From Nonlabens sp. (GTDB lineage Bacteria > Bacteroidota > Bacteroidia > Flavobacteriales > Flavobacteriaceae): DNA of 60,119 nt. Each line of letters starts with the position of its first letter. Position 1 is the stretch's first letter. Location of the stretch: assembly GCA_020630715.1 (NCBI GenBank), contig JAHDIQ010000001.1, forward strand, positions 246,294-306,412, read 5' to 3'. The notes beneath the pieces are model-generated. The model was not told the DNA's origin and ran no database searches. It saw only the letters and a list, made by a program, of their open reading frames with translations. Below are positions 1 through 60,119 of the stretch, in pieces. Made by a program: the position numbers and the translations under genes.

Positions 1-73
1 AAATGTTGATTCTGGCTTTATCTACAATTCAATTGCCTAAAATTTATACCTATTTTATTACATTAAAAGTATC

Positions 74-802
74 ATGAAACTAACCGCTATCATTGTAGAA
101 GACGAGCAAATATCTAGAGATATTTTAAGAAACTATCTAGGCAAATACTGTCCAGATATAACGGTTGTGGACGAAGCTACTAATGTAGATGAAGCACTCC
201 AATTATTGCGTAAAACTAGCGTAGACCTTTTATTTCTAGATGTAGAAATGCCTTATGGAACTGCCTTTGACTTATTAGATCAGGTAGGTGATCGTGATTT
301 TGAAACGGTTTTTGTGACTGCTTATGATCAGTATGCAAAAGACGCGCTTAATCAACAAGCGGCTTATTATCTTACAAAACCTATTGAAATTGATGAGCTT
401 ATAAAAGCCGTAGATACTGTGAAATCAATCAAATCTCGTGAGAATGATATTCAGGTAGGTTTGAGTATTAAGGATAGCGATACTCTTACAGATAAAATTA
501 CGATTCCTACTCAAGAAGGTTTTGAGGTGATCCCTATTCAAGATATCATTTACTGTAAAGCAGATGATAATTATACGCATATCATTTTACCAGATGGAGA
601 GAAGTTAGTCTCAAAAACACTGAAACATTTTGATGATTTATTGAATGAGAAAGGCTTTTGTCGCATCCATAAAAGCTATTTAATTAACACGACGCAGGTA
701 ACTGCCTATCGTAAAGGAAAAGGTGGAAGTGTTCTTTTAGGAGATATAGAGTTACCCGTAAGTCCTAGTAAGAAATTAGCGCTGTTTCAGTATTTCAATT
801 AG
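74..802 (+). CDS. LytTR-family two-component response regulator
   Basis: This 242-residue protein has a CheY-like receiver domain (about residues 3-120) and a LytTR DNA-binding domain (about 135-240). The receiver carries the acidic pocket E9/D10, the phospho-acceptor D56 in FLDVEMP, the switch threonine T82 and the conserved K102 in LTKP. The LytTR part shows the usual IIYCKADDNYT and CRIHKSYLIN stretches. Such proteins bind direct repeats in promoters after phosphorylation by a membrane histidine kinase of the LytS/YehU type. No kinase is visible here; it could lie upstream of the window edge. The gene overlaps the end of murI tail-to-tail by 4 bp, so it shares no operon with it. The family is certain; the target genes are unknown. 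Confidence 0.93.
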   Translation: MKLTAIIVEDEQISRDILRNYLGKYCPDITVVDEATNVDEALQLLRKTSVDLLFLDVEMPYGTAFDLLDQVGDRDFETVFVTAYDQYAKDALNQQAAYYLTKPIEIDELIKAVDTVKSIKSRENDIQVGLSIKDSDTLTDKITIPTQEGFEVIPIQDIIYCKADDNYTHIILPDGEKLVSKTLKHFDDLLNEKGFCRIHKSYLINTTQVTAYRKGKGGSVLLGDIELPVSPSKKLALFQYFN

Positions 803-1587
803 AACTCTAGATGAGCTACATTACGATTAGCGATCTCACTAGTAAGTTGATCTAGAACAGTGATGCTGGCATTTGAATACAATTGATGTCTTCCGGGTAG
901 AGATTGATCATTTAGTAGATCTAATTCTTCCAAAACATGTAAGGTTTGTCGTGCTACGGCAGCTCCTGAATCGATAATTTTTACGCGACTAGGTAAGAGA
1001 TGTTCTAACTGTTTTTTTATGTAGGGATAATGACTACAACCTAAAACTAGATAATCTATTCCTGATATCATAAAAGGTTCTATAATGGGAACTAGTAATT
1101 CACGCATTTCATCGCTATCTTTTTTTCCAGCCTCTACTAGCTCCACAATTCCTGTACCTACTATTTCAATAGTATTAACGTCTTGCGTATGTTCTCTTTG
1201 AGTTTTATTAAATAACTTACTAGATAAGGTTCCTTGAGTGGCTAGAATTCCAATTTTACCAGTATTACTTTTTAAAGCTGCTGGTTTAATCGCTGGTTCT
1301 ATGCCTATAAAGGGTACGTCGTAATGCGATCTTAAATAGTCTATACTGTTAGTAGTAGCGGTATTGCAAGGAATGGCAATAAGCTTACAACCTTTAGATA
1401 GAAGTAATTCTGTGTTCTTAACACATAACTGAGTAATCTCCTCTTGAGATTTACGTCCATAAGGAGCATGTTTACTATCTGCTAGGTATATCGTATTCTC
1501 ACGTGTTAATAGATGAATCACTTCTTTCCATACAGAAGTTCCACCTACACCACTATCAAAAAACCCTAAAGGACTGGATTTACTCAT
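799..1587 (-). CDS. murI: Glutamate racemase
   Basis: MurI interconverts L- and D-glutamate in the cytoplasm and supplies D-glutamate for peptidoglycan. The 262-residue protein has the usual length. It shows the N-terminal FFDSGVGG motif (D11), the first catalytic cysteine in PCNTATT (C74) and the second in GCSHYP (C184, with H186). It is the last gene of a leftward envelope block (nadK side to murI), but a strong hairpin terminator lies between it and ompH, so it probably also has its own promoter or depends on read-through. The start is the ATG of MSKSSPLGFFDSG. A very secure call. Confidence 0.97.
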   Translation of the reverse strand: MSKSSPLGFFDSGVGGTSVWKEVIHLLTRENTIYLADSKHAPYGRKSQEEITQLCVKNTELLLSKGCKLIAIPCNTATTNSIDYLRSHYDVPFIGIEPAIKPAALKSNTGKIGILATQGTLSSKLFNKTQREHTQDVNTIEIVGTGIVELVEAGKKDSDEMRELLVPIIEPFMISGIDYLVLGCSHYPYIKKQLEHLLPSRVKIIDSGAAVARQTLHVLEELDLLNDQSLPGRHQLYSNASITVLDQLTSEIANRNVAHLEF

Positions 1588-1601
1588 GGTTAAATATAAA
1601 A

Positions 1602-1632
1602 AAACCGCTTAAGTGAATTACTTAAGCGGTTT
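1602..1632 (-). terminator. Rho-independent terminator after ompH
   Basis: A 13-bp perfect stem (1602-1614 with 1620-1632) closes a 5-base loop. On the minus strand it is followed by a T-rich run (complement of about 1590-1601). It lies between the first OmpH gene and murI and should end the bamA-ompH transcript, at least partly. Confidence 0.85.
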
Positions 1633-1652
1633 ACTATTTTTAAAAAGAGTGA

Positions 1653-2180
1653 CTAGTTAGTTACTCCTAATGATTTTTTTACATCTGCTGTGATGTCATA
1701 ACCATCTGCTAGGATAACTCCTGTTCCTGTTGTTGCATCTAGAACATACTCAAATCCTTTTGCACGAGCAGTCGCTTGAATCGCTTCACGTACTTCTTTA
1801 AGTAATGGTTTTAAAAGGTCTTCTCTTTTTTGTGCCATTGCTTGCTGTGAGTTCTGGTAATATTCTTGAATTTTTCTTTCTGCTTTTTGTATTTCTACAT
1901 AAGCACGCTCATTTTCTTCTTGAGTTCTAGATTCTGCTAGACTTTGAGCTTGTTGCACCTGGCTTTGTAATTCTTTTTCTAATTCTGCTCCACGATCTCT
2001 ATACGTTTTTTCTAGATCACGTAGCTGCTTATCTGCAGCTTGTGCTTTAGGTAAAGATTCTACTAGTTGTTGTGAAAATACGTGACATACTTTACTAGGT
2101 GTTGCTTGTGCTGTTACTTGTTGCATACCAGCGGTAAGAACTACTACGGCTACTGCTATTACTAATTTTAGATTTTTCAT
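1653..2180 (-). CDS. OmpH/Skp-family periplasmic chaperone (first copy)
   Basis: A 175-residue secreted protein. It has a signal peptide (MKNLK.. ending VTAQ, cleavage after A25 or so), then a long charged helical region rich in Glu, Gln and Lys, and the OmpH-type end (FEYVLDATTGTGVILADGYDITADV). Skp/OmpH chaperones form jellyfish-like trimers that hold unfolded outer-membrane proteins on their way to BamA. It lies directly downstream of a longer OmpH paralogue and of bamA, which fits that role. Tandem OmpH genes after bamA are common in Bacteroidota. The family call is firm; the division of labour between the two copies is unknown. Confidence 0.93.
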   Translation of the reverse strand: MKNLKLVIAVAVVVLTAGMQQVTAQATPSKVCHVFSQQLVESLPKAQAADKQLRDLEKTYRDRGAELEKELQSQVQQAQSLAESRTQEENERAYVEIQKAERKIQEYYQNSQQAMAQKREDLLKPLLKEVREAIQATARAKGFEYVLDATTGTGVILADGYDITADVKKSLGVTN

Positions 2181-2251
2181 TGTTACTTTATTAATTGTTG
2201 TTTTTGCTTTCTACTTTTTTATTGGGCGCAAATATAATGCGATCCTTTATA

Positions 2252-3088
2252 TTATTGATTTCTCTTTGCTTCTTGTTCTTTTCTTTTTGCTTCTCTCGCT
2301 TTTAGAATACTATCCTTGCGCTTTTGTCTTACTTCCATAATACTATCACGCCTTTTTTTCATCCATGCTGCACGTGCTTGCTTTATACTATCACGCTTTT
2401 GTAATTTTTCTAGTCGTGCTTTTTCACGATCATCCATTACAGCTTGTTTCTTTTCTTCTTTTTCTTCCTTTTCTTCTGCCTCTACTACATTGAGGTAACG
2501 TTCATCTTTTTTCTCTTCTGCCTCATCATTCTTCTTTGTGTCCTTCTTATTACGGGATTTTACCTTTGCAGTTCTTCCTATTGCTTTTAAAACATCATCA
2601 CTTAAATCATGACGATCTGCGCTATAAAGCATTGCGGCATCTGCTGCATCTAGAACAAAATCATATTTTTTTTGAGCACTTATTTTTTGTACTTCATTAA
2701 AAACTTGATCCTGTATAGGTTGTATTAATTGTTGTTTTTGTAACACAAAATCTCCTTGTGCGCCAAATCGTTTTTCTGTGTACTTTAAAAGGTCTTCTTC
2801 TTTAATAGAAATGTCTTCTTCTTTTTCTTCAACTAACTCTTTTGTCAACAAGACGCGCTCATTATTTAGTGCCTCTTTCATTTGTTGTACTTCAAGCTTC
2901 ATGCCATCTATTTCTTGCTTCCATTTTGCCATCTTACGATCTAGCTCTTTTACGGCATCTTGATATTCTGGTACATTATCCAGAATATACTCCATATCGA
3001 TGTAAGCAACTCTGGCGCCTCGTTGCGCTTTCGCGAAAGCGAAACACATCAAACTTAATAGACTTAATACAATGATCTTATTTTTCAT
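2252..3088 (-). CDS. OmpH/Skp-family chaperone with long charged C-terminal tail (second copy)
   Basis: A 278-residue OmpH-family protein. Residues 1-21 form a signal peptide that ends AFAKA|Q; this end is encoded by a copy of the 16-bp palindrome. Residues about 25-175 are the OmpH domain (VAYIDMEYILDNVPEYQ at the start, YDFVLDAADAAML near its end). The last 100 residues are almost only Lys, Glu, Arg, Asp and Ala, a predicted long charged helix that the first copy lacks. The gene sits between bamA and the shorter OmpH gene and is probably co-transcribed with them. The tail could lengthen the chaperone arms or bind peptidoglycan; that is a guess. Confidence 0.92.
   Translation of the reverse strand: MKNKIIVLSLLSLMCFAFAKAQRGARVAYIDMEYILDNVPEYQDAVKELDRKMAKWKQEIDGMKLEVQQMKEALNNERVLLTKELVEEKEEDISIKEEDLLKYTEKRFGAQGDFVLQKQQLIQPIQDQVFNEVQKISAQKKYDFVLDAADAAMLYSADRHDLSDDVLKAIGRTAKVKSRNKKDTKKNDEAEEKKDERYLNVVEAEEKEEKEEKKQAVMDDREKARLEKLQKRDSIKQARAAWMKKRRDSIMEVRQKRKDSILKAREAKRKEQEAKRNQ
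3026..3041. repeat. 16-bp palindrome copy 1 (in ompH signal peptide)
   Basis: Exact copy of CGCTTTCGCGAAAGCG. On the gene strand it is read GCT-TTC-GCG-AAA-GCG and encodes AFAKA, directly before the predicted cleavage site in front of Gln. Confidence 0.98.
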
Positions 3089-3121
3089 AAGCGATAGGTT
3101 TATAGAAATAATCGTGCCATT

Positions 3122-5698
3122 TTAAAATTGTTGCCCGATTATAAAGTGTACATTCCATCCACTAGGATCTCTATTTACAGCAGAAGGAATAGGGTCAAAT
3201 CCGTAACCAAAATCAATTCCTAACAGACCAAATGCTGGCATAAATATACGCATTCCTGCTCCTGCAGAACGCTGAACCTCAAATGGGTTATAATCTCTAA
3301 ACTGTGTGTAACTACCACCAGCCTCTGCAAAAGACAACACATAAATAGATGCTGCCTGCTCTAGTGAAATAGGATAACGTAATTCTAAAGAGAATTTGTT
3401 ATAGACGGTATCTCCATCTGCATTTCTGGTTAATGAAGCGTTATCATATCCACGTAGTCTTACAATATCACGACCATCCAGGGCAAATGCTCCTAATCCA
3501 TCACCACCTACAAAGAAACGCTCAAAAGGAACTAATCCACGTGCCTGATTGTAGGCTCCTAGGAATCCAAATTCTGTATTAGTCTCTAACACTAATTTAT
3601 CATATAGCCTAGTGTACCATTTACCCTGAAACTTAATTTTATAATATTCTAAGAATTTCAATCGCTCACGGTCGATTTTCTCCTGGTCTGCAACTCCATT
3701 AGTCTGGAAAGCTTCTTGCTCACCTAGGTTATCATAATCCACACCATTCCATAGAGAATATGGTGGTGTCAATTTTGCAGTTAATGAAAAACTAGATCCA
3801 TAGGTAGGATAAATAGGGTTTACACCTACATTATTTCGACTTATTCCTAAGGTATAGGATAGATTATTTGCTGCACCGTCCTGGAAACTAAATAATGGTG
3901 ATTGAAAATTTTGTACCGTGTAACGCTGGAAAGCAAGCGCCTGCGAGAACTGGAAATAGAAATCTGGCCATTCTAGACGTTTTGCTAGTCCTACTGTTGC
4001 TCCTGTAATCAGGAATCTCTGGCTACGATCTACTTGAGTAAAATCACGTTGATTCACCCTAAACTGTTCACTATGTGATAGGGAAACGTTAAATGACACT
4101 GGTTTTTTACCGCCTAACCAAGGTTCTGTAAAGTTTAAACTATAGGTTCTAAATATTAAACTAGCTTGTGCTCTTAGAGCAATACTTTGTCCATCTCCCA
4201 TAGGAACTGGACGCCATTCTTCTCGTTTAAACAAATTACGCAATGAGAAATTATTGAATCGCAGCCCTAGAGTTCCTACAAATCCACCACCACCATAACC
4301 ACCTTGTAATTCTATCTGGCTAGATCCCGTTTCTACTAATTCATATTCTACATCTACCGTACCTTCCTGTTGATTTACATTTTGAAGTTTTGGATTGATT
4401 TGCTGTGGATCAAAGAATCCCAACTGTCCTACCTCACGTATAGAGCTAATAATTTTTTGACGAGAATACTTTTCTCCAGGTGTAGTTTGAAGTACTCTAT
4501 AAATCACATGATCATTAGTTCTAGCATTACCCGAAACAGTAATGTTATTAAAATATGCCAGATCTCCTTCTACAATTCTAATTTCAAAATCTATGGTGTC
4601 GTTATACACTTTTGTTTCTACTGCATTTACATTAGAAAATAAATAACCACTATTTTGATATAAATTTGAAATATCATCAGAATCTGGATCCTCTGGGTTA
4701 CTAATGCGGTCGTCAAAGGCTACTCCATTATAAACATCACCTTTCTCAATCTTAAGTTTGCGCTGTAACTGTTCATCAGTATAAACAGTATTTCCAATAA
4801 AATCAATGTTACCAAAATAATACTTACGACCTTCTTCTACTTCAATTTTTAAAGCAATACGATCGTCACTCTTTTGTATTAAAGTATCTGATAATACACG
4901 GGCATCTCTAAATCCTTTCTCTTTATATGCATCTACTAATGATGACAAGTCATCTTGATAATCGTCTTCTACATATTTTGATCTTTTCAAAACACGAATT
5001 GGATTAATCTTCTTAGTGTTTTTCATTGCCTTACGCAATTTCTTATCACTAATAAGCTCATTACCTTCAAAAGTGATGTCTGAGATTTTAACCTTTTTAC
5101 CGCGGTTAACATCAATCTTCATATCTACGATGTTTGTATTAGGCAAGGTATCTTCTACTTCTCTGATACGTACTAAAGCATCTGCATACAAGAAACCTTT
5201 ATCACGGTATTTATTTTCAATAAAACTACGTGTAGTTGTTATTAAATTCTCTGTGGCTTTACGGCCTTTTGTAAGTTTAAGTTCCTCCTGTAAATCTTTT
5301 ACTTTATTTTTTTTAAGACCTGTAATTACAACATCTCTTAGGTTAGGTACTTCTACAATGTTTATTTCTAAATTTATAATATCAATGTCGCTATTAGGGT
5401 CATTTAAGATAGCTGTTTGATATAAGCGTACGTCACTAAACAATTTCAAATCCCACAGTTTCTTTATGGCCTGACTTATACGATCACCAGGAGAATAAAT
5501 ATATTCACCTTTTTTAATACCCATAAAAGTGATTACAGTATTTTCATTAAAAGACTGCACACCAGTAACGGTTATTTCACCTACTTTATAAAGTGAGGCA
5601 TCACCTATAGGTGTATCTTTAGTTTGCTGCGCGACAACAGTCGTTCCTACGATCATTGCAAGTGCTATAAATAGCGATTGTGCTAGCTTTTGTGTCAT
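3122..5698 (-). CDS. bamA: Outer membrane protein assembly factor BamA
   Basis: BamA folds and inserts beta-barrel proteins in the outer membrane. The protein has a signal peptide (MTQKLAQSLF.. to VVAQ), several POTRA domains over about residues 40-440 (repeated ITFEGNELI, IDFIGNTVYTDEQL and ITVSGNARTNDHVI openings), and a C-terminal 16-strand barrel of the bacterial surface antigen family ending FIIGQQF, with the terminal aromatic residue typical of outer-membrane proteins. I start at the ATG at 5698, 4 bases after the uppS stop, rather than a GTG at 5716 that overlaps uppS; the shorter form gives a better signal peptide. The operon neighbours (uppS, OmpH pair) match other Bacteroidota. Confidence 0.95.
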   Translation of the reverse strand: MTQKLAQSLFIALAMIVGTTVVAQQTKDTPIGDASLYKVGEITVTGVQSFNENTVITFMGIKKGEYIYSPGDRISQAIKKLWDLKLFSDVRLYQTAILNDPNSDIDIINLEINIVEVPNLRDVVITGLKKNKVKDLQEELKLTKGRKATENLITTTRSFIENKYRDKGFLYADALVRIREVEDTLPNTNIVDMKIDVNRGKKVKISDITFEGNELISDKKLRKAMKNTKKINPIRVLKRSKYVEDDYQDDLSSLVDAYKEKGFRDARVLSDTLIQKSDDRIALKIEVEEGRKYYFGNIDFIGNTVYTDEQLQRKLKIEKGDVYNGVAFDDRISNPEDPDSDDISNLYQNSGYLFSNVNAVETKVYNDTIDFEIRIVEGDLAYFNNITVSGNARTNDHVIYRVLQTTPGEKYSRQKIISSIREVGQLGFFDPQQINPKLQNVNQQEGTVDVEYELVETGSSQIELQGGYGGGGFVGTLGLRFNNFSLRNLFKREEWRPVPMGDGQSIALRAQASLIFRTYSLNFTEPWLGGKKPVSFNVSLSHSEQFRVNQRDFTQVDRSQRFLITGATVGLAKRLEWPDFYFQFSQALAFQRYTVQNFQSPLFSFQDGAANNLSYTLGISRNNVGVNPIYPTYGSSFSLTAKLTPPYSLWNGVDYDNLGEQEAFQTNGVADQEKIDRERLKFLEYYKIKFQGKWYTRLYDKLVLETNTEFGFLGAYNQARGLVPFERFFVGGDGLGAFALDGRDIVRLRGYDNASLTRNADGDTVYNKFSLELRYPISLEQAASIYVLSFAEAGGSYTQFRDYNPFEVQRSAGAGMRIFMPAFGLLGIDFGYGFDPIPSAVNRDPSGWNVHFIIGQQF

Positions 5699-5702
5699 TA
5701 GA

Positions 5703-6437
5703 TTATAATTGTTCACTTGTTTTACCGAATCTACGTTCTCGGTTTTGATAATTTTCTATCGCCTCAATTAGATGCTCTTTTCTGAAATCAGGCCACAATA
5801 CTTCTGTAAAATACAATTCTGCATAGGCAATTTGCCATAATAAGAAATTACTGATACGTTGCTCACCACTGGTGCGTATTAATAAATCTACATCAGGCAT
5901 GTAGTTTGTATAAAGAAGGTTGTTAATGGTATCTTGATCGATGTCTTCTACATCAATCTCATTTGTTTTTACTTTTGATGCCACTTTTTTAATAACGGCA
6001 ATAAGTTCCTCTCTAGAACCATAACTAAGCGCTAGTGTCAAATTCATCCTGGAATTATGACTGGTCGCTTCTATTACCTCATCAAGTTGCTTTTTAGCAG
6101 ATATAGGAAGTAATTGTAAACTTCCTACCGCTTTAAGTGAGATATTGTTCTTTTGTAATGTAGGCAACTCCTTACGTAGGCTAGAAACTAAAAGTTTCAT
6201 TAAGGTGTCTACTTCTAATTTAGGTCGTTTCCAGTTTTCTGTACTAAAGGCGTATAAGGTTAGGTTTTTAATCCCTAATTCTGCACATGTTTCCACGGTA
6301 TCTCTAACAGCTTGAGCTCCTTTTTCATGACCTCTTACTCTCATCAGACCTTGCTTTTTTGCCCAGCGACCATTGCCATCCATGATGACAGCAACGTGTT
6401 GTGGTAAGTTATGTAGGTCTATTGTAGTGTTCATCAT
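5703..6437 (-). CDS. uppS: Isoprenyl transferase (undecaprenyl diphosphate synthase)
   Basis: A cis-prenyltransferase that adds eight isopentenyl units to farnesyl diphosphate, giving the C55 carrier lipid of cell-wall synthesis. The 244-residue protein shows the catalytic motif VAVIMDGNGRWA (Asp20), the RGHEKGA stretch, and the substrate-binding end LIRTSGEQRISNFLLWQIAYAELYF, all in the usual order and length. Two Met codons open the frame (6437 and 6434). It is followed closely by bamA and preceded by the PorG-like gene with a 3-base gap, so the three are surely one operon. A uppP phosphatase for the same carrier lies at 50.5 kb. Confidence 0.97.
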   Translation of the reverse strand: MMNTTIDLHNLPQHVAVIMDGNGRWAKKQGLMRVRGHEKGAQAVRDTVETCAELGIKNLTLYAFSTENWKRPKLEVDTLMKLLVSSLRKELPTLQKNNISLKAVGSLQLLPISAKKQLDEVIEATSHNSRMNLTLALSYGSREELIAVIKKVASKVKTNEIDVEDIDQDTINNLLYTNYMPDVDLLIRTSGEQRISNFLLWQIAYAELYFTEVLWPDFRKEHLIEAIENYQNRERRFGKTSEQL

Positions 6438-6440
6438 TTA

Positions 6441-7139
6441 TTAAAAATCGCAATAACATGGTTTCCTACCAAAGGTGTAGGTTAATGAAATCCCTGAAAA
6501 AACATACCAGTCATTGTTACTAATATTTCCAAAGTTTCTTGTGGCAAATCCTGTATCACCATCACCTGGAAAACTTCCGTCCAGATTATCTGTAAAGGTA
6601 TATCTTATTCCTACCTCTGCGGCCAGCACTAAATGCTGTCCTAAAACATTTGATTTAACTCCTAAAACCATAGGAACTGCTAAGCCTCTAAAAGTATCAA
6701 ATTCTTCTAATTGATTTGTAGCGGTATTAAGCCCAAATTCCTCATATTGAAAACCTGTGATTCCAGTATACAAATAAGGTGTCAATTGTGGCTCACCGGT
6801 ATGCAATCGCCAGTCCCAAAAAGTGTATTCAATTCCTACACTAGCTTCAATTAATCTATAATCGTAATTATAACCTCTTAAATCTCTAGAACGATCATCA
6901 CTATCATTATCATCTCCTATCATATTCCCAACGAGTAATGAAGCTCTAAAACTGTGACGACTACTTCTATTCCACTTAAAAATCCCTCCAAAGGTCAAAT
7001 CATTTGGTGCGATAAATTGTGTACTTCCTACATCTCCTATGATATTACTTCCACCTATCCATGGACCTACCTCGTAGGTTTGCGCTTTCGCGAAAGCGAA
7101 ACTCAAAAAAACAAAAAGAAATAAAACTTTTAAACGCAT
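6441..7139 (-). CDS. Outer-membrane beta-barrel protein, DUF6089/PorG-like
   Basis: A 232-residue secreted barrel protein. The signal peptide ends SFAFAKA|Q (residues 15-20, encoded by the palindrome). The rest shows alternating strands such as GGIFKWNRSSRHSFRASLLVG and SVGIEYTFWDWRL, and ends with YTFGRKPCYCDF. Length, N-terminal YEVGPWIGGSNIIGDVG and position next to uppS-bamA match the DUF6089 family, which in Porphyromonas includes PorG, an outer-membrane part of the type IX secretion system. The gene context supports this, but PorG identity in this species is inferred. The two Cys near the end are unusual for such a barrel. Confidence 0.82.
   Translation of the reverse strand: MRLKVLFLFVFLSFAFAKAQTYEVGPWIGGSNIIGDVGSTQFIAPNDLTFGGIFKWNRSSRHSFRASLLVGNMIGDDNDSDDRSRDLRGYNYDYRLIEASVGIEYTFWDWRLHTGEPQLTPYLYTGITGFQYEEFGLNTATNQLEEFDTFRGLAVPMVLGVKSNVLGQHLVLAAEVGIRYTFTDNLDGSFPGDGDTGFATRNFGNISNNDWYVFSGISLTYTFGRKPCYCDF
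7083..7098. repeat. 16-bp palindrome copy 2 (in porG-like signal peptide)
   Basis: Exact copy of CGCTTTCGCGAAAGCG, 4057 bp from copy 1. It encodes AFAKA before Gln at the signal-peptide end. Confidence 0.98.
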
Positions 7140-7156
7140 GAAATTTTTAAAACGTG

Positions 7157-7164
7157 CAAATATA
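7157..7164 (-). promoter_or_regulatory. Bacteroidota -7 promoter element upstream of the porG-uppS-bamA operon
   Basis: On the minus strand TATATTTG matches TAnnTTTG perfectly, 17 bases before the ATG at 7139. I see no good TTTG at the -33 position, so only half the promoter is supported. Confidence 0.5.
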
Positions 7165-7241
7165 ACAATTCTCGTTACCCAGCACGGGTTATTAACTAGC
7201 TTTGTGCGTTATGTTAAACAGCTATTTGTAGATTTTATTGT

Positions 7242-8117
7242 CTAATTGCGCTTATCTTCTCCCCAAAGCAATTTATGACGTATCGTTTTTATAAAACTAG
7301 CCGTTCCTAATTGTATTAAATCAATCGTAAAATCTGCCTTTTTTATAACGATTTCTGTCTCATCTGGATAAGAGGCAATACGATTATCTAGTGAGGCAAG
7401 AAATTCATTTTCTCTTCCTTTTACCTTGATTTTTATCGTAGTATGGTCTGGAATTACAAGAGGTCTTGCATTAAGATTATGTGGTGCAATAGGAGTAATG
7501 ACCAGCGCATCTGTTTGCGGTGATATCACGGGTCCACCGCAACTTAAACTATATCCGGTAGATCCTGTAGGTGTAGAAATGATCAAACCATCTGCCCAGT
7601 AACTGGTGAGAAGCTCACCATTTAAATGAGTTTCAATTTGAATCATAGAGGTTGTATTCATACGACTTACCGTAATCTCGTTAAGCGCAAAATTATGAGG
7701 CGCTACATGATTTTCTGGATGGTTAGACACAGCGGTAATAAGTGTGCGCTTGCTTAAATGATAATCACCATCAAATAATGATTTAAAGGCACTTTTTAAC
7801 TCTTCTGGTTGTAGGGTTGCTAGAAAACCTAATCTACCGGTATTGATTCCCATCACAGGAATATTTAATTTACCTACGTAAGAAACCGCTCTTAAAATAG
7901 TTCCATCACCACCTATACTTATCATTAAATCATAACTAGAATCTAAATGATTAAAGACATCGTAGCCATTAATATTGACCTGATTTTTTACAAGATCCAT
8001 ATAAGAACTAACAATGTGAACGTCACAATCGCGCTGTTTTAATTCACCTAAAACGCTAGAAAATGTTTCTAAACTATCTTCCTGTAAATACTGACCATAA
8101 ATCGCAATCTTTTTCAT
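7242..8117 (-). CDS. nadK: NAD kinase
   Basis: Makes NADP from NAD and ATP in the cytoplasm. The 291-residue protein has the GGDGT motif (residues 69-73, with catalytic Asp71), the NTGRLGFLA stretch, and the glycine-rich TPTGSTGYSLSCGGP loop that binds the nucleotide. Its ATG overlaps the stop codon of the upstream CBS gene (TAATG), which suggests translational coupling. A gap of about 100 bases with a promoter separates it from the porG-bamA operon. Secure call. Confidence 0.96.
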   Translation of the reverse strand: MKKIAIYGQYLQEDSLETFSSVLGELKQRDCDVHIVSSYMDLVKNQVNINGYDVFNHLDSSYDLMISIGGDGTILRAVSYVGKLNIPVMGINTGRLGFLATLQPEELKSAFKSLFDGDYHLSKRTLITAVSNHPENHVAPHNFALNEITVSRMNTTSMIQIETHLNGELLTSYWADGLIISTPTGSTGYSLSCGGPVISPQTDALVITPIAPHNLNARPLVIPDHTTIKIKVKGRENEFLASLDNRIASYPDETEIVIKKADFTIDLIQLGTASFIKTIRHKLLWGEDKRN

Positions 8118-8773
8118 TACATGTTCAGGTATTTGTTTAAATAATCGCTACGCTCTTTAAGTCCATCTAAATACGTATCGTCTTGTGCGCTAGTTACTAC
8201 AACATAACTGTATCTTCTAAAAGTTTGTAGCACTTCATTCAGGCTTTCTGGACTTACTTTAAGAGTGATTTGAGTCATATGATCATTATAATTACTGATA
8301 AAAAGACCGTACAATTTAGAATCATTAGTTTCTACAATTTGAGTAATCTCACTAAAGGAGTAATCTGCGGTGCCTTTTTCTACAACAATCACAGCACCAG
8401 ATTCATATAAAAACGGAGAATCATTGAATAGATGTAGTACATCCTTTAATTCATAATATCCTTTATAGTTTGCTTTATCATCTAGTACGGGCATAACATT
8501 AGAATCATGACGTGCAAATGCTTCTAAAACATCTAGCCAGTGTGTGTTTGTAGTAACATGAAATCCGTCTAATGTGTATTTTACATCAAGTAGCGTTTGA
8601 TTAGATTCAAAACAATGTGCATCAGTTTCGGCCACACAACCTATATATTTACCGTCTTCAATAACGGGTAAATGAGAATAGGTAAGTTGTGAAAAAATGC
8701 GCTGTGCTATAGTAATAGCATCTTTCATGTCCAGCGGTTGCACATCATTTATTATATATTGTTCCATACTCAT
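8117..8773 (-). CDS. CBS-domain protein
   Basis: A cytoplasmic protein of about 218 residues with a pair of CBS motifs in its first 120 residues (SHLPVIEDGKYIGCVAE and SNVMPVLDDKANYKGYYELKDVL) and a C-terminal part of about 90 residues that resembles an ACT-like fold (YGLFISNYNDHMTQITLKV). CBS pairs bind adenine nucleotides and sense energy state. The gene overlaps nadK by one base and this pairing is conserved in Flavobacteriia, so a role in adjusting NAD(P) metabolism is possible but unproven. I start at the ATG at 8773 (MSMEQYIINDV); another in-frame ATG follows at 8767, and the longer frame from 8803 needs a TTG. Confidence 0.85.
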   Translation of the reverse strand: MSMEQYIINDVQPLDMKDAITIAQRIFSQLTYSHLPVIEDGKYIGCVAETDAHCFESNQTLLDVKYTLDGFHVTTNTHWLDVLEAFARHDSNVMPVLDDKANYKGYYELKDVLHLFNDSPFLYESGAVIVVEKGTADYSFSEITQIVETNDSKLYGLFISNYNDHMTQITLKVSPESLNEVLQTFRRYSYVVVTSAQDDTYLDGLKERSDYLNKYLNM

Positions 8774-8835
8774 AACGACACTCTTTTTATGCAAATTAAT
8801 CAATTCTATGCGTACTTATTGCTGGGATTAGGTTG

Positions 8836-8843
8836 TATTTTTG
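8836..8843 (+). promoter_or_regulatory. -7 promoter element upstream of pdxJ
   Basis: TATTTTTG matches TAnnTTTG perfectly and lies 16 bases before the pdxJ ATG. No good TTTG is seen at the expected -33 spacing. Confidence 0.5.
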
Positions 8844-8859
8844 AATTAAAAGAAATTCT

Positions 8860-9573
8860 ATGACTCATTTAAGTGTGAATGTGAATAAAATAGCAACCTT
8901 GCGCAATGCTCGTGGCGGTGATGTTCCTAACCTTGTTAATTGTGCTCTAGATATAGAACGATTTGGTGCTCAAGGTATTACTATTCATCCTAGACCAGAT
9001 GAACGTCACATAAGATATCAAGACGCAAGAGACCTTAAAAAAGCAATCCATACAGAATTAAATATAGAAGGTAATCCTAATGAAAAATTTATAGCACTAG
9101 TAGATGAAGTGCAACCCACGCAGGTTACACTAGTTCCAGATGCGGTAGACGTGATTACATCAGATGCTGGATGGGACACCGTAAAACATCAAGATTACTT
9201 GACAAAAATTGTAGCTCACTTTAAAAATCAGGGCATACGCACGAGTATTTTTGTAGATCCCTTAAAGGAAATGATACATGGCGCTGCAAGTACAGGTGTA
9301 GATCGTATAGAATTATACACAGAAAGTTATGCGCATCTCTACAGCATAAATAAAGAAAAAGCTATCGCACCTTATGTTACTGCAGCAACGATTGCCACAG
9401 AATTAGGACTGGGAATAAATGCTGGACACGATCTATCGCTAGAAAACATTGAATATTTTAGTAAACAAATTCCTAACCTCCTAGAAGTATCTATAGGTCA
9501 TGCTTTAATTAGTGAAAGCCTTTATCTAGGATTTGAAAACGTGGTGCAGATGTACCGTTCTAAATTAGTATAA
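8860..9573 (+). CDS. pdxJ: Pyridoxine 5'-phosphate synthase
   Basis: Condenses 3-amino-2-oxopropyl phosphate (1-amino-acetone 3-phosphate) with deoxyxylulose 5-phosphate to make pyridoxine phosphate in the DXP-dependent vitamin B6 route. The 237-residue TIM barrel shows the family N-terminus [17 protein letters not shown], the phosphate-binding [13 protein letters not shown] and the late [13 protein letters not shown] motif. Length is as usual. It is divergent from the CBS-nadK genes and is followed one base later by an alpha/beta hydrolase, with which it is co-transcribed. Confidence 0.97.
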
Positions 9574-9574
9574 C

Positions 9575-10339
9575 ATGCTACATTCTATTATTTTAGGAAC
9601 TGGGAAACCACTAATCATCTTACATGGTTTTCTAGGAATGGCAGATAACTGGAAAACGCTAGGTAAACTGTGGAGTGAAAATGGTTATCAAGTTCATTTA
9701 TTAGACCAGCGCAATCATGGCCGCAGTTTTCACAGTGACGACTTTAGTTATGAATTAATGGCTCAAGATGTTAAAGAATATTGCGATCATCACGATTTAC
9801 AAAACATCAATCTAATAGGACATTCTATGGGTGGAAAAGTAGCTATGGAACTAGCAAATCTTTACCCTAAACTCATTGATAAACTAGTAGTAGCAGACAT
9901 TGCTCCTAAAACCTATGCACCGCACCATAGTGATATCATTAAAGCGCTAGAATCTGTAGATTTTAATCTCGTAAAACGTCGTAATGATGCAGATGAAATG
10001 ATGGCCACTTTAATTCCAGATACTGGAACTAGACAATTTTTATTAAAAAGTTTATACCGCAAAGAGAAAACTACTTTTGGGTGGAGATTCAATTTAGAAG
10101 TGCTAGGAAATAGTCAACACATGATAGGTCAACATAAAGAATTTGACACAACGATAAAGGTGGAAACCTTATTTGTACGAGGCGGTAATAGCGGTTATAT
10201 ACTTGATAACGATAAAGTTAGTATAGATTACGCTTTCGCGAAAGCGCAATTAAAAACCATCCCAAATGCAGGACACTGGCTACATGCACAACAACCACAA
10301 TTATTCTATGAAACCGTGACAGAATTCCTTGATAATTAA
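9575..10339 (+). CDS. Alpha/beta-hydrolase, esterase (YbfF type)
   Basis: A 254-residue soluble alpha/beta-hydrolase. The oxyanion-hole HGFLG (residues 17-21), the nucleophile elbow GHSMGG (Ser84) and a C-terminal catalytic His in AGHWLHAQ are visible; DQRNHGRS is typical of the YbfF/acyl-CoA esterase group. The substrate cannot be told. It follows pdxJ after one base. Residues 220-225 read AFAKAQ because a palindrome copy lies inside the gene; here the peptide is in the folded core region before the catalytic His, not in a signal peptide. This shows that the DNA element is tolerated in soluble enzymes too. Confidence 0.9.
   Translation: MLHSIILGTGKPLIILHGFLGMADNWKTLGKLWSENGYQVHLLDQRNHGRSFHSDDFSYELMAQDVKEYCDHHDLQNINLIGHSMGGKVAMELANLYPKLIDKLVVADIAPKTYAPHHSDIIKALESVDFNLVKRRNDADEMMATLIPDTGTRQFLLKSLYRKEKTTFGWRFNLEVLGNSQHMIGQHKEFDTTIKVETLFVRGGNSGYILDNDKVSIDYAFAKAQLKTIPNAGHWLHAQQPQLFYETVTEFLDN
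10231..10246. repeat. 16-bp palindrome copy 3 (in hydrolase gene)
   Basis: Exact copy, 3148 bp from copy 2. It is read in the AFAKA frame inside a cytoplasmic enzyme. Confidence 0.98.
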
Positions 10340-10370
10340 TACTATGCTTGCATAATAATTACGAAAACGC

Positions 10371-10400
10371 TTGCGTACGCGATTAAATAACGTATTTTTG
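10371..10400 (+). promoter_or_regulatory. Promoter of the ompP1-SGNH operon
   Basis: A TTG at 10371 is followed after 19 bases by TATTTTTG (10393-10400), a perfect TAnnTTTG. The spacing fits the Bacteroidota sigma-A promoter. The ATG of the FadL-like gene lies 40 bases on. Confidence 0.7.
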
Positions 10401-10440
10401 ATTCAATTAAACCCTATAAATATTATTTAAACAACTGACT

Positions 10441-11691
10441 ATGAATAAATTAAAAGTTTTAGCGGTGTTTATCCTTATATCTGCATTTGCATATGCAGGT
10501 GGATACCGTGTAAGCACACAGAGTAACAGACAGTTAGCGATGGGACACACAGGTGTTGCCGTAGTTAATAGTGCTGATATTTTGTTTTTCAATCCAGCTG
10601 GATTAGTACATTTAGAAAGCACTTTTAGTGCTAGCGCCGGTGGATTTGGTGTGTTCTCAAATGTAGCTTTCCAGAATTCAGAATTTGGAACATCATCACA
10701 AACAGATAGTCCTATGGGAACACCTGTATATGCTTATGCTTCTTATAAAATAACAGACAAATTTGCTGTTGGATTAGGAATTTACACACCTTTTGGTAGT
10801 AACGTAACTTGGCCTACAGATTGGGCTGGTTCTCATTTAGTAAATGAAATAGAATTGAGTGCCATTTTTATTCAACCTACGTTATCATATCAATTGTTTG
10901 ATAGTGTAAGTATAGGTGCTGGTCCTATCATCGCAATAGGCGGTGTTCAATTCAACAGAAATGCTGGTCGTTCACTTACTAATGAACAAGGTGATCGTTC
11001 TAACGTAGCCGTAGAAGATTCTGGAGTATTAGGATATGGATGGACTGCAGGATTAATGTTTACTCCTAATGATCGTTTTACCTTTGGTTTTAATTACCGT
11101 TCTCTTATCAATATTGAAAGTACAGAAGGAACAGCAACATTCTCAAATTTTCCTAATTCGCCGTTAACTCCTGCAAATGGGGAAACTAGCTTTACAGCAA
11201 CACTTCCACTACCGGCAGAATTAACTGTAGGAGTTTCTTATAAATGGGACAAATTATTACTTGCTTTTGATTACAATCGTGCTTTATGGAGTGAATATGA
11301 AAGTTTAGATCTTACTTTTGGTAATGGTAGCACCTCTATCAATCCTAGAAATTACAAAGATGCATCTACATATCGCTTAGGAGCTCAATATGAAGCTAAC
11401 GACAAATTAACCGTAAGAGCTGGATACTATTTTGATGAGTCACCTGTACAATCTGGATTCTTTGCTCCAGAAACACCACGTAATGATTCTAATGGTTACA
11501 CATTCGGTTTCTCTTACAATATCAATGAAAAATTTGCAATCGATGCTTCTTTACTTTATTTACAGTTTAAAGAAATCAACGAGTCGTATGACTTCTTTAC
11601 TGATCCAGGAGCTACACAGCCTTCATCTTTTGGAGGGACTTTTAAATCACAAGCGCTTATACCAGGTATAGGTATCACGTACAACATGTAA
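10441..11691 (+). CDS. FadL/OmpP1-family outer-membrane transport protein
   Basis: A 416-residue outer-membrane protein with a signal peptide (ISAFAYAGG) and the FadL hallmark near the N-terminus, RVSTQSNRQLAMGHTGVAVVNSADILFFNPAGL, the hatch region of long-chain fatty-acid and hydrocarbon channels. Repeated amphipathic strands fill the rest and the end is IPGIGITYNM. FadL proteins take up hydrophobic molecules by lateral diffusion. The next gene, 7 bases on, is an SGNH-hydrolase lipoprotein, so the pair may capture and split lipid esters; this link is inferred. The substrate is unknown. Confidence 0.92.
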   Translation: MNKLKVLAVFILISAFAYAGGYRVSTQSNRQLAMGHTGVAVVNSADILFFNPAGLVHLESTFSASAGGFGVFSNVAFQNSEFGTSSQTDSPMGTPVYAYASYKITDKFAVGLGIYTPFGSNVTWPTDWAGSHLVNEIELSAIFIQPTLSYQLFDSVSIGAGPIIAIGGVQFNRNAGRSLTNEQGDRSNVAVEDSGVLGYGWTAGLMFTPNDRFTFGFNYRSLINIESTEGTATFSNFPNSPLTPANGETSFTATLPLPAELTVGVSYKWDKLLLAFDYNRALWSEYESLDLTFGNGSTSINPRNYKDASTYRLGAQYEANDKLTVRAGYYFDESPVQSGFFAPETPRNDSNGYTFGFSYNINEKFAIDASLLYLQFKEINESYDFFTDPGATQPSSFGGTFKSQALIPGIGITYNM

Positions 11692-11698
11692 AAAAACA

Positions 11699-13204
11699 AT
11701 GATGAAAAAATTTAATTTAAAATATATCGCATTATTTGTTGCAGCAATTGCTGTGGTAAGTTGTGACCCAGAATTAGAAAACCCTATTGATGAAGCCGGA
11801 GTTTACTCTAGTGGAACAGCAGACTTCTCTAAATATGTAGCTGTAGGTAACTCTTTAACCTCTGGATATGCAGATGGAGCATTATACCTAGACGCTCAAG
11901 AAAAATCATTCCCAGCTATTATGGCTGGTCAGATGGCTTTTGCTGGTGGTGGTGAATTCAATCAACCACTAGTAAACGATAACGCAGGTGGTTTACTTGC
12001 AGGTGGAGTTCAAATACTTCCTAATCGTTTTGTATTAGCTGTAGGTGCAGACGGTAATCCTGGCCCAGCAGTATATACTGGACAAATGCCCACTACAGAC
12101 ATTACCAATAATGTAGGAGAAAACTTAAATAACTTTGGTGTGCCTGGAGCAAAAAGCTTCCATTTAGGTGCGCCGGGATATGGAAATATTGCTAATTTAC
12201 CTGCAGCAAATCCTTACTTCATTCGTTTTGCTAGCGATCCTAATGCAACGGTTATCGCTGATGCAGCAGCAGCAAATGGAACATTTTTTACACTATGGAT
12301 AGGTAATAATGATATTCTATCATTTGCTACTTCTGGCGGTGTAGGTGTAGATCAAACAGGTAACTTAAATCCTGCAACGTACGGATCAAATGATATAACA
12401 GATCCTAACGTATTTGCTGGAGCGGTATCAGGTTATGTAACCGCATTAACTGCAAATGGTGCTAAAGGTGCTTTAGTAAACATTCCAGATGTAACTTCTA
12501 TTCCTTTCTTTACGACCGTACCTTCAAATGCAATACCGTTAGACGCGGCAACTGCTGGATTAGTAATGTCTAATCCACAAATTGCTGGATATAATGCCGG
12601 TTTACAACAAGCTGCTGGTGCAGGGTTTATCACATCTACAGAAGCAGCTCAAAGAACGATTAACTTTACAGCCGGTCAAAACTTTATGCTTATGGAAGAT
12701 GAAGATCTTACTGATTTAAGTGCTTTAGGTTTACCTAATTTAAGACAGACTAATTCTAGTGACTTAATCACATTCACTAGCGCTGCGGTAATAGGTACTC
12801 AAGCAGATCCTAGTAATCCATTGTCTATTATAGGTGTAGCAGTACCTTTAGGAGATGAAAATGTATTAACAGCAAATGAGCAGGCAGCAATTACTGCTGC
12901 ACAAACTGCTTATAACACAACCTTAGAAAACCTAGCAGCAGCAAATGATCTTGCTTTTGTAGATGCTCGTACAGCGCTTGCGCAAGTTGCTTCAACTGGC
13001 GTAGGGTTTAATGGTGGTACATTAACTTCTACTTATGCATCTGGTGGTGGATTTTCTTTAGATGGTGTTCACCCTACACCACGAGGTTATGCATTTACAG
13101 CAAATGTAATTATAGACGCTATTAATGAACAATATGGCTCAACATTACCTAGAGTAGACATAGGCGCTTACCGTTCTATTCAAACTAGTAATGATGTAAA
13201 TTAA
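11699..13204 (+). CDS. SGNH/GDSL-hydrolase-like surface lipoprotein
   Basis: A 501-residue lipoprotein: signal peptide with lipobox VVSC (Cys22) and an acidic start after it (CDPELENP). Block I reads AVGNSLTSG (Ser52 as nucleophile), with Asn in place of the Asp of GDSL. Block V reads LDGVHPTPRGYA near the end and supplies the Asp and His of the triad. An IGNNDI stretch matches block III. These are the catalytic signatures of SGNH esterases. The protein is Ala/Asn/Gly-rich and larger than typical single-domain members (about 200-350). It follows the FadL-like gene within 7 bases and is ended by a strong terminator. Two Met codons in a row open it. Confidence 0.86.
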   Translation: MMKKFNLKYIALFVAAIAVVSCDPELENPIDEAGVYSSGTADFSKYVAVGNSLTSGYADGALYLDAQEKSFPAIMAGQMAFAGGGEFNQPLVNDNAGGLLAGGVQILPNRFVLAVGADGNPGPAVYTGQMPTTDITNNVGENLNNFGVPGAKSFHLGAPGYGNIANLPAANPYFIRFASDPNATVIADAAAANGTFFTLWIGNNDILSFATSGGVGVDQTGNLNPATYGSNDITDPNVFAGAVSGYVTALTANGAKGALVNIPDVTSIPFFTTVPSNAIPLDAATAGLVMSNPQIAGYNAGLQQAAGAGFITSTEAAQRTINFTAGQNFMLMEDEDLTDLSALGLPNLRQTNSSDLITFTSAAVIGTQADPSNPLSIIGVAVPLGDENVLTANEQAAITAAQTAYNTTLENLAAANDLAFVDARTALAQVASTGVGFNGGTLTSTYASGGGFSLDGVHPTPRGYAFTANVIIDAINEQYGSTLPRVDIGAYRSIQTSNDVN

Positions 13205-13223
13205 TCACTTATTATTTTATATT

Positions 13224-13258
13224 AAATCCGTTTCGGTTACCTCGAAACGGATTTTTTA
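13224..13258 (+). terminator. Rho-independent terminator of the ompP1-SGNH operon
   Basis: A perfect 12-bp stem (13224-13235 with 13243-13254), a 7-base loop and a T run follow the SGNH gene by 20 bases. Confidence 0.92.
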
Positions 13259-13279
13259 TTTTTAAAGACACTAATAATT

Positions 13280-13627
13280 ATGAAATTTATTCTTAAACTT
13301 TTAATTACCGCAATACTCGTAGTAGTACTCTCTAAGATATTACCAGGTGTAGAAACAGATGGTTATGTGAGTGCTATCCTTGTCGCATTATCTATTTCTG
13401 TACTTAACTTTATAGTAAGACCTATTCTTGTAGTCCTTACTTTACCTGTTACGGTAGTCACCTTGGGATTATTTCTTTTAGTCATTAATGCAATTATCAT
13501 CATGCTAGCAGACTGGCTGGTAGGTGGATTTGCCGTAGATGGCTTTTTGTATGCCTTATTGTTTTCTATTATTCTTGCTATAGCGAGATCCTTGTTGTTT
13601 AAAATTCTTGAAAAAGACAAAGATTAA
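13280..13627 (+). CDS. Small membrane protein of the phage-holin 4_2 (YvlD) superfamily
   Basis: A 115-residue protein made of about four membrane helices (3-19, 27-50, 56-82, 90-108) with GVETDGYVSAILVALSISVLNFIVRPIL typical of the Pfam group first named for holins. Members are common small inner-membrane proteins of bacteria; their function is unknown and there is no phage context here. It lies just after a terminator and before the trigger-factor promoter, so it appears to be a stand-alone gene. Confidence 0.85.
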   Translation: MKFILKLLITAILVVVLSKILPGVETDGYVSAILVALSISVLNFIVRPILVVLTLPVTVVTLGLFLLVINAIIIMLADWLVGGFAVDGFLYALLFSIILAIARSLLFKILEKDKD

Positions 13628-13733
13628 GAGTTCACTGCTAATAAATTAAGAAAGTGAAATTGATCTTTTACCTATCAAATTAGCACCATTTTTATGGTCT
13701 AGTTTAAGGATTACCTAACAAGATCACAAAGTG

Positions 13734-13764
13734 TTTGTTTACAAGTAAATAAACAGTAATTTTG
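13734..13764 (+). promoter_or_regulatory. Promoter of tig
   Basis: TTTG (13734-13737), 19 bases, then TAATTTTG (13757-13764): a full match to the Bacteroidota consensus. The tig ATG lies 35 bases further on. Confidence 0.85.
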
Positions 13765-13798
13765 CACCCCAAATTTAACAGCACTTAAAAGTTATTCC

Positions 13799-15127
13799 AT
13801 GAATATCAAGCGCACTGAAATAGACGCACTTAACGCGACGCTTACTCTAGACATAGAAAAAGCAGATTATCAAGAAAAGGTAGACCAGATTCTTAAGGAC
13901 TACCGCAAGACAGCTAGCATACCAGGTTTTAGAAAAGGTCATGTTCCTGCAAGCTTGATCAATAAAAAATATCGTGTACCAGTACTAGTAGACGAGATCA
14001 ACAAAATGCTTCAAGAGAAGCTTAACAGTTACATCGCCGAAGAAAAACTAGAGCTTCTAGGAAATCCGCTTCCTAAAGAGCAAGAAGAAATCGACTGGGA
14101 AGGCGATAATTTTAGCTTTGAATTTGAATTAGGACTAGCTCCAGAATTTGAAGTAGATGTAAAAGGTAAAAAAGCCATTACACATTACCAGATCAAAACT
14201 GATGATGATACCATCAATCGTCAAATAAATCGTATACGTGAGCAATACGGTAAATTAATCGCAAAAGATACCGTTGCAGATGGTGACCAGATTACTGGTG
14301 TGTTTAGAAACGATGATGAAGAGATCAACAGCGATGCAACATTCAATACAGATAAAATTAAGGGTAAAACAAACCTTAAGAAATTTGTAGATAGCAAAAT
14401 AGGTGATACTCTAGAACTTAAAACTAAAGGTCTTTTTAATGATGATCATGATTTAATGACCTTCCTTAAAGTAGATCATGATAAAGCACACGGTCTAGAT
14501 ATTAAAGTGACTTTTGAGATTACAGAAGTTAATGAACGTGAAAAAGCCAAATTAAATCAGGAATTCTTTGATAAACTATTTGGTCCAGATGTAATTAAAA
14601 GTAAAGAAGAATTAATGGAACGTTTACGTGAAGATGCTGGACGCCAGTTCTCACAACAAACAGATCAAAAACTTCTTACAGACGTTACAGAAGGATTAAT
14701 TGAAAATACAAAATTTGACCTACCAGCAGACTTCCTTAAAAGATGGCTCGCTAGTAATGGTGAGAAAGAATTAACTGCAGACGAAGCTGCTGCAGAGTAT
14801 GACCGTTCTGAAAAAGGATTGCGCTACCAATTAATTGAGGCAAAAATTCTTAAGGATAATGAAGATCTTCAATTAAAATTTGAAGAACTACAAGACTATT
14901 CTCGCCAGCAAATAAAAGCTCAAATGGCTCAATACGGTCATATGGATGCCACAGACGAAGAGGTAGATCAAGTAGTAGCACGCATTATGCAAAACCAAGA
15001 TGAAGTAAAACGCATGAGTGAGCAACTTCAAAATGAAAAAATATTACAATTCTTTAAAGACAATGCAAAATTGAAAACAAAAGAATTAACCTACGAGGAA
15101 TTTATTAAAGAAGCATACGAGTCTTAA
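13799..15127 (+). CDS. tig: Trigger factor
   Basis: A ribosome-bound chaperone that meets nascent chains at the exit tunnel. The 442-residue protein has the ribosome-binding N-domain (about 1-110, with the signature GFRKGHVP near residue 40), a middle region at the place of the FKBP-type domain (about 150-240; its key aromatic residues are weakly conserved, as usual in Bacteroidota), and a long helical C-domain that forms the cradle. It has its own promoter and terminator and is followed by clpP and clpX, the conserved tig-clpP-clpX order. Confidence 0.96.
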   Translation: MNIKRTEIDALNATLTLDIEKADYQEKVDQILKDYRKTASIPGFRKGHVPASLINKKYRVPVLVDEINKMLQEKLNSYIAEEKLELLGNPLPKEQEEIDWEGDNFSFEFELGLAPEFEVDVKGKKAITHYQIKTDDDTINRQINRIREQYGKLIAKDTVADGDQITGVFRNDDEEINSDATFNTDKIKGKTNLKKFVDSKIGDTLELKTKGLFNDDHDLMTFLKVDHDKAHGLDIKVTFEITEVNEREKAKLNQEFFDKLFGPDVIKSKEELMERLREDAGRQFSQQTDQKLLTDVTEGLIENTKFDLPADFLKRWLASNGEKELTADEAAAEYDRSEKGLRYQLIEAKILKDNEDLQLKFEELQDYSRQQIKAQMAQYGHMDATDEEVDQVVARIMQNQDEVKRMSEQLQNEKILQFFKDNAKLKTKELTYEEFIKEAYES

Positions 15128-15152
15128 AAACTCAGCAGAATCATATATCTTT

Positions 15153-15190
15153 AAAGGCGTTAACTTTTATCAAATGGTTAACGCCTTTTT
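15153..15190 (+). terminator. Terminator after tig
   Basis: A 12-bp stem (15153-15164 with 15177-15188), a 12-base loop and a T run lie between tig and clpP, so clpP probably has its own transcript. Confidence 0.88.
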
Positions 15191-15216
15191 TATCACATAA
15201 CCAGTAATATTACCAC

Positions 15217-15891
15217 ATGGATATAGCTAAAGAATTTGAAAAATTTGCAATAAAAGATCAAGGGATCAACTCAAACTACTACGGTAAAATCATGAGTAGT
15301 ATGTACCCTACTAATCTTACGCCTAACATCATAGAAGAACGCCAGATGAACATCGCGATCTTTGACGTATTCTCTAGATTAATGATGGATCGCATCATTT
15401 TTATGGGAACTGGAATTAATGATCAGGTAGCAAATATTATACAGGCACAATTATTATTTCTAGAAAGTACAGACGCTAGTAAAGACATACAGATATACAT
15501 TAACTCACCAGGTGGTAGTGTTTACGCTGGTTTAGGAATTTATGATACCATGCAATTCATAAAGCCTAACGTCGCAACTATTTGTACCGGTATGGCCGCT
15601 AGTATGGGCGCTGTTTTATTATGTGCAGGAGAAAAAGGAAAGCGCAGTGCCTTACCACATAGTCGTGTCATGATTCACCAGCCACTAGGCGGTGCACAAG
15701 GCCAGGCTAGTGATATAGAAATTACGGCGCGTGAAATCCTCACTTTAAAAAAGGAACTTTACGACATCATTGCAAAGCATTCTGGACAAACCTATGATCA
15801 AGTTTACAATGACAGTGATCGCGATTACTGGATGAAAGCAGATAAGGCAAAGGAGTATGGTATGATAGATGAAGTATTAACTCGTGACTAG
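15217..15891 (+). CDS. clpP: ATP-dependent Clp protease proteolytic subunit
   Basis: The barrel-forming serine protease of the ClpXP machine. In the 224-residue protein the catalytic Ser129 lies in GMAASMGA and His154 in RVMIHQP; Asp follows in the usual helix region. NSPGGSVYAG is the oxyanion and substrate-binding stretch. The first 30 or so residues are longer than in E. coli and probably a propeptide. It stands between the tig terminator and clpX, with a palindrome copy in the clpP-clpX gap. Confidence 0.97.
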   Translation: MDIAKEFEKFAIKDQGINSNYYGKIMSSMYPTNLTPNIIEERQMNIAIFDVFSRLMMDRIIFMGTGINDQVANIIQAQLLFLESTDASKDIQIYINSPGGSVYAGLGIYDTMQFIKPNVATICTGMAASMGAVLLCAGEKGKRSALPHSRVMIHQPLGGAQGQASDIEITAREILTLKKELYDIIAKHSGQTYDQVYNDSDRDYWMKADKAKEYGMIDEVLTRD

Positions 15892-15922
15892 TATTGTGGT
15901 TTGTGGTGTTAGGGTTTCTTGT

Positions 15923-15946
15923 ATTACGCTTTCGCGAAAGCGTAAT
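15923..15946. repeat. 16-bp palindrome copy 4 (between clpP and clpX, extended to 24 bp)
   Basis: The exact core lies at 15927-15942, 5696 bp from copy 3. Here the symmetry extends four more bases on each side (ATTA / TAAT), giving a 24-bp perfect palindrome. It is one of three intergenic copies. It could form a hairpin in the clpP-clpX mRNA but no T run follows. Confidence 0.98.
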
Positions 15947-15976
15947 AATCGCACCACACTACCCTAAAAATATCCT

Positions 15977-17221
15977 ATGAGTAAAGAACAATTAGAATGT
16001 AGTTTTTGTGGTCGCAATAAAGCAGATACCAATTTGCTTATTGCTGGACTAGACGCACACATTTGTGACCGTTGTATACAACAAGCACATGGTATCGTGC
16101 TAGAAGACGTAAAAACAGAAAGTGGCGATACAGGAGTCACACAAGCAGAATTGCAGTTACGTAAACCACAAGCTATAAAAAGCTTTCTAGATGAGTATAT
16201 TATAGGACAGGAACACACTAAAAAAGTGATGTCTGTAGCGGTATATAATCACTACAAACGATTGTTACAACCACATGATGATGACGATATAGAAATCCAG
16301 AAATCTAATGTCATGATGGTAGGCCAGACAGGAACCGGTAAAACACTAATTGCAAAAACCATTGCAAAAATGTTAAACGTTCCTCTTGCTATTGTAGATG
16401 CCACCGTACTGACAGAAGCTGGTTATGTAGGTGAAGATGTAGAAAGCATCCTCACGCGTTTATTACAAGCAGCAGATTATAATCTAGAAAAGGCGCAAAC
16501 GGGAATCGTTTTTATAGACGAGATTGATAAAATCGCTCGTAAAAGTGATAATCCATCCATCACTCGTGATGTAAGTGGTGAAGGCGTACAGCAAGGTTTA
16601 CTTAAATTACTAGAAGGAACGGTTGTAAATGTGCCACCTAAAGGTGGACGTAAGCATCCAGACCAGAAATTCATAGAAGTAAATACAGAGAATATCTTAT
16701 TTATCGCTGGTGGAGCATTTGATGGTATTGAAAAAGTAATTCGTAAGCGATTGAATATGCAAGCGGTAGGTTTTAGCGCTAGTATGTCTAATGATGAAGT
16801 AGCAGATCAAAATAACTTATTGAAATACATCATTCCTAAAGACGTAAAAGATTTTGGGATGATTCCAGAAATCATAGGCCGTCTACCGGTATTAACGCAC
16901 ATGAATCCACTAGATGCTGGTACCTTGAGAGCCATCCTTACAGAGCCTAAAAACGCGATCATAAAACAATATCGCAAGCTATTTAGCATGGATGATATTG
17001 AATTCACTATTACAGATGGTGCGTTACAATTTATCGTAGAAAAAGCGATAGAATACAAACTAGGAGCACGTGGTTTACGATCACTATGTGAAGCCATTTT
17101 TACAGATGCCATGTTTGAATTACCTGGTAGTGATGAACGTGAATTCAAAGTCACAAAAACCTATGCCGAATCTAAACTGAATAAAAGCGGTATCCAGAAA
17201 CAGTTAAAGGCAGTGGTTTAA
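15977..17221 (+). CDS. clpX: ATP-dependent Clp protease ATP-binding subunit ClpX
   Basis: The AAA+ unfoldase that feeds proteins to ClpP. The 414-residue protein starts with the zinc-binding domain (C8, C11, C30, C33) and then has the Walker A box GQTGTGKT (116-123), Walker B VFIDEIDK (about 178-184) and the sensor-2 region GARGLRS near the C-terminus. Length and order are standard. It follows clpP after 85 bases that hold the 24-bp palindrome, and a terminator lies just behind it. Confidence 0.98.
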
Positions 17222-17240
17222 ACCTGTTTTTAAATAATTG

Positions 17241-17276
17241 AAAACCCCATAGGTTACAGAAACTTTTGGGGTTTTG
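17241..17276 (+). terminator. Terminator after clpX
   Basis: A 9-bp outer stem (17241-17249 with 17267-17275) with a weaker inner stem, followed by a T-rich run. It ends the clpX transcript and separates it from the leftward lipoprotein pseudogene. Confidence 0.82.
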
Positions 17277-17283
17277 TTGTTTA

Positions 17284-17732
17284 TTAAGTCTTTGTTATGA
17301 AGGCACAATCTTTTGTGATCTTTGAATTATATGTGTTAAAAGAATCAAACCACAAACTAGAATAGCTTGTTTCCCCATTTGAGAAATACAAAGTGTCTTT
17401 ATCAACTATAATTAAGCTAAGGTTAGTAAACTGTTTGTGCGTTTGAAATTTTCTAGGCACTAAAGCAAAATTATAATCTACATCTTTTTTTAGCTTTATT
17501 TCATAGAGAGAATCTTGTTTCTGACTAAAACCAATGCTATCATAATAACCATTATTTAAGGATATCACGTTAACAGTGTCCTTTGTTTTAATAAATATAG
17601 AGATATCAAATCACAACTTTCAAATGAGTTAATAGATAAAACTTTTCCTTTAAAACAATTTATTTCAGAAGCTTGATGTGAAGAAGCGCAGGAAACCAGC
17701 ATTAGAATCAAAATGATAATTATACACCTCAA
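17284..17732 (-). pseudogene. Small lipoprotein gene broken by a 2-bp duplication
   Basis: Two adjoining frames together give one coherent small lipoprotein. The N-terminal piece (17732 to 17565) starts with TTG that overlaps the GH3 stop codon (TTGA) and encodes a signal peptide with lipobox LMLVSC, then Ala-Ser-Ser. It runs out of frame and stops. The C-terminal piece (from about 17602 to 17284) continues with an Ile-Lys-rich beta-type sequence ending KDCAFITKT. The join lies at AGAG in 17599-17602; removing one AG restores a single frame of about 148 codons reading ..CDLISIFIKTKD. I do not recognise the family. It may be a true pseudogene, a phase-variable gene or a sequencing error. A GTG at 17568 could start the shorter product alone, without a signal peptide. 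Confidence 0.7.
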
Positions 17733-19255
17733 ACCTCAACCATATTCTTCAACACCAGCAACTCTTCCATATAATCTCTAGAATTGCTTAAACGTGGGAT
17801 TTTATGCTGGCCACCTAGTTTGTTTTTAGATTTTAACCAGTTGTAGAATAAGTTTTTACTTGCTTTATGGATACGCGGTGGATTAAGCGTCATATTGTTG
17901 TAACGCTTTGCCTCATAGTCTGTATTTACTTGTTGTAATTCATGATCTAAAGCTATTTTAAATGCTTCAAAGTCTGCTGGATGCTGGTCAAATTCTATCA
18001 TCCATTCATGAGCACCTTTTTCTTTTCCTTCCATAAACACTGGTGCGACTGTATAATCCTTAATACTGCACGGTATGGATTGTATAGTTTTTTTAAGTGC
18101 TTCTTCTGCATTTTCTATGATCAATTCCTCGCCAAAAACATTGATATGATGCTTTGTCCTACCTGTAACTTTAATACGATATGGAGATGTACTGGTAAAT
18201 CGTACCGTGTCACCTATTTTATAACGCCACAAACCACCGTTAGTAGTAATTACAATAGCATAATTCTCACCAGCGACTACTTGATCTAATGGTATGACTT
18301 TCTCATCTGGCGTTCCATAGGTTTTCATAGGTATGAACTCATAGAAAATCCCATAATCCAGCATCAATAGTAATTCCTTGTGATCATTTGAATCCTGAAT
18401 CCCAAAAAAGCCTTCACTAGCATTATAGGACTCATAATACTTCACATCATTACTAGGTAACAATGCTTTATATTGATCTACATAAGGATCAAAACTCACA
18501 CCACCGTGAAAAAACACTTCTAGATCTGGCCATACTTCTAGAATATGATTTTTACCTGTTACTTCTAGTGTATTATTTAATAAAACCAGCATCCATGATG
18601 GTACTCCAGCTAGACTAGTTACCTTTTCTGGTAAGGACGCCTTTATGATCGCTGGCATTTTAGTTTCCCAGTCAGACAGTAAAGCGATGTCATTTCCTGG
18701 TGTAGAACTATAATCTGCCCAGAATGGCATATTATCAATTAAAATGGAGCTTAAATCACCAGCACTGGTTCCTGCTTTTTTATCTAGTTGTTTACTACCA
18801 CCTAATCGTAATCCTTTACCTTTAAATAATTTAGAATTAGGATTATTATTTAAATACATACATAACAAATCCTTTGCCGCTGCGTAATGACAATCCTCTA
18901 ATGATTCCTGACTTACAGGAATAAACTTACTACGACTACTAGTCGTACCACTACTCATGGCAAACCATTTAATAGGTGTAGGCCACAAGATATTTTGCCC
19001 ACCAGATTTACAGCGTTCTATATCATCCTGCACTGCGGTATAATCACCTACAGGAACGCGATTTACAAAGTCCTGATAACTCTTTACAGATGCAAAATCA
19101 TATTTCTTTCCTAGCTCTGTATCCTTTGCAAAACGCACTAATTCCATTAATAGATTATTCTGTAATTCTTGTGGATGCTTCATAAAAAGCTCCATATCGT
19201 GAATGCGTTTCTTAAGAAACCATGACACTACAGAATTCATTAATGGGATAGGCAT
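17729..19255 (-). CDS. GH3 auxin-responsive promoter family protein (acyl-adenylating amidosynthetase-like)
   Basis: A 508-residue member of the GH3 family, adenylate-forming enzymes of the ANL superfamily that in plants join amino acids to auxin or jasmonate. Visible are the P-loop-like MSSGTTSSRSKFIP (ATP binding, about residue 98), the YNASEGFFGIQ motif (about 273) and the hinge YKIGDTVRFTSTSPYRIKVTGRTKHHINVFGEELI, followed by the small C-terminal domain. All key motifs are intact. Bacteroidota members are common but uncharacterised; the acid and amine substrates are unknown. It is divergent from a DUF2797 gene and upstream-coupled to the broken lipoprotein gene. Confidence 0.9.
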   Translation of the reverse strand: MPIPLMNSVVSWFLKKRIHDMELFMKHPQELQNNLLMELVRFAKDTELGKKYDFASVKSYQDFVNRVPVGDYTAVQDDIERCKSGGQNILWPTPIKWFAMSSGTTSSRSKFIPVSQESLEDCHYAAAKDLLCMYLNNNPNSKLFKGKGLRLGGSKQLDKKAGTSAGDLSSILIDNMPFWADYSSTPGNDIALLSDWETKMPAIIKASLPEKVTSLAGVPSWMLVLLNNTLEVTGKNHILEVWPDLEVFFHGGVSFDPYVDQYKALLPSNDVKYYESYNASEGFFGIQDSNDHKELLLMLDYGIFYEFIPMKTYGTPDEKVIPLDQVVAGENYAIVITTNGGLWRYKIGDTVRFTSTSPYRIKVTGRTKHHINVFGEELIIENAEEALKKTIQSIPCSIKDYTVAPVFMEGKEKGAHEWMIEFDQHPADFEAFKIALDHELQQVNTDYEAKRYNNMTLNPPRIHKASKNLFYNWLKSKNKLGGQHKIPRLSNSRDYMEELLVLKNMVEV

Positions 19256-19319
19256 AAAGCTGGGAAAACTTAGGTATTTTTACTACGTAAAGATACTAGA
19301 ATTCTATAAACATTATTTT

Positions 19320-20114
19320 ATGAAAGTTACCGGTACATTGCGCAAAATGCAAACAGAATTACAAGAAACCGTGCAGTATTATCTGGTATTTAAAGATCAA
19401 TTTATCCATGTAAATCAATTACTAGATAAATCGATTAGTTTAAAACACGTGGCAAATGAATGCCTTAATTGCGGACTAGATAAAAAGATCTGGCGTCAGG
19501 GATTTTGCTATGATTGTTTTAGCGCGATTCCGCAAGCTGGTGAATGGATCATGAAACCAGAATTAAGTCGTGCCCATCTGGATGAAGAAGATCGTGATCT
19601 AGACTATGAAAAGCGCGTCCAGTTAAAACCTCATATCGTATATCTGGCAAATTCTAGCAACGTTAAAGTAGGTGTAACACGTAAAAGTCAAGTGCCTACT
19701 AGATGGATAGATCAAGGCGCTCACGAGGCTATTGCGATTCTAGAAACACCTAATCGGTATCTGGCTGGTATTGCAGAAGTTGCCTTAAAAGACCATGTAG
19801 CAGATAAGACGAACTGGAGAAAAATGCTCACTAATAGTATTGAAGATGTGGATTTATTACGCTTTCGCGAAAGCTTAATTCCTCACCTACCTTATGAAAC
19901 TAAAGAGTACATTCTAGAACTACAGGAAGAGACTGAAATTCACTTTCCCGTGATCCAATATCCTGAAAAAGTAAAAAGTGTCAATCTATCCAAAACACCA
20001 GAACATCACGGTGTTTTAAAAGGGATCAAAGGACAATATTTTATTTTTGAAAATGGCCATGTGATGAATATACGCAGCCATGAAGGTTATGTGGTAGACC
20101 TACAAGTTAATTAG
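19320..20114 (+). CDS. DUF2797 protein with N-terminal zinc-binding cysteines
   Basis: A protein of 264 residues. It has a four-cysteine group (C48, C51, C63, C66) that should bind zinc, and the DUF2797 core (YLANSSNVKVGVTRKSQVPTRWIDQGAHEAIAILETPNRYLAGIAEVALKDHVADKTNWRKML), which resembles a GIY-YIG-like nuclease fold in its strand order. Function is unknown. I start at ATG 19320 (MKVTGTLRKMQTEL); the longer frame reaches into the GH3 gene on the other strand. Residues 181-185 read RFRES, from a palindrome copy. Its end overlaps the next leftward gene by 8 bases. Confidence 0.86.
   Translation: MKVTGTLRKMQTELQETVQYYLVFKDQFIHVNQLLDKSISLKHVANECLNCGLDKKIWRQGFCYDCFSAIPQAGEWIMKPELSRAHLDEEDRDLDYEKRVQLKPHIVYLANSSNVKVGVTRKSQVPTRWIDQGAHEAIAILETPNRYLAGIAEVALKDHVADKTNWRKMLTNSIEDVDLLRFRESLIPHLPYETKEYILELQEETEIHFPVIQYPEKVKSVNLSKTPEHHGVLKGIKGQYFIFENGHVMNIRSHEGYVVDLQVN
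19860..19875. repeat. 16-bp palindrome copy 5 (15 of 16 bases)
   Basis: CGCTTTCGCGAAAGC followed by T instead of G, 3933 bp from copy 4. It is read in the RFRES frame within the DUF2797 gene. Confidence 0.95.
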
Positions 20115-20610
20115 TCGCTGGCGTTAATGCTTTGGCGTTTATAACCTTATATTCCCAACCTTTATATCGTTTAAAACCACGCGCTGGATTAATACCATTG
20201 ATCCCAGCATAGGTTAGACCAGCACCTATCAACGCTACAGCGCCACCTATAGCAACGGTAGTTCCAGCTTCTCCTATTGCCGCTACAATTACACCTGCCG
20301 CAAACAAGGGCACGCCAAAATAGACGGTTATTGCACCTAGTACATAGACCCAAACATTGCGCATTTTTTTAATCTTATCTATTTCATTTATGGGTATGAG
20401 TTTACCGTCTAATTCAATCGTATTCTCATCGACAATGGTTAATCGATCTTTGTAACGTTTACCTTCTGTGGTTACAATTCGCACCACTTTTCCAGCTTCT
20501 ATAAGGTAAGTTTCACCGGTTTCCGGATGATATGCTTGAAAATAATCCAGTGTTTGAGAAATGCTAGCGCTACTAATTAAAAGAAACAAGATTGTGAAAA
20601 TGATCTTCAT
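20107..20610 (-). CDS. Secreted or membrane protein of unknown function
   Basis: A 167-residue protein not recognised. It has a signal peptide (MKIIFTILFLLISSASIS|Q), a short beta-rich part (residues 20-85) that mentions a metabolite-like ETGETYLIEAGKVV strand pattern, and then a Gly/Ala-rich hydrophobic stretch (about 88-140), probably two membrane helices, and a charged end with GFKRYKGWEYK. It sits 14 bases after the lipoprotein gene upstream on the same strand, so the two are probably one operon. The glycine-zipper-like AAIGEAGTTVAIGGAVALIGAGLTYAG is its most notable part. Confidence 0.7.
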   Translation of the reverse strand: MKIIFTILFLLISSASISQTLDYFQAYHPETGETYLIEAGKVVRIVTTEGKRYKDRLTIVDENTIELDGKLIPINEIDKIKKMRNVWVYVLGAITVYFGVPLFAAGVIVAAIGEAGTTVAIGGAVALIGAGLTYAGINGINPARGFKRYKGWEYKVINAKALTPATN

Positions 20611-20624
20611 TACGATAAGAAAGT

Positions 20625-21218
20625 TTAAGGGTTTACGGTAAAAGTAAAATTAGGAGCCGTACTTCCTGTTCTTAAAACACTATAAAGCGATAAGGAAGTT
20701 GAACTGCCATTGATGTTGTACTGCATTAAATATTCAGAATTATCAGTATAGGAATTTAATTTGTACGTACCTGGTTCTCTTAATATGATACCAAATCTAT
20801 GTTTAAAAGAATCAGTTTCTTCTACGCTAGTTAATACAAAGGACTGATATTGTGATACTGTACTTCCTTCAAAAGATACAATATATTCTGGAGCAACACT
20901 AATTCTAACATCATCACCAAACTGAGATTCTTTAGTTAAAATCATCTGAAAAACAAAGGGATCATTTTCATATAACCCATCAATCTGTCTGATGTCGTTA
21001 AAATCTGGATTATCCATGAATTCAAATGGAATTTCTGTGGTTATAAAAAGCGTGTCATTTACCTGTAAACCAGCGCTATTATTCTCAACGATGGTGGCAT
21101 TATCAATTGTTCCTTCAATTCTCACATAATTATAATCATCTTCTCCACATCCGCACATTGAAGCACATAGTAACAAACCTCCAACCATAAATCTAGTAAT
21201 AACAATTTGAATATTCAT
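20625..21218 (-). CDS. Predicted lipoprotein of unknown function
   Basis: A 197-residue protein with a hydrophobic N-terminus ending ASMCGCGEDD, a likely lipobox with Cys24 (or Cys22) as the lipid site. The mature part is beta-rich (VRIEGTIDNATIVENNSAGLQVNDTLFITTEIPFEF), ending FTFTVNP. I do not recognise a domain. A second in-frame Met (residue 11) could be the start and would still leave a signal peptide. It lies upstream of the small membrane protein gene and downstream of AsmA with gaps of 14 and 46 bases; a common envelope role is possible. Confidence 0.72.
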   Translation of the reverse strand: MNIQIVITRFMVGGLLLCASMCGCGEDDYNYVRIEGTIDNATIVENNSAGLQVNDTLFITTEIPFEFMDNPDFNDIRQIDGLYENDPFVFQMILTKESQFGDDVRISVAPEYIVSFEGSTVSQYQSFVLTSVEETDSFKHRFGIILREPGTYKLNSYTDNSEYLMQYNINGSSTSLSLYSVLRTGSTAPNFTFTVNP

Positions 21219-21264
21219 ACAGATATTTAAGTACTAGATGTTGATTTATTATAAAGGTTGCGTA

Positions 21265-23994
21265 TCAATTTTTCTTCTTCTTAAATAATCCATTTAAAAT
21301 GTTTCCGGCAGCTTCTTTTACCTTATCCTCTGCCTTTTCTTTTATTTGACCTACTGCGGTCGTGTCTTTGGGCTTTTTTACAAGGGTTGAGTCTACAGGT
21401 GTTTTTGTACTTGTAGAATCCTTCGGTTTTTTATTTCCTAGTATGCCACCTATTCCATCTTTAATAGTATTCAATGGATCATTCCCTTGAAGTAAATCAT
21501 CAACGGCGTCGTTTAAAGTTTCTTTCCCTTGATCTTTAATACGTTGCTTTTGAATCTCTATAATTTGATTTGTTAGATTTTTTACAGCTAGATCTAGCTG
21601 TAGATCAACCTTAGGCTGTGTAATAGTACCTAATAAATTAACCGGAATAGGAACTTTAATATTCTCCACCTCAGATGCTTCTAATTTTGCTAATAATGAC
21701 GCGCCTTCTTTACCTAGATATTTTGCAGGAACATTTAAATCTAAGGTATAATTCATATCATTAGTAAGACTATGAGATCCACTGGCAACTACTTCTATAT
21801 CTTTTATATTAAAATTGAATGGTGCCACTTGAACTGCGCCGTCTTTAAAAGTAAGGTTAGTCGCTAGATCAGAAAGTTTTAAATCTTTTAAATTAATAAA
21901 GCTTAGTTCATTATCTAGTTTTGATATTAATGGTGTCTTTTCTGTGTCTATCTCACGAGTTAACAATTGGGCAAATGCGCCTCCTGCGATAGTGTTTAAA
22001 TTAGGCGTTAAATCGTTGTTTAAATCGCCGTTCAATTCTAACTTGGTATTTAATTTTCCCTTAAAGATTTGAATAATAGGCACCAGTTTCTGGAACATCT
22101 CAAAACCGTCAAAAGATTGTGCGATATCTAAATCTGCCATATCTAATAGCATATTAAATACCGGAGTTTCATTTTTTGTAGAAACAGATCCATCTAATCC
22201 TATACGACCATTAAAAATATCTGTTTTAGTATTGTTAAGTGTAAGCGTCTCATCACGCACTATTGCAATACCACTTACGTTCTTAAGCGTTAGTCCATCA
22301 TAGAGAACTTGGTTTGCATTAAAATCTAAATTTGCATCTAGGAATGATGGGATCTTAATAGCTTCTTCTGTAGTTGCCGTACTTCCAGATGTTTCATTAG
22401 AGGACGTGCCCGTAACATCATCTGTCATAAAATCAGAGGTGTCAAATTGATTAGAAGTTACCTTAAACGCACCTTTTAAATCCTGATCCTGAAACATAAA
22501 TCCTATCAAGTTATCAATCGCACCATTTGCCTGAAAATCTGTATTTCCTGTAGTAGCTTTAAAGTCATCTAATTTTACACGATTGCGATTCATATCTACC
22601 GCAGCTTGCTGGATCTGAATCGGGTTTTTCAAGTCTTCGCTATCAAAAGTGAAATCTGTGAGAGTAGCCGTTCCTTTAGTTTTTATATTCTCATAACGTT
22701 CTTTCTCTACACTAGCCATATCAAATGATGTAGCAATATCTGCAACTAACTTCCCTTTTAAATCTTGTACAGATTCCATAGGAAAAGCCTCTGATAGGTT
22801 TGCTAGATCAATAGCGCCATCTACATTTAAATCTATCAGCATATTTCTAGTGAGATTACTCACTAGAACATCACCATGCAATCGATCCTTACCTATATTA
22901 AAAGAGGCATCACTTATTTTAAGAAATGTATCGTCTACTAATCCTGTCGTATTTTTCACAGCAGCATCGATAGATATGTTAGTTACTTTTTGAGCTAAAT
23001 CTGCGTATTTAAAAGACGCATTATTTGAGGTCGCCGTAATGTCTAACAATGGGATGTGTACATCATCTACTGGACCTATTATACTTCCTTGTAATTTAAA
23101 ATCACCAGTTGTAGTAATACCATCTAGGTTACTGCGATAAGTTTGTGGTATTAATGCAAAGAAATTTTTAAAGTCTGACGATGGCGTGTCAAAACTCAAA
23201 TCTACCATTGTAGATTCTGGCTCTAAATCTACAAAGCCGTCTAGTTTTAATTCTAGATCATTGATAAAAGCTTTGTTTTCTTTGAATGAATATTTTTGTT
23301 TTTCTAAATCTAAACCTATCACGGCATCCAGCTTTATCAGGTTTTGTGATAAATAATTCACGTCACCTAATGAGTAAGTGACGATAGCATCTGTATCTGT
23401 ATCCAGTTCACTAGTTGCTAGAGAGAAATCTCCAGTTCCTTGATGATTTAATGACTCTAACACTAGCATGTTTTTTGTAGTCACATCTTCATATAAAAAC
23501 TTAGAATTTATGATTTCATAATGTTCTAGATCAAAGCTAAAATCTTCATTTGTAGAAGTGGAATCTGCTACTTGATTTACATCCTCAACGGTAGATTTTG
23601 CAATATCCCAATTTGCATCGCCAGCCTCATTTACTTTAAAGTTAGCAGTTGCTTGTTCCACGATCAATTCATTTACATGAATAGGATCGTTTGCATCATT
23701 AAACAAATCACGTACTGGCAGGTCTAGTTTAATAGAGTTACTATAGAATAAAGTATCTCCTAAAAATGGTTCTTTATTGATAATAGACAATTTATTTATA
23801 GAAAGTCGCGCATCTGGAAAAGCGCTAAAAAGGCTTAAATCAACCTCGGCAAAGTCGATTTGAGCATTCATAGAACCATTTAATTTGTTCTTAATAATGG
23901 TTTCAATTTTATCTTGAAATAACCATGGCGCTGATAGTAGTAAAACCACCACTGCTAGAATTAATACACCTAATACTTTTAAAAACTTTTTCAT
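21265..23994 (-). CDS. AsmA-family protein
   Basis: A 909-residue inner-membrane-anchored periplasmic protein. One N-terminal membrane helix (residues 5-24) is followed by the AsmA N-domain (LNGSMNAQIDFAEVDLSLFSAFPDARLSINKLSI) and a long repetitive beta region, with an AsmA C-domain near residue 600-800 and a low-complexity Lys/Asp/Thr tail ending FKKKKN. AsmA-like proteins (TamB, YhdP relatives) are thought to bridge the periplasm and move phospholipids to the outer membrane. The ATG at 23994 overlaps the stop of the upstream transporter (TGATG), so the two are coupled. Confidence 0.9.
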   Translation of the reverse strand: MKKFLKVLGVLILAVVVLLLSAPWLFQDKIETIIKNKLNGSMNAQIDFAEVDLSLFSAFPDARLSINKLSIINKEPFLGDTLFYSNSIKLDLPVRDLFNDANDPIHVNELIVEQATANFKVNEAGDANWDIAKSTVEDVNQVADSTSTNEDFSFDLEHYEIINSKFLYEDVTTKNMLVLESLNHQGTGDFSLATSELDTDTDAIVTYSLGDVNYLSQNLIKLDAVIGLDLEKQKYSFKENKAFINDLELKLDGFVDLEPESTMVDLSFDTPSSDFKNFFALIPQTYRSNLDGITTTGDFKLQGSIIGPVDDVHIPLLDITATSNNASFKYADLAQKVTNISIDAAVKNTTGLVDDTFLKISDASFNIGKDRLHGDVLVSNLTRNMLIDLNVDGAIDLANLSEAFPMESVQDLKGKLVADIATSFDMASVEKERYENIKTKGTATLTDFTFDSEDLKNPIQIQQAAVDMNRNRVKLDDFKATTGNTDFQANGAIDNLIGFMFQDQDLKGAFKVTSNQFDTSDFMTDDVTGTSSNETSGSTATTEEAIKIPSFLDANLDFNANQVLYDGLTLKNVSGIAIVRDETLTLNNTKTDIFNGRIGLDGSVSTKNETPVFNMLLDMADLDIAQSFDGFEMFQKLVPIIQIFKGKLNTKLELNGDLNNDLTPNLNTIAGGAFAQLLTREIDTEKTPLISKLDNELSFINLKDLKLSDLATNLTFKDGAVQVAPFNFNIKDIEVVASGSHSLTNDMNYTLDLNVPAKYLGKEGASLLAKLEASEVENIKVPIPVNLLGTITQPKVDLQLDLAVKNLTNQIIEIQKQRIKDQGKETLNDAVDDLLQGNDPLNTIKDGIGGILGNKKPKDSTSTKTPVDSTLVKKPKDTTAVGQIKEKAEDKVKEAAGNILNGLFKKKKN

Positions 23995-24692
23995 CAATCT
24001 ATTTTAATTTCTTCACCTATTGCTAGGTCATACTTTTTTCTAAAAATATAAACTCCTAAATACAATAATGGAGTATCTACTAATGCCACAAGAACTTTAA
24101 ACAAAAATCCAGAACCTAAAAGAATCCAGAACTTATCCCATGAAATAATCCCATTAGAACATAACAATAATAAAACACATAAGGTGTCAACAAATTGTGA
24201 AAACACGGTACTAAAATTATTACGCAACCAGAGCATTTTGCCTTTAGTCACACGTTTCCAAAAATGATAAATCTGTATGTCCACAAATTGTGCCAGTAGA
24301 TACGCCATCATACTAGATAAAACCGCTAGCGCTGTCGCACCAAAAACGGTACTAAACAACGCATTATCAATAGGTGATTCAGGAATCGCAGGTACGATAT
24401 TAGCAACATAAATAATACCTAAACTAAAAATGGATGCAAAAATCCCAGCCAGTACTAGATCGTTTGCCTTGCGTCTACCGTAAATCTCACTTACTAAATC
24501 TGTTATTAAAAACGTAATGGGATAAGGTAATAATCCTACCGATATCTCAAACCTAAACAGTCCAAATGGGTTCCAAAAAAAGAACTTTTGAAAAATCAAA
24601 TTTGACACTACCAGAGAGCAAATAAATAACGCAGCTAGGACTAAATAAATCCTATGGGCACTGCGCAGTTGATTTCCAGAAAGGCTTTTCAT
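23994..24692 (-). CDS. Queuosine precursor transporter (YhhQ/QPTR family)
   Basis: A 232-residue membrane protein with about six helices. It carries the family signatures PYPITFLITDLVSEIYGRRKANDLVLAG and DIQIYHFWKR..MLWLRNNFSTVFSQFVDT of the YhhQ/VUT_1 family, which imports preQ0 or preQ1 for tRNA queuosine synthesis. The Asp/Glu in the second motif are intact. I choose the ATG at 24692 (MKSLSGNQLRSAHRIYLV); the longer frame would overlap the divergent folK start. It is translationally coupled to AsmA, an arrangement with no obvious functional reason. Confidence 0.9.
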   Translation of the reverse strand: MKSLSGNQLRSAHRIYLVLAALFICSLVVSNLIFQKFFFWNPFGLFRFEISVGLLPYPITFLITDLVSEIYGRRKANDLVLAGIFASIFSLGIIYVANIVPAIPESPIDNALFSTVFGATALAVLSSMMAYLLAQFVDIQIYHFWKRVTKGKMLWLRNNFSTVFSQFVDTLCVLLLLCSNGIISWDKFWILLGSGFLFKVLVALVDTPLLYLGVYIFRKKYDLAIGEEIKID

Positions 24693-24764
24693 ATTCTTGT
24701 AAAAGTAGCAAATGGGCTCACTTATATTCCTTAATTTGCTACAAATTTTAAGTGCTTCGATTAA

Positions 24765-25892
24765 ATGCATAATCATCAGGTTTACATAGCATTAGGTAGT
24801 AATACGGGCGATCGCAAATCGCATCTATTGACCGCTTGTAACCATATTGAATCACAAATAGGTCTTATCATTAAAGCAGCAAAAGTTTATGAAGTAGCTG
24901 CTTGTGGATTTAAAGGTGGCGATTTCTTAAATAGCTGCGTCCTAATTCATACTAGAATGGATGCTAAGTCTTGTCTTGAAAAATTGCAAAATATAGAGCA
25001 AGATATGGGACGCGTGCCTCGCAGTTCTGATACTTATGAAGATCGGGTTATTGATCTAGACATCGTGTATTTTGATAACGAAATTATAACAAGCACGACA
25101 TTGCAAATACCACATCCACGCATGCAAGACCGCAATTTTGTAATGCAACCGTTATGTGATATTGCACCACATTTTGAACATCCTGTTTTACATAAAAGCA
25201 ATACGGCGATTTGCAATTCTTTAGATGTTTTAAGAAGTAAGGTAGATGTAGAAATACCGCTTTCGCGAAAGCGTTATCCCATTCACCATATCAATTTTAT
25301 CGCCATTGAAGGTAATATAGGCTCTGGTAAGACTAGTTTAACGCACCAAATAAGTGCTGATTTTAACGCTAAGAAAGTCTTAGAGCGATTTGCAGATAAT
25401 CCTTTTTTGCCATTATTTTATGAAGATACTGATCGGTATGCGTTTCCATTAGAGATGTCATTTCTAGCAGATCGTTACCAGCAATTAAGTGATGATGTAG
25501 CACAACAAGATTTATTCAGCGATTTCACAGTAGCAGATTACTATGTAATTAAATCATTGATATTCAGTAAAATAACACTTTCAAAAGAAGAATACGCTTT
25601 ATACAAACGTCTCTTTACCATGATGTATAAAGAATTAGTAAAGCCAGATTTATATGTTTACTTATACCAGACAGAAGAGCGCTTAATGGAAAACATTAAA
25701 ACTCGCGGTCGTGAATATGAACAAAACATTGAGTCTAGCTACTTGTCACAAATCCAGCAAGGATATGCTAGTTTTATTCGATCGCAGCAAGATTTAAAAA
25801 TCAAAGTTATCGATGTAAGCGAACTAGATTTTGTAAATCAACAAGAGGATTATCTCAAGGTCTTAGATCAAATAAGTGGCACTATCTCTTAA
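24765..25892 (+). CDS. HPPK-deoxynucleoside kinase fusion
   Basis: A 375-residue bifunctional protein. Residues 1-160 are 6-hydroxymethyl-7,8-dihydropterin pyrophosphokinase (FolK): YIALGSNTGDR, the RVIDLDIVYF metal-binding motif (Asp97, Asp99) and IPHPRMQDRNFVMQPL. Residues 175-375 are a deoxynucleoside kinase: P-loop EGNIGSGKT (about 182-190), ERFADNPFL, the FLADRY DRS-like motif and an arginine-rich lid near TRGREYEQNIE. The first makes a folate precursor, the second phosphorylates deoxynucleosides. Residues 165-170 (PLSRKR), in the linker, are encoded by a palindrome copy. I recall similar fusions in Flavobacteriia. The end overlaps the surface-protein gene by 11 bases tail-to-tail. Confidence 0.9.
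   Translation: MHNHQVYIALGSNTGDRKSHLLTACNHIESQIGLIIKAAKVYEVAACGFKGGDFLNSCVLIHTRMDAKSCLEKLQNIEQDMGRVPRSSDTYEDRVIDLDIVYFDNEIITSTTLQIPHPRMQDRNFVMQPLCDIAPHFEHPVLHKSNTAICNSLDVLRSKVDVEIPLSRKRYPIHHINFIAIEGNIGSGKTSLTHQISADFNAKKVLERFADNPFLPLFYEDTDRYAFPLEMSFLADRYQQLSDDVAQQDLFSDFTVADYYVIKSLIFSKITLSKEEYALYKRLFTMMYKELVKPDLYVYLYQTEERLMENIKTRGREYEQNIESSYLSQIQQGYASFIRSQQDLKIKVIDVSELDFVNQQEDYLKVLDQISGTIS
25258..25273. repeat. 16-bp palindrome copy 6 (in the linker of the fusion enzyme)
   Basis: Exact copy, 5398 bp from copy 5. It is the only copy read in the third frame (CTT-TCG-CGA-AAG-CG, LSRKR), exactly between the two catalytic domains. Confidence 0.98.
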
Positions 25893-28800
25893 GGGCAAAA
25901 TGCCCGCCAAAACTTCTAGCAGCACCATCTTCAATATACTCTACTTTAAACCAGTAATCTGACGATGGCATAGGCTCACCATTGTACAATCCATCCCAGC
26001 CAAAACCACTAGGATCTAACTGTTTTAATAGTTTACCAAAACGATCAAAAATGTAAATCTTAGTCGTAGGTTCATCATTGATTCCTATAATATTCCAGGT
26101 ATCATTAAAGCCATCACCATTAGGCGTAAAATATAATGGATAACCTATTACATTTACTAGAATCTCTACACTGCCACAAGCATCTGTATCCTGAATGGTA
26201 ACTAATCGTGGTCCTGGACGCACATCATTAAAGGTTCCATTAAATTGCCATGGACCATCATCTACTCTAAAAATGTACTGATCTGCTGGACCAGTGACAA
26301 AAGCTTCTATACGATGTGTTCCATCAAAAAAGTTAGTCACCACTTCTGCACCAAAGCTGTCAGGTTCACCTAATTCTCTAACTTCTGTAGATCGTACTGC
26401 ATCGCATCCTGTAGCGGGATTTGTGATGGTTATCGTATACGTTCCTATTTGAGTAGCTGTAAGTGACGCACCGGTTTCCCCAGCTATAGTAACACCATCT
26501 AGCTCCCATGTAATATTTAAACCAGTAGTATCAATATTAGCATCTAAAAGTGGTGGTGAGTTATCTGTAACGATAACCGCACCTGTAGACTCTAGACATA
26601 GAAAGTATACGTCTTCTAGTTGCGGTACTTGAACTTCGTTTACGATCACCTGAAAATCTGTCGTGTTAAAACATCCATTGCTGTTTTCTAGTCTTACAAA
26701 TACTTGTTCTGGGTTTGTTGTATTAGCATAATTTGTAGGATTAGCAATAGAATTCACACCGTCATTTGCATCTGCTTGAGAATTATGATAGGTGAACGTT
26801 ATGCCTGTCTGTCCGTTTAATATAGCAGTTTCATTTACAGTGAGATCAAAAGATTCTATAAAGTCACCAGTATTGTCGTCATCACATAGTTCTAGATCTG
26901 GTGCAGGATTAACTACTGGTGCGTCTATAACACTTAAGTCTAATATGGTAGATGTTACACAACCTGTAGTGTTATCTTCTACTAATGCTACGATTGTTTG
27001 TGGATTTACTGTATTTGTGAATAAAGATGGTAATTGATTTACTCTATTATCTGCATCGTTTTGATTCTCGTAGTAAAAAACTGAGTAATTTGTGTTTCCA
27101 CCTGTAATTTCACTATCACGACCAGACAGGTCAAATTCCACAAATCCATCAGGTGTATTATCATCACATAATTCATAAACCGCTGGTGAATTAATAACTG
27201 GTAATTCATTAACAGTAAGCTCAAAGGCGTTTGTGATACTAAAACATCCCGTTAAAGAGTTTTCTATTCTCACAAATATGGTTTCAGGATTTGATAGATT
27301 AGAATAGGCTGTAGAAACTGCTATGGCATTTACATCGTTTTCTGCATCTGTTTGAGAAGTGTAATATCTAAAAACAACATCTGCAAAATTTTGAGCACCT
27401 ATAATTTCTGGTTCCACTAGTGTTAAATCAAAGACTTCTATCTCATCACCAGTATTGTCATCATCACATAGTTCTATATCTGATGGTTGCTGCGCTGGTA
27501 ATGGGTTTAGATTTACAACGATATTAAATGATGTGGTGTCAAAACAACCCGTATCATTTGTAGAGGCTACTCTTACATAAATAGTTTCTGGAGAAGTCGT
27601 GTTTGTAAATGTGGCACCTAGTGGGTTTTGATTTGTATCTGCATCATTTTGACTAGCAAAGTAATCTACCGTTACCGTACCTGGCGTATAACCTGGCGCC
27701 ACTATATCGTCAAAATCTGATAAGGTCACTGTGGTAATTCCATCATTATCATCATCACATCCTACCACATCTTGCACTGGCGCTGCCGCTACATCATCTA
27801 GTATCAACATGAATGGATAAATTGCGGTACAACCAAAACTGGTATCTGAAATTACAGAATACAAGGTTTGAGGATAATTCATCCCTACATAACTATTAGT
27901 AATAGGAATAGGATTAGTACCCGATTGCGCATCTGCCTGGGTTTCAAAAATCTGTACCGTATATGCTGCTGGATCTAGTCCGGTTAATAAAAAGTTTTCT
28001 ACAACACCTAAATCAAAACTACCTATACCAGCGGGATCACAAGAGATTAAATCTGGAGCACCTGCATCTGGTAGTTCTAAGAACTCTAACGTAACTATAC
28101 CTGTGAACTCACAAGTAGGATTAACTGTAACGGTAACTTCATAAATGCCACTTTCTGTTACATCTAAGGTTGAACCGGTTTGTCCAGCGATAATATTTCC
28201 ATTTTGTGTCCACTCGTAAGAACCAAAAGGAGTTGATCCTGAGGCTGCGTCTAAGGTATAAACTTCTCCTTCACAAAGCGGATTCCCTCTGGAAATCAAT
28301 CTGCTACCACCTAAGTCAGCTCCTATGTCAAAACTTCCTCCACCTATAAATACTGCGCTATCATAACTACTATCTGATGCATCACCTATTACAAGTTTAA
28401 TATTATAACTCCTATTAGGAACAACTGGACTTGTCGCTGTAAGCACAACCGTTTGCCCATTAAATTCAATAGGACTTAATGCAGACGGCTGTCCTGTATT
28501 AGGAGATCCAAAAGGATTATTTCCTAAATTATACTGTCCAAAAAAACTAGGATTTTCTTGAGAACAAATACCATTAGGTGGATTTCTTACGGTGATTACT
28601 TGTACTGGTGTGGTAGTACCAGGGATAATAGCTAGATTAGCAACGTCACCGGTCACATTATCTGTAAGAATAAATGCAAATGCATCTGCAAATTGACATT
28701 CAAAATTTACATTATATTCCTCACTAGCAAATAAATAATCAAAAGATATCGCATTTGCAACTGGTACAAAATCAAAAGAAATCCAACTTACATCTTCTGA

Positions 28801-29166
28801 TACAACTGGAGATCCTGCCGCCTGCATAGCCGTCTCTAAATCAGCATCACCTGGAGTGCCTATGGTATCACTAAAACCTTCTTGAACGTTAGGACCAACA
28901 GCGCTTAATGCGTTCCCTGTAGATAAAATTACACCATCATTTAAAGAGAAACCTGAATTATTTGCTTCAAAGTAGGCGATGCCATTGTTACCAGTACCTG
29001 TACCTGTACTAAACTGGATATTGGAAACATTAGTACATCCATTATCCTCAAACAATACCGTTTCTACCAGTTGATCAACCGTAAATGTTGTATTATCTAC
29101 AGAGATTTGGGCACTTACAGAAGTTCCTAAAGCCAACACAAAGGATATCCAAATATATTTCAACAT
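25882..29166 (-). CDS. Large T9SS surface protein with choice-of-anchor L domain and type B sorting domain
   Basis: A 1094-residue secreted protein. After the signal peptide (MLKYIWISFVLALGTSVSAQ) comes a choice-of-anchor L domain (about residues 25-270; FDYLFASEEYNVNFECQFADAFAFILTD). Then an Ig/PKD-like segment and five similar units with a period near 96 residues, each opening with a Cys-Asp-rich motif (about residues 373, 468, 565, 663 and 758; LCDDDNTGD.. FDLT). The end (YFTPNGDGFNDTWNIIG ... FGGHFALKR) is the gliding-motility-associated CHU_C / T9SS type B sorting domain. Such proteins are exported by T9SS and kept on the surface, often as adhesins. PorP/SprF, a T9SS partner of type B cargo, is two genes upstream. 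The Asp-rich openings may bind calcium. Confidence 0.92.
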   Translation of the reverse strand: MLKYIWISFVLALGTSVSAQISVDNTTFTVDQLVETVLFEDNGCTNVSNIQFSTGTGTGNNGIAYFEANNSGFSLNDGVILSTGNALSAVGPNVQEGFSDTIGTPGDADLETAMQAAGSPVVSEDVSWISFDFVPVANAISFDYLFASEEYNVNFECQFADAFAFILTDNVTGDVANLAIIPGTTTPVQVITVRNPPNGICSQENPSFFGQYNLGNNPFGSPNTGQPSALSPIEFNGQTVVLTATSPVVPNRSYNIKLVIGDASDSSYDSAVFIGGGSFDIGADLGGSRLISRGNPLCEGEVYTLDAASGSTPFGSYEWTQNGNIIAGQTGSTLDVTESGIYEVTVTVNPTCEFTGIVTLEFLELPDAGAPDLISCDPAGIGSFDLGVVENFLLTGLDPAAYTVQIFETQADAQSGTNPIPITNSYVGMNYPQTLYSVISDTSFGCTAIYPFMLILDDVAAAPVQDVVGCDDDNDGITTVTLSDFDDIVAPGYTPGTVTVDYFASQNDADTNQNPLGATFTNTTSPETIYVRVASTNDTGCFDTTSFNIVVNLNPLPAQQPSDIELCDDDNTGDEIEVFDLTLVEPEIIGAQNFADVVFRYYTSQTDAENDVNAIAVSTAYSNLSNPETIFVRIENSLTGCFSITNAFELTVNELPVINSPAVYELCDDNTPDGFVEFDLSGRDSEITGGNTNYSVFYYENQNDADNRVNQLPSLFTNTVNPQTIVALVEDNTTGCVTSTILDLSVIDAPVVNPAPDLELCDDDNTGDFIESFDLTVNETAILNGQTGITFTYHNSQADANDGVNSIANPTNYANTTNPEQVFVRLENSNGCFNTTDFQVIVNEVQVPQLEDVYFLCLESTGAVIVTDNSPPLLDANIDTTGLNITWELDGVTIAGETGASLTATQIGTYTITITNPATGCDAVRSTEVRELGEPDSFGAEVVTNFFDGTHRIEAFVTGPADQYIFRVDDGPWQFNGTFNDVRPGPRLVTIQDTDACGSVEILVNVIGYPLYFTPNGDGFNDTWNIIGINDEPTTKIYIFDRFGKLLKQLDPSGFGWDGLYNGEPMPSSDYWFKVEYIEDGAARSFGGHFALKR

Positions 29167-29206
29167 AGCTTTTTAAAATATGAAGGTGTAAGATACTACA
29201 TAGGTA

Positions 29207-29731
29207 CTATACCATTTTGTAATAGAAATCATAAAGTACGATCCCTGTACAAACGGCTATATTTAAAGAATGTTTTGTGCCGTACTGCTGTAATTCAATC
29301 ACATGAGTACATAAGTCCACTACTTCTTGCTGCACACCTTTTACTTCATTACCCATTACAACAGCTAATTTTGTTGCGGAAGGTTTAAAGTCATGAAGCG
29401 TTACAGATCGCTCTGCCTGTTCAATGGCACAAGTATGTATACCAGATTCATTGAGTTCCTTGATTAGCTCAAAAGTGTTTTCTCTGTATTCCCATGTAAC
29501 GGTTTCAGTAGCTCCTAGAGCTGTTTTACGTATATCTTTATGAGGTGGCTGTGCCGTAATTCCACACAGATAAATTTTCTCAATACGATAAGCATCTGCC
29601 GTACGGAAAACAGCACCTACATTATTTAAACTACGTATGTTATCTAGTACGACTATGATGGGAGTTTTTTCGCTTTCGCGAAAGCGAGATACCGATAACC
29701 TATCCAGTTCTTCATTGAGTAATTTTCTCAT
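29207..29731 (-). CDS. TrmH/SpoU-family RNA 2'-O-methyltransferase
   Basis: A 174-residue SPOUT methyltransferase. The three family motifs are present: motif 1 IVVLDNIRSLNNVGAVFRTADAY (Asn and Arg conserved), motif 2 LAVVMGNEVKGV and motif 3 HSLNIAVCTGIVLYDF, which form the knotted SAM site. It lacks the L30-like N-domain of RlmB, so it is a short form such as those for tRNA. The RNA target is not known. Residues 16-20 read RFRES from a palindrome copy near the N-terminus. It lies between PorP/SprF (after a terminator) and the large surface protein. Confidence 0.9.
   Translation of the reverse strand: MRKLLNEELDRLSVSRFRESEKTPIIVVLDNIRSLNNVGAVFRTADAYRIEKIYLCGITAQPPHKDIRKTALGATETVTWEYRENTFELIKELNESGIHTCAIEQAERSVTLHDFKPSATKLAVVMGNEVKGVQQEVVDLCTHVIELQQYGTKHSLNIAVCTGIVLYDFYYKMV
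29671..29686. repeat. 16-bp palindrome copy 7 (in TrmH-like gene)
   Basis: Exact copy, 4413 bp from copy 6, read in the RFRES frame. Confidence 0.98.
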
Positions 29732-29752
29732 TTCAAATCGTCTTAAAACTAA

Positions 29753-29776
29753 AAAAGCCAGCTAATGCCGGCTTTT
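29753..29776 (-). terminator. Terminator after PorP/SprF gene
   Basis: A stem of 7 bp (29753-29759 with 29770-29776) and, inside a mismatch, 2 more pairs. On the minus strand it is followed by a T-rich run. It ends the PorP/SprF transcript before the TrmH gene. Confidence 0.75.
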
Positions 29777-29793
29777 CTAATGGTATGATTGGG

Positions 29794-30798
29794 TTATAAA
29801 TTTACTGCCGGACAGTTACAACTCCATCTATCTTTTGTACAAAGGAAATCAATTCCTAAAGTGATCTGATGGAATCCACCACTTGCAAATCGTATCTCAC
29901 CGAACTGATAACTATACGTGTAAGCAAACGTGAAATTCTTGTGCTTAATTCCTACTAATGGAGAAAGTAGCGATAAGTTTTGTTCTTGTATTCCACCATT
30001 ACCATCGATGAATTCTGCTCCATCAAAACTCTGACGGTATGAAGCTCCTAAGTAAAGAATACTTTCATCGCTCATGTCATAGTACGCTTTTGCATTGAAA
30101 TCCATAAACTGCTCTGCGGTACGATCTGTGCGTTGATATAAAATAGATGGTTCCCATTGCCATTTACTATTACGTGGTGCAAATAAGTAACCTAAAGTTG
30201 CGATGTAACGACGCTGATTTGTACTCTCAAAACCTTCTGAGTAAATCTCACGGTTTTGGAAAATGACATTTTTGGCCGTAAAATGTGCGTAAAATTCCTT
30301 GTAGAAGTAAGAGGCTCCTATATCTACATTAAAATAAGAATCTGATCTAAGGACTCCTGTAATAATCGGGTCAAAATTTGTTAAATCAAATGAAGATTCA
30401 TCTAATCTACTTTGCACTAAACCTGCATTAATACCGAAAGATAGACGATTTAAATCTTCATAACCACCACCTACTTGTAAGTGATATGCATAAGATACAT
30501 ATCCACCAGTTTGCGAGTGAAAACCATTACCATCATTAAAAAGGATTGCTCCTACACCACTATTTTGTCCTATAGCTGTATTAAAACTAAGCGTTTGTAA
30601 GTTAGGTGCATTTTCTTGATCAAACCATTGTTGTCTGATAGTTGTTCTTACCTTACCACAGTTTGCGGCACCAGCCATAGATGGGTGAAGTAAGTAATAG
30701 TTATCTGTTAAATAATCCAGATATACTGGCACACCTTCTTGAGCAAACGTAAACTGACTGCTTATCGCAAGTGCCAGAACTAATAAAATTTTTCTCAT
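29794..30798 (-). CDS. PorP/SprF-family type IX secretion outer-membrane protein
   Basis: A 334-residue protein with signal peptide (MRKILLVLALAISSQFTFAQ) and the PorP/SprF opening VPVYLDYLTDNYYLLHPSMAGAANCGKVRTTIRQQW, followed by beta strands of a barrel (GVGAILFNDGNGFHSQTGGYVSYAYHL) and a final ITLGIDFLCTKDRWSC. SprF-like proteins are needed for secretion and surface attachment of type B cargo such as SprB. The nearby 1094-residue type B protein is a good candidate partner. The three Cys near the C-terminus are odd for an outer-membrane barrel. Confidence 0.93.
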   Translation of the reverse strand: MRKILLVLALAISSQFTFAQEGVPVYLDYLTDNYYLLHPSMAGAANCGKVRTTIRQQWFDQENAPNLQTLSFNTAIGQNSGVGAILFNDGNGFHSQTGGYVSYAYHLQVGGGYEDLNRLSFGINAGLVQSRLDESSFDLTNFDPIITGVLRSDSYFNVDIGASYFYKEFYAHFTAKNVIFQNREIYSEGFESTNQRRYIATLGYLFAPRNSKWQWEPSILYQRTDRTAEQFMDFNAKAYYDMSDESILYLGASYRQSFDGAEFIDGNGGIQEQNLSLLSPLVGIKHKNFTFAYTYSYQFGEIRFASGGFHQITLGIDFLCTKDRWSCNCPAVNL

Positions 30799-31368
30799 GT
30801 CTAATTTTGATCTATCACATTAACGCTAATTTGTGAGTAATGTTTTGTCATTAGTACCTTGAAACTACATAACTCGGCAACACTTTTAAAATCTAAAGGG
30901 TTGTTAATTTACGTTAAAGGTCAAATATATAAATTTTTGTTCTAGCATTGACATTAATATTACTCTTGTTGCGGTATTGGGAATAGGTCTAAAGAAAAGT
31001 GGACTAATATTATCTAGAATCAAAGGCTCTTATTCAAAGAATTAAAACCTAGATATCTTCCCTTTAATCATCTTGATCCTAGTCATAGCGTAGGATTAAA
31101 GCGTATTAATAAAAATCATGAGTTAAAGGAGTACCATTTTAAAAGCTATTTCTTAACTATATGTGCATTTCATCGAATAATTGTGTTATTTATCTTGCCT
31201 AGAGTGTTTTTAATCTATAAAACATCCTTGCCTCAAGCTATTCTAATATCATTTAGTTCATCCATTTATTAAAATGCATCACATATAGTTATGGCTATTA
31301 AATCATTACTAATATCTATGCTAAGCACTCATTTTGCTTTTAATGGATTGTATCTTTGTCGATTCTAA
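30799..31368. other. 570-bp intergenic region with no supported gene
   Basis: This is the longest empty stretch. It holds an open frame without start codon (about 31020-31271, + strand) and a hairpin with a 9-bp stem including one G-T pair (31073-31081 with 31091-31099). The NifU promoter element lies at its right end. I see no tRNA, no transposase remnant and no RNA family that I can name. Confidence 0.6.
31351..31358 (+). promoter_or_regulatory. -7 promoter element upstream of the NifU-like gene
   Basis: TATCTTTG matches TAnnTTTG perfectly. A TTTG lies upstream at 31333-31336 but only 14 bases away, shorter than usual. The site favours the second Met (31378) as start of the NifU-like gene. 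Confidence 0.5.
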
Positions 31369-32286
31369 ATGACAATCATGGAAAAGCACGTTGTACAGGT
31401 AGTTCCTACTACTAATGAAGCGATTATAAAATTTGAAAGCAATCAGTTTTTAGTAAAAAATGAGAGCTATGAATTTAAAAATATTGATGAGGCAAAACCA
31501 TCACCACTAGCACAACAATTATTTTATCTTCCATTTGTAAAAACAGTTTATATCACTCAAAACTTTGTTGCAATAGAGCGCTATGACATCATAGCCTGGG
31601 AAGATGTACAGGATGAAGTTAGAGAACAAATAGAAAATTATTTGAATGGTGATACTCCTCTTCTTACCATAGAAACACAACAAAAGAAAGTTCCCGTAAC
31701 CGTTTATGCAGAGGCAACACCTAATCCTGCTGTGATGAAATTTGTAGCAAATAAAAAACTAGTTGTCAATAGTACAGAGTTTAAAACTATTGCAGATACT
31801 GAGGAAAACACACTAGCTCGTAGTCTCTACAATTTCCCTTTTGTAAAAGAAATCTATGCAGACGAAAACTACCTCTCTATTCATAAGCATGACATTGCTA
31901 CCTGGGAAGAAGTTACGATAGAGATACGTTCTTTTATACGTGAGGAATTAGAAAAAGGAGCTGTTATAGGAACTTCAAAACATGAATCAGGAACCGTAAA
32001 GAAAGATGGTGAAACCATTGAGCTTCCTAAATTTGATAACCTAGATGATGTTTCTAAAAAAATAGTAGAAATTCTAGACGAGTATGTAAAACCTGCTGTT
32101 GCAAGTGATGGTGGTAATATCGTATTTGAAAACTACAATGAGGAAAGCAAAGAGGTGAGCGTGATTCTACAAGGTGCATGCAGTGGTTGTCCTTCTAGCA
32201 CGATGACCTTACGTAATGGAATTGAGACTATGTTGCGTGATATGTTACCTGGTAAGGTAGAACGCGTTATGGCAATTAATGGATAA
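31369..32286 (+). CDS. NifU/Nfu-like iron-sulfur scaffold with duplicated N-domain
   Basis: A 305-residue protein with two copies of the Nfu N-terminal domain (about residues 9-97 and 109-196; compare PLAQQLFYLPFVKTVYITQNFVAIERYDIIAWEDV with TLARSLYNFPFVKEIYADENYLSIHKHDIATWEEV) and a C-terminal NifU domain (about 225-305) with the cluster-binding CSGC motif (Cys271, Cys274). It carries and delivers iron-sulfur clusters in the cytoplasm. The start is ATG 31369 or ATG 31378 (MEKHVV); the promoter position favours the second. The dodecin gene follows 41 bases on. Confidence 0.92.
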   Translation: MTIMEKHVVQVVPTTNEAIIKFESNQFLVKNESYEFKNIDEAKPSPLAQQLFYLPFVKTVYITQNFVAIERYDIIAWEDVQDEVREQIENYLNGDTPLLTIETQQKKVPVTVYAEATPNPAVMKFVANKKLVVNSTEFKTIADTEENTLARSLYNFPFVKEIYADENYLSIHKHDIATWEEVTIEIRSFIREELEKGAVIGTSKHESGTVKKDGETIELPKFDNLDDVSKKIVEILDEYVKPAVASDGGNIVFENYNEESKEVSVILQGACSGCPSSTMTLRNGIETMLRDMLPGKVERVMAING

Positions 32287-32327
32287 AATTTACTATCTTA
32301 CTTTTTCTAATCTAAAACAACCTAACC

Positions 32328-32528
32328 ATGGCAATTTTAAAAGTAATAGAAGTATTAGCAAATAGTGATAGCAGCTGGGAAGATGCAACTAATAAAGCGG
32401 TAGAACAAGCTTCTAAAAGTGTGAAAAATATACGTTCAGTATATGTGAATGAACAAAGTGCACAAGTAAAAGACGGTAAAGTTTCTGAATACCGTGTGAA
32501 TGTGAAAATCACATTTGAAGTAAAGTAA
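32328..32528 (+). CDS. Dodecin family protein
   Basis: A 66-residue protein with the dodecin signature VIEVLANSDSSWEDATNKAVEQASKSVKNIRSVYVNEQSAQVKDGKV.. of one helix packed on a three-stranded sheet. Dodecins form hollow 12-mers that store flavins (or CoA) and protect them from light. The conserved Trp of SWEDA, which stacks on the flavin, is present. It probably shares the NifU-like gene's transcript and ends directly against tsaB on the other strand with no spare base. Confidence 0.94.
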   Translation: MAILKVIEVLANSDSSWEDATNKAVEQASKSVKNIRSVYVNEQSAQVKDGKVSEYRVNVKITFEVK

Positions 32529-33218
32529 TTATCCTGCCTTAAATTCTTTAAGGTAAAAAGGTTCAAAATAAGCGACATCTACGGTGTCGCTTTTTTTGTA
32601 TTTATCCATCGCAATATCACACAATGTAATTGCAGTAGGATTTGCAGTTATATAGTGATGAGACTCTTCTTTAATTAAGTCTTTAAATTTATCTACACCA
32701 GTACCTATAAATGTGGTTATGCTGCTTTCGCGAAAGCGTAAAAACGATATCTCATCTAACACAATAGGTCTTGCCGTCTCAAGAAGTTCATCATTTTTAT
32801 AAATTGCGGCATACACTTCCATACGCCTCGCATCTAACATAGGAATAATGTAGTCACTTTCAAAACCAGATGCTTGTACTTTTAAAGATGCTAAAGTACT
32901 AATAGCAATCATAGGAATATCTAGACTATAACACAACCCTTTTACTGTGGCTACACCTATGCGTAATCCTGTGTAAGAACCAGGACCAGCACTTACGGCA
33001 ATGGCATCTAGATCTTGTGGTTTAACATTATTACGAGTTAGTATCTCTTCAATATATAGGTGTAATCGTTCTCCATGTGAATAGTTGTCACTGTTATCTT
33101 CTAATAGATCCCAACAACTTTTAACACCAAATTTTTGAACAAATGACACCTCATTATCCGTGGCAAGAGCTACAGAGCAATTAGTAGAAGAAGTTTCAAC
33201 ACATAGAATTAGCGCCAT
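32529..33218 (-). CDS. tsaB: tRNA threonylcarbamoyladenosine biosynthesis protein TsaB
   Basis: A 229-residue ASKHA-fold protein that, with TsaD and TsaE, transfers threonylcarbamoyl to A37 of ANN-reading tRNAs. It opens with ILCVETSSTNCSVAL and has AVSAGPGSYTGLRIGVATVKGLCY, the family signature. It follows the second efflux adaptor with no gap, so it is the last gene of the export operon, an arrangement I recall from other flavobacteria. Residues around 161-165 read RFRES from a palindrome copy with one changed end base. Confidence 0.95.
   Translation of the reverse strand: MALILCVETSSTNCSVALATDNEVSFVQKFGVKSCWDLLEDNSDNYSHGERLHLYIEEILTRNNVKPQDLDAIAVSAGPGSYTGLRIGVATVKGLCYSLDIPMIAISTLASLKVQASGFESDYIIPMLDARRMEVYAAIYKNDELLETARPIVLDEISFLRFRESSITTFIGTGVDKFKDLIKEESHHYITANPTAITLCDIAMDKYKKSDTVDVAYFEPFYLKEFKAG
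32723..32738. repeat. 16-bp palindrome copy 8 (15 of 16 bases)
   Basis: TGCTTTCGCGAAAGCG: the first C is T. It is 3052 bp from copy 7, read in the RFRES frame in tsaB. Confidence 0.95.
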
Positions 33219-34496
33219 TTATTCTTCTTCTGTATCATCATCTGTTTTACGATCCTTTTTTACAGTAACCGTTTTATCTGTCTTGAGTATTTTAGTCACT
33301 GTATTATATGGTCCAGTAATAATGGTGTCTCCTACTTTTAAACCAGACGTTACTACAATATTTTTATCGTCTTGTATTCCTGTAGTAACTACTCGTAATT
33401 TTGCTTTTTTACCGTTTTTAATGTAGACACATTCAAACTTTTCTGCGTCTAATTCTATCTCACTGCGTTTTTTCTTTTCTGTAGTATCATTTTTAACTAC
33501 AATAGAACTTATAGGTACTGCAACAGCATCTTTTTTCTCTCTAGTAATAATGTCTACCGTAGCAGTCATTCCAGGCTTAAACGGACTATAGTTATCTGGT
33601 TTACCATCTGTAAGATCTGTGTAAGATGAAGATAAAATACGCACCTTTACTTTAAAATTAGTTACCTGATCTGCACTTAATTGTCCTGTTGCGGTATTAG
33701 CAATTTCTGTAACAATACCATCAAATTTCTTTTTTAAATAAGCGTCAACTTCAACAATTGCTCTGTCTCCTACTGCAATTTTTACAATATCATTTTCATT
33801 TACATCTACCTCAACTTCCATTTGAGAAAGATCTGCGACGCGTAGTAATTCTGTTCCAGCCATTTGCTGTGTTCCTACTACTCGTTCTCCTAACTCAACA
33901 GCTAATAAAGAAATGGTTCCTGACATAGGAGCAAAAATACTGGTACGTCCTAAATTATCTGCCGCTTCATTAACGGTAGCTCCAGCGCTTTGTACGCTAT
34001 AATAAGCTGCTCTTTCAGCCGCTTTTGCACGTTCAAATGCAGCTGTAGAAGTGTCAAAATCTGCTCTAGAAATTACCCCTTTTTCAAATAAAGTAACACT
34101 GCGCTGGTAGTTTGCTTTTGCTTCTATTAAAGAAGCTTTAGCCTGCTCATAAGCGGCCTTAGAACTAGATAATCCTGCTCGTGATCTATTTACACTAGAT
34201 TCTAAAAGATCTGGATTAATCTTAACGAGTAAATCACCTTTATTAATGGACTGCCCTTCTTTTATAGGTAACTCTATAATTTCTCCTGGAACCTCTGGTG
34301 AAATGCTTACCTCTAATTCAGGCCTTATCTTACCTGTAGCACTCACGGTTTCTGTGATGTTCATGGCTTCTACTTCCATGACTTCTACTAGAATTCCTTT
34401 ATCTTCAGATGGAATCACTCCTACTGCTTTAAGCGCAACAAAAGCAACAACTAAAAAGACAATAATTCCTAGAATTATAAGTAAGGCTTTTTTCAT
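33219..34496 (-). CDS. Periplasmic adaptor (membrane fusion protein) of MacA/HlyD type, copy B
   Basis: A 425-residue membrane-anchored adaptor. It has an N-terminal helix (4-24), a lipoyl half-domain (TVSATGKIRPELEVSISPEVPGEIIELPIKEGQSINKGDLLVKI), a helical hairpin (about 95-185), a second lipoyl half (GRTSIFAPMSGTISLL), a beta-barrel domain and a membrane-proximal domain, and a charged Lys/Asp/Glu tail ending DDDTEEE. It joins an inner-membrane pump to TolC. It is the second adaptor of this operon, 4 bases after the TolC gene and directly before tsaB. Whether it serves the ABC pump here or another pump is open. Confidence 0.92.
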   Translation of the reverse strand: MKKALLIILGIIVFLVVAFVALKAVGVIPSEDKGILVEVMEVEAMNITETVSATGKIRPELEVSISPEVPGEIIELPIKEGQSINKGDLLVKINPDLLESSVNRSRAGLSSSKAAYEQAKASLIEAKANYQRSVTLFEKGVISRADFDTSTAAFERAKAAERAAYYSVQSAGATVNEAADNLGRTSIFAPMSGTISLLAVELGERVVGTQQMAGTELLRVADLSQMEVEVDVNENDIVKIAVGDRAIVEVDAYLKKKFDGIVTEIANTATGQLSADQVTNFKVKVRILSSSYTDLTDGKPDNYSPFKPGMTATVDIITREKKDAVAVPISSIVVKNDTTEKKKRSEIELDAEKFECVYIKNGKKAKLRVVTTGIQDDKNIVVTSGLKVGDTIITGPYNTVTKILKTDKTVTVKKDRKTDDDTEEE

Positions 34497-34500
34497 GGTA

Positions 34501-35826
34501 TTATAATTTTAATTCAGTCACTGGTACTCCAAAATACAATTCTAACACCTTAAGGTTAAAGATATACTGGTATTTTGATTGAAGTAATTGATTCTCTGCC
34601 GCTACTAGTTGCTGTCTAGATTGTTCAAAGTCAAAAGCATTAAGTAACCCTACATTGTAACGTTCTTGAGAATATTCAAATGCGGTTTGTCTTGCTTCTA
34701 GTGTTTTTTGAGCCGCATTATATGCCACTCGTGAACCTTCTGCATCCGTGTATGCTCTGTAGATTAAGTTTTCAAGATCTATTTTTGCTTGGTCTTCGGC
34801 AATTTTTGCGCGGTCCAGATTGATCTTTGCTCTCTGTACATTGTTACGTGTCGTGAATCCATTAAAAACAGGAACGTTTAAACGTATTCCATAAGAAATA
34901 CCATCTAGTAGATACAACTGATCTGTAATATCTAAAGCAGTATCTTCCTGTGCTGCGGTGTTGTAATTAAAAAAGCCACTTACCGTAGGTGAGTATCCAG
35001 AACGTGCAATTCGCACGTCTTGTTCTGATAGCTTGATGTTTTGTTCTGCAATTTTAAGCTCGCTACGATTATCAAATGCAGTATTTACAACGCTATTTAC
35101 ATTATTGTCTAAAATACCTGCATCTGGTACTAGGTAATCTAAATCTGCAACGTCAAAGTTTTCATAATCTGTAAGCATTAATAGCTGTGCTAGATTCAGT
35201 TTTGAAATACGCAGACTGTTTTCTGCATCTGCGATTTGTTGATTCTCTGTTTCATAAGTTGCCTGCACTTCTAATAAATCACCACGTGGTAAGGATCCAG
35301 CATCTACTAGATCTTGAGTTTGTTTTATTTGAGCGTTTGTTACTTCATGTTGCTTCAATAGCACATCTAGGTTTTCCCTGTTAAAAAGCACATTCAAATA
35401 AGAGTTTGCCACATTTAATGCAACATTATCCTTAAGATTTTGAATCTGGTATTTAATTGATTCAGACTCCATTTTTGTACGCTCGTACTGTCTAAAGTTT
35501 CTCAATCCATCAAATAGCGTGATCCCAATATTTGCGCTAGCAGAAAGGTTAGTTCTTTTATTGTTTTCAAAACCAGATACTGGGTTGAACTGGAAACCTT
35601 GTGACACGTTCCTACCAGCAGATAGGTTTAATGATGGTAAAAAGTCACCTAACGCACCGCGCTGGTTCACCTCATTAGTCTCAATATCGAGAGCACCATT
35701 CTGTATGCTTATATTATTGTCTATAGCGTGCTGTACACATTCTTGAAGTGTCCAGTTTTTTTGTGATTGCGCTTTCGCGAAAGCGAAACTCAAACAAACA
35801 ATACTAGTTAATAGTAGCTTTTTCAT
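34501..35826 (-). CDS. TolC-family outer-membrane efflux protein
   Basis: A 441-residue secreted protein whose signal peptide ends SFAFAKA|Q (from a palindrome copy), followed by the TolC duplicated coiled-coil and barrel pattern (NWTLQECVQHAIDNNISIQNGALDIE; LPSLNLSAGRNVSQGF; then again SYGIRLNVPVFNGFTTRNNVQRAKINLDRAK). It forms the exit duct for the export complex. It lies between the two adaptors of the operon. The substrate cannot be read from the sequence. Confidence 0.95.
   Translation of the reverse strand: MKKLLLTSIVCLSFAFAKAQSQKNWTLQECVQHAIDNNISIQNGALDIETNEVNQRGALGDFLPSLNLSAGRNVSQGFQFNPVSGFENNKRTNLSASANIGITLFDGLRNFRQYERTKMESESIKYQIQNLKDNVALNVANSYLNVLFNRENLDVLLKQHEVTNAQIKQTQDLVDAGSLPRGDLLEVQATYETENQQIADAENSLRISKLNLAQLLMLTDYENFDVADLDYLVPDAGILDNNVNSVVNTAFDNRSELKIAEQNIKLSEQDVRIARSGYSPTVSGFFNYNTAAQEDTALDITDQLYLLDGISYGIRLNVPVFNGFTTRNNVQRAKINLDRAKIAEDQAKIDLENLIYRAYTDAEGSRVAYNAAQKTLEARQTAFEYSQERYNVGLLNAFDFEQSRQQLVAAENQLLQSKYQYIFNLKVLELYFGVPVTELKL
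35770..35785. repeat. 16-bp palindrome copy 9 (in tolC signal peptide)
   Basis: Exact copy, 3047 bp from copy 8. It encodes AFAKA before Gln at the predicted cleavage site. Confidence 0.98.
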
Positions 35827-35877
35827 AATCTAGTTGCCTATATGTATGTGATAATTGTGTTTTGTTACAAGAAAAAA

Positions 35878-37050
35878 TTAACCGCCGAAACCACCGCGAC
35901 CTGTAGGAGCTTTTAAGGCATTCCATACTTTAATCTCATCTTCTTCTGAAACTCCTGAAAGGATCTCGACATTAATACCGTTACTTAAACCTAGTTCTAC
36001 ATCACGACGCTCAAACTGTTGATCACCAGTTGCAATCTCTACAAATGGCTTTTTAGTCTCTTTATCATATTGAACTAATGCCTCTTTAATGCTTAAAACC
36101 TCATCTCTTTTATCTAGTATAATACTTGCATTTGCACTTAATCCTGCTCTAATAAATGTAGAATCTTGTTTTGCTTTAAGCGTTCCTTTAATAGCAAATT
36201 GAATGGCACCATTTTCTGCAATTCCTTTAGGTGCGACATAATCTAACACCGCATCAAACTTTTTGTTATCAAATGCTCCTACGGTAATTTCTAATGGTAA
36301 TCCTTCTTTAATTTTTCCTACTTCGCTCTCATCTACTTTACCTTCAAATATCATTTTATTGATATCTGCAATTACTGCGATAGAAGTACCTTCATTAAAG
36401 TTATTTGCTTCAATAACTTGATTTCCTTCTTTTACAGGAACGTCTAGTACCATTCCAGAAACAGTAGATCTAATAGCCGTTTGTGCATACTTACCTAAAG
36501 CACCAGATGTAGTTCCTGTACGCAGGATATCGTAGTTTTGTTGTGCGCCGCGCAGGTTTACTTGCTCTTGTTTATAGCGTTGCAACGCATTATTATAAGC
36601 ATTTTGTGCAAGATCAAATTCATTTGCCGCGATAACACCTTTTTCAAAAAGAGATTTTTGTCTATTATAAATCAATTGTTGATTATCTAGTGCAAGTTTT
36701 GCAGTTTGCACAGAATTACGTGATTGATCAATACTATTTTTTGCATTAGTAAGTGAACTTACGTTAGGTACTACTTTAATTTCTGCAATTAAATCGCCTG
36801 CTTCTACAAAATCACCTGCTTCTACGTGTACTTTATCAATCACACCAGATATATTAGGTTTGATATTTACCTCTTCTTTAGGGACGATGCTACCAGTGGC
36901 AACAGTTTCTTTAATAATGGTTTCCTTAGTAGGTTTTTCTGTAGTATAGGTTATGGGATCTTCCTGATCCTTTTGCCAGATGTAATAAATTCCTACGGCT
37001 GCTAATAATACTATTAGTAATAGGGTAATAATGGTTCCGGTACGTTTCAT
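35878..37050 (-). CDS. Periplasmic adaptor (membrane fusion protein) of MacA/HlyD type, copy A
   Basis: A 390-residue adaptor with an N-terminal membrane helix (7-24), lipoyl halves (ETVATGSIVPKEEVNIKPNISGVIDKVHVEAGDFVEAGDLIAEI and RSTVSGMVLDVPVKEGNQVIEANN), a coiled-coil hairpin (about 95-180) and barrel domains, ending in GRGGFGG. It is the first adaptor after the two permease genes (28-base gap), so it is the best partner of the MacB-like pump. It differs clearly from copy B. Confidence 0.93.
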   Translation of the reverse strand: MKRTGTIITLLLIVLLAAVGIYYIWQKDQEDPITYTTEKPTKETIIKETVATGSIVPKEEVNIKPNISGVIDKVHVEAGDFVEAGDLIAEIKVVPNVSSLTNAKNSIDQSRNSVQTAKLALDNQQLIYNRQKSLFEKGVIAANEFDLAQNAYNNALQRYKQEQVNLRGAQQNYDILRTGTTSGALGKYAQTAIRSTVSGMVLDVPVKEGNQVIEANNFNEGTSIAVIADINKMIFEGKVDESEVGKIKEGLPLEITVGAFDNKKFDAVLDYVAPKGIAENGAIQFAIKGTLKAKQDSTFIRAGLSANASIILDKRDEVLSIKEALVQYDKETKKPFVEIATGDQQFERRDVELGLSNGINVEILSGVSEEDEIKVWNALKAPTGRGGFGG

Positions 37051-37078
37051 TATGGTTACTTAGTTGTTGTTGTTTATT

Positions 37079-38338
37079 TTATTCTGTTCTTAAAGCATCT
37101 ACTGGCTTCATAGTAGTTGCCCGTGATGAAGGGATAAATCCTGCCAATAATCCTGAAATGGTTAGTATGATCAATGCTATAATCACTACGGTAATATTCA
37201 CAGATGGATTTGCAAAATTTTCTACAGGACCACTCTGATCCAGTATATAATTCATTAACCAGATTAATCCAGACGCAAATGCTATTCCTGCTAGTCCAGA
37301 GATCATAGTTAATACAATGGATTCTTGTAAAATTTGAGATTTAATATTCCATGGCGTTGCTCCTAATGCACGACGTACTCCTATTTCATTAGTGCGTTCT
37401 TTAACCACAATAAGCATAATGTTGCTTATTCCTATACCACCAGAAAGTAATACTAGAGCACCTACAAAATAACCTACAAAAGAAAGGATATCAAATAGCC
37501 CAGTAAATTTTGCAAATTGCTCTGCAAGATCCCAATTCCCTATGGCTCTTAAATCATCAGGATGTACGTTGCGCTGTTCACGCATGATTGATAACACCTT
37601 AGGTTTTAGTTCAGTCATGCTTACATCATCACTAGCCGTAATTGCCATCCATCCTACATTATCTGCAGTATTAAATGCCTTACCAAATGTGGTAAATGGA
37701 ATAAAAATGGTATTTGCCTCTTCCTCACTATCGCCTTGTGTACTAGGATTTTGAAAAACTCCTACTACTTTAAAATTGACACCTTGTAATTTTATATAAG
37801 TCCCTATAGGTTCTTCACCTATATCATATAATGACTTTACTACATCAGTGCCTATAACGGCACTTTTCATTTCTTTTTGAATGTCAGAATAATTAAGCCA
37901 TCTACCCTTGACAATATCCATATACTGCTGATTGATAAATTCTGGATAATCACCATTCACTTGAAAAGCACCAGTTTTTTCATTTCTAGAAACGTTATTA
38001 GCACCACGATAACCACCTAGTTGTAGCCTAGGTGAGACATATTCTAATTCTGGCATTTTCTCTTTAAGCACATCAACATCAGCTAATTTAAACTGTACTC
38101 TACGGCCTTTATTCATGCCTTTATAAGGCATGGAAGTGCTTTGTCCCCACATAAACATCGTATTAGTTGCGCGGTTCCCAAAGTTTGCTGTAGCACCATT
38201 CTTTAGACCATTAGTTAATGCTAGCAGTGCAACAAGTATAAATATTCCCCAAAACACCCCAAAAGCGGTAAGCAAGGTTCTTAACTTATTTGCATTGAGT
38301 GCTTCTAATATTTCTGACCATCTATCTTTACTGAACAT
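37079..38338 (-). CDS. MacB-like ABC transporter permease, copy 2
   Basis: A 419-residue inner-membrane protein with the MacB topology: one helix at the start (LLTAFGVFWGIFILVALLALTNGL), a large periplasmic domain (about 50-280) and three C-terminal helices of the FtsX type (GGIGISNIMLIVVKERTNEIGVRRALGATPWNIKSQILQESIVLT). The FtsX core motif ERTNEIGVRRALGA is typical of MacB and LolCE. It follows permease copy 1 with no intervening gene, and the two could form a heterodimer with the separate ATPase. This family moves substrates from the periplasm outward by mechanotransmission. Confidence 0.94.
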   Translation of the reverse strand: MFSKDRWSEILEALNANKLRTLLTAFGVFWGIFILVALLALTNGLKNGATANFGNRATNTMFMWGQSTSMPYKGMNKGRRVQFKLADVDVLKEKMPELEYVSPRLQLGGYRGANNVSRNEKTGAFQVNGDYPEFINQQYMDIVKGRWLNYSDIQKEMKSAVIGTDVVKSLYDIGEEPIGTYIKLQGVNFKVVGVFQNPSTQGDSEEEANTIFIPFTTFGKAFNTADNVGWMAITASDDVSMTELKPKVLSIMREQRNVHPDDLRAIGNWDLAEQFAKFTGLFDILSFVGYFVGALVLLSGGIGISNIMLIVVKERTNEIGVRRALGATPWNIKSQILQESIVLTMISGLAGIAFASGLIWLMNYILDQSGPVENFANPSVNITVVIIALIILTISGLLAGFIPSSRATTMKPVDALRTE

Positions 38339-38339
38339 A

Positions 38340-39587
38340 TTATTCGTCTCTTAAGGCATCAATAGGTTTAATATTTGCAGCACGTCTGGCTGGAATGAAT
38401 CCGGCTAGCGCTCCAGAAAAAACTAGTATAATTACTGTTGTAATAGATGTGGTGAAATCTACCGTAGGGTTATTAATAAAATCTGTTTGCGCATAAGGTG
38501 CTATCAATTGCAATAATCCTACACCAGCAAATAAACCTATTAGACCTGCAATGCTAGTTATAAAAATAGATTCATGAAGGACCATCCATATGATCTCACT
38601 AGGTAAAGCACCTAAGGCTTTACGTATTCCTATCTCTTTAGTACGTTCTTTAACTACAATAAGCATAATGTTACCTACACCTACTACTCCAGCGATGATA
38701 GTCCCTATTCCTATAAACCAGAATACCCATCTAATGGTGTCTATTAAACTGTAGATTTGTTGTGCTTCTTCTAAGGTGTCATCTACTCTAACCGCAATAC
38801 GGTCATCTGGTGCTACACTAAATCTAGTTCTTAAATCTTGATCAATTGCATCTCTTAAAGAAGCGCTTAAGGCAACAGCTTCATCAAAATCATCTGCCAT
38901 TTTTACGGTAAGTGCAATTCGGTTAATGTTTTCACCTGCATTAAAAACTTTTTGCGCTGTAGTCATAGGAATAAATAAGCGTGATTCCTCACGTGTTCCA
39001 CCAGGATCTGTATAAACGCCTATTACTGTAAAGTTGATGTTGTTATTTAATAGTATTGTTTTACCTATGGGATCTATATCTTTAAACAGATCTTCTTTCA
39101 TCTGGTAACCTAAAACACCTACTTTACGCGACTCCTCGATATCTGATTGTGTTATAAATCGGCCTTGTGACAACGTAGCGTTTTCAATCCATTGCTGATC
39201 TGGAAAAGCACCTTCTATACGGTAACTACCTTGCTTATCTTTATAATTAATCTGTCCACCCCATGTGTTGTATAAACTGGTTTTATACTCAATATTATCT
39301 GCGTATTTATTTGTTAGATTATCATAATCCTTATTAGTCATTTGTAACCTACGACCTGGATTGAGTCCTTTAAAACCCTTTGTAGTTATTCTAGTACTTA
39401 CCTGAATGCGATTAGTAGCATCTTGTTCAAATTGTGTGCGCACACCATTTTCTATACCAGACGAAAAACCTAGTAGAATCACCAAGATAAAAATTCCTGA
39501 TGCGACAGATAAGCTCGTTAAAAAAGTACGTAGCTTATTCTTTTTAATCGTATCAAAAATCTCTTGCCAGCGTTCTATATTAAACAT
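38340..39587 (-). CDS. MacB-like ABC transporter permease, copy 1
   Basis: A 415-residue paralogue of the next gene with the same layout: N-terminal helix (FLTSLSVASGIFILVILLGF), periplasmic domain and three FtsX-type helices (GVGNIMLIVVKERTKEIGIRKALGALPSEIIWMVLHESIFIT). It overlaps the ATPase gene by 8 bases and is followed one base later by copy 2, so the three are co-expressed in fixed amounts. Both permeases keep their core motifs. Confidence 0.94.
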   Translation of the reverse strand: MFNIERWQEIFDTIKKNKLRTFLTSLSVASGIFILVILLGFSSGIENGVRTQFEQDATNRIQVSTRITTKGFKGLNPGRRLQMTNKDYDNLTNKYADNIEYKTSLYNTWGGQINYKDKQGSYRIEGAFPDQQWIENATLSQGRFITQSDIEESRKVGVLGYQMKEDLFKDIDPIGKTILLNNNINFTVIGVYTDPGGTREESRLFIPMTTAQKVFNAGENINRIALTVKMADDFDEAVALSASLRDAIDQDLRTRFSVAPDDRIAVRVDDTLEEAQQIYSLIDTIRWVFWFIGIGTIIAGVVGVGNIMLIVVKERTKEIGIRKALGALPSEIIWMVLHESIFITSIAGLIGLFAGVGLLQLIAPYAQTDFINNPTVDFTTSITTVIILVFSGALAGFIPARRAANIKPIDALRDE

Positions 39588-40281
39588 GTGCTGTGGCTTT
39601 AACTTGATTTACTATTCTATCATCTACGATTCTACCGTCTTTAAGATTAACGATACGCTTAGTCATTTCTGCAATATCTGGCTCGTGTGTTACAATGAGG
39701 ATGGTTCTTCCCTCTTCATTGATTCCTTGAATCAGCTCCATCACCTCGTAGGAAGTTTTAGTATCTAGGGCTCCTGTAGGTTCATCTGCCAGAAGTACTT
39801 TAGGATCACTAGCTAGTGCACGTGCTATGGCAACTCGTTGTTTTTGTCCACCAGAAAGTTGATTAGGTAAATGGTCTGCCCAGTCTGCAAGGCCTACTTT
39901 TTCTAGGTAGTGCATAGAACGTTCTTCGCGCTCTTTACGTGCTAGTTTCTGATAATACAATGGTAACGCGACATTGTCCAGTGCGTTTTTGTAATTGATT
40001 AAATTAAATGACTGGAAAATAAAACCTAGGAATTTATTACGGTATTGTGCCGCTAGTTTTTCATTTAGATTTTTAATAGGCACGTTATCTAGGGTATAAC
40101 TACCCAAATCTGCCTCGTCTAGCATTCCTAAAATATTAAGTAACGTAGACTTACCAGAACCAGAGGATCCCATGATAGAAACCAACTCTCCTTGCTTAAC
40201 ATTAAAATCTATGCCTTTTAAGACATGCAAGGTATTACTACCAGTAGTATACGACTTATGAAGGTCTTTAATCTCAATCAT
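39580..40281 (-). CDS. ABC transporter ATP-binding protein (MacB/LolD type)
   Basis: A 233-residue ATPase with Walker A GSSGSGKS (38-45), Q-loop IFQSFNL, signature LSGGQ (142-146), Walker [10 protein letters not shown] (163-170) and the switch His199. It energises the two FtsX-type permeases that follow in the operon, which together with adaptor A and TolC would form a tripartite export pump for peptides, lipids or drugs. This is the first gene of the operon. I see no clear -33/-7 pair in the 108 bases upstream. Confidence 0.95.
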
Positions 40282-40389
40282 GGTTAGTGTTTAAGCATTA
40301 CTTATTATATAAATAAAATAAGTAAACGTTTTACTAAGACCCTAAAGTTGAGGAGATGTTACAGCAATCGCTAATAATAAAATGTTAAT

Positions 40390-40602
40390 TCAGTTTTTTT
40401 TAGCGGTAGAGCGGTACACCATATAGATAATCGCTCCTACTAGAATATATGGGAATGCCATTAAATAGGTGATACCGTTATTTAATCCTTGCGCTGCCTG
40501 TGTGTCACCACCTGATTCTATAACGGCACGGCACATGGCACATTGCGCTTTCGCGAAAGCGGAATAAAAAAGAACCACAATAACTAAAATCCACTTTTTC
40601 AT
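40390..40602 (-). CDS. Small membrane protein with signal peptide and CxxC, cytochrome oxidase neighbourhood
   Basis: A 70-residue protein. The signal peptide ends FYSAFAKA|Q (residues 15-20, palindrome-encoded), and the mature protein starts QCAMCRAVIESG with a CxxC motif, followed by one membrane helix (about 43-62) and a charged end. It is the last gene of the oxidase block, 4 bases after DUF420. Small CxxC proteins here could bind copper or heme or take part in thiol exchange for SCO; that is inference from context. I know this gene only as an unnamed family in Flavobacteriia. Confidence 0.78.
   Translation of the reverse strand: MKKWILVIVVLFYSAFAKAQCAMCRAVIESGGDTQAAQGLNNGITYLMAFPYILVGAIIYMVYRSTAKKN
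40546..40561. repeat. 16-bp palindrome copy 10 (in small CxxC protein gene)
   Basis: Exact copy, 4776 bp from copy 9. It encodes AFAKA; the following Gln-Cys is the mature start. Confidence 0.98.
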
Positions 40603-40606
40603 AGTA

Positions 40607-41134
40607 CTAGTAATAAGGATACATGAACACGTAAACTAAAACACCTGTAATGGCTACATATAGCCAAATAGGAAAGGTCCAGCGTGCTATTTTCTTATGT
40701 CGTGAAAACTTTTGAGTCCATGCAAAATACATGGTATAAAGTACCAGTGGTAGTATAATTCCAGATAAAACAATATGTGTTAAAAGAATAAATAGATACA
40801 ACCATTTAAGCGGTGCGTCATCTGGATAGGGAACTGGTTCATTACTGATTTTTGAAATCACATAACTCACTAAAAACACGGCAGAAAGTACAAACGCAGT
40901 GGTCATCACCGCTCTATGAGCTGTTTTATTTTGTGCTTTTATTAAAGAAAAGCCTGTTATTAATAGTAATGCGGTCATCGCATTGATACAGGCATGAAAT
41001 AATGGGAACAATCCAGCCTCTACGCCTAGGAAATTAAAACGTTCTGGCATGAACATTAATAACACTACTACTAGTGGCACTGCTATGGATATCGCAATGA
41101 TAATTGCTGGACCTTTCTTTTCTAATACACTCAT
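40607..41134 (-). CDS. DUF420 membrane protein
   Basis: A 175-residue membrane protein with about five helices and the DUF420 pattern FPLFHACINAMTALLLITGFSLIKAQNKTAHRAVMTTAFVLSAVFLVSYV, in which conserved His residues may bind metal or heme. DUF420 genes sit next to SCO and oxidase assembly genes in many bacteria, and a role in oxidase assembly is assumed. Its ATG overlaps the SCO stop (TAATG). Confidence 0.9.
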   Translation of the reverse strand: MSVLEKKGPAIIIAISIAVPLVVVLLMFMPERFNFLGVEAGLFPLFHACINAMTALLLITGFSLIKAQNKTAHRAVMTTAFVLSAVFLVSYVISKISNEPVPYPDDAPLKWLYLFILLTHIVLSGIILPLVLYTMYFAWTQKFSRHKKIARWTFPIWLYVAITGVLVYVFMYPYY

Positions 41135-41847
41135 TACTTATTCAATAAAATTTCTGCGTCTTCTATTAAAATATCTATTTGATCTGGTATGCCTTTTTGA
41201 ATCACACCATCATAACTAAAGATATATTGCTTATTATTCTCATCTGTTTGAACCTCTCTGGATCTGATAAAACCATCTCTATCTACTAGGACAAATTTAC
41301 CGCTGTGTTCAAAGCCTATTGCTGGATCGTCACTTTTTTCAACAAAGCTGTAAAAGCCTTTTCTACTCAATTCGTAAATCTTTTCTTTCTCACCGTGGAG
41401 GAAATACCACGACGAGTCATTATCTACAAATTTTGTTGCATATTCCTTCATTACTTCTGGAGTATCATGTTCTGGATCAATAGTGATAGAAACGGTTCTA
41501 AAGTCATCGTTATTTTTAAATTTTTGATTGACTTTTGCCATATTCACACTCATAGGTGGACATATAGTAGGACATGATGTGAAGAAAAAATCAAGCACAT
41601 AAACCTTACCTAGTAAGCTTTCATTAGTAATCGTGTCTCCATACTGATTCACAAACTTGAAATCCGGTACCTTATGGTGTTTCATTAGGAACTTATCTGC
41701 TACCGGATCGCGATCCTGACTGCGGTTGCTATCTACGATCTTATCCTTATTCACATAATGGATCACATTTGTCACTGCAAAATACCCAAAGATCGCTATG
41801 ATAATCGCTAGACCTATGTAATAAGGAGTGTTTTTAGATTTACTCAT
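41134..41847 (-). CDS. SCO-family copper chaperone for cytochrome oxidase
   Basis: A 237-residue membrane-anchored thioredoxin-fold protein. After one helix (10-29) the copper-binding motif SCPTIC (Cys92, Cys96) and the distal His180 in FEHSGKFVLVD are all present, so it should bind copper and deliver it to the CuA site. I start at ATG 41847 (MSKSKNTPYYIG); the longer frame starts with TTG inside the upstream gene. It overlaps its upstream neighbour by 8 bases and DUF420 by one. Confidence 0.94.
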   Translation of the reverse strand: MSKSKNTPYYIGLAIIIAIFGYFAVTNVIHYVNKDKIVDSNRSQDRDPVADKFLMKHHKVPDFKFVNQYGDTITNESLLGKVYVLDFFFTSCPTICPPMSVNMAKVNQKFKNNDDFRTVSITIDPEHDTPEVMKEYATKFVDNDSSWYFLHGEKEKIYELSRKGFYSFVEKSDDPAIGFEHSGKFVLVDRDGFIRSREVQTDENNKQYIFSYDGVIQKGIPDQIDILIEDAEILLNK

Positions 41848-42544
41848 CTTCTTGAATCTTTTGATCGCGGTTTTTCTTAAATGCAAATCGATATTCTGCT
41901 AGGAATACTCTCATATCATCTACCATACGCTGGTTTAAACCTGCAGCAGTTTCTGTATCATAACCATAGACTATTCCATCTGCAGTTTTTTCATCTTCTA
42001 GTCTACCTCTTAAATTTCTATCTTTATCAATGATGAACACTAGGTTAGATGATCCATCTTTATTCAATGTAAAGTTAGTTTTAAAACTGCTAAAGAAATC
42101 TTTAATCTGCTGGTCTGATGCTGTTAAAAAATGCCAATCTTTTAGGTCTGTTGTTTCTTGCATTTGATCTATGATTGTCTGTACATCACCAGCACCATTT
42201 TCATTCACGATACTAATCATTTGAAAGTTGTCAAATTGATGAAACTTCTTATAGATCTTTTCATTCAGGTTAGACACATAACCTAATCGATCATAAGGCT
42301 GATCACCTAAAAAAGTAACTAGAGTGACACTGTCCTTTAATTGTGTGGGTGTACCAGAAATAACGGTAAAGTCATTAATTTCCTTAACTTCTTGAGTAAC
42401 TATAGGTAATGTTTTAAAATGGTGTTCACCGTTTAAGAAAAACAAATACGCGATGATAGGTAGTGCAAACAATGTCAATAGTACTGTTACAATTGCAACA
42501 CGACTGGTCTTTTTAATGCCTTCTGCTTGTGGTAATTCGTTCAT
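41840..42544 (-). CDS. SCO-like membrane-anchored protein without cysteines
   Basis: A 234-residue protein with a membrane helix (about 17-37) and a domain that resembles SCO or thioredoxin in strand order (TLVTFLGDQPYDRLGYVSNLNEKIYKKFHQFDNFQMISI.. DWHFLTASDQQIKDFF.. NLVFIIDKDRNLRGRL). No cysteine at all is found, so it cannot bind copper or do thiol exchange in the SCO way. It lies between oxidase subunit IV and true SCO and overlaps SCO by 8 bases. It could be a structural partner of SCO. Confidence 0.72.
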   Translation of the reverse strand: MNELPQAEGIKKTSRVAIVTVLLTLFALPIIAYLFFLNGEHHFKTLPIVTQEVKEINDFTVISGTPTQLKDSVTLVTFLGDQPYDRLGYVSNLNEKIYKKFHQFDNFQMISIVNENGAGDVQTIIDQMQETTDLKDWHFLTASDQQIKDFFSSFKTNFTLNKDGSSNLVFIIDKDRNLRGRLEDEKTADGIVYGYDTETAAGLNQRMVDDMRVFLAEYRFAFKKNRDQKIQEDE

Positions 42545-42602
42545 AATATGGTATAAAAAAGGACGGCATAACCGTCCTTAATATGTTTACTAATAGTAGC
42601 TT

Positions 42603-42998
42603 TTAAAAATCAAAACTTACAGCGGCGTTCTTATATACCTCATAGATATAATCACCTTCTACCAGTAGAATTGCGATTAAATAAATGATTAAGAAAACTC
42701 CTGTCCATACTACAGCTCTACGTAGTCCTTTTACCTCATCACGCATGTGCATGAAATCCCAAGTAATGTAGTATGCCTTTACTAAAGTAAGGATGATAAA
42801 TATCCAGTTTAAATATTTTAAACCTAGAATAGAATTATTTAGAATATCTGGTTTAATGTATCCTAAAGCTACCTCTACTATGGTAACAATAGAAAGGAAT
42901 ATTAAAACTCCCCAAATTTTTTGAGTATTAGACTTAAACTTTACAAGTCCTCTAAATATCTCTAGCTTATGTCCGTCGTGTGCTGCGTGATCTGCCAT
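42603..42998 (-). CDS. Cytochrome c oxidase subunit IV
   Basis: A 131-residue membrane protein with three helices (about 32-50, 60-78, 95-115) and the COX4_pro-like arrangement HAAHDGHKLEIFRGLVKFKSNTQKIWGVLIFLSIVTIVEVALGY. It follows subunit III by 20 bases. Together with the two subunit III genes it is the minor part of an aa3-type oxidase whose subunits I and II are not in this window. Confidence 0.9.
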   Translation of the reverse strand: MADHAAHDGHKLEIFRGLVKFKSNTQKIWGVLIFLSIVTIVEVALGYIKPDILNNSILGLKYLNWIFIILTLVKAYYITWDFMHMRDEVKGLRRAVVWTGVFLIIYLIAILLVEGDYIYEVYKNAAVSFDF

Positions 42999-43018
42999 TT
43001 CTTAAATGTCTTAATTTA

Positions 43019-44017
43019 TTATACTAGGTAGAAGAATGTAAATACAAATACCCAAACTAAATCTACAAAGTGCCAGTAAAGACCTACCTTCTCTACCATT
43101 TCATAACTCTTTCTCTTTTCATAAGTTCCTAGTAGGACATTGAAGAAAATGATTAAGTTAAAAATAACACCAGAGAAAACGTGGAATCCGTGGAATCCAG
43201 TGATAAAGAAAAAGAAGTCTGCAAATAATGGCGCTCCATATTCATTTTCTGTAAGATTTGCTCCTTCTACAACTCCTACTGCCTGATTATTTAGTTTGAA
43301 AAGAGATTCTTCTCTAGACAGTACTAATTTTTCTGAGGCACCTGTTTCTTCGTTTACAATTAGTTGCTGCGTTCTAATACGTAGATCAGGATTTGCTTGA
43401 AAACCTTTTCTTACTTCATCAATCGTGTAGGTAGCATTGTAAGGTTCATCTGATTGATACCAGACTCCTTCACTATTACTTAAAGCTTCTACAGATCGTT
43501 CACCTACTACTACAAATTCATCTAGTGCAACTCGCTCACCTTCAGCATCTGTAAATTGAAGAATTTTTCCTCCTTTAGTTTTAACAGCACCGTATTCTCC
43601 ACTAATAAAATTAGCCCATTCCCATGCTTGTGATCCTACGAAAATCAAACCACCTATAACCGTAAGTAATAAATAAAAAGATACTTTCTTTTTATTCATG
43701 TGGTGACCAGCATCTACAGCAAGTACCATTGTTACAGAAGAACCAATTAATATAAACGTCATCAATGCTACATAGAACATAGGTGCATCTGTACCGTGTA
43801 AAAACGGAAAGTGATTAAAAACCTCATCTGCGATAGGCCATTCCTCAATAAACTTAAATCTAGAGAAACCGTAAGCGGCAAGAAAACCAGAGAATGTCAA
43901 TGCATCTGATAAAATGAAAAACCACATCATCAATTTACCATAGCTGGCTTTTAACGGTTGATTACCGCCACCCCAAACTTGATCTTCCGTACCAGTAGTA
44001 GCTACTGTTGAATCCAT
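43019..44017 (-). CDS. Cytochrome c oxidase subunit III with large inserted loop
   Basis: A 332-residue member of the heme-copper oxidase subunit III family. Helices lie at about 28-50, 78-100, 113-133, 265-290 and 310-330. Between the third helix and the GFHGFHVFSG core sits an extra hydrophilic loop of about 115 residues (about 145-262) that ordinary subunit III lacks. I recall such loops in Flavobacteriia oxidases linked to alternative complex III. The conserved Glu and His of subunit III (WEWANFI, GFHGFHV, YWHFVDLVWVFVF) are kept. Confidence 0.92.
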   Translation of the reverse strand: MDSTVATTGTEDQVWGGGNQPLKASYGKLMMWFFILSDALTFSGFLAAYGFSRFKFIEEWPIADEVFNHFPFLHGTDAPMFYVALMTFILIGSSVTMVLAVDAGHHMNKKKVSFYLLLTVIGGLIFVGSQAWEWANFISGEYGAVKTKGGKILQFTDAEGERVALDEFVVVGERSVEALSNSEGVWYQSDEPYNATYTIDEVRKGFQANPDLRIRTQQLIVNEETGASEKLVLSREESLFKLNNQAVGVVEGANLTENEYGAPLFADFFFFITGFHGFHVFSGVIFNLIIFFNVLLGTYEKRKSYEMVEKVGLYWHFVDLVWVFVFTFFYLV

Positions 44018-44052
44018 AATATTGTATTATATTAATGTGTTGCAAAAATAGG

Positions 44053-44640
44053 TTAAAAAATGTCTTTTGCAAACAGTAAAAACAAGAGTAAGTAAACCCA
44101 TAAAATATCCACAAAATGCCAAAAAACAGAACCTAGCTCAAATCCTAAAATATTCTGTGCCGTATACTTACCTCTAATAGTTTTTATAGTCATTACTAAT
44201 AATGCTATTAAACCAGCTGCAATATGGGCTAAATGCGCGAGTACTATTAAATAGATAAATGAAGCGTTTACACTACTTCCTGCTCCTGTAAGGAATACTC
44301 CATTATTTACTAAAGCTTCAAAACCAGCAAACTGTAAATAAACAAATACAGCTCCTAAGATAAAAGTGAGCACCGTTAATAAAGTACCCATAGATTGCTT
44401 ACCAGAAATAATACTCTTTTTTGCCAGCCATAAGGTTAAACTACTCAACACAATCAATCCAGTACTAAAGATGAATTCTTCTGGTAATTCTATTTCTACC
44501 CAATCCTTACGACCACGACTTACTACGTAAGCACTGGTTAATCCAGCAAACATCATTACAAGACTGGCGATAGCAAACCACAACATTTGCTTTTTAGACC
44601 TTGCGATACGTACTTCTTGAGGTAAATCTGTGTAATCCAT
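44053..44640 (-). CDS. Cytochrome c oxidase subunit III, short paralogue
   Basis: A 195-residue five-helix protein of the subunit III family (LWFAIASLVMMFAGLTSAYVVSR; ..IYLIVLAHLAHIAAGLIALLVM; FWHFVDILWVYLLLFLLF at the end). It lies 35 bases upstream of the longer subunit III. Two tandem subunit III genes are a common feature of Bacteroidota oxidase clusters; both ends keep the WHFVD motif. Confidence 0.92.
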   Translation of the reverse strand: MDYTDLPQEVRIARSKKQMLWFAIASLVMMFAGLTSAYVVSRGRKDWVEIELPEEFIFSTGLIVLSSLTLWLAKKSIISGKQSMGTLLTVLTFILGAVFVYLQFAGFEALVNNGVFLTGAGSSVNASFIYLIVLAHLAHIAAGLIALLVMTIKTIRGKYTAQNILGFELGSVFWHFVDILWVYLLLFLLFAKDIF

Positions 44641-44643
44641 AAA

Positions 44644-45537
44644 CTATCTTAAAAATTTATCTAAAACGTAGATGATTTGTATCAACGTGATATAACTCAC
44701 ACTTACTAACATTAATTTTCTTGCGATCGCCTTGCTGCGTTCTTTATATAGTTTAATTGCATAATACAAAAACCATAGTCCTAAAAGACCTACCACGATA
44801 GCGCTAATCCATGTCATGTACAATTCTCCCGAAACGCCAAATGCTGGAATCAATGATATCGCAACTGTAAGAATGGTGTACCATATAATTTGAACAGCAG
44901 TTCCTTTATCTGCACTACCAGTAGGCATCATTTTAAAACCACCTGCTTTATAGTCGTCTTCTAGCATCCATCCTATCGCCCAGAAATGAGGAAATTGCCA
45001 GAAAAACTGCAACATAAATAAGGTTCCTGGCTCAATACCAAAATTACCACTTGCTGCAACCCATCCTAACATATAAGGAATCGCACCTGGAAAAGCTCCT
45101 ACAAAAACACACAGTGGCGTTCTTGTTTTTAGCGGTGTATAAACTGCAGCATATAATACGATACTTAAAGCGCCAAAAAACGCCGTAGCAAAATTGATTA
45201 AGTACAGTAAATATATACCAGATAGTGCCATGGCTAGACCATAAATCCATGCCGTTTGCACAGATATACGACCAGTAGGCATAGGTCTGTTTCTAGTACG
45301 CTTCATCAAAGCGTCTAGATCTTTTTCAATAATTTGATTGAATACATTTGAGGATCCTACTAGAAAGTAGCCACCTACACATAGCATTAGTAAAACTTTC
45401 CAGTCTACCACATCTGCACCCAGAAAATACCCAGCAATAGAAGAAAAAACCACGACAATACTAAGCCTAGGTTTTGTAATCTCTATAAAATTCTTGATCG
45501 CTCCAGGCGATTTTTCTATGGCATTTACTTCAGTCAA
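44644..45537 (-). CDS. ctaB: Protoheme IX farnesyltransferase (heme O synthase)
   Basis: A 297-residue UbiA-family membrane enzyme that farnesylates heme b to heme O, the precursor of heme A. It shows FIEITKPRLSIVVVFSS, the first Asp-rich site NVFNQIIEKDLDALMKRTRNRPMPTGRIS and the second region around DDYKAGGFKMMP, with about nine helices. It is the first gene of the oxidase assembly operon and has a clear promoter. Confidence 0.96.
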   Translation of the reverse strand: MTEVNAIEKSPGAIKNFIEITKPRLSIVVVFSSIAGYFLGADVVDWKVLLMLCVGGYFLVGSSNVFNQIIEKDLDALMKRTRNRPMPTGRISVQTAWIYGLAMALSGIYLLYLINFATAFFGALSIVLYAAVYTPLKTRTPLCVFVGAFPGAIPYMLGWVAASGNFGIEPGTLFMLQFFWQFPHFWAIGWMLEDDYKAGGFKMMPTGSADKGTAVQIIWYTILTVAISLIPAFGVSGELYMTWISAIVVGLLGLWFLYYAIKLYKERSKAIARKLMLVSVSYITLIQIIYVLDKFLR

Positions 45538-45570
45538 TAGACGTTGTAATTAATTGGTTTTTAAGGTTTG

Positions 45571-45602
45571 CAAAGATACCTTAATACCACCTTTGTAGCA
45601 AA
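45571..45602 (-). promoter_or_regulatory. Promoter of the ctaB-cox operon
   Basis: On the minus strand TTTG (45602-45599), 20 bases, then TATCTTTG (45578-45571). It is a full match to the Bacteroidota consensus, with the ctaB ATG 34 bases downstream. Confidence 0.82.
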
Positions 45603-45681
45603 GTAAACCTAGTGCTTTCAGAACACTTTATGATTTAGGAAAGCTTTATGAATCTTACAAGAATAGGAGTAGTGATGATTC

Positions 45682-45697
45682 CGCTTTCGCGAAAGCG
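45682..45697. repeat. 16-bp palindrome copy 11 (intergenic)
   Basis: Exact copy, 5136 bp from copy 10, in the gap between ctaB and the small PID-CTERM-like gene. Confidence 0.98.
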
Positions 45698-45720
45698 TAA
45701 TTCCAATTCACTTCAAACGC

Positions 45721-45746
45721 AAAAAGAGAACCACGACGGTTCCCTT
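45721..45746 (-). terminator. Terminator after the PID-CTERM-like gene
   Basis: On the minus strand an 8-bp stem (one G-T pair) with a 5-base loop is followed by CTTTTTG. It begins about 30 bases after the stop of the 57-codon gene. Confidence 0.78.
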
Positions 45747-45777
45747 CAAAATATGTTGAATATTGTAAACTATATTC

Positions 45778-45951
45778 CTACTTGTTACGACGTAACTTAA
45801 CAACACCTATTCCTACCGCAGCAGCAATTGCCAAAGCGATACCTGGTATAGGAGCTACATCATCTACGTCATCTGCAAATCCTGGACCTTGAGCAGCAAC
45901 TGTAATCGTTGCACCTATAATAAATGTAGCGGTAAGTATAAACTTTTTCAT
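45778..45951 (-). CDS. 57-residue secreted protein with PID-CTERM-like sorting end
   Basis: A short gene that stands on its own. The 57-residue product has a signal peptide (MKKFILTATFIIGATITVAA|Q), an acidic middle (ADDVDDVA), then PIPGIALAIAAAVGIGVVKLRRNK: a Pro-Ile motif, one membrane helix and a basic end. This three-part tail is the plan of PEP-CTERM-like sorting signals; in Bacteroidota a PID variant of it is known and I place it there with moderate confidence. Perfect promoter (45972-46002) and terminator (45721-45746) frame it, so it is an expressed single gene. The role is unknown; the mature part between signal and tail has only about 13 residues. Confidence 0.8.
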   Translation of the reverse strand: MKKFILTATFIIGATITVAAQGPGFADDVDDVAPIPGIALAIAAAVGIGVVKLRRNK

Positions 45952-45971
45952 AATTGGGTTAATTAGTGAAA

Positions 45972-46002
45972 CAAAAATAGCGGTATAATTGAATATTCCA
46001 AA
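45972..46002 (-). promoter_or_regulatory. Promoter of the PID-CTERM-like gene
   Basis: On the minus strand TTTG (46002-45999), exactly 19 bases, then TATTTTTG (45979-45972), one of the best consensus matches in the window. The ATG at 45951 follows after 20 bases. Confidence 0.85.
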
Positions 46003-46031
46003 TTTTTATAGGTTAAGTATGTGTTATTCAC

Positions 46032-49000
46032 CTAAGAAATTACAAAATTCACAATTTTTCCAGGCACTACAATCGTCTTACGAACTGTTTTTTTCTCAAG
46101 TTGTTGCTGTACTTTGTCATTTGATAAAACGAGTTTCTCTAGCTCATCTTTTGTAGCATCTACTGGTAAATCCAGTGTGAATTTCATCTTACCGTTAAAC
46201 GATATAGGATATTTTTTACTGCTTTCTACAAGGTGTTTTTCATCAAAAACTGGAAATGGCGCTTCACTGATCGACTCTTTGTGACCTAGTAAGGACCATA
46301 ATTCTTCTGCAATATGAGGTGCATACGGTGAAACTAGGATCGCAAGTGGTTCTAATACTTCACGGCCATTGCACTTTTGAGCAGTTAATTCATTTACCGC
46401 AATCATAAAACTACTTACGCTGGTATTAAAAGAGAAATTCTCAATATCATCCTGTACTTTTTTAATCGTCTTATGCAAAGTTTTCATGCTGTCTGGTGAC
46501 GCTTTATCCTCGCTTACTGAGAAACCATTATCATTATGATAGAGTTTCCATAGCTTCTTCATAAAACCATACACACCAGTAATTCCTGCGGTATTCCATG
46601 GTTTTGCCTGCTCTAGCGGACCTAAAAACATCTCATACAATCGTAAGGTATCTGCTCCATACTGCTCACAGATGTCGTCTGGATTTACGACGTTGAATTT
46701 AGATTTGGACATTTTTTCAACCTCGCGTGAGACCTTGAAATCGCCGTTTTCATTACGAATTATTTCAAACTTCTCCGAGTCTAAATGAGATCTTTTAAAA
46801 CCTTCTTCGTCCAAAATGTTTTTGTGCCCTATAAATTCAATGGAAACAGGAATAATTCTGTCTTTAAAGGTGATATTACCTTTAAAATCATTAATAAAAT
46901 CTTCTACACTGTATTTTAGATTATTTATTACTCTCGTAGGTAATGAATGCGAACCCATATTATCTGATAAGTGTTGGTGATTATTAACAGGTTTCCAATT
47001 ATTAATAACTGATGCGATGTATCTATTTTCTAATTCAAGGTCTTTATAGTCTTCGTTCTTAATTTCTAAATCTTCAGAAATAAAAGAGCGCAATCCTTGA
47101 CTATATCTTGAAAATCCAGCTGAATTACTTTCTGTAAGATATGGAGTAGTTATTTTGACATAACCACTTTCCCCTAAAATCATCCCTTGATTGATCATCT
47201 TCTGGAATGGTTCTTTTACGGTGACTTTTCCTAGATCATGTAATAACTTTACCCAAAACCTACTATACAACAAGTGACCGGTCGCATGCTCGCTTCCTCC
47301 TATATATAGGTCAACATTTTGCCAGTATTCTTGTGCTTCCTTAGAAAACATCTCGTTTTCATTGTTAGCATCCATATATCTAAACATGTACCAAGAGCTT
47401 CCTGCCCATCCTGGCATAGTGTTTAATTCTAGTGGATACACACAATCGCGGTCATCATCATTTGACACGACTTTGTTTTCCATCGTACACCAGCTCCATG
47501 TAGTTGCACGACCTAGTGGTGGCGCGCCATCTTCTGTAGGTAGATATTCATCTACTTCTGGTAACTCAATAGGTAAGTGCTTGCGGTCTATCATTTGTGG
47601 TAAACCGTCTTTATAATATACTGGGAATGGTTCACCCCAATAACGCTGTCGCGAAAACACCGCATCGCGCAATCTATAATTCGTCTTTCCTTTTCCAGCG
47701 CCTATTTCTTCTAGCTTTTCTATGGCAACTTTCATCGCCTCTTTATAGCTCAATCCATTTAGAAAATCACTGTTACAAATAGGCGTGTTATCTTTTGCTG
47801 TATAAGCTTCTTCACTAATGTCTACACCATCAAAAATATTTTTAATCGCTGGCATTCCATCCTGACCTGCAAAATAGTTTGCAAAAGCATGATCACGCTC
47901 ATCACCACATGGTACGGCCATTACAGCACCAGTTCCATATCCAGCAAGTACATAATCACCTATCCACACAGGCACAGGCTCACCACTTAATGGATGCGTA
48001 GCATAAGCTCCTGTGAACACACCAGAAATGGTCTTCACATCTGCCATGCGCTCACGTTCTGATCGTGCAGCGGTAGCTTTTTTGTAAGCTTCAACAGCAT
48101 CGCGTTGTGCATCAGTTGTTATTTGATCTACTAATTCATGTTCTGGAGCCAGCGTCATAAAAGTGACACCGTAAATAGTATCAGGTCGTGTAGTAAACAC
48201 GTCAATTTTAAGCCTCTCCTCAATCCTCTCCAGCGGAGAGGAAGCTTTTTCTAGTTTAAAACTAACCATTGCTCCTACAGATTTCCCTATCCAGTTGCGT
48301 TGAATTTCCTTGATACTATCACTCCAGTCTAGGTCTTCTAGGTCGTTTAACAAACGCTCTGCAAAAGCGCTAATGCGCATCATCCATTGGCGCATTTTCT
48401 TGCGCACCACTGGATGTCCACCACGTTCAGAAACGCCATTTACGATTTCATCATTTGCAAGTACCGTTCCTAGTGCTGGACACCAGTTCACTTCAGTATC
48501 TGCTAGGAATGTTAAGCGATAATCTAGTAGTATTTCTTGTTGTTCTTTTTCAGTAAAAGCATTCCATTCTACAGCTGTAAACTCACGTAAATCTTCATCT
48601 GTAGCAGCATTAATGGTGGTAGTTCCGCTTTCGCGAAAGCGTACTACCAATTCCTCAATAGGTCTAGCACGATCTTCATCTTTATCATACCAACTTTCAA
48701 ATAGCATGATAAAAATCTCCTGAGTGTACTTATAATAATCTGGTGACGAAGTTCTTACCTCACGATCCCAGTCAAAGCTAAAACCGATGCGATCCATCTG
48801 CTCGCGGTAACGGGCGATGTTCTCCTTTGTAGTAATCGCAGGATGCTGTCCGGTTTGAATCGCATACTGCTCTGCAGGTAACCCAAAGCTGTCATATCCC
48901 ATAGGATGCAAGACATTAAATCCCTTATGACGTTTGTAACGTGACACAATATCACTCGCAATATATCCCAGCGGATGACCTACGTGAAGCCCAGCACCAC

Positions 49001-49130
49001 TAGGATACGGAAACATATCCAGCGCATAAAATTTAGGTTTATCACTGTGATTAACCGCTTTAAAGGTCTTGTTTTTTGCCCAGTAATCTTGCCATTTTTT
49101 CTCTACGGCAACGTGGTCGTAATGCTTCAT
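46032..49130 (-). CDS. leuS: Leucyl-tRNA synthetase with extra inserts
   Basis: A class I synthetase of 1032 residues that charges tRNA-Leu. HVGH (49-52) in PYPSGAGLHVGHPLGY and KMSKS (806-810) are intact, and the editing domain shows TTRPDTIYGVTFM. Three stretches are longer than in a usual enzyme of about 860-950 residues: RPIEELVVRFRESGTT (with palindrome copy 12, about residue 164), SPLERIEERL (about 295-308, from a hairpin repeat) and a 146-residue stretch before KMSKS (about 659-804). I start at ATG 49130 (MKHYDHVAVEKKW), which agrees with the promoter at 49151. The frame opens further up to 49247, but that part overlaps the promoters. Confidence 0.95.
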   Translation of the reverse strand: MKHYDHVAVEKKWQDYWAKNKTFKAVNHSDKPKFYALDMFPYPSGAGLHVGHPLGYIASDIVSRYKRHKGFNVLHPMGYDSFGLPAEQYAIQTGQHPAITTKENIARYREQMDRIGFSFDWDREVRTSSPDYYKYTQEIFIMLFESWYDKDEDRARPIEELVVRFRESGTTTINAATDEDLREFTAVEWNAFTEKEQQEILLDYRLTFLADTEVNWCPALGTVLANDEIVNGVSERGGHPVVRKKMRQWMMRISAFAERLLNDLEDLDWSDSIKEIQRNWIGKSVGAMVSFKLEKASSPLERIEERLKIDVFTTRPDTIYGVTFMTLAPEHELVDQITTDAQRDAVEAYKKATAARSERERMADVKTISGVFTGAYATHPLSGEPVPVWIGDYVLAGYGTGAVMAVPCGDERDHAFANYFAGQDGMPAIKNIFDGVDISEEAYTAKDNTPICNSDFLNGLSYKEAMKVAIEKLEEIGAGKGKTNYRLRDAVFSRQRYWGEPFPVYYKDGLPQMIDRKHLPIELPEVDEYLPTEDGAPPLGRATTWSWCTMENKVVSNDDDRDCVYPLELNTMPGWAGSSWYMFRYMDANNENEMFSKEAQEYWQNVDLYIGGSEHATGHLLYSRFWVKLLHDLGKVTVKEPFQKMINQGMILGESGYVKITTPYLTESNSAGFSRYSQGLRSFISEDLEIKNEDYKDLELENRYIASVINNWKPVNNHQHLSDNMGSHSLPTRVINNLKYSVEDFINDFKGNITFKDRIIPVSIEFIGHKNILDEEGFKRSHLDSEKFEIIRNENGDFKVSREVEKMSKSKFNVVNPDDICEQYGADTLRLYEMFLGPLEQAKPWNTAGITGVYGFMKKLWKLYHNDNGFSVSEDKASPDSMKTLHKTIKKVQDDIENFSFNTSVSSFMIAVNELTAQKCNGREVLEPLAILVSPYAPHIAEELWSLLGHKESISEAPFPVFDEKHLVESSKKYPISFNGKMKFTLDLPVDATKDELEKLVLSNDKVQQQLEKKTVRKTIVVPGKIVNFVIS
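48211..48246. repeat. Short hairpin repeat inside leuS
   Basis: The bases CCTCTCC.AGC.GGAGAGG form a 7-bp stem with a 3-base loop (about 48224-48240), preceded by a second CCTCTCC-like arm (48213-48219). It is in frame and encodes SPLERIEERL, an insert between conserved LeuRS segments (SFKLEKA.. and DVFTTRPDT). It resembles intergenic hairpin repeats that I recall from Bacteroidota genomes. Confidence 0.5.
48626..48641. repeat. 16-bp palindrome copy 12 (in leuS)
   Basis: Exact copy, 2944 bp from copy 11. Read in the RFRES frame in a region that is variable among LeuRS proteins. Confidence 0.98.
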
Positions 49131-49150
49131 GATCATCGCGTTATAAGGCG

Positions 49151-49158
49151 CAAAAATA
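49151..49158 (-). promoter_or_regulatory. -7 promoter element upstream of leuS
   Basis: TATTTTTG on the minus strand, a perfect TAnnTTTG, 20 bases before the ATG at 49130. The -33 side has no clean TTTG. Confidence 0.6.
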
Positions 49159-49220
49159 GTGTGTTTACAACAATGATTAAACTTAAAGCGTTGTAAACCA
49201 CAAGAGCTCATAATCTTTGT

Positions 49221-49228
49221 TATTTTTG
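49221..49228 (+). promoter_or_regulatory. -7 promoter element upstream of ftsX
   Basis: TATTTTTG, a perfect TAnnTTTG, 28 bases before the ftsX ATG. The divergent leuS promoter lies about 70 bases away. Confidence 0.6.
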
Positions 49229-49256
49229 TGAGGTTTTTAAAACGCAATTTTAAGAA

Positions 49257-50135
49257 ATGGCATCACACGAGAGTTATCAAAAACGCAGACTGTTCAGCTC
49301 CTATTTTTGGGTAGTGGTTAGTGTTTTTATTGTCTTATTTCTATTGGGTTTACAGGGGTTTTTCTTATTAAACAGTCAGCGCCTAGCAGATTATTTTAGG
49401 GAGCAAGTTCCTATGTCTGTTTACTTTAAAGACAGCGCAAATGATGTGGAAATGCGCCAGCTAGAAAAGACCTTGCAAATGGCAGATTATACAAAAAGTG
49501 CCGTTTTTGTAAGCGCAGCAGAAGCCGCCGAGAAAACTAAAGAAGATCTAGGCGAAGATTTTATAGCAACGCTGGACGGATTTAATCCACTGCCTAATTC
49601 TATAGACGTGCGCCTTAATGCACAATTTGTAACAGATATTGAAATAGCAGCCATCGCCGAGGATTTAAACGCCAAGGATTTTGTACAAGAAGTTCAATAT
49701 GACAAACCACTAGTTTCTTTATTAAACGACAATGTTAAACGTATTTCATTCTGGATGTTGATCGTTTCTGGTATCTTTATATTAATCGCATTCCTATTAA
49801 TTAATAGTTCTATTAGACTAAGTGTTTATGCCAAACGTTTTACCATAAAAACCATGCAAATGGTAGGTGCTACAAAAGGTTTTATACGCAAACCATTTAT
49901 CATGACGAGTATCAAACTAGGATTAATAGGTGCTTTACTGGCGCTAGCAGCGCTAGCTGGCGTGGTGTACTGGACTAATGATATGGTTCCAGAATTAAAG
50001 ATTCTAGAAAATTATGAGATGCTAGGATTGTTATTTGTAGGTGTTTTAGTTTTTGGGATATTGATCAGTTTAATCAGCACCTTTTTTGCAACGACTAGAT
50101 ATTTGAATTTAAGAACAGATCAGTTGTATTACTGA
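49257..50135 (+). CDS. ftsX: Cell division protein FtsX
   Basis: A 292-residue FtsX-type permease with four membrane helices (about 20-42, 163-185, 215-240, 260-285), a periplasmic loop (about 45-155; DYFREQVPMSVYFKDSANDVEMRQLEKTLQMADYTKSAVFVSAAEAAEKTKEDLGEDF) and the FtsX core motif YAKRFTIKTMQMVGATKGFIRKPF. With the ATPase FtsE it controls peptidoglycan hydrolases at division. FtsE is not nearby. The following DUF3098, uppP and truB genes form the usual flavobacterial ftsX cluster. Confidence 0.94.
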   Translation: MASHESYQKRRLFSSYFWVVVSVFIVLFLLGLQGFFLLNSQRLADYFREQVPMSVYFKDSANDVEMRQLEKTLQMADYTKSAVFVSAAEAAEKTKEDLGEDFIATLDGFNPLPNSIDVRLNAQFVTDIEIAAIAEDLNAKDFVQEVQYDKPLVSLLNDNVKRISFWMLIVSGIFILIAFLLINSSIRLSVYAKRFTIKTMQMVGATKGFIRKPFIMTSIKLGLIGALLALAALAGVVYWTNDMVPELKILENYEMLGLLFVGVLVFGILISLISTFFATTRYLNLRTDQLYY

Positions 50136-50253
50136 TGAAGTTGAAAAATGAATTCGAACTCGAACTCGAAAATGAAGTTGAAAAAATACTCCTTCTTTTA
50201 ATGGAAGGTTGAAATGGGCATTTACCCATATTAAAAAATGATAATTAAAAATC

Positions 50254-50541
50254 ATGGGAGAAAGTAAAAAGAAACAAGTACAGCAAGAAGTTGCAGAGCA
50301 AGAGCAAAATATAGAACCACGTTTTGAATTTATTTTTAAGCGTAAGAATTACATCTGGATGATTATAGGTCTAGTCGTGATCGCTGCTGGATTTGCTTTA
50401 ATGTCTGGCGGTGGATCTGATGACCCAACGGTTTTTAATGAAGCGATATTCTCATGGAGACGCATACGTCTAGCACCTACGTTAGTGTTAATAGGTTTTG
50501 GGATTGAAATGTATGCTATTTTACTTAATCCAGATAAATAG
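50254..50541 (+). CDS. DUF3098 membrane protein
   Basis: A 95-residue protein with a charged N-terminus (about 1-28), two helices (about 34-51 and 72-90) and the DUF3098 stretch FIFKRKNYIWMIIGLVVIAAGFALMSGGGSDDPTVFNEAIFSWRRIRLAPTLVLIGFGIEMYAILL. The family is found mainly between ftsX and uppP in Bacteroidota; a link to division or wall lipid recycling is assumed but not shown. It ends one base before the uppP start region. Confidence 0.9.
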   Translation: MGESKKKQVQQEVAEQEQNIEPRFEFIFKRKNYIWMIIGLVVIAAGFALMSGGGSDDPTVFNEAIFSWRRIRLAPTLVLIGFGIEMYAILLNPDK

Positions 50542-50542
50542 T

Positions 50543-51337
50543 ATGGAAACATTAGACGCACTTATTTTAGGTGTTATTCAAGGATTAACCGAGTTTCTTC
50601 CTGTTTCTTCCAGTGGTCATTTAGAACTAGGAAAAGCAGTTCTAGGCGATCAATCCGTACCAGAAGAAAGCTTGCTATTTACAGTTGTACTTCATTTTGC
50701 TACCGCACTAAGTACGATTATCGTTTTTAGAAAAGACATTTTAAGTATTTTAAAAGGACTAGTTTCAAAAGATCAAGAAGATTTAAATTTTGCTGGTAGA
50801 ATTATTCTATCCATGATTCCAGCTGTGATCGTCGGATTATTTTTTGAGGATCAACTAGAAGCTTTGTTTAATGGTAACATCATTCTAGTAGGTTTTATGC
50901 TTATCGTCACTGGTTTGTTGTTATTTCTAGCTGGAAAGGCAAAAAGTACTGGAAAAGGAATCAGCTGGAAAGATGCTTTAATCATAGGAGTTTCTCAAGC
51001 CATCGCTATGTTGCCTGGTATTTCACGTAGTGGCGCGACGATATCTACTAGCGTATTATTAGGTAATGATCGCACTAAAGCCGCACGATTTTCTTTTTTG
51101 ATGGTTGTTCCGTTAATTTTCGGGAAAATCGCTAAGGACCTTTTGAGTGGTGACATCTCGCTAGACAGCAGTGCAAGCATTCCATTATTAGTAGGTTTTA
51201 TAGCTGCTTTTATTACTGGATTAGTAGCATGTACCTGGATGATTTCATTAGTTAAAAAAGCAAAATTGTATTACTTCTCTTACTACTGTTTTGCAGTAGG
51301 ATTGATCGCTATTGCTGCTGGATTTATTAATTTGTAA
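50543..51337 (+). CDS. uppP: Undecaprenyl-diphosphatase
   Basis: A 264-residue membrane enzyme that recycles undecaprenyl diphosphate to the monophosphate. The catalytic motifs GVIQGLTEFLPVSSSGHLELG (Glu and His) and PGISRSGATISTS (Arg) are intact, in eight helices. The start is ATG 50543, a base after the DUF3098 stop; the longer frame from 50498 overlaps that gene. It pairs with uppS at 6 kb. Confidence 0.97.
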   Translation: METLDALILGVIQGLTEFLPVSSSGHLELGKAVLGDQSVPEESLLFTVVLHFATALSTIIVFRKDILSILKGLVSKDQEDLNFAGRIILSMIPAVIVGLFFEDQLEALFNGNIILVGFMLIVTGLLLFLAGKAKSTGKGISWKDALIIGVSQAIAMLPGISRSGATISTSVLLGNDRTKAARFSFLMVVPLIFGKIAKDLLSGDISLDSSASIPLLVGFIAAFITGLVACTWMISLVKKAKLYYFSYYCFAVGLIAIAAGFINL

Positions 51338-51341
51338 ATTC

Positions 51342-52049
51342 ATGGATCCTAACCAGAAACCAGAAACAAATCCGTATTTACTGGGTAAAGTATTACTCAT
51401 CGATAAGCCACTAGACTGGACATCGTTTCAAGTGGTGAATAAAATACGATGGTTGATTAAGCAGGAATTCGGCTTAAAAAAAATCAAAGTAGGTCATGCT
51501 GGCACCTTAGATCCATTAGCATCTGGATTACTGATTATTTGTACTGGAAAGGAAACTAAAAATATCCATACCTATCAGGCTCAAGAAAAAGAATACACAG
51601 GAACGATCACACTAGGTGCAACTACACCTAGTTATGATCTAGAAACAGAAATAGATCAACGTTTCCCGATTACAGATCTTACCACAGATCAATTGATCGC
51701 AACAACTCAACAATTTACCGGCGAGATTCTTCAAAAACCGCCTATCTATAGCGCGATTAAAAAAGATGGAAAACGTCTTTATGAACTAGCGCGCGCTGGT
51801 GAAACGACAGAAATCAAATCTAGAACGGTTTCGGTAAACACCTTTGAACTGAGTAATATTAGGTTGCCTAAAGTTGATTTTAGAATTACCTGTAGTAAAG
51901 GGACCTACATCAGATCTATGGCACATGATTATGGAGTAGCATTGGATAATGGTGCTCATTTGAGCGCGTTACGTCGTACTAAAATAGGAGACTATAATGT
52001 TAAAGACGCCTTAAGTTTAGAAGAGTTTGAACAACAATTAAAGGCCTAA
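51342..52049 (+). CDS. truB: tRNA pseudouridine(55) synthase
   Basis: A 235-residue enzyme that makes pseudouridine 55 in the T-loop of tRNAs. The catalytic Asp57 lies in KVGHAGTLDPLASGLLII. The rest shows PPIYSAIKKDGKRLYELARAGE and the RNA-binding CSKGTYIRSMAHDYG. The ATG is at 51342, 4 bases after the uppP stop. It is the last gene of the ftsX cluster and its end overlaps the LEA-like lipoprotein gene by 4 bases tail-to-tail. Confidence 0.96.
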   Translation: MDPNQKPETNPYLLGKVLLIDKPLDWTSFQVVNKIRWLIKQEFGLKKIKVGHAGTLDPLASGLLIICTGKETKNIHTYQAQEKEYTGTITLGATTPSYDLETEIDQRFPITDLTTDQLIATTQQFTGEILQKPPIYSAIKKDGKRLYELARAGETTEIKSRTVSVNTFELSNIRLPKVDFRITCSKGTYIRSMAHDYGVALDNGAHLSALRRTKIGDYNVKDALSLEEFEQQLKA

Positions 52050-52516
52050 AAGATCTTTACAGGAACCTCTAAACTGTCTACAATAGGCACTTCAAAATTT
52101 ACCATTCCTTTACCAGCGTTGATCGTTCCGTTATATTTAATATCCACTTTTTGTTTTGCAAGAATCTGTAATGTTGCGCCTAGTAATCCTTTGCCTTTTT
52201 CACCATAAAAATCTTTAGGTGACATTTTTGCGCGTAATGGCAGGATAAACTCAGCATCTGCTGGCATCTCGATATCTAGATCTTGATTAATTTCTACCGT
52301 TTTACGTCCATTTACAAAAACATCAAATTTTGCTTTGGTAAGATCTAGTCCTACACCATTAGGATTATAAAGCACGCAGTCACCTGTCAATTCAAGGTTT
52401 TCACTAGCAGCGTTTTTAATTTTTACATTTTTAATTTCCATAAAAACCACCTCTTCATAGACATTTTCACAACTTATGATCAGTACTAATGCAATTACTC
52501 CTAAAATGAATCTCAT
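52046..52516 (-). CDS. Lipoprotein with LEA type 2 / WHy domain
   Basis: A protein of about 156 residues with a lipobox ending LIISC (signal MRFILGVIALVLIISC, from ATG 52516) and a mature domain of the late-embryogenesis-abundant type 2 fold (MEIKNVKIKNAASENLELTGDCVLYNPNGVGLDLTKAKFDVFVNGRKTVEINQDLDIEMPADAEFILPLRAKM). The NPNGVGLDL stretch with alternating hydrophobic strands is typical of the WHy domain. In plants such proteins bind dry or stressed membranes; the bacterial role is unknown. Its promoter has the palindrome where the -33 box would be. Confidence 0.87.
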   Translation of the reverse strand: MRFILGVIALVLIISCENVYEEVVFMEIKNVKIKNAASENLELTGDCVLYNPNGVGLDLTKAKFDVFVNGRKTVEINQDLDIEMPADAEFILPLRAKMSPKDFYGEKGKGLLGATLQILAKQKVDIKYNGTINAGKGMVNFEVPIVDSLEVPVKIF

Positions 52517-52531
52517 GATAAAAATTTTGTG

Positions 52532-52539
52532 CAAATATA
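52532..52539 (-). promoter_or_regulatory. -7 promoter element upstream of the LEA-type lipoprotein
   Basis: TATATTTG on the minus strand, a perfect TAnnTTTG, 16 bases before the ATG. The palindrome copy at 52556-52571 covers the region where a TTTG box is expected. Confidence 0.6.
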
Positions 52540-52555
52540 ATGGGTCGTGGTATTA

Positions 52556-52571
52556 CGCTTTCGCGAAAGCG
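52556..52571. repeat. 16-bp palindrome copy 13 (intergenic, in a promoter)
   Basis: Exact copy, 3930 bp from copy 12. It lies between two divergent genes and over the -33 position of the LEA-lipoprotein promoter. Confidence 0.98.
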
Positions 52572-52627
52572 AAATTCATCAACATTTATTTTACTAACTT
52601 GCTAGTGCAAAACTAATTAACCATACT

Positions 52628-53836
52628 ATGAAAAAAATTCTATCTTTTATATGTTTCATAACCGTAAGTGTTTTAGGAACTGCCCAAACACAAAATGCGC
52701 TAAGTTTTGACGGAACTGATGATTATGTAACTACTTCATTTGCACCTGCGTCAGGAAATGTAGCTCGTACGATAGAAGCCTGGATTAAAACCAGTGCAAA
52801 TTCAATTCCTAATGCTGGTGGAAGACAGCAAATTATTACTGATTTTGGTAGTTTTACTACAGGTGGTCGCTTTACGTTTAACGTTTTATGGGGCGGCGCG
52901 ATTAGGCTAGAAGTAGGTGGTAATGGCGTGAGCGGTTCTATTGTTGTAAATGATGGGATGTGGCATCATGTGGCAGTAGTGTATGATCCGGCTAATAGTG
53001 CAGGAACCGTGTCACTTTATGTAGATGGAAATTTAGACACTCAAGGCACGCCTACAGTGAATGTAAATATAGGATCATCTACAAATTTTACAATAGGAAG
53101 AAGAGTAGATGGTGTGAATAATTTTACAGGTGAAATTGATGAAGTACGTTACTGGAATACTGCGCTCTCTCAAAATGATCTAAACACCGCTGGTGGGACA
53201 GAAATATGCCCTTCTAGTGCCGGCCTTTTAGCATACTATCAATTTAATGAAGGAACTGCTGGTATTTCAAACACAGGTGAAACCTCTTTACCAGAATTAG
53301 TAAATGGTAATGATGGGACATTACAAAGTTTCTCTCTTAACGGCGCTACTTCTAATTGGGTAGCAGGCGCGCCTGTTACCAGATTAATTGACACAGATAT
53401 TACTTTAAGTTCTGGTGTTTTAACGGCTTCACAAACTGGCGCTATGTTTCAATGGATAGATTGTAATACAGGAACCGCTATCGCTGGAGCAACTAACGCC
53501 AGCTATTCACCTACTGTAAATGGTCACTATGCAGTAGAGATTACGGTTTTAGGATGCACCCAACAGTCTGAATGTATTACAGTAAATTCATTAAGTGTAG
53601 AAGGTGAAACCATAGAAAGCATTGAACTTTTTGCAAACCCATCTAGTGTTTTACACTTTAAAGGATCCATTACTAGTGATATGGATGTGAATATCTATTC
53701 ACTATCTGGTAAAAGCATATTCAGTACCATCACAAGTAACCATATAGTAAAGACTCCAGAACTAGCTTCTGGTCTATATGTGGTTACGGTATCTATGGAT
53801 GGGAATTTGAAATCCTTTAAATGGATCAAGGAGTAA
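52628..53836 (+). CDS. LamG-domain secreted protein with T9SS type A sorting domain
   Basis: A 402-residue secreted protein. After the signal peptide (MKKILSFICFITVSVLGTAQ) comes a LamG/concanavalin-like jellyroll (about residues 22-200; NALSFDGTDDYVTTSFAP, GMWHHVAVVYDPANSAGTVSLYVDG, FTGEIDEVRYWNTALSQ). A short Ig-like part follows, then a T9SS type A C-terminal domain (about 325-402; IELFANPSSVLHFKGS.. MDVNIYSLSGKSIFS.. ELASGLYVVTVSMDGNLKSFKWIKE). The protein is exported by the type IX system and probably kept on the cell surface. It may bind carbohydrate, as LamG domains do. Confidence 0.92.
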   Translation: MKKILSFICFITVSVLGTAQTQNALSFDGTDDYVTTSFAPASGNVARTIEAWIKTSANSIPNAGGRQQIITDFGSFTTGGRFTFNVLWGGAIRLEVGGNGVSGSIVVNDGMWHHVAVVYDPANSAGTVSLYVDGNLDTQGTPTVNVNIGSSTNFTIGRRVDGVNNFTGEIDEVRYWNTALSQNDLNTAGGTEICPSSAGLLAYYQFNEGTAGISNTGETSLPELVNGNDGTLQSFSLNGATSNWVAGAPVTRLIDTDITLSSGVLTASQTGAMFQWIDCNTGTAIAGATNASYSPTVNGHYAVEITVLGCTQQSECITVNSLSVEGETIESIELFANPSSVLHFKGSITSDMDVNIYSLSGKSIFSTITSNHIVKTPELASGLYVVTVSMDGNLKSFKWIKE

Positions 53837-53896
53837 AAATGAAATTGAGTTAAATAGGTTAAGGAGTTGATCTTGGCATATTTGATTTCATCATAC

Positions 53897-54652
53897 TTAC
53901 CTCATATTCTTCAATTCCAGCATTTGCTGTTGTAAAAATGCCAGTTTATCTTCTACATTATCAGAAAATTCTGGAATCCTACGGAAGAAAACGTAACGCA
54001 CGCGCCATAATTCATGAACTTCTTTTAGTTCTACGGTAATATCATCTACACTTTTATGATCTGCTCGCAAGACGATACCGTCGCTAGTTAGGTATAACCT
54101 GCGCAAGACAATTTTAGAAGCTGTAACTGCAAATACCACCGTACCGTTATTTAATTTTTCAATCACATTCTGCGGTACGCGCTCACCTATCACCACATCT
54201 TTAGGATACAATCCTTTATCGTGACTGGTCATTTCAAGATTATTCACCGTATATGCTCTAAAATCTTTACTCGCATTAATAGGTAAAGTCATTACCGGTA
54301 AGTCTGTAATAAAAGATTCATTGTCATAATATTCTAGATAATCCTCTATCTGATGTTCTGTAATACTAGGTACGGTTGCAAATTGAGTACGTTCTAATTC
54401 TTCTGGTGTTAAAGTAAGCTCATCATTAAAACGCAATAATTGATTTACAGTAAGCTCGGCAGTGAGGATATCATCTATCGCAATGCTAAAATGGTTAGCA
54501 ATTTTAATGATGGTTTCTATTTTAGGTTCGCTTCTTCCTTCTTCATAAGCACCTAAAGTACCTCTTTTTAAGTCAAATAGGTCTGCAAAAGCTTGCTGAC
54601 TCAATCCTTTTACACCACGTATCTTTTTTATGTTTTTACCGAAAAATGACAT
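53897..54652 (-). CDS. XRE-family transcriptional regulator with S24-like C-terminal domain
   Basis: A 251-residue regulator. Residues 1-65 form the helix-turn-helix (IKKIRGVKGLSQQAFADLFDLKRGTLGAYEEGRSEPKIETIIKIANHFSIAIDDIL). Residues about 105-215 resemble a LexA/CI-like S24 fold (FRAYTVNNLEMTSHDKGLYPKDVVIGERV), but I do not see a Ser-Lys protease pair with certainty; many such Bacteroidota regulators lack it. The C-terminus is a short coiled coil. It is followed on its far side by GCTAAT sites that also flank a rightward promoter, so it may regulate itself and the membrane-stress operon. Confidence 0.86.
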   Translation of the reverse strand: MSFFGKNIKKIRGVKGLSQQAFADLFDLKRGTLGAYEEGRSEPKIETIIKIANHFSIAIDDILTAELTVNQLLRFNDELTLTPEELERTQFATVPSITEHQIEDYLEYYDNESFITDLPVMTLPINASKDFRAYTVNNLEMTSHDKGLYPKDVVIGERVPQNVIEKLNNGTVVFAVTASKIVLRRLYLTSDGIVLRADHKSVDDITVELKEVHELWRVRYVFFRRIPEFSDNVEDKLAFLQQQMLELKNMR

Positions 54653-54654
54653 TT

Positions 54655-54687
54655 TTTGCTAATTTTATTTGCAATTAAATATTTTTG
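54655..54687 (+). promoter_or_regulatory. Candidate promoter of the YbjN-PspA-flotillin operon
   Basis: TTTG (54655-54658), 21 bases, then TATTTTTG (54680-54687), a good Bacteroidota match. It directs transcription to the right, with a long leader of about 240 bases before the first gene at 54937. Confidence 0.6.
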
Positions 54688-54739
54688 TGTATATTTACAC
54701 TAACAATATTAGCAAATCATATTGATTATAGCTAATATT
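54658..54739. promoter_or_regulatory. Candidate operator: three GCTAAT half-sites
   Basis: GCTAAT occurs at 54658-54663 (forward), 54708-54713 (reversed, ATTAGC) and 54731-54736 (forward). The second and third form an inverted repeat AATATTAGC..GCTAATATT (54705-54713 and 54731-54739). The first and second form TTTGCTAAT..ATTAGCAAA. They lie between the XRE gene and the stress operon and around its promoter, which fits sites for the XRE regulator. Confidence 0.45.
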
Positions 54740-54936
54740 TTGAGCGTTTTGTATAAACTTAACTCATGGTTAAGAATCTATCCGGCTAGTAGATCACGTA
54801 TAAAAACGAATGTTCAACAACCTTAAAAACTATATATTATGATTAGCATTATTATTTATTTAGTTGAATCTCTGATTCATATTTTAGTAGCATAACCTAA
54901 GACTTTTTTGTAATATTAAACCACCAAAAAAAATCT

Positions 54937-55332
54937 ATGAACGATCACTTTAAAAAAATCAAGGAATATTTACTGCAACTGGATTTTGACATCACTAGAG
55001 AAAAACCAGAAGATGGCATCCTAGTTATAGAAAAAGAAAGCGCTGGAGTAAAAAACTTGATCTTAGGAATCGCACCGCCCATACTTATTATGGAGCAGTA
55101 TATTTTTAAGATAAAGAATAAAAATGAAGACGTTTTTAAAAGTCTTCTACAAAAAAATAGAGATATCATTCACGGTGCATTTACACTAGATGAAACTGGA
55201 ACTAAGGTCATCTTTAGAGATACTTTACAAATAGAAAATCTAGATCTTAATGAACTAGAAGGTAGTCTCAATTCACTAAGCTTATTATTAAGTGAGTATA
55301 GTGATTCTATTATTAAATTTTCAAAATACTAG
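54937..55332 (+). CDS. YbjN/Tir-chaperone-like protein
   Basis: A 131-residue soluble protein with the alpha/beta layout of the YbjN and type III secretion chaperone-like fold: amphipathic N-helix (HFKKIKEYLLQLDFDITREKPEDGILVIEKE), three or four strands and a long C-terminal helix (LNELEGSLNSLSLLLSEYSDSIIKF). It is the first gene of the PspA-flotillin operon. In E. coli YjfI lies next to the PspA paralogue YjfJ in the same way, so it may help PspA. The function is unknown. Confidence 0.78.
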   Translation: MNDHFKKIKEYLLQLDFDITREKPEDGILVIEKESAGVKNLILGIAPPILIMEQYIFKIKNKNEDVFKSLLQKNRDIIHGAFTLDETGTKVIFRDTLQIENLDLNELEGSLNSLSLLLSEYSDSIIKFSKY

Positions 55333-55390
55333 GCAACGGTGGATCGCATCCGCCCAGCAAAGGCAGAATGCCTACAAAAGATAAAAAACC

Positions 55391-55404
55391 GCGAGTATAC
55401 TCGC
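55391..55404. repeat. Hairpin GCGAGTATACTCGC before pspA-like gene
   Basis: A perfect 14-bp palindrome (stem GCGAG, loop TATA) in the YbjN-PspA gap, followed by an A-rich stretch. It has the same build as the TGCG-loop hairpins further right. Confidence 0.7.
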
Positions 55405-55421
55405 TACAAAAAACAATAACT

Positions 55422-56135
55422 ATGAACATATTTAAAAGATTATTCAAAATAGGTCAAGCCGAAGCTAATAAAGCTGTCGATAATATGGAAGATCCTATTA
55501 AAATGACAGAACAAGGAATACGCGACATGAAAGAAGACCTTAATAAAAGCGTAGAAGCCATGGCACAAGTAAAAGCACTAGCCATACGTTCTAAAAACGA
55601 GACAGAAGAGCACACCGCAAAAGCTAAGGATTACGAACAAAAAGCCATTCTTATCCTTAAAAAAGCACATGCTGGTGATCTGGATGTGACCGAAGCTGAT
55701 CGCCTAGCAAAAGAAGCCTTGCTTAAAAAAGAGGAAGCGCAACAAAATGCTGATCGTGCCGCTACAGACCACGAGAAATTTGAAAATAACGTCACTCAAT
55801 TAAAGACCACTATTGAAACGGTAAAAAGCAACATCTCTAAATGGGAAAACGAACTTAAAACGCTTAAAGCACGCGTTAAAGTAAGTGATGCTACTAAAAA
55901 TGTGAATAAACAAATGGCCGAGTTAGATGGTGCAGATACCGTAAGTATGCTAGAACGTATGAAGGAAAAAGTAGCACAAGATGAAGCACTAGCCGAAGCT
56001 TATGGAGATATCGCAAAGGCAGATAAAGACATCGATAAAGAAATAGACGCTGCCGCAGATGGTAGTACCGCAAAAGTTGAAGACGACCTAGCAAAACTTA
56101 AAGAGCAGTTAGGAATGAACGATAAAAACGCCTAA
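55422..56135 (+). CDS. PspA/IM30-family membrane-stress protein
   Basis: A 237-residue, nearly all-helical protein. Residues 1-24 form the amphipathic helix (MNIFKRLFKIGQAEANKAVDNMEDP) that binds stressed membranes. The rest is a coiled coil (Ala/Lys/Glu-rich to residue 190) of the ESCRT-III-like PspA/Vipp1 fold, with a short C-terminal helix (DDLAKLKEQLG). The ATG is 55422; an in-frame start at 55368 is less likely because it adds residues before the binding helix. It protects the proton-motive force in other bacteria. The next gene starts 2 bases on. Confidence 0.92.
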   Translation: MNIFKRLFKIGQAEANKAVDNMEDPIKMTEQGIRDMKEDLNKSVEAMAQVKALAIRSKNETEEHTAKAKDYEQKAILILKKAHAGDLDVTEADRLAKEALLKKEEAQQNADRAATDHEKFENNVTQLKTTIETVKSNISKWENELKTLKARVKVSDATKNVNKQMAELDGADTVSMLERMKEKVAQDEALAEAYGDIAKADKDIDKEIDAAADGSTAKVEDDLAKLKEQLGMNDKNA

Positions 56136-56137
56136 TT

Positions 56138-56347
56138 GTGAGCAACCTAAATTTCAAGTGCGTAAAATGTGGACATCAGGACTATGAAACTGGAGAAATG
56201 CGTGCCACTGGTGGGACCTTATCAAAGATATTTGATATCCAGAATAAAAAGTTCAGTTATGTCGCATGCAAGCGCTGCAAATACACAGAATTTTATAAAG
56301 CTAGTACTGGAGCGTTGAGTAACATCTTTGACTTTTTTACCAGCTAG
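56138..56347 (+). CDS. DUF2082 zinc-ribbon protein
   Basis: A 69-residue protein with two CxxC pairs (Cys8/Cys11 and Cys44/Cys47) and the DUF2082 pattern FKCVKCGHQDYETGEMRATGGTLSKIFDIQNKKFSYVACKRCKYTEFYK..NIFDFFT. It should bind one zinc. The start is GTG, 2 bases after the PspA stop (no ATG in frame). Its place inside a membrane-stress operon suggests a partner for PspA or flotillin; no function is known. Confidence 0.85.
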   Translation: MSNLNFKCVKCGHQDYETGEMRATGGTLSKIFDIQNKKFSYVACKRCKYTEFYKASTGALSNIFDFFTS

Positions 56348-56371
56348 AATCAACATAAACACTAACCAACT

Positions 56372-57070
56372 TTGGAAAACTACTTTGACATCATATTCTC
56401 GCAAGTAAACCTCACCTTAAGTGTGTTGTTGATCATTTTGATCGTTTACTGGATCCTAACTATGGTTAGCGGTATTGATTTTGACCTAGATATCGATGTA
56501 GACATAGATGCAGATCTTGAGGTAGATACCGGAATTGAAGGTGGCAACATGGACTTTTCTGATGTTGCAAATGCAGAGGTGGATCGCGAGCACGTCGTGA
56601 ATAAACGCACTCGTAAACTTAAATGGTGGCAAGTCCTATTGATCTATTTCAATTTTGTAGGATTACCATTTATGTTCACCTTCACGTTTTGGATTTTCAA
56701 CTGGTGGATCATCACCGTTCTAGCAACCTTAATTACTGGTAGTTATGACAATAACTTTGGATTTGTAATCGTGTTACTAGCCATTATTCCGTCATTAATC
56801 ATGACTAAAATCCTGACCACGCCATTTAAATCGTTTTTCAAAAACTTAAATAAAGATGGAGATAAAGCGATTGATTTTTTAGGAAGACCAGCAACATTAC
56901 TCAGTACCATTTCTGGCGATAAACTTGGAAATGCAGAGGTCATGGCAGATGGCAACGCCATGAGTATTTATGTAAAATCCTTAGATGGATCAGAATTACG
57001 CTTTCGCGAAAGCGTACTCATCATCAAACAATCAGATGATAAGAACTATTTTTATGTGAGTAAAGCATAA
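56372..57070 (+). CDS. NfeD/YqiJ-like membrane protein with OB-fold end
   Basis: A 232-residue protein with an N-terminal helix (about 13-34), an acidic stretch rich in Asp-Ile repeats (38-58), two or three helices (about 83-150) and a C-terminal OB-like domain (about 160-230; IDFLGRPATLLSTISGDKLGNAEVMADGNAMSIYVKSLDGSELRFRESVLIIKQ). NfeD-type proteins pair with flotillins (YuaF-YuaG, YqiJ-YqiK), and a flotillin follows here. The start is TTG (TTGGAAAAC), as no ATG or GTG fits. Residues 210-214 read RFRES, encoded by a palindrome copy within the OB domain. Confidence 0.88.
   Translation: MENYFDIIFSQVNLTLSVLLIILIVYWILTMVSGIDFDLDIDVDIDADLEVDTGIEGGNMDFSDVANAEVDREHVVNKRTRKLKWWQVLLIYFNFVGLPFMFTFTFWIFNWWIITVLATLITGSYDNNFGFVIVLLAIIPSLIMTKILTTPFKSFFKNLNKDGDKAIDFLGRPATLLSTISGDKLGNAEVMADGNAMSIYVKSLDGSELRFRESVLIIKQSDDKNYFYVSKA
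56999..57014. repeat. 16-bp palindrome copy 14 (in NfeD-like gene)
   Basis: Exact copy, 4443 bp from copy 13, read in the RFRES frame. Confidence 0.98.
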
Positions 57071-57072
57071 CG

Positions 57073-57149
57073 GCGTAGTACGCTGCGCATCAAAAAGAAA
57101 CCGCGGAGTGCGCTCCGCAGAAATACAGTAACCGCGGAGTGCGCTCCGC
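57073..57149. repeat. Hairpin cluster before flotillin gene
   Basis: Three hairpins in 77 bases. The first (57073-57088) has a 6-bp stem with one G-T pair and a TACG loop. The next two (57103-57118 and 57134-57149) are identical GCGGAG-TGCG-CTCCGC hairpins with the same flank, giving a 31-bp period. They lie in the gap before the flotillin ATG and are much more GC-rich than their surroundings. Confidence 0.85.
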
Positions 57150-57181
57150 CGCAAAAAAACAACTAAAACTAAATAAAAACT

Positions 57182-59254
57182 ATGGAAGGAATCTTACCCA
57201 TTATTGTAACAGGAATAGGAATTATACTATTTCTAGTGATCGTTTACTTCGCAATCATTGCGTTGTTTTACAAAAAAGTACATCAAGGACAGGCGCTGGT
57301 GCGTACCGGTTTTGGCGGTACAAAAGTAGCTACAGATAAAGGTCTGTATGTAGTACCTGTATTTCACCGTGTAGAAGTCATGGACATATCTGTAAAGAAA
57401 ATCCAGATAGAACGTATGGGCGTGGAAGGATTGATCTGTAAAGACAACATGCGCGCAGATATTAAAGTAGCCTTTTTTGTACGTGTGAATAATGAGGTAG
57501 ATTTCATTAAGAAAGTAGCACAGACCATAGGCGTGGCACGTGCCTCTCGTAAAGAGACGCTTGAAGATCTTTTTGAAGCAAAATTCTCTGAGGCCTTAAA
57601 AACCGTAGGTAAAAAGTTTGAATTCACACAATTGTATGAGGCTCGTCGTGAATTCCGTGATGAGATCGTAGACATCATAGGTACAGATTTAAATGGATAT
57701 ACGCTAGAAGACTGTGCGATTGACTTTTTAGAGCAAACTGCAGTAAGCCACTTAAAGCCAGATAATATCTTAGATGCAGAAGGTATCAAGAAGATTACTG
57801 ACTTAACGGCTGCGCAAAACATTAAGGCAAATCTGATCAAGCGTGATGAAGAAAAAACCATACGTAAACAGGATGTTGAAGCGCGTGAAGCCATTCTAGA
57901 ACTAGATAAGCAACTGGCAGAAAAAGAAGAGCAACAAAAACGTGAAATTTCTAATATCAAATCTCGTGAAGAAGCAGAAATTCTAAAAGTTGCAGAGGAA
58001 GAACGCCTTAAGTCTGAAACCGCTCGCATCGCTACAGAAGAGAAAGTAAAAGTAGCCGAAGAAAACATGCAACGCCAGATCATCGTTGCTGAAAAGAATA
58101 AGCAACGTACAGATAAAGTAGAGACAGAACGTGTGGAAAAAGACCGCATGCTAGAATTAACAGAGCGTGAAAGAGTCGTAACACTAGCTCAAATCGAGAA
58201 AGAGAAAGTAGTAGAAGTTGAGAAAAAGAACATTCAAGATGTCATACGTGATCGTGTGATTCTAGAAAAAGGTGTAGTAGAAGAGCAGGAAAACATGAAA
58301 GATATTGAAGCTTTTAAAACTGCAGATCGTATCAAACAAGTAACCATCACAAATGCCGAGGCAAAAGCACAAGATGAATTAATACGTATTACAAAAGCTG
58401 CCGAAGCATCTAAACAAGCTGCCATCCAGCAGGCTGAAGAAATCAATATCGAAGCACTTGCTAAGAAAGAAGCAAGTGAAAAAGAGGCAGATGCTCGTAA
58501 AATTCTTGCAGAAGCAACTGCAAAAGAAGAAGCAACGGTAGGACTTTCTGAAGCACAAGTAATGCATGCAAAAGCTGAAGCTAGCGAACGACAAGGAATC
58601 GTAGATGCATTAATCATCCAGAAAAAAGCAGAGGCTGAAGCTAGCGGAATCACTGCAAAAGCTGAGGCTAAACGCAAAGATGGACTTGCAGAGGCTGAAG
58701 TAATTAAGGAAAAAGCCCTTGCAGATGCTGCTGGAATTGAAGAGAAAGCAGAAGCTATGAAGAAACTAGATGGTGTAGGAAAAGAACACGAAGAGTTCAA
58801 ACTACGTCTAGATAAGGAACTTCAAGTAGATCTAGCACAAATTAACATCCAGAAAGATATCGCAGATGCGCAAGCACAAGTGATAGGCGACGCATTGAAA
58901 GCCGCTAAGATTGATATTGTAGGTGGTGAGACTATGTTCTTTGAACAAATTATAGGTCAGATTACTAAGGCAAAAGGTTACGATAGATTAGTAAACCATT
59001 CTGAAACAGTGACTGAAGTTAAAGATGCCATCCTAGGTAACGATGATGTAAAAGGTAATTTACTAGATAAAGTAAAGGAGTTTGCAGATAAGTATAACAT
59101 CAGTTCAGAGGATATCAAGAACCTTACTATCGCAAATCTGTTGAGCAATCTACAGAACAAGTCTAACGATGGTGCTGAGCAGAACATGCTAAGCAACTTG
59201 ATGAACCTGGCAAAAGGAATGGGATTATCTAACAAGAAGTTAGGGAATATCTAA
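57182..59254 (+). CDS. Flotillin-family (SPFH/band 7) membrane protein
   Basis: A 690-residue protein of the YqiK/FloT type. It has an N-terminal membrane helix (about 5-30), a band 7/SPFH domain (about 35-220; VHQGQALVRTGFGGTKVATDKGLYVVPVFHRVEVMDISVKKIQIERMGVEG), a long Ala/Glu/Lys coiled coil with many EA-rich repeats (about 220-560) and a C-terminal part (ETMFFEQIIGQITKAKGYDRLVNHSE). Flotillins organise ordered membrane patches. The coiled coil is typical and probably causes oligomers. It closes the YbjN-PspA-zinc ribbon-NfeD-flotillin operon. The usual length is 500-700, so it is a full-size member. Confidence 0.94.
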   Translation: MEGILPIIVTGIGIILFLVIVYFAIIALFYKKVHQGQALVRTGFGGTKVATDKGLYVVPVFHRVEVMDISVKKIQIERMGVEGLICKDNMRADIKVAFFVRVNNEVDFIKKVAQTIGVARASRKETLEDLFEAKFSEALKTVGKKFEFTQLYEARREFRDEIVDIIGTDLNGYTLEDCAIDFLEQTAVSHLKPDNILDAEGIKKITDLTAAQNIKANLIKRDEEKTIRKQDVEAREAILELDKQLAEKEEQQKREISNIKSREEAEILKVAEEERLKSETARIATEEKVKVAEENMQRQIIVAEKNKQRTDKVETERVEKDRMLELTERERVVTLAQIEKEKVVEVEKKNIQDVIRDRVILEKGVVEEQENMKDIEAFKTADRIKQVTITNAEAKAQDELIRITKAAEASKQAAIQQAEEINIEALAKKEASEKEADARKILAEATAKEEATVGLSEAQVMHAKAEASERQGIVDALIIQKKAEAEASGITAKAEAKRKDGLAEAEVIKEKALADAAGIEEKAEAMKKLDGVGKEHEEFKLRLDKELQVDLAQINIQKDIADAQAQVIGDALKAAKIDIVGGETMFFEQIIGQITKAKGYDRLVNHSETVTEVKDAILGNDDVKGNLLDKVKEFADKYNISSEDIKNLTIANLLSNLQNKSNDGAEQNMLSNLMNLAKGMGLSNKKLGNI

Positions 59255-59423
59255 AACCATTTTCTGGGCGCTACCTGATTCTTTCAAGAGAAAGAATCAG
59301 GTCGGGCTATCCGCTATATCTTTTTAGGCTACCGCCATAAAAAGGATGCCGCTGCTATCCCTAGCGCTAGACACAACGGCGGAACACATTCCGCCCACGC
59401 TAGCACCAAACACCAACTCACTA
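59255..59423. repeat. Composite hairpin region upstream of the transposase gene
   Basis: It starts with a 12-bp perfect stem (59273-59284 with 59291-59302; loop CAAGAG), then a long imperfect hairpin (about 59305-59363, with arms GGCTATCCGCTATATC.. and its partly complementary partner) and a perfect 7-bp hairpin GGCGGAA-CACA-TTCCGCC (59378-59395). No T run follows the first, so it is not a classic terminator. The GGGCTATCCGC-type arms resemble repeats that I recall from many Bacteroidota genomes; this is memory, not a search. Confidence 0.7.
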
Positions 59424-60050
59424 ATGAATCTCCACAACCGAAAATCTCTTAGACTCAAAGGCTACGACTACACATCAGTCGGTAGATATTTTGTGACTAT
59501 AGTAACTAGAAATAGGCTGCATTTGTTCGGTAAGGTCGTAAATGGAGAAATGTTATTAAATGAGTTTGGTAAAATAGCAGAGCGTGAATGGATCAACACT
59601 TTGAGGCTAAGGAATAATGTTTCATTAGGAGCATTTATGATTATGCCAGATCATATTCATTTGGTCATAAACATTGAGGTGGCGACTCCTCAAACAAAAT
59701 ATTCTAACGAAGAGTTAGAACGTCGTGCTGGAGCAGTTGCAGGTAAAGATATATGTAAAGAAGGATCATTAGGAAGTCTAGTCAGAGGTTATAAAGCTAC
59801 GATAACAAATCAGGTCAAACAACTGATTTACGCATATCAGGAAGGGAAATCTACTATGACAGAAACAGCTTTGAATGAAATAAAGCCTTTGATAAGAAGA
59901 GTCGATATAAAGAAAACCATCTGGGTACGCAACTACCACGAAATAATCATAAGAGATCAACGAGCCTACCTAAACATAAGCAGGTACATCAATAACAATC
60001 CCAAAAAGTGGGATGAGGATCTCAAGAAAAAACTAGGACTACATGAGTGA
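59424..60050 (+). mobile_element. IS200-like Y1 transposase, REP-associated type (RAYT)
   Basis: A 208-residue transposase of the Y1/HUH family. The HUH metal site is MPDHIHLVINI (His-Ile-His). The opening (KSLRLKGYDYTSVGRYFVTIVTRNRLHLFGKVVNGEMLLNEFGKIAEREW) is the usual RAYT N-terminus. The C-terminal part RAYLNISRYINNNPKKW holds the likely catalytic Tyr. Such genes act on nearby hairpin repeats (REPs) and are usually domesticated rather than part of a full IS. Here hairpins flank the gene on both sides. I start at ATG 59424; the longer frame covers the hairpin region. Confidence 0.88.
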
Positions 60051-60060
60051 CACCACAAAA

Positions 60061-60119
60061 GGACGCGATGCGTCGCGTCCAAACAGCGATGCGTCGCGTC
60101 CAAACAGCGATGCGTCGCG
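60061..60119. repeat. Tandem GCGA-TGCG-TCGC hairpins at the window end
   Basis: GGACGCGA-TGCG-TCGCGTCC (60061-60080) is a perfect 8-bp stem with a TGCG loop. Two more copies of GCGATGCGTCGC follow at a 21-base period (60086 and 60107); the last is cut by the window edge. The same TGCG loop is found in the hairpins before the flotillin gene. Confidence 0.85.

Follow-up and report, generated by a model that had tools for sequence, protein, structure and literature searches.

The DNA analysed here, referred to as the window, is a 60,119-nt stretch of a Nonlabens sp. genome of 2.98 Mb (G000:C15:246294-306412). It raises the question of why one 16-bp palindrome recurs in it again and again, and what could read it. 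The sequence-only reading had counted 14 copies, 12 of them exact and two with one end base changed, and every one of its coordinates was borne out when we searched the window. The sole further match with up to three mismatches was a weak one at 47644, which has three, and in 100 dinucleotide-preserving shuffles of the window the number of matches at this threshold was 0.06 on average and 1 at most. The copies and their surroundings are as follows.

3026..3041, exact copy, within an OmpH-like gene (2252-3088, minus strand), encoding AFAKA at the end of a signal-peptide-like stretch
7083..7098, exact copy, in the signal-peptide-like start of a DUF6089 gene (6441-7139, minus strand)
10231..10246, exact copy, within the gene of an alpha/beta hydrolase (9575-10339, plus strand)
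15927..15942, exact copy, intergenic, between two plus-strand genes
19860..19875, copy with a change in its last base, within a DUF2797 gene
25258..25273, exact copy, encoding LSRKR in the linker of fused HPPK-deoxynucleoside-kinase domains
29671..29686, exact copy, close to where a SpoU methylase gene (29207-29731, minus strand) starts
32723..32738, copy with a change in its first base, within a TsaD-family gene (32529-33218, minus strand)
35770..35785, exact copy, in the signal-peptide-like start of an outer-membrane efflux protein (34501-35826, minus strand)
40546..40561, exact copy, intergenic, between two minus-strand genes
45682..45697, exact copy, intergenic, between two minus-strand genes
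48626..48641, exact copy, inside a leucyl-tRNA synthetase gene (46032-49247, minus strand)
52556..52571, exact copy, flanked by divergent genes
56999..57014, exact copy, close to the 3' end of an ORF that has no Pfam match (56372-57070, plus strand)

The window also contains a Flavo-1 RNA (59296-59372, minus strand), which scored 56.5 bits, above the gathering score. For one protein encoded in the window, the closest relative bearing a name belongs to a metagenome-derived genome of Nonlabens, a genus of Flavobacteriaceae (74% identity, three loci found).

The excess of the palindrome extends over the whole genome, which contains 448 exact copies, compared with none of the same pattern read backwards, used as a control. 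In 412 kb of the genome that we examined closely (the window, contig C1, and the first 120 kb of contig C4), there were 60 exact and 29 one-mismatch copies, the latter deviating mostly at the end bases, followed by 6, 4, and 6 copies at two, three, and four mismatches, beyond which the background starts. In the same 412 kb, 2000 other palindromic 16-mers of equal GC content gave 0 occurrences in total, compared with 60 of the palindrome. The sequence-only reading had placed the motif far above chance and had named a genome-wide count near chance as the outcome that would speak against it. With 448 copies in this genome and all 22 other genomes of the genus that were counted rich in the motif, its claim stands. 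It had also known of no described role for the motif, and the literature search did not contradict this. The 16-mer, the 14-mer, and the 12-mer were found in none of the papers searched, and the 10-mer TTTCGCGAAA occurs in ten of them, the titles of which are all off topic. Among the matches listed, neither Nonlabens combined with palindrome or competence terms nor uptake sequences combined with Bacteroidota terms gave anything on point; Nonlabens is not named in a paper on REP elements, and BLAST searches against plasmids and phages returned nothing useful.

Exact counts in 59 genomes, including that of the window, showed how narrowly the palindrome is distributed. It was present in 180-737 exact copies in each of the 22 other genomes of the same genus, probably Nonlabens, in 1 of 13 genomes from other genera of the family (G033, with 4 copies), and in none of the 23 genomes that represent other families within the order. 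The 14-bp core matched at least once in 80 of 397 family genomes, and it reached hundreds of copies only in its own genus (551-664 in G000 and all three others included) and in two further genomes, G234 with 408 and G250 with 857. The remaining genomes had 0-19 copies, several of the low counts being clustered on one island. Within the 397 family genomes, the 14-bp core is abundant only in the genus of the window and two other genera. As to whether the motif arose once, the tree of DUF5689 needs at least two changes, and a single change would do in the tree of ComEC, at a support of 81/85; the ComEC tree has 9 rows, two of which are ORFs of clearly smaller length.

In motif-poor genera, the few palindrome copies were found clustered on an island (L137 in G145, L138 in G259, L139-L140 in G131, L141 in G122, and L142-L145), and in G145, G259, G131, and G122 two copies lay 933 bp apart. 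At L140, the island encodes an ArsP permease, a multicopper oxidase, an efflux system, and RteC, as if this metal-resistance island were an integrative element that may have arrived from a motif-bearing host.

The arms of the palindrome, TTTC-GC-GAAA, enclose a 2-bp centre. Outward from the core, each side continues with roughly (A/T)AAT and then with about 14 bp that are very low in G and have A and C in excess, the two sides being mirror images in composition. Such symmetric G-poor flanks were observed in G000 (89 sites), in G020 (109 sites), and in G250 (48 sites), and in a weaker form in G234 (32 sites). The numbers of matches between mirror positions were within 1.3 sd of those obtained with shuffled partners in four genomes and four column ranges, with one exception, columns 21-35 of G250, in which mirror matches were fewer than the shuffled ones (169 vs. 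197, sd 12). The flanks are symmetric with no excess covariation between the arms, a pattern that a two-fold symmetric DNA-binding protein would produce and a hairpin would not. Judged by this composition, the palindrome and its flanks fit what would be expected of DNA that is read by a two-fold symmetric putative protein.

The A+C fraction of the flanks was also seen to oscillate outward to about 60 bp when 588 arms from four genomes were pooled: it peaked at distances of about 11, 27, and 47 bp and was lowest at about 21, 38, and 56 bp. The oscillation was reproduced in G000, G020, and G016, some sites of the latter being orthologous to G000 sites, and in G250 it did not reach beyond about 31 bp. 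Its period is not fixed, as spectral peaks appeared near both 19 and 26 bp. Because the null is lenient, with random places in the same genomes exceeding the 95% level too, at less than one third of the signal, the evidence that these outer waves are real is suggestive.

The sequence-only reading saw in the TTTC..GAAA arms a hint of ParB and Noc sites. The arms are indeed alike, but the hint did not hold up. The centre is 4 bp long in the quoted parS and Noc sequences and 2 bp long here. Moreover, parS and Noc sites are few or regionally placed, whereas the Nonlabens sites number in the hundreds and are evenly spread. In G020, a genus member assembled as one contig, the ten sampled stretches closest to the ends of the contig, the presumed origin side, contained 44 exact sites, compared with 42 in the ten middle stretches. 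ParB/Noc-like sites were rejected on account of the wrong centre and the lack of regional bias in the stretches sampled.

A highly iterated palindrome could also be created or kept by the joint action of a DNA methyltransferase and mismatch repair, as in the case of HIP1. Usual methyltransferase sites are shorter than 16 bp, and the length of the Nonlabens motif exceeds them. Outside the palindrome its inner hexamer, TCGCGA, occurred at the background level (34 vs. 39.9 expected), and C5-methyltransferases (PF00145, the sole class searched) were missing in 9 of 21 motif-rich genomes. As described in PMC4390886, the cyanobacterial HIP1 (GCGATCGC) resembles the Nonlabens motif in being a highly iterated palindrome whose variants deviate mostly at the end bases. 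It differs in being only 8 bp long and tied to methyltransferases. As the C5 methylase is not common to all carriers and the inner hexamer is not enriched elsewhere, we rejected a HIP1-like origin through this enzyme, and we regard methyltransferase-dependent maintenance in general as very improbable.

The placement of the sites relative to genes was determined with simple ORF calls, here and for the second motif described below. Inside ORFs, which cover 90% of the 412 kb, lie 58 of the 89 sites (65%), and the other 31 lie in the 10% of DNA between genes, an enrichment of about 3.5-fold. Twenty of the intergenic sites are between genes of the same strand, 10 are between divergent genes, and one is between convergent genes. 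The intragenic sites are translated in three frames, mostly as AFAKA (31), RFRES (15), or LSRK (12), and AFAKA repeatedly ends signal-peptide-like stretches. The dyad symmetry and the 10 divergent intergenic positions are what one could expect of operators of a global transcription factor, but the sites occur in hundreds, are evenly spaced, and in most of the cases examined lie inside coding sequence, such as that of leucyl-tRNA synthetase, which makes a role as operators hardly credible.

The spacing of the sites departs strongly from random. In the 412 kb, the 86 gaps between sites had a mean of 4.6 kb and a CV of 0.47, as compared with 0.99 for random placement, and only one of them (1.2%) was shorter than 1 kb, while 19.5% would be expected. 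The 13 gaps of the window, all of 2.9-5.7 kb, had a CV of 0.22, and none of 20,000 random placements was equally even. Similarly, the variance-to-mean ratio in 20 sampled stretches of G020 was 0.52. The longest stretch of the 412 kb that lacks sites, of 15.4 kb (G000:C4:54760-70174; L055, L056), is a surface-polysaccharide cluster encoding Wzm/Wzt, glycosyltransferases, NeuB, and UDP-GlcNAc 2-epimerase (10 of 15 ORFs scanned).

Because the spacing is so even, a chromosome-organising protein stays a serious rival to the uptake reading given below. In this case, the sites would be bound by a putative genus-specific nucleoid or loop anchor, one site per about 4-5 kb. The two-fold symmetric core and the compositional bias reaching perhaps 60 bp on each side would suit a dimeric, bending, or spreading protein, and the similar site density in the sampled halves of G020 would suit it as well. 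We consider such binding unlikely, although worth weighing in earnest. A chromosome ruler, in which a putative genus-specific two-fold symmetric protein would sit on palindromes every 4-5 kb, with a bias of about 60 bp to each side, and in which resident phages and elements would be marked in the same way, appears likewise unlikely to us; if it were true, it would represent a new level of chromosome organisation.

To follow the sites between species, we compared 219 kb of two genus members, G016 and G003, of which 204 kb aligned with 87% identity. All but one of the 50 G016 sites could be aligned to G003, in which 35 were exact, 6 had one mismatch, 7 had two mismatches, and 1 had a gap (n = 49). 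The site was exact in both genomes in 31 of the 49 cases and identical in both in 34, while only 20.7% of random 16-mers were unchanged. The divergence of the sites was 3.3%, as compared with 9-18% in 10-bp bins of the flanks. This pattern indicates that the core is kept, that the flanks are kept only in their composition, and that the sites change by substitution.

Individual sites of the window could be traced in the same way. The copy at 19860, with its last base changed in the window, is exact in a matching context in G016, G011, G001, and G003, and the one at 32723, with its first base changed, is exact in a matching context in the same four genomes as well as in G005 and G002. The copy at 25258 is exact in G016, G011, G001, and G003 and has a one-mismatch form in L100; the linker in which it lies is variable and shows no indel relative to Flavobacterium zepuense. 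The copy at 29671 is represented by forms with one or two mismatches in a matching context in G016, G011, G001, and G003, and that at 35770 is retained in a matching context in six genus members, in one of them with one mismatch.

These allelic differences bear on the possibility that the palindrome is a mobile repeat of the REP type or a transcription terminator. It is a palindrome enriched between genes, as either of these would be, but alleles in the second species differ by substitution, with a gap in only 1 of 49, and 65% of the sites are intragenic, contrary to the extragenic position by which REP elements are defined, and thus mobile insertion was rejected. A hairpin or terminator was rejected too, as the flanks lack compensatory pairing, with no excess covariation of the arms, and only one of the 31 intergenic sites lies between convergent genes. 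Both of these origins seem to us extremely improbable.

A scan of viral contigs by the motif found 41 stretches, and 20 of these loci, lying in 19 records, were analysed for sites. The 19 records contained 73 sites within two mismatches, or one per 5.8 kb, a density that is biased upward because the records were picked by the motif. The flank profile was obtained after near-duplicates had been dropped, with contigs of 45-53% GC assigned to neither group: the 26 distinct sites in contigs below 45% GC had G-poor flanks (G fraction 0.087), and the six sites in contigs of at least 53% GC did not (G fraction 0.31). Two of the virus records are tailed phages, one by its portal, capsid, and tape-measure genes, and the other by its portal and terminase genes. 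Related virus contigs retain the site in the same context. A tyrosine integrase was found in 6 of the 19 site-bearing records; two of the 13 without it are longer than 37 kb. The site-bearing phages may be temperate. Two named Nonlabens phages, P12024S and P12024L, the host of which is a Persicivirga strain, had no site within three mismatches in the 35,000 bases examined of each, compared with 7.6 expected at host density, and no integrase was named among the 57 and 56 features listed for them; with most of their gene order in common, the two amount to hardly more than a single case.

The occurrence of the sites in both genes and phage contigs, their near genus specificity, and their density in the 412 kb, one per 4.6 kb, could also point to a recombination or repair hotspot, recognised like Chi by a translocating nuclease. 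However, Chi sites are short, asymmetric, and orientation-biased, and they would not be expected to form an evenly spaced, perfect 16-bp palindrome between symmetric flanks. The asymmetry of Chi led us to reject the motif as a Chi site, and a Chi-like hotspot in the wider sense is, in our judgement, quite improbable. The chromosome-organising protein, in turn, does not by itself account for phage contigs that keep their sites in matching contexts, nor for the lack of sites in the polysaccharide locus and in the two Nonlabens phages.

The reading that we prefer is that the palindrome serves the genus as a sequence for DNA uptake (self-recognition), similar to USS and DUS but two-fold symmetric, and we give it slightly better than an even chance. 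Two Proteobacterial families are well known to recognise their own DNA by such sequence tags. What marks uptake sequences was found here as well: a large excess of one short sequence, sites both inside and between genes, and near-even spacing. As the best explanation, an uptake sequence fits the observed features better than the ParB/Noc, REP, terminator, HIP1, or regulon readings, and by analogy the palindrome most likely works like USS and DUS, short of proven membership among them. Under this reading, a putative surface receptor of the natural-transformation machinery would bind the 16-bp core as a dimer or a two-fold assembly, and would also read or bend the A/C-rich flanks. Fragments with a site would be taken up more often, and their recombination into the chromosome would spread and repair the sites by molecular drive. 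As one fragment would profit little from having two sites, these would stay several kb apart. Sites would be gained by temperate phages and other DNA of long residence, whereas lytic phages and fast-turnover loci would not gain them. Receptor binding, uptake bias, and molecular drive are what we infer for the palindrome by this reasoning.

Published work on uptake sequences, as excerpted here, offers several points of comparison. In H. influenzae, 65% of the uptake sequences are inside ORFs, and significant even spacing is cited for them in the excerpted text (PMC1939737). Like the palindrome, the USS of Haemophilus influenzae and other Pasteurellaceae occur in hundreds of near-perfect copies. 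Their reported accumulation in temperate Pasteurellaceae phages, and not in large, likely lytic ones (PMC6776037, in the part consulted), may be paralleled by the sites in tailed-phage contigs described above. They differ in that they are non-palindromic and in that their hosts are Gammaproteobacteria of known competence, whereas competence and a receptor are putative in Nonlabens. According to the same excerpt (PMC1939737), USS and DUS are not palindromes and are less evenly spaced than compaction sites would be. The very regular spacing of the palindrome may favour the chromosome-organising protein; the evenness of USS is known here from the published description. The DUS of Neisseriaceae, in the portions of the reports used, are similar to the palindrome in having lineage-level variants, and islands of foreign dialect reveal the transfer of ICEs (PMC7371117), perhaps as the RteC-containing metal-resistance island does here, but they are non-palindromic (PMC1939737) and have a known receptor, ComP (PMC3868556).

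With respect to the machinery, natural transformation is known in related bacteria: excerpts of one report state that Riemerella anatipestifer needs for it ComEC, DprA, ComF, and RecA, and also four proteins of a type largely confined to Flavobacteriaceae, and they link the ComEC, DUF5689, and helix-hairpin-helix families to this process (PMC8459023). We found ComEC, DUF5689, and HHH_3 in all 19 genomes tested, 7 of them motif-rich and 12 motif-poor. As these families are present in motif-poor genomes too, they do not discriminate between the two groups: the machinery can be present, which does not mean that it reads the motif, and the comparison of the 19 genomes singled out no receptor for the palindrome. 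Among the matches listed, nothing concerned the transformation of Nonlabens. In R. columbina, own DNA is preferred, and k-mer counts up to 10 bp were topped only by A/T-rich words in the part of that study available to us (PMC7965970).

If the palindrome is an uptake sequence, Bacteroidota would represent a further origin of DNA self-recognition, by means of a palindromic tag here and of another motif in some other genera. A direct test would be opened for the poorly understood Riemerella-type transformation machinery, the density of the motif could tie phages and elements to their host, and the addition of a site may aid genetic work in marine flavobacteria.

A search for 11-12-mers in 10 other genera revealed no comparable long motif, except for long repeats in G219 and G259, and led to CTTCCGAAG, which is a different dyad. 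In 16 of the 397 family genomes, CTTCCGAAG was present in 235-1014 copies (both strands), compared with 28-79 for the reversed control. This is an excess of about 6- to 19-fold; a weaker excess was seen elsewhere. The 16 genomes belong to nine genera (g8, g12, g46, g58, g82, g97, g120, g133, and g217; e.g., G322, G033, and G285; stretches L212 and L213). The enrichment is not always genus-wide, as in g49 one genome has 238 copies vs. 26 of the control (G299) and another 28 vs. 29 (G074). In the four genomes sampled from the genus of the window and in G234 (23 vs. 55), CTTCCGAAG was below the control, and in G250 it was near it (20 vs. 18). A small sample of sites contained 28 of 31 inside genes, at a coding fraction of 93%, with a gap CV of 0.70, indicating that CTTCCGAAG is neither enriched between genes nor as evenly spaced as the Nonlabens palindrome. 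Different genera carry different repeated dyads, as uptake dialects would, and these dyads might share a function; CTTCCGAAG is possibly a second dialect. A different motif in other genera is a further observation for which a chromosome-organising protein by itself gives no account.

We also noticed that TTTCAGAAA was enriched in two of the CTTCCGAAG genera, with 17 copies vs. 1.5 expected in G145 (L137, L194, L195) and 23 vs. 3.6 expected in G122 (L141, L200, L201, L275). The long repeated words of G219 (L204, L205) and G259 (L138, L196, L197) resembled locus repeats, one 12-mer occurring 31 times in 40 kb of G219.
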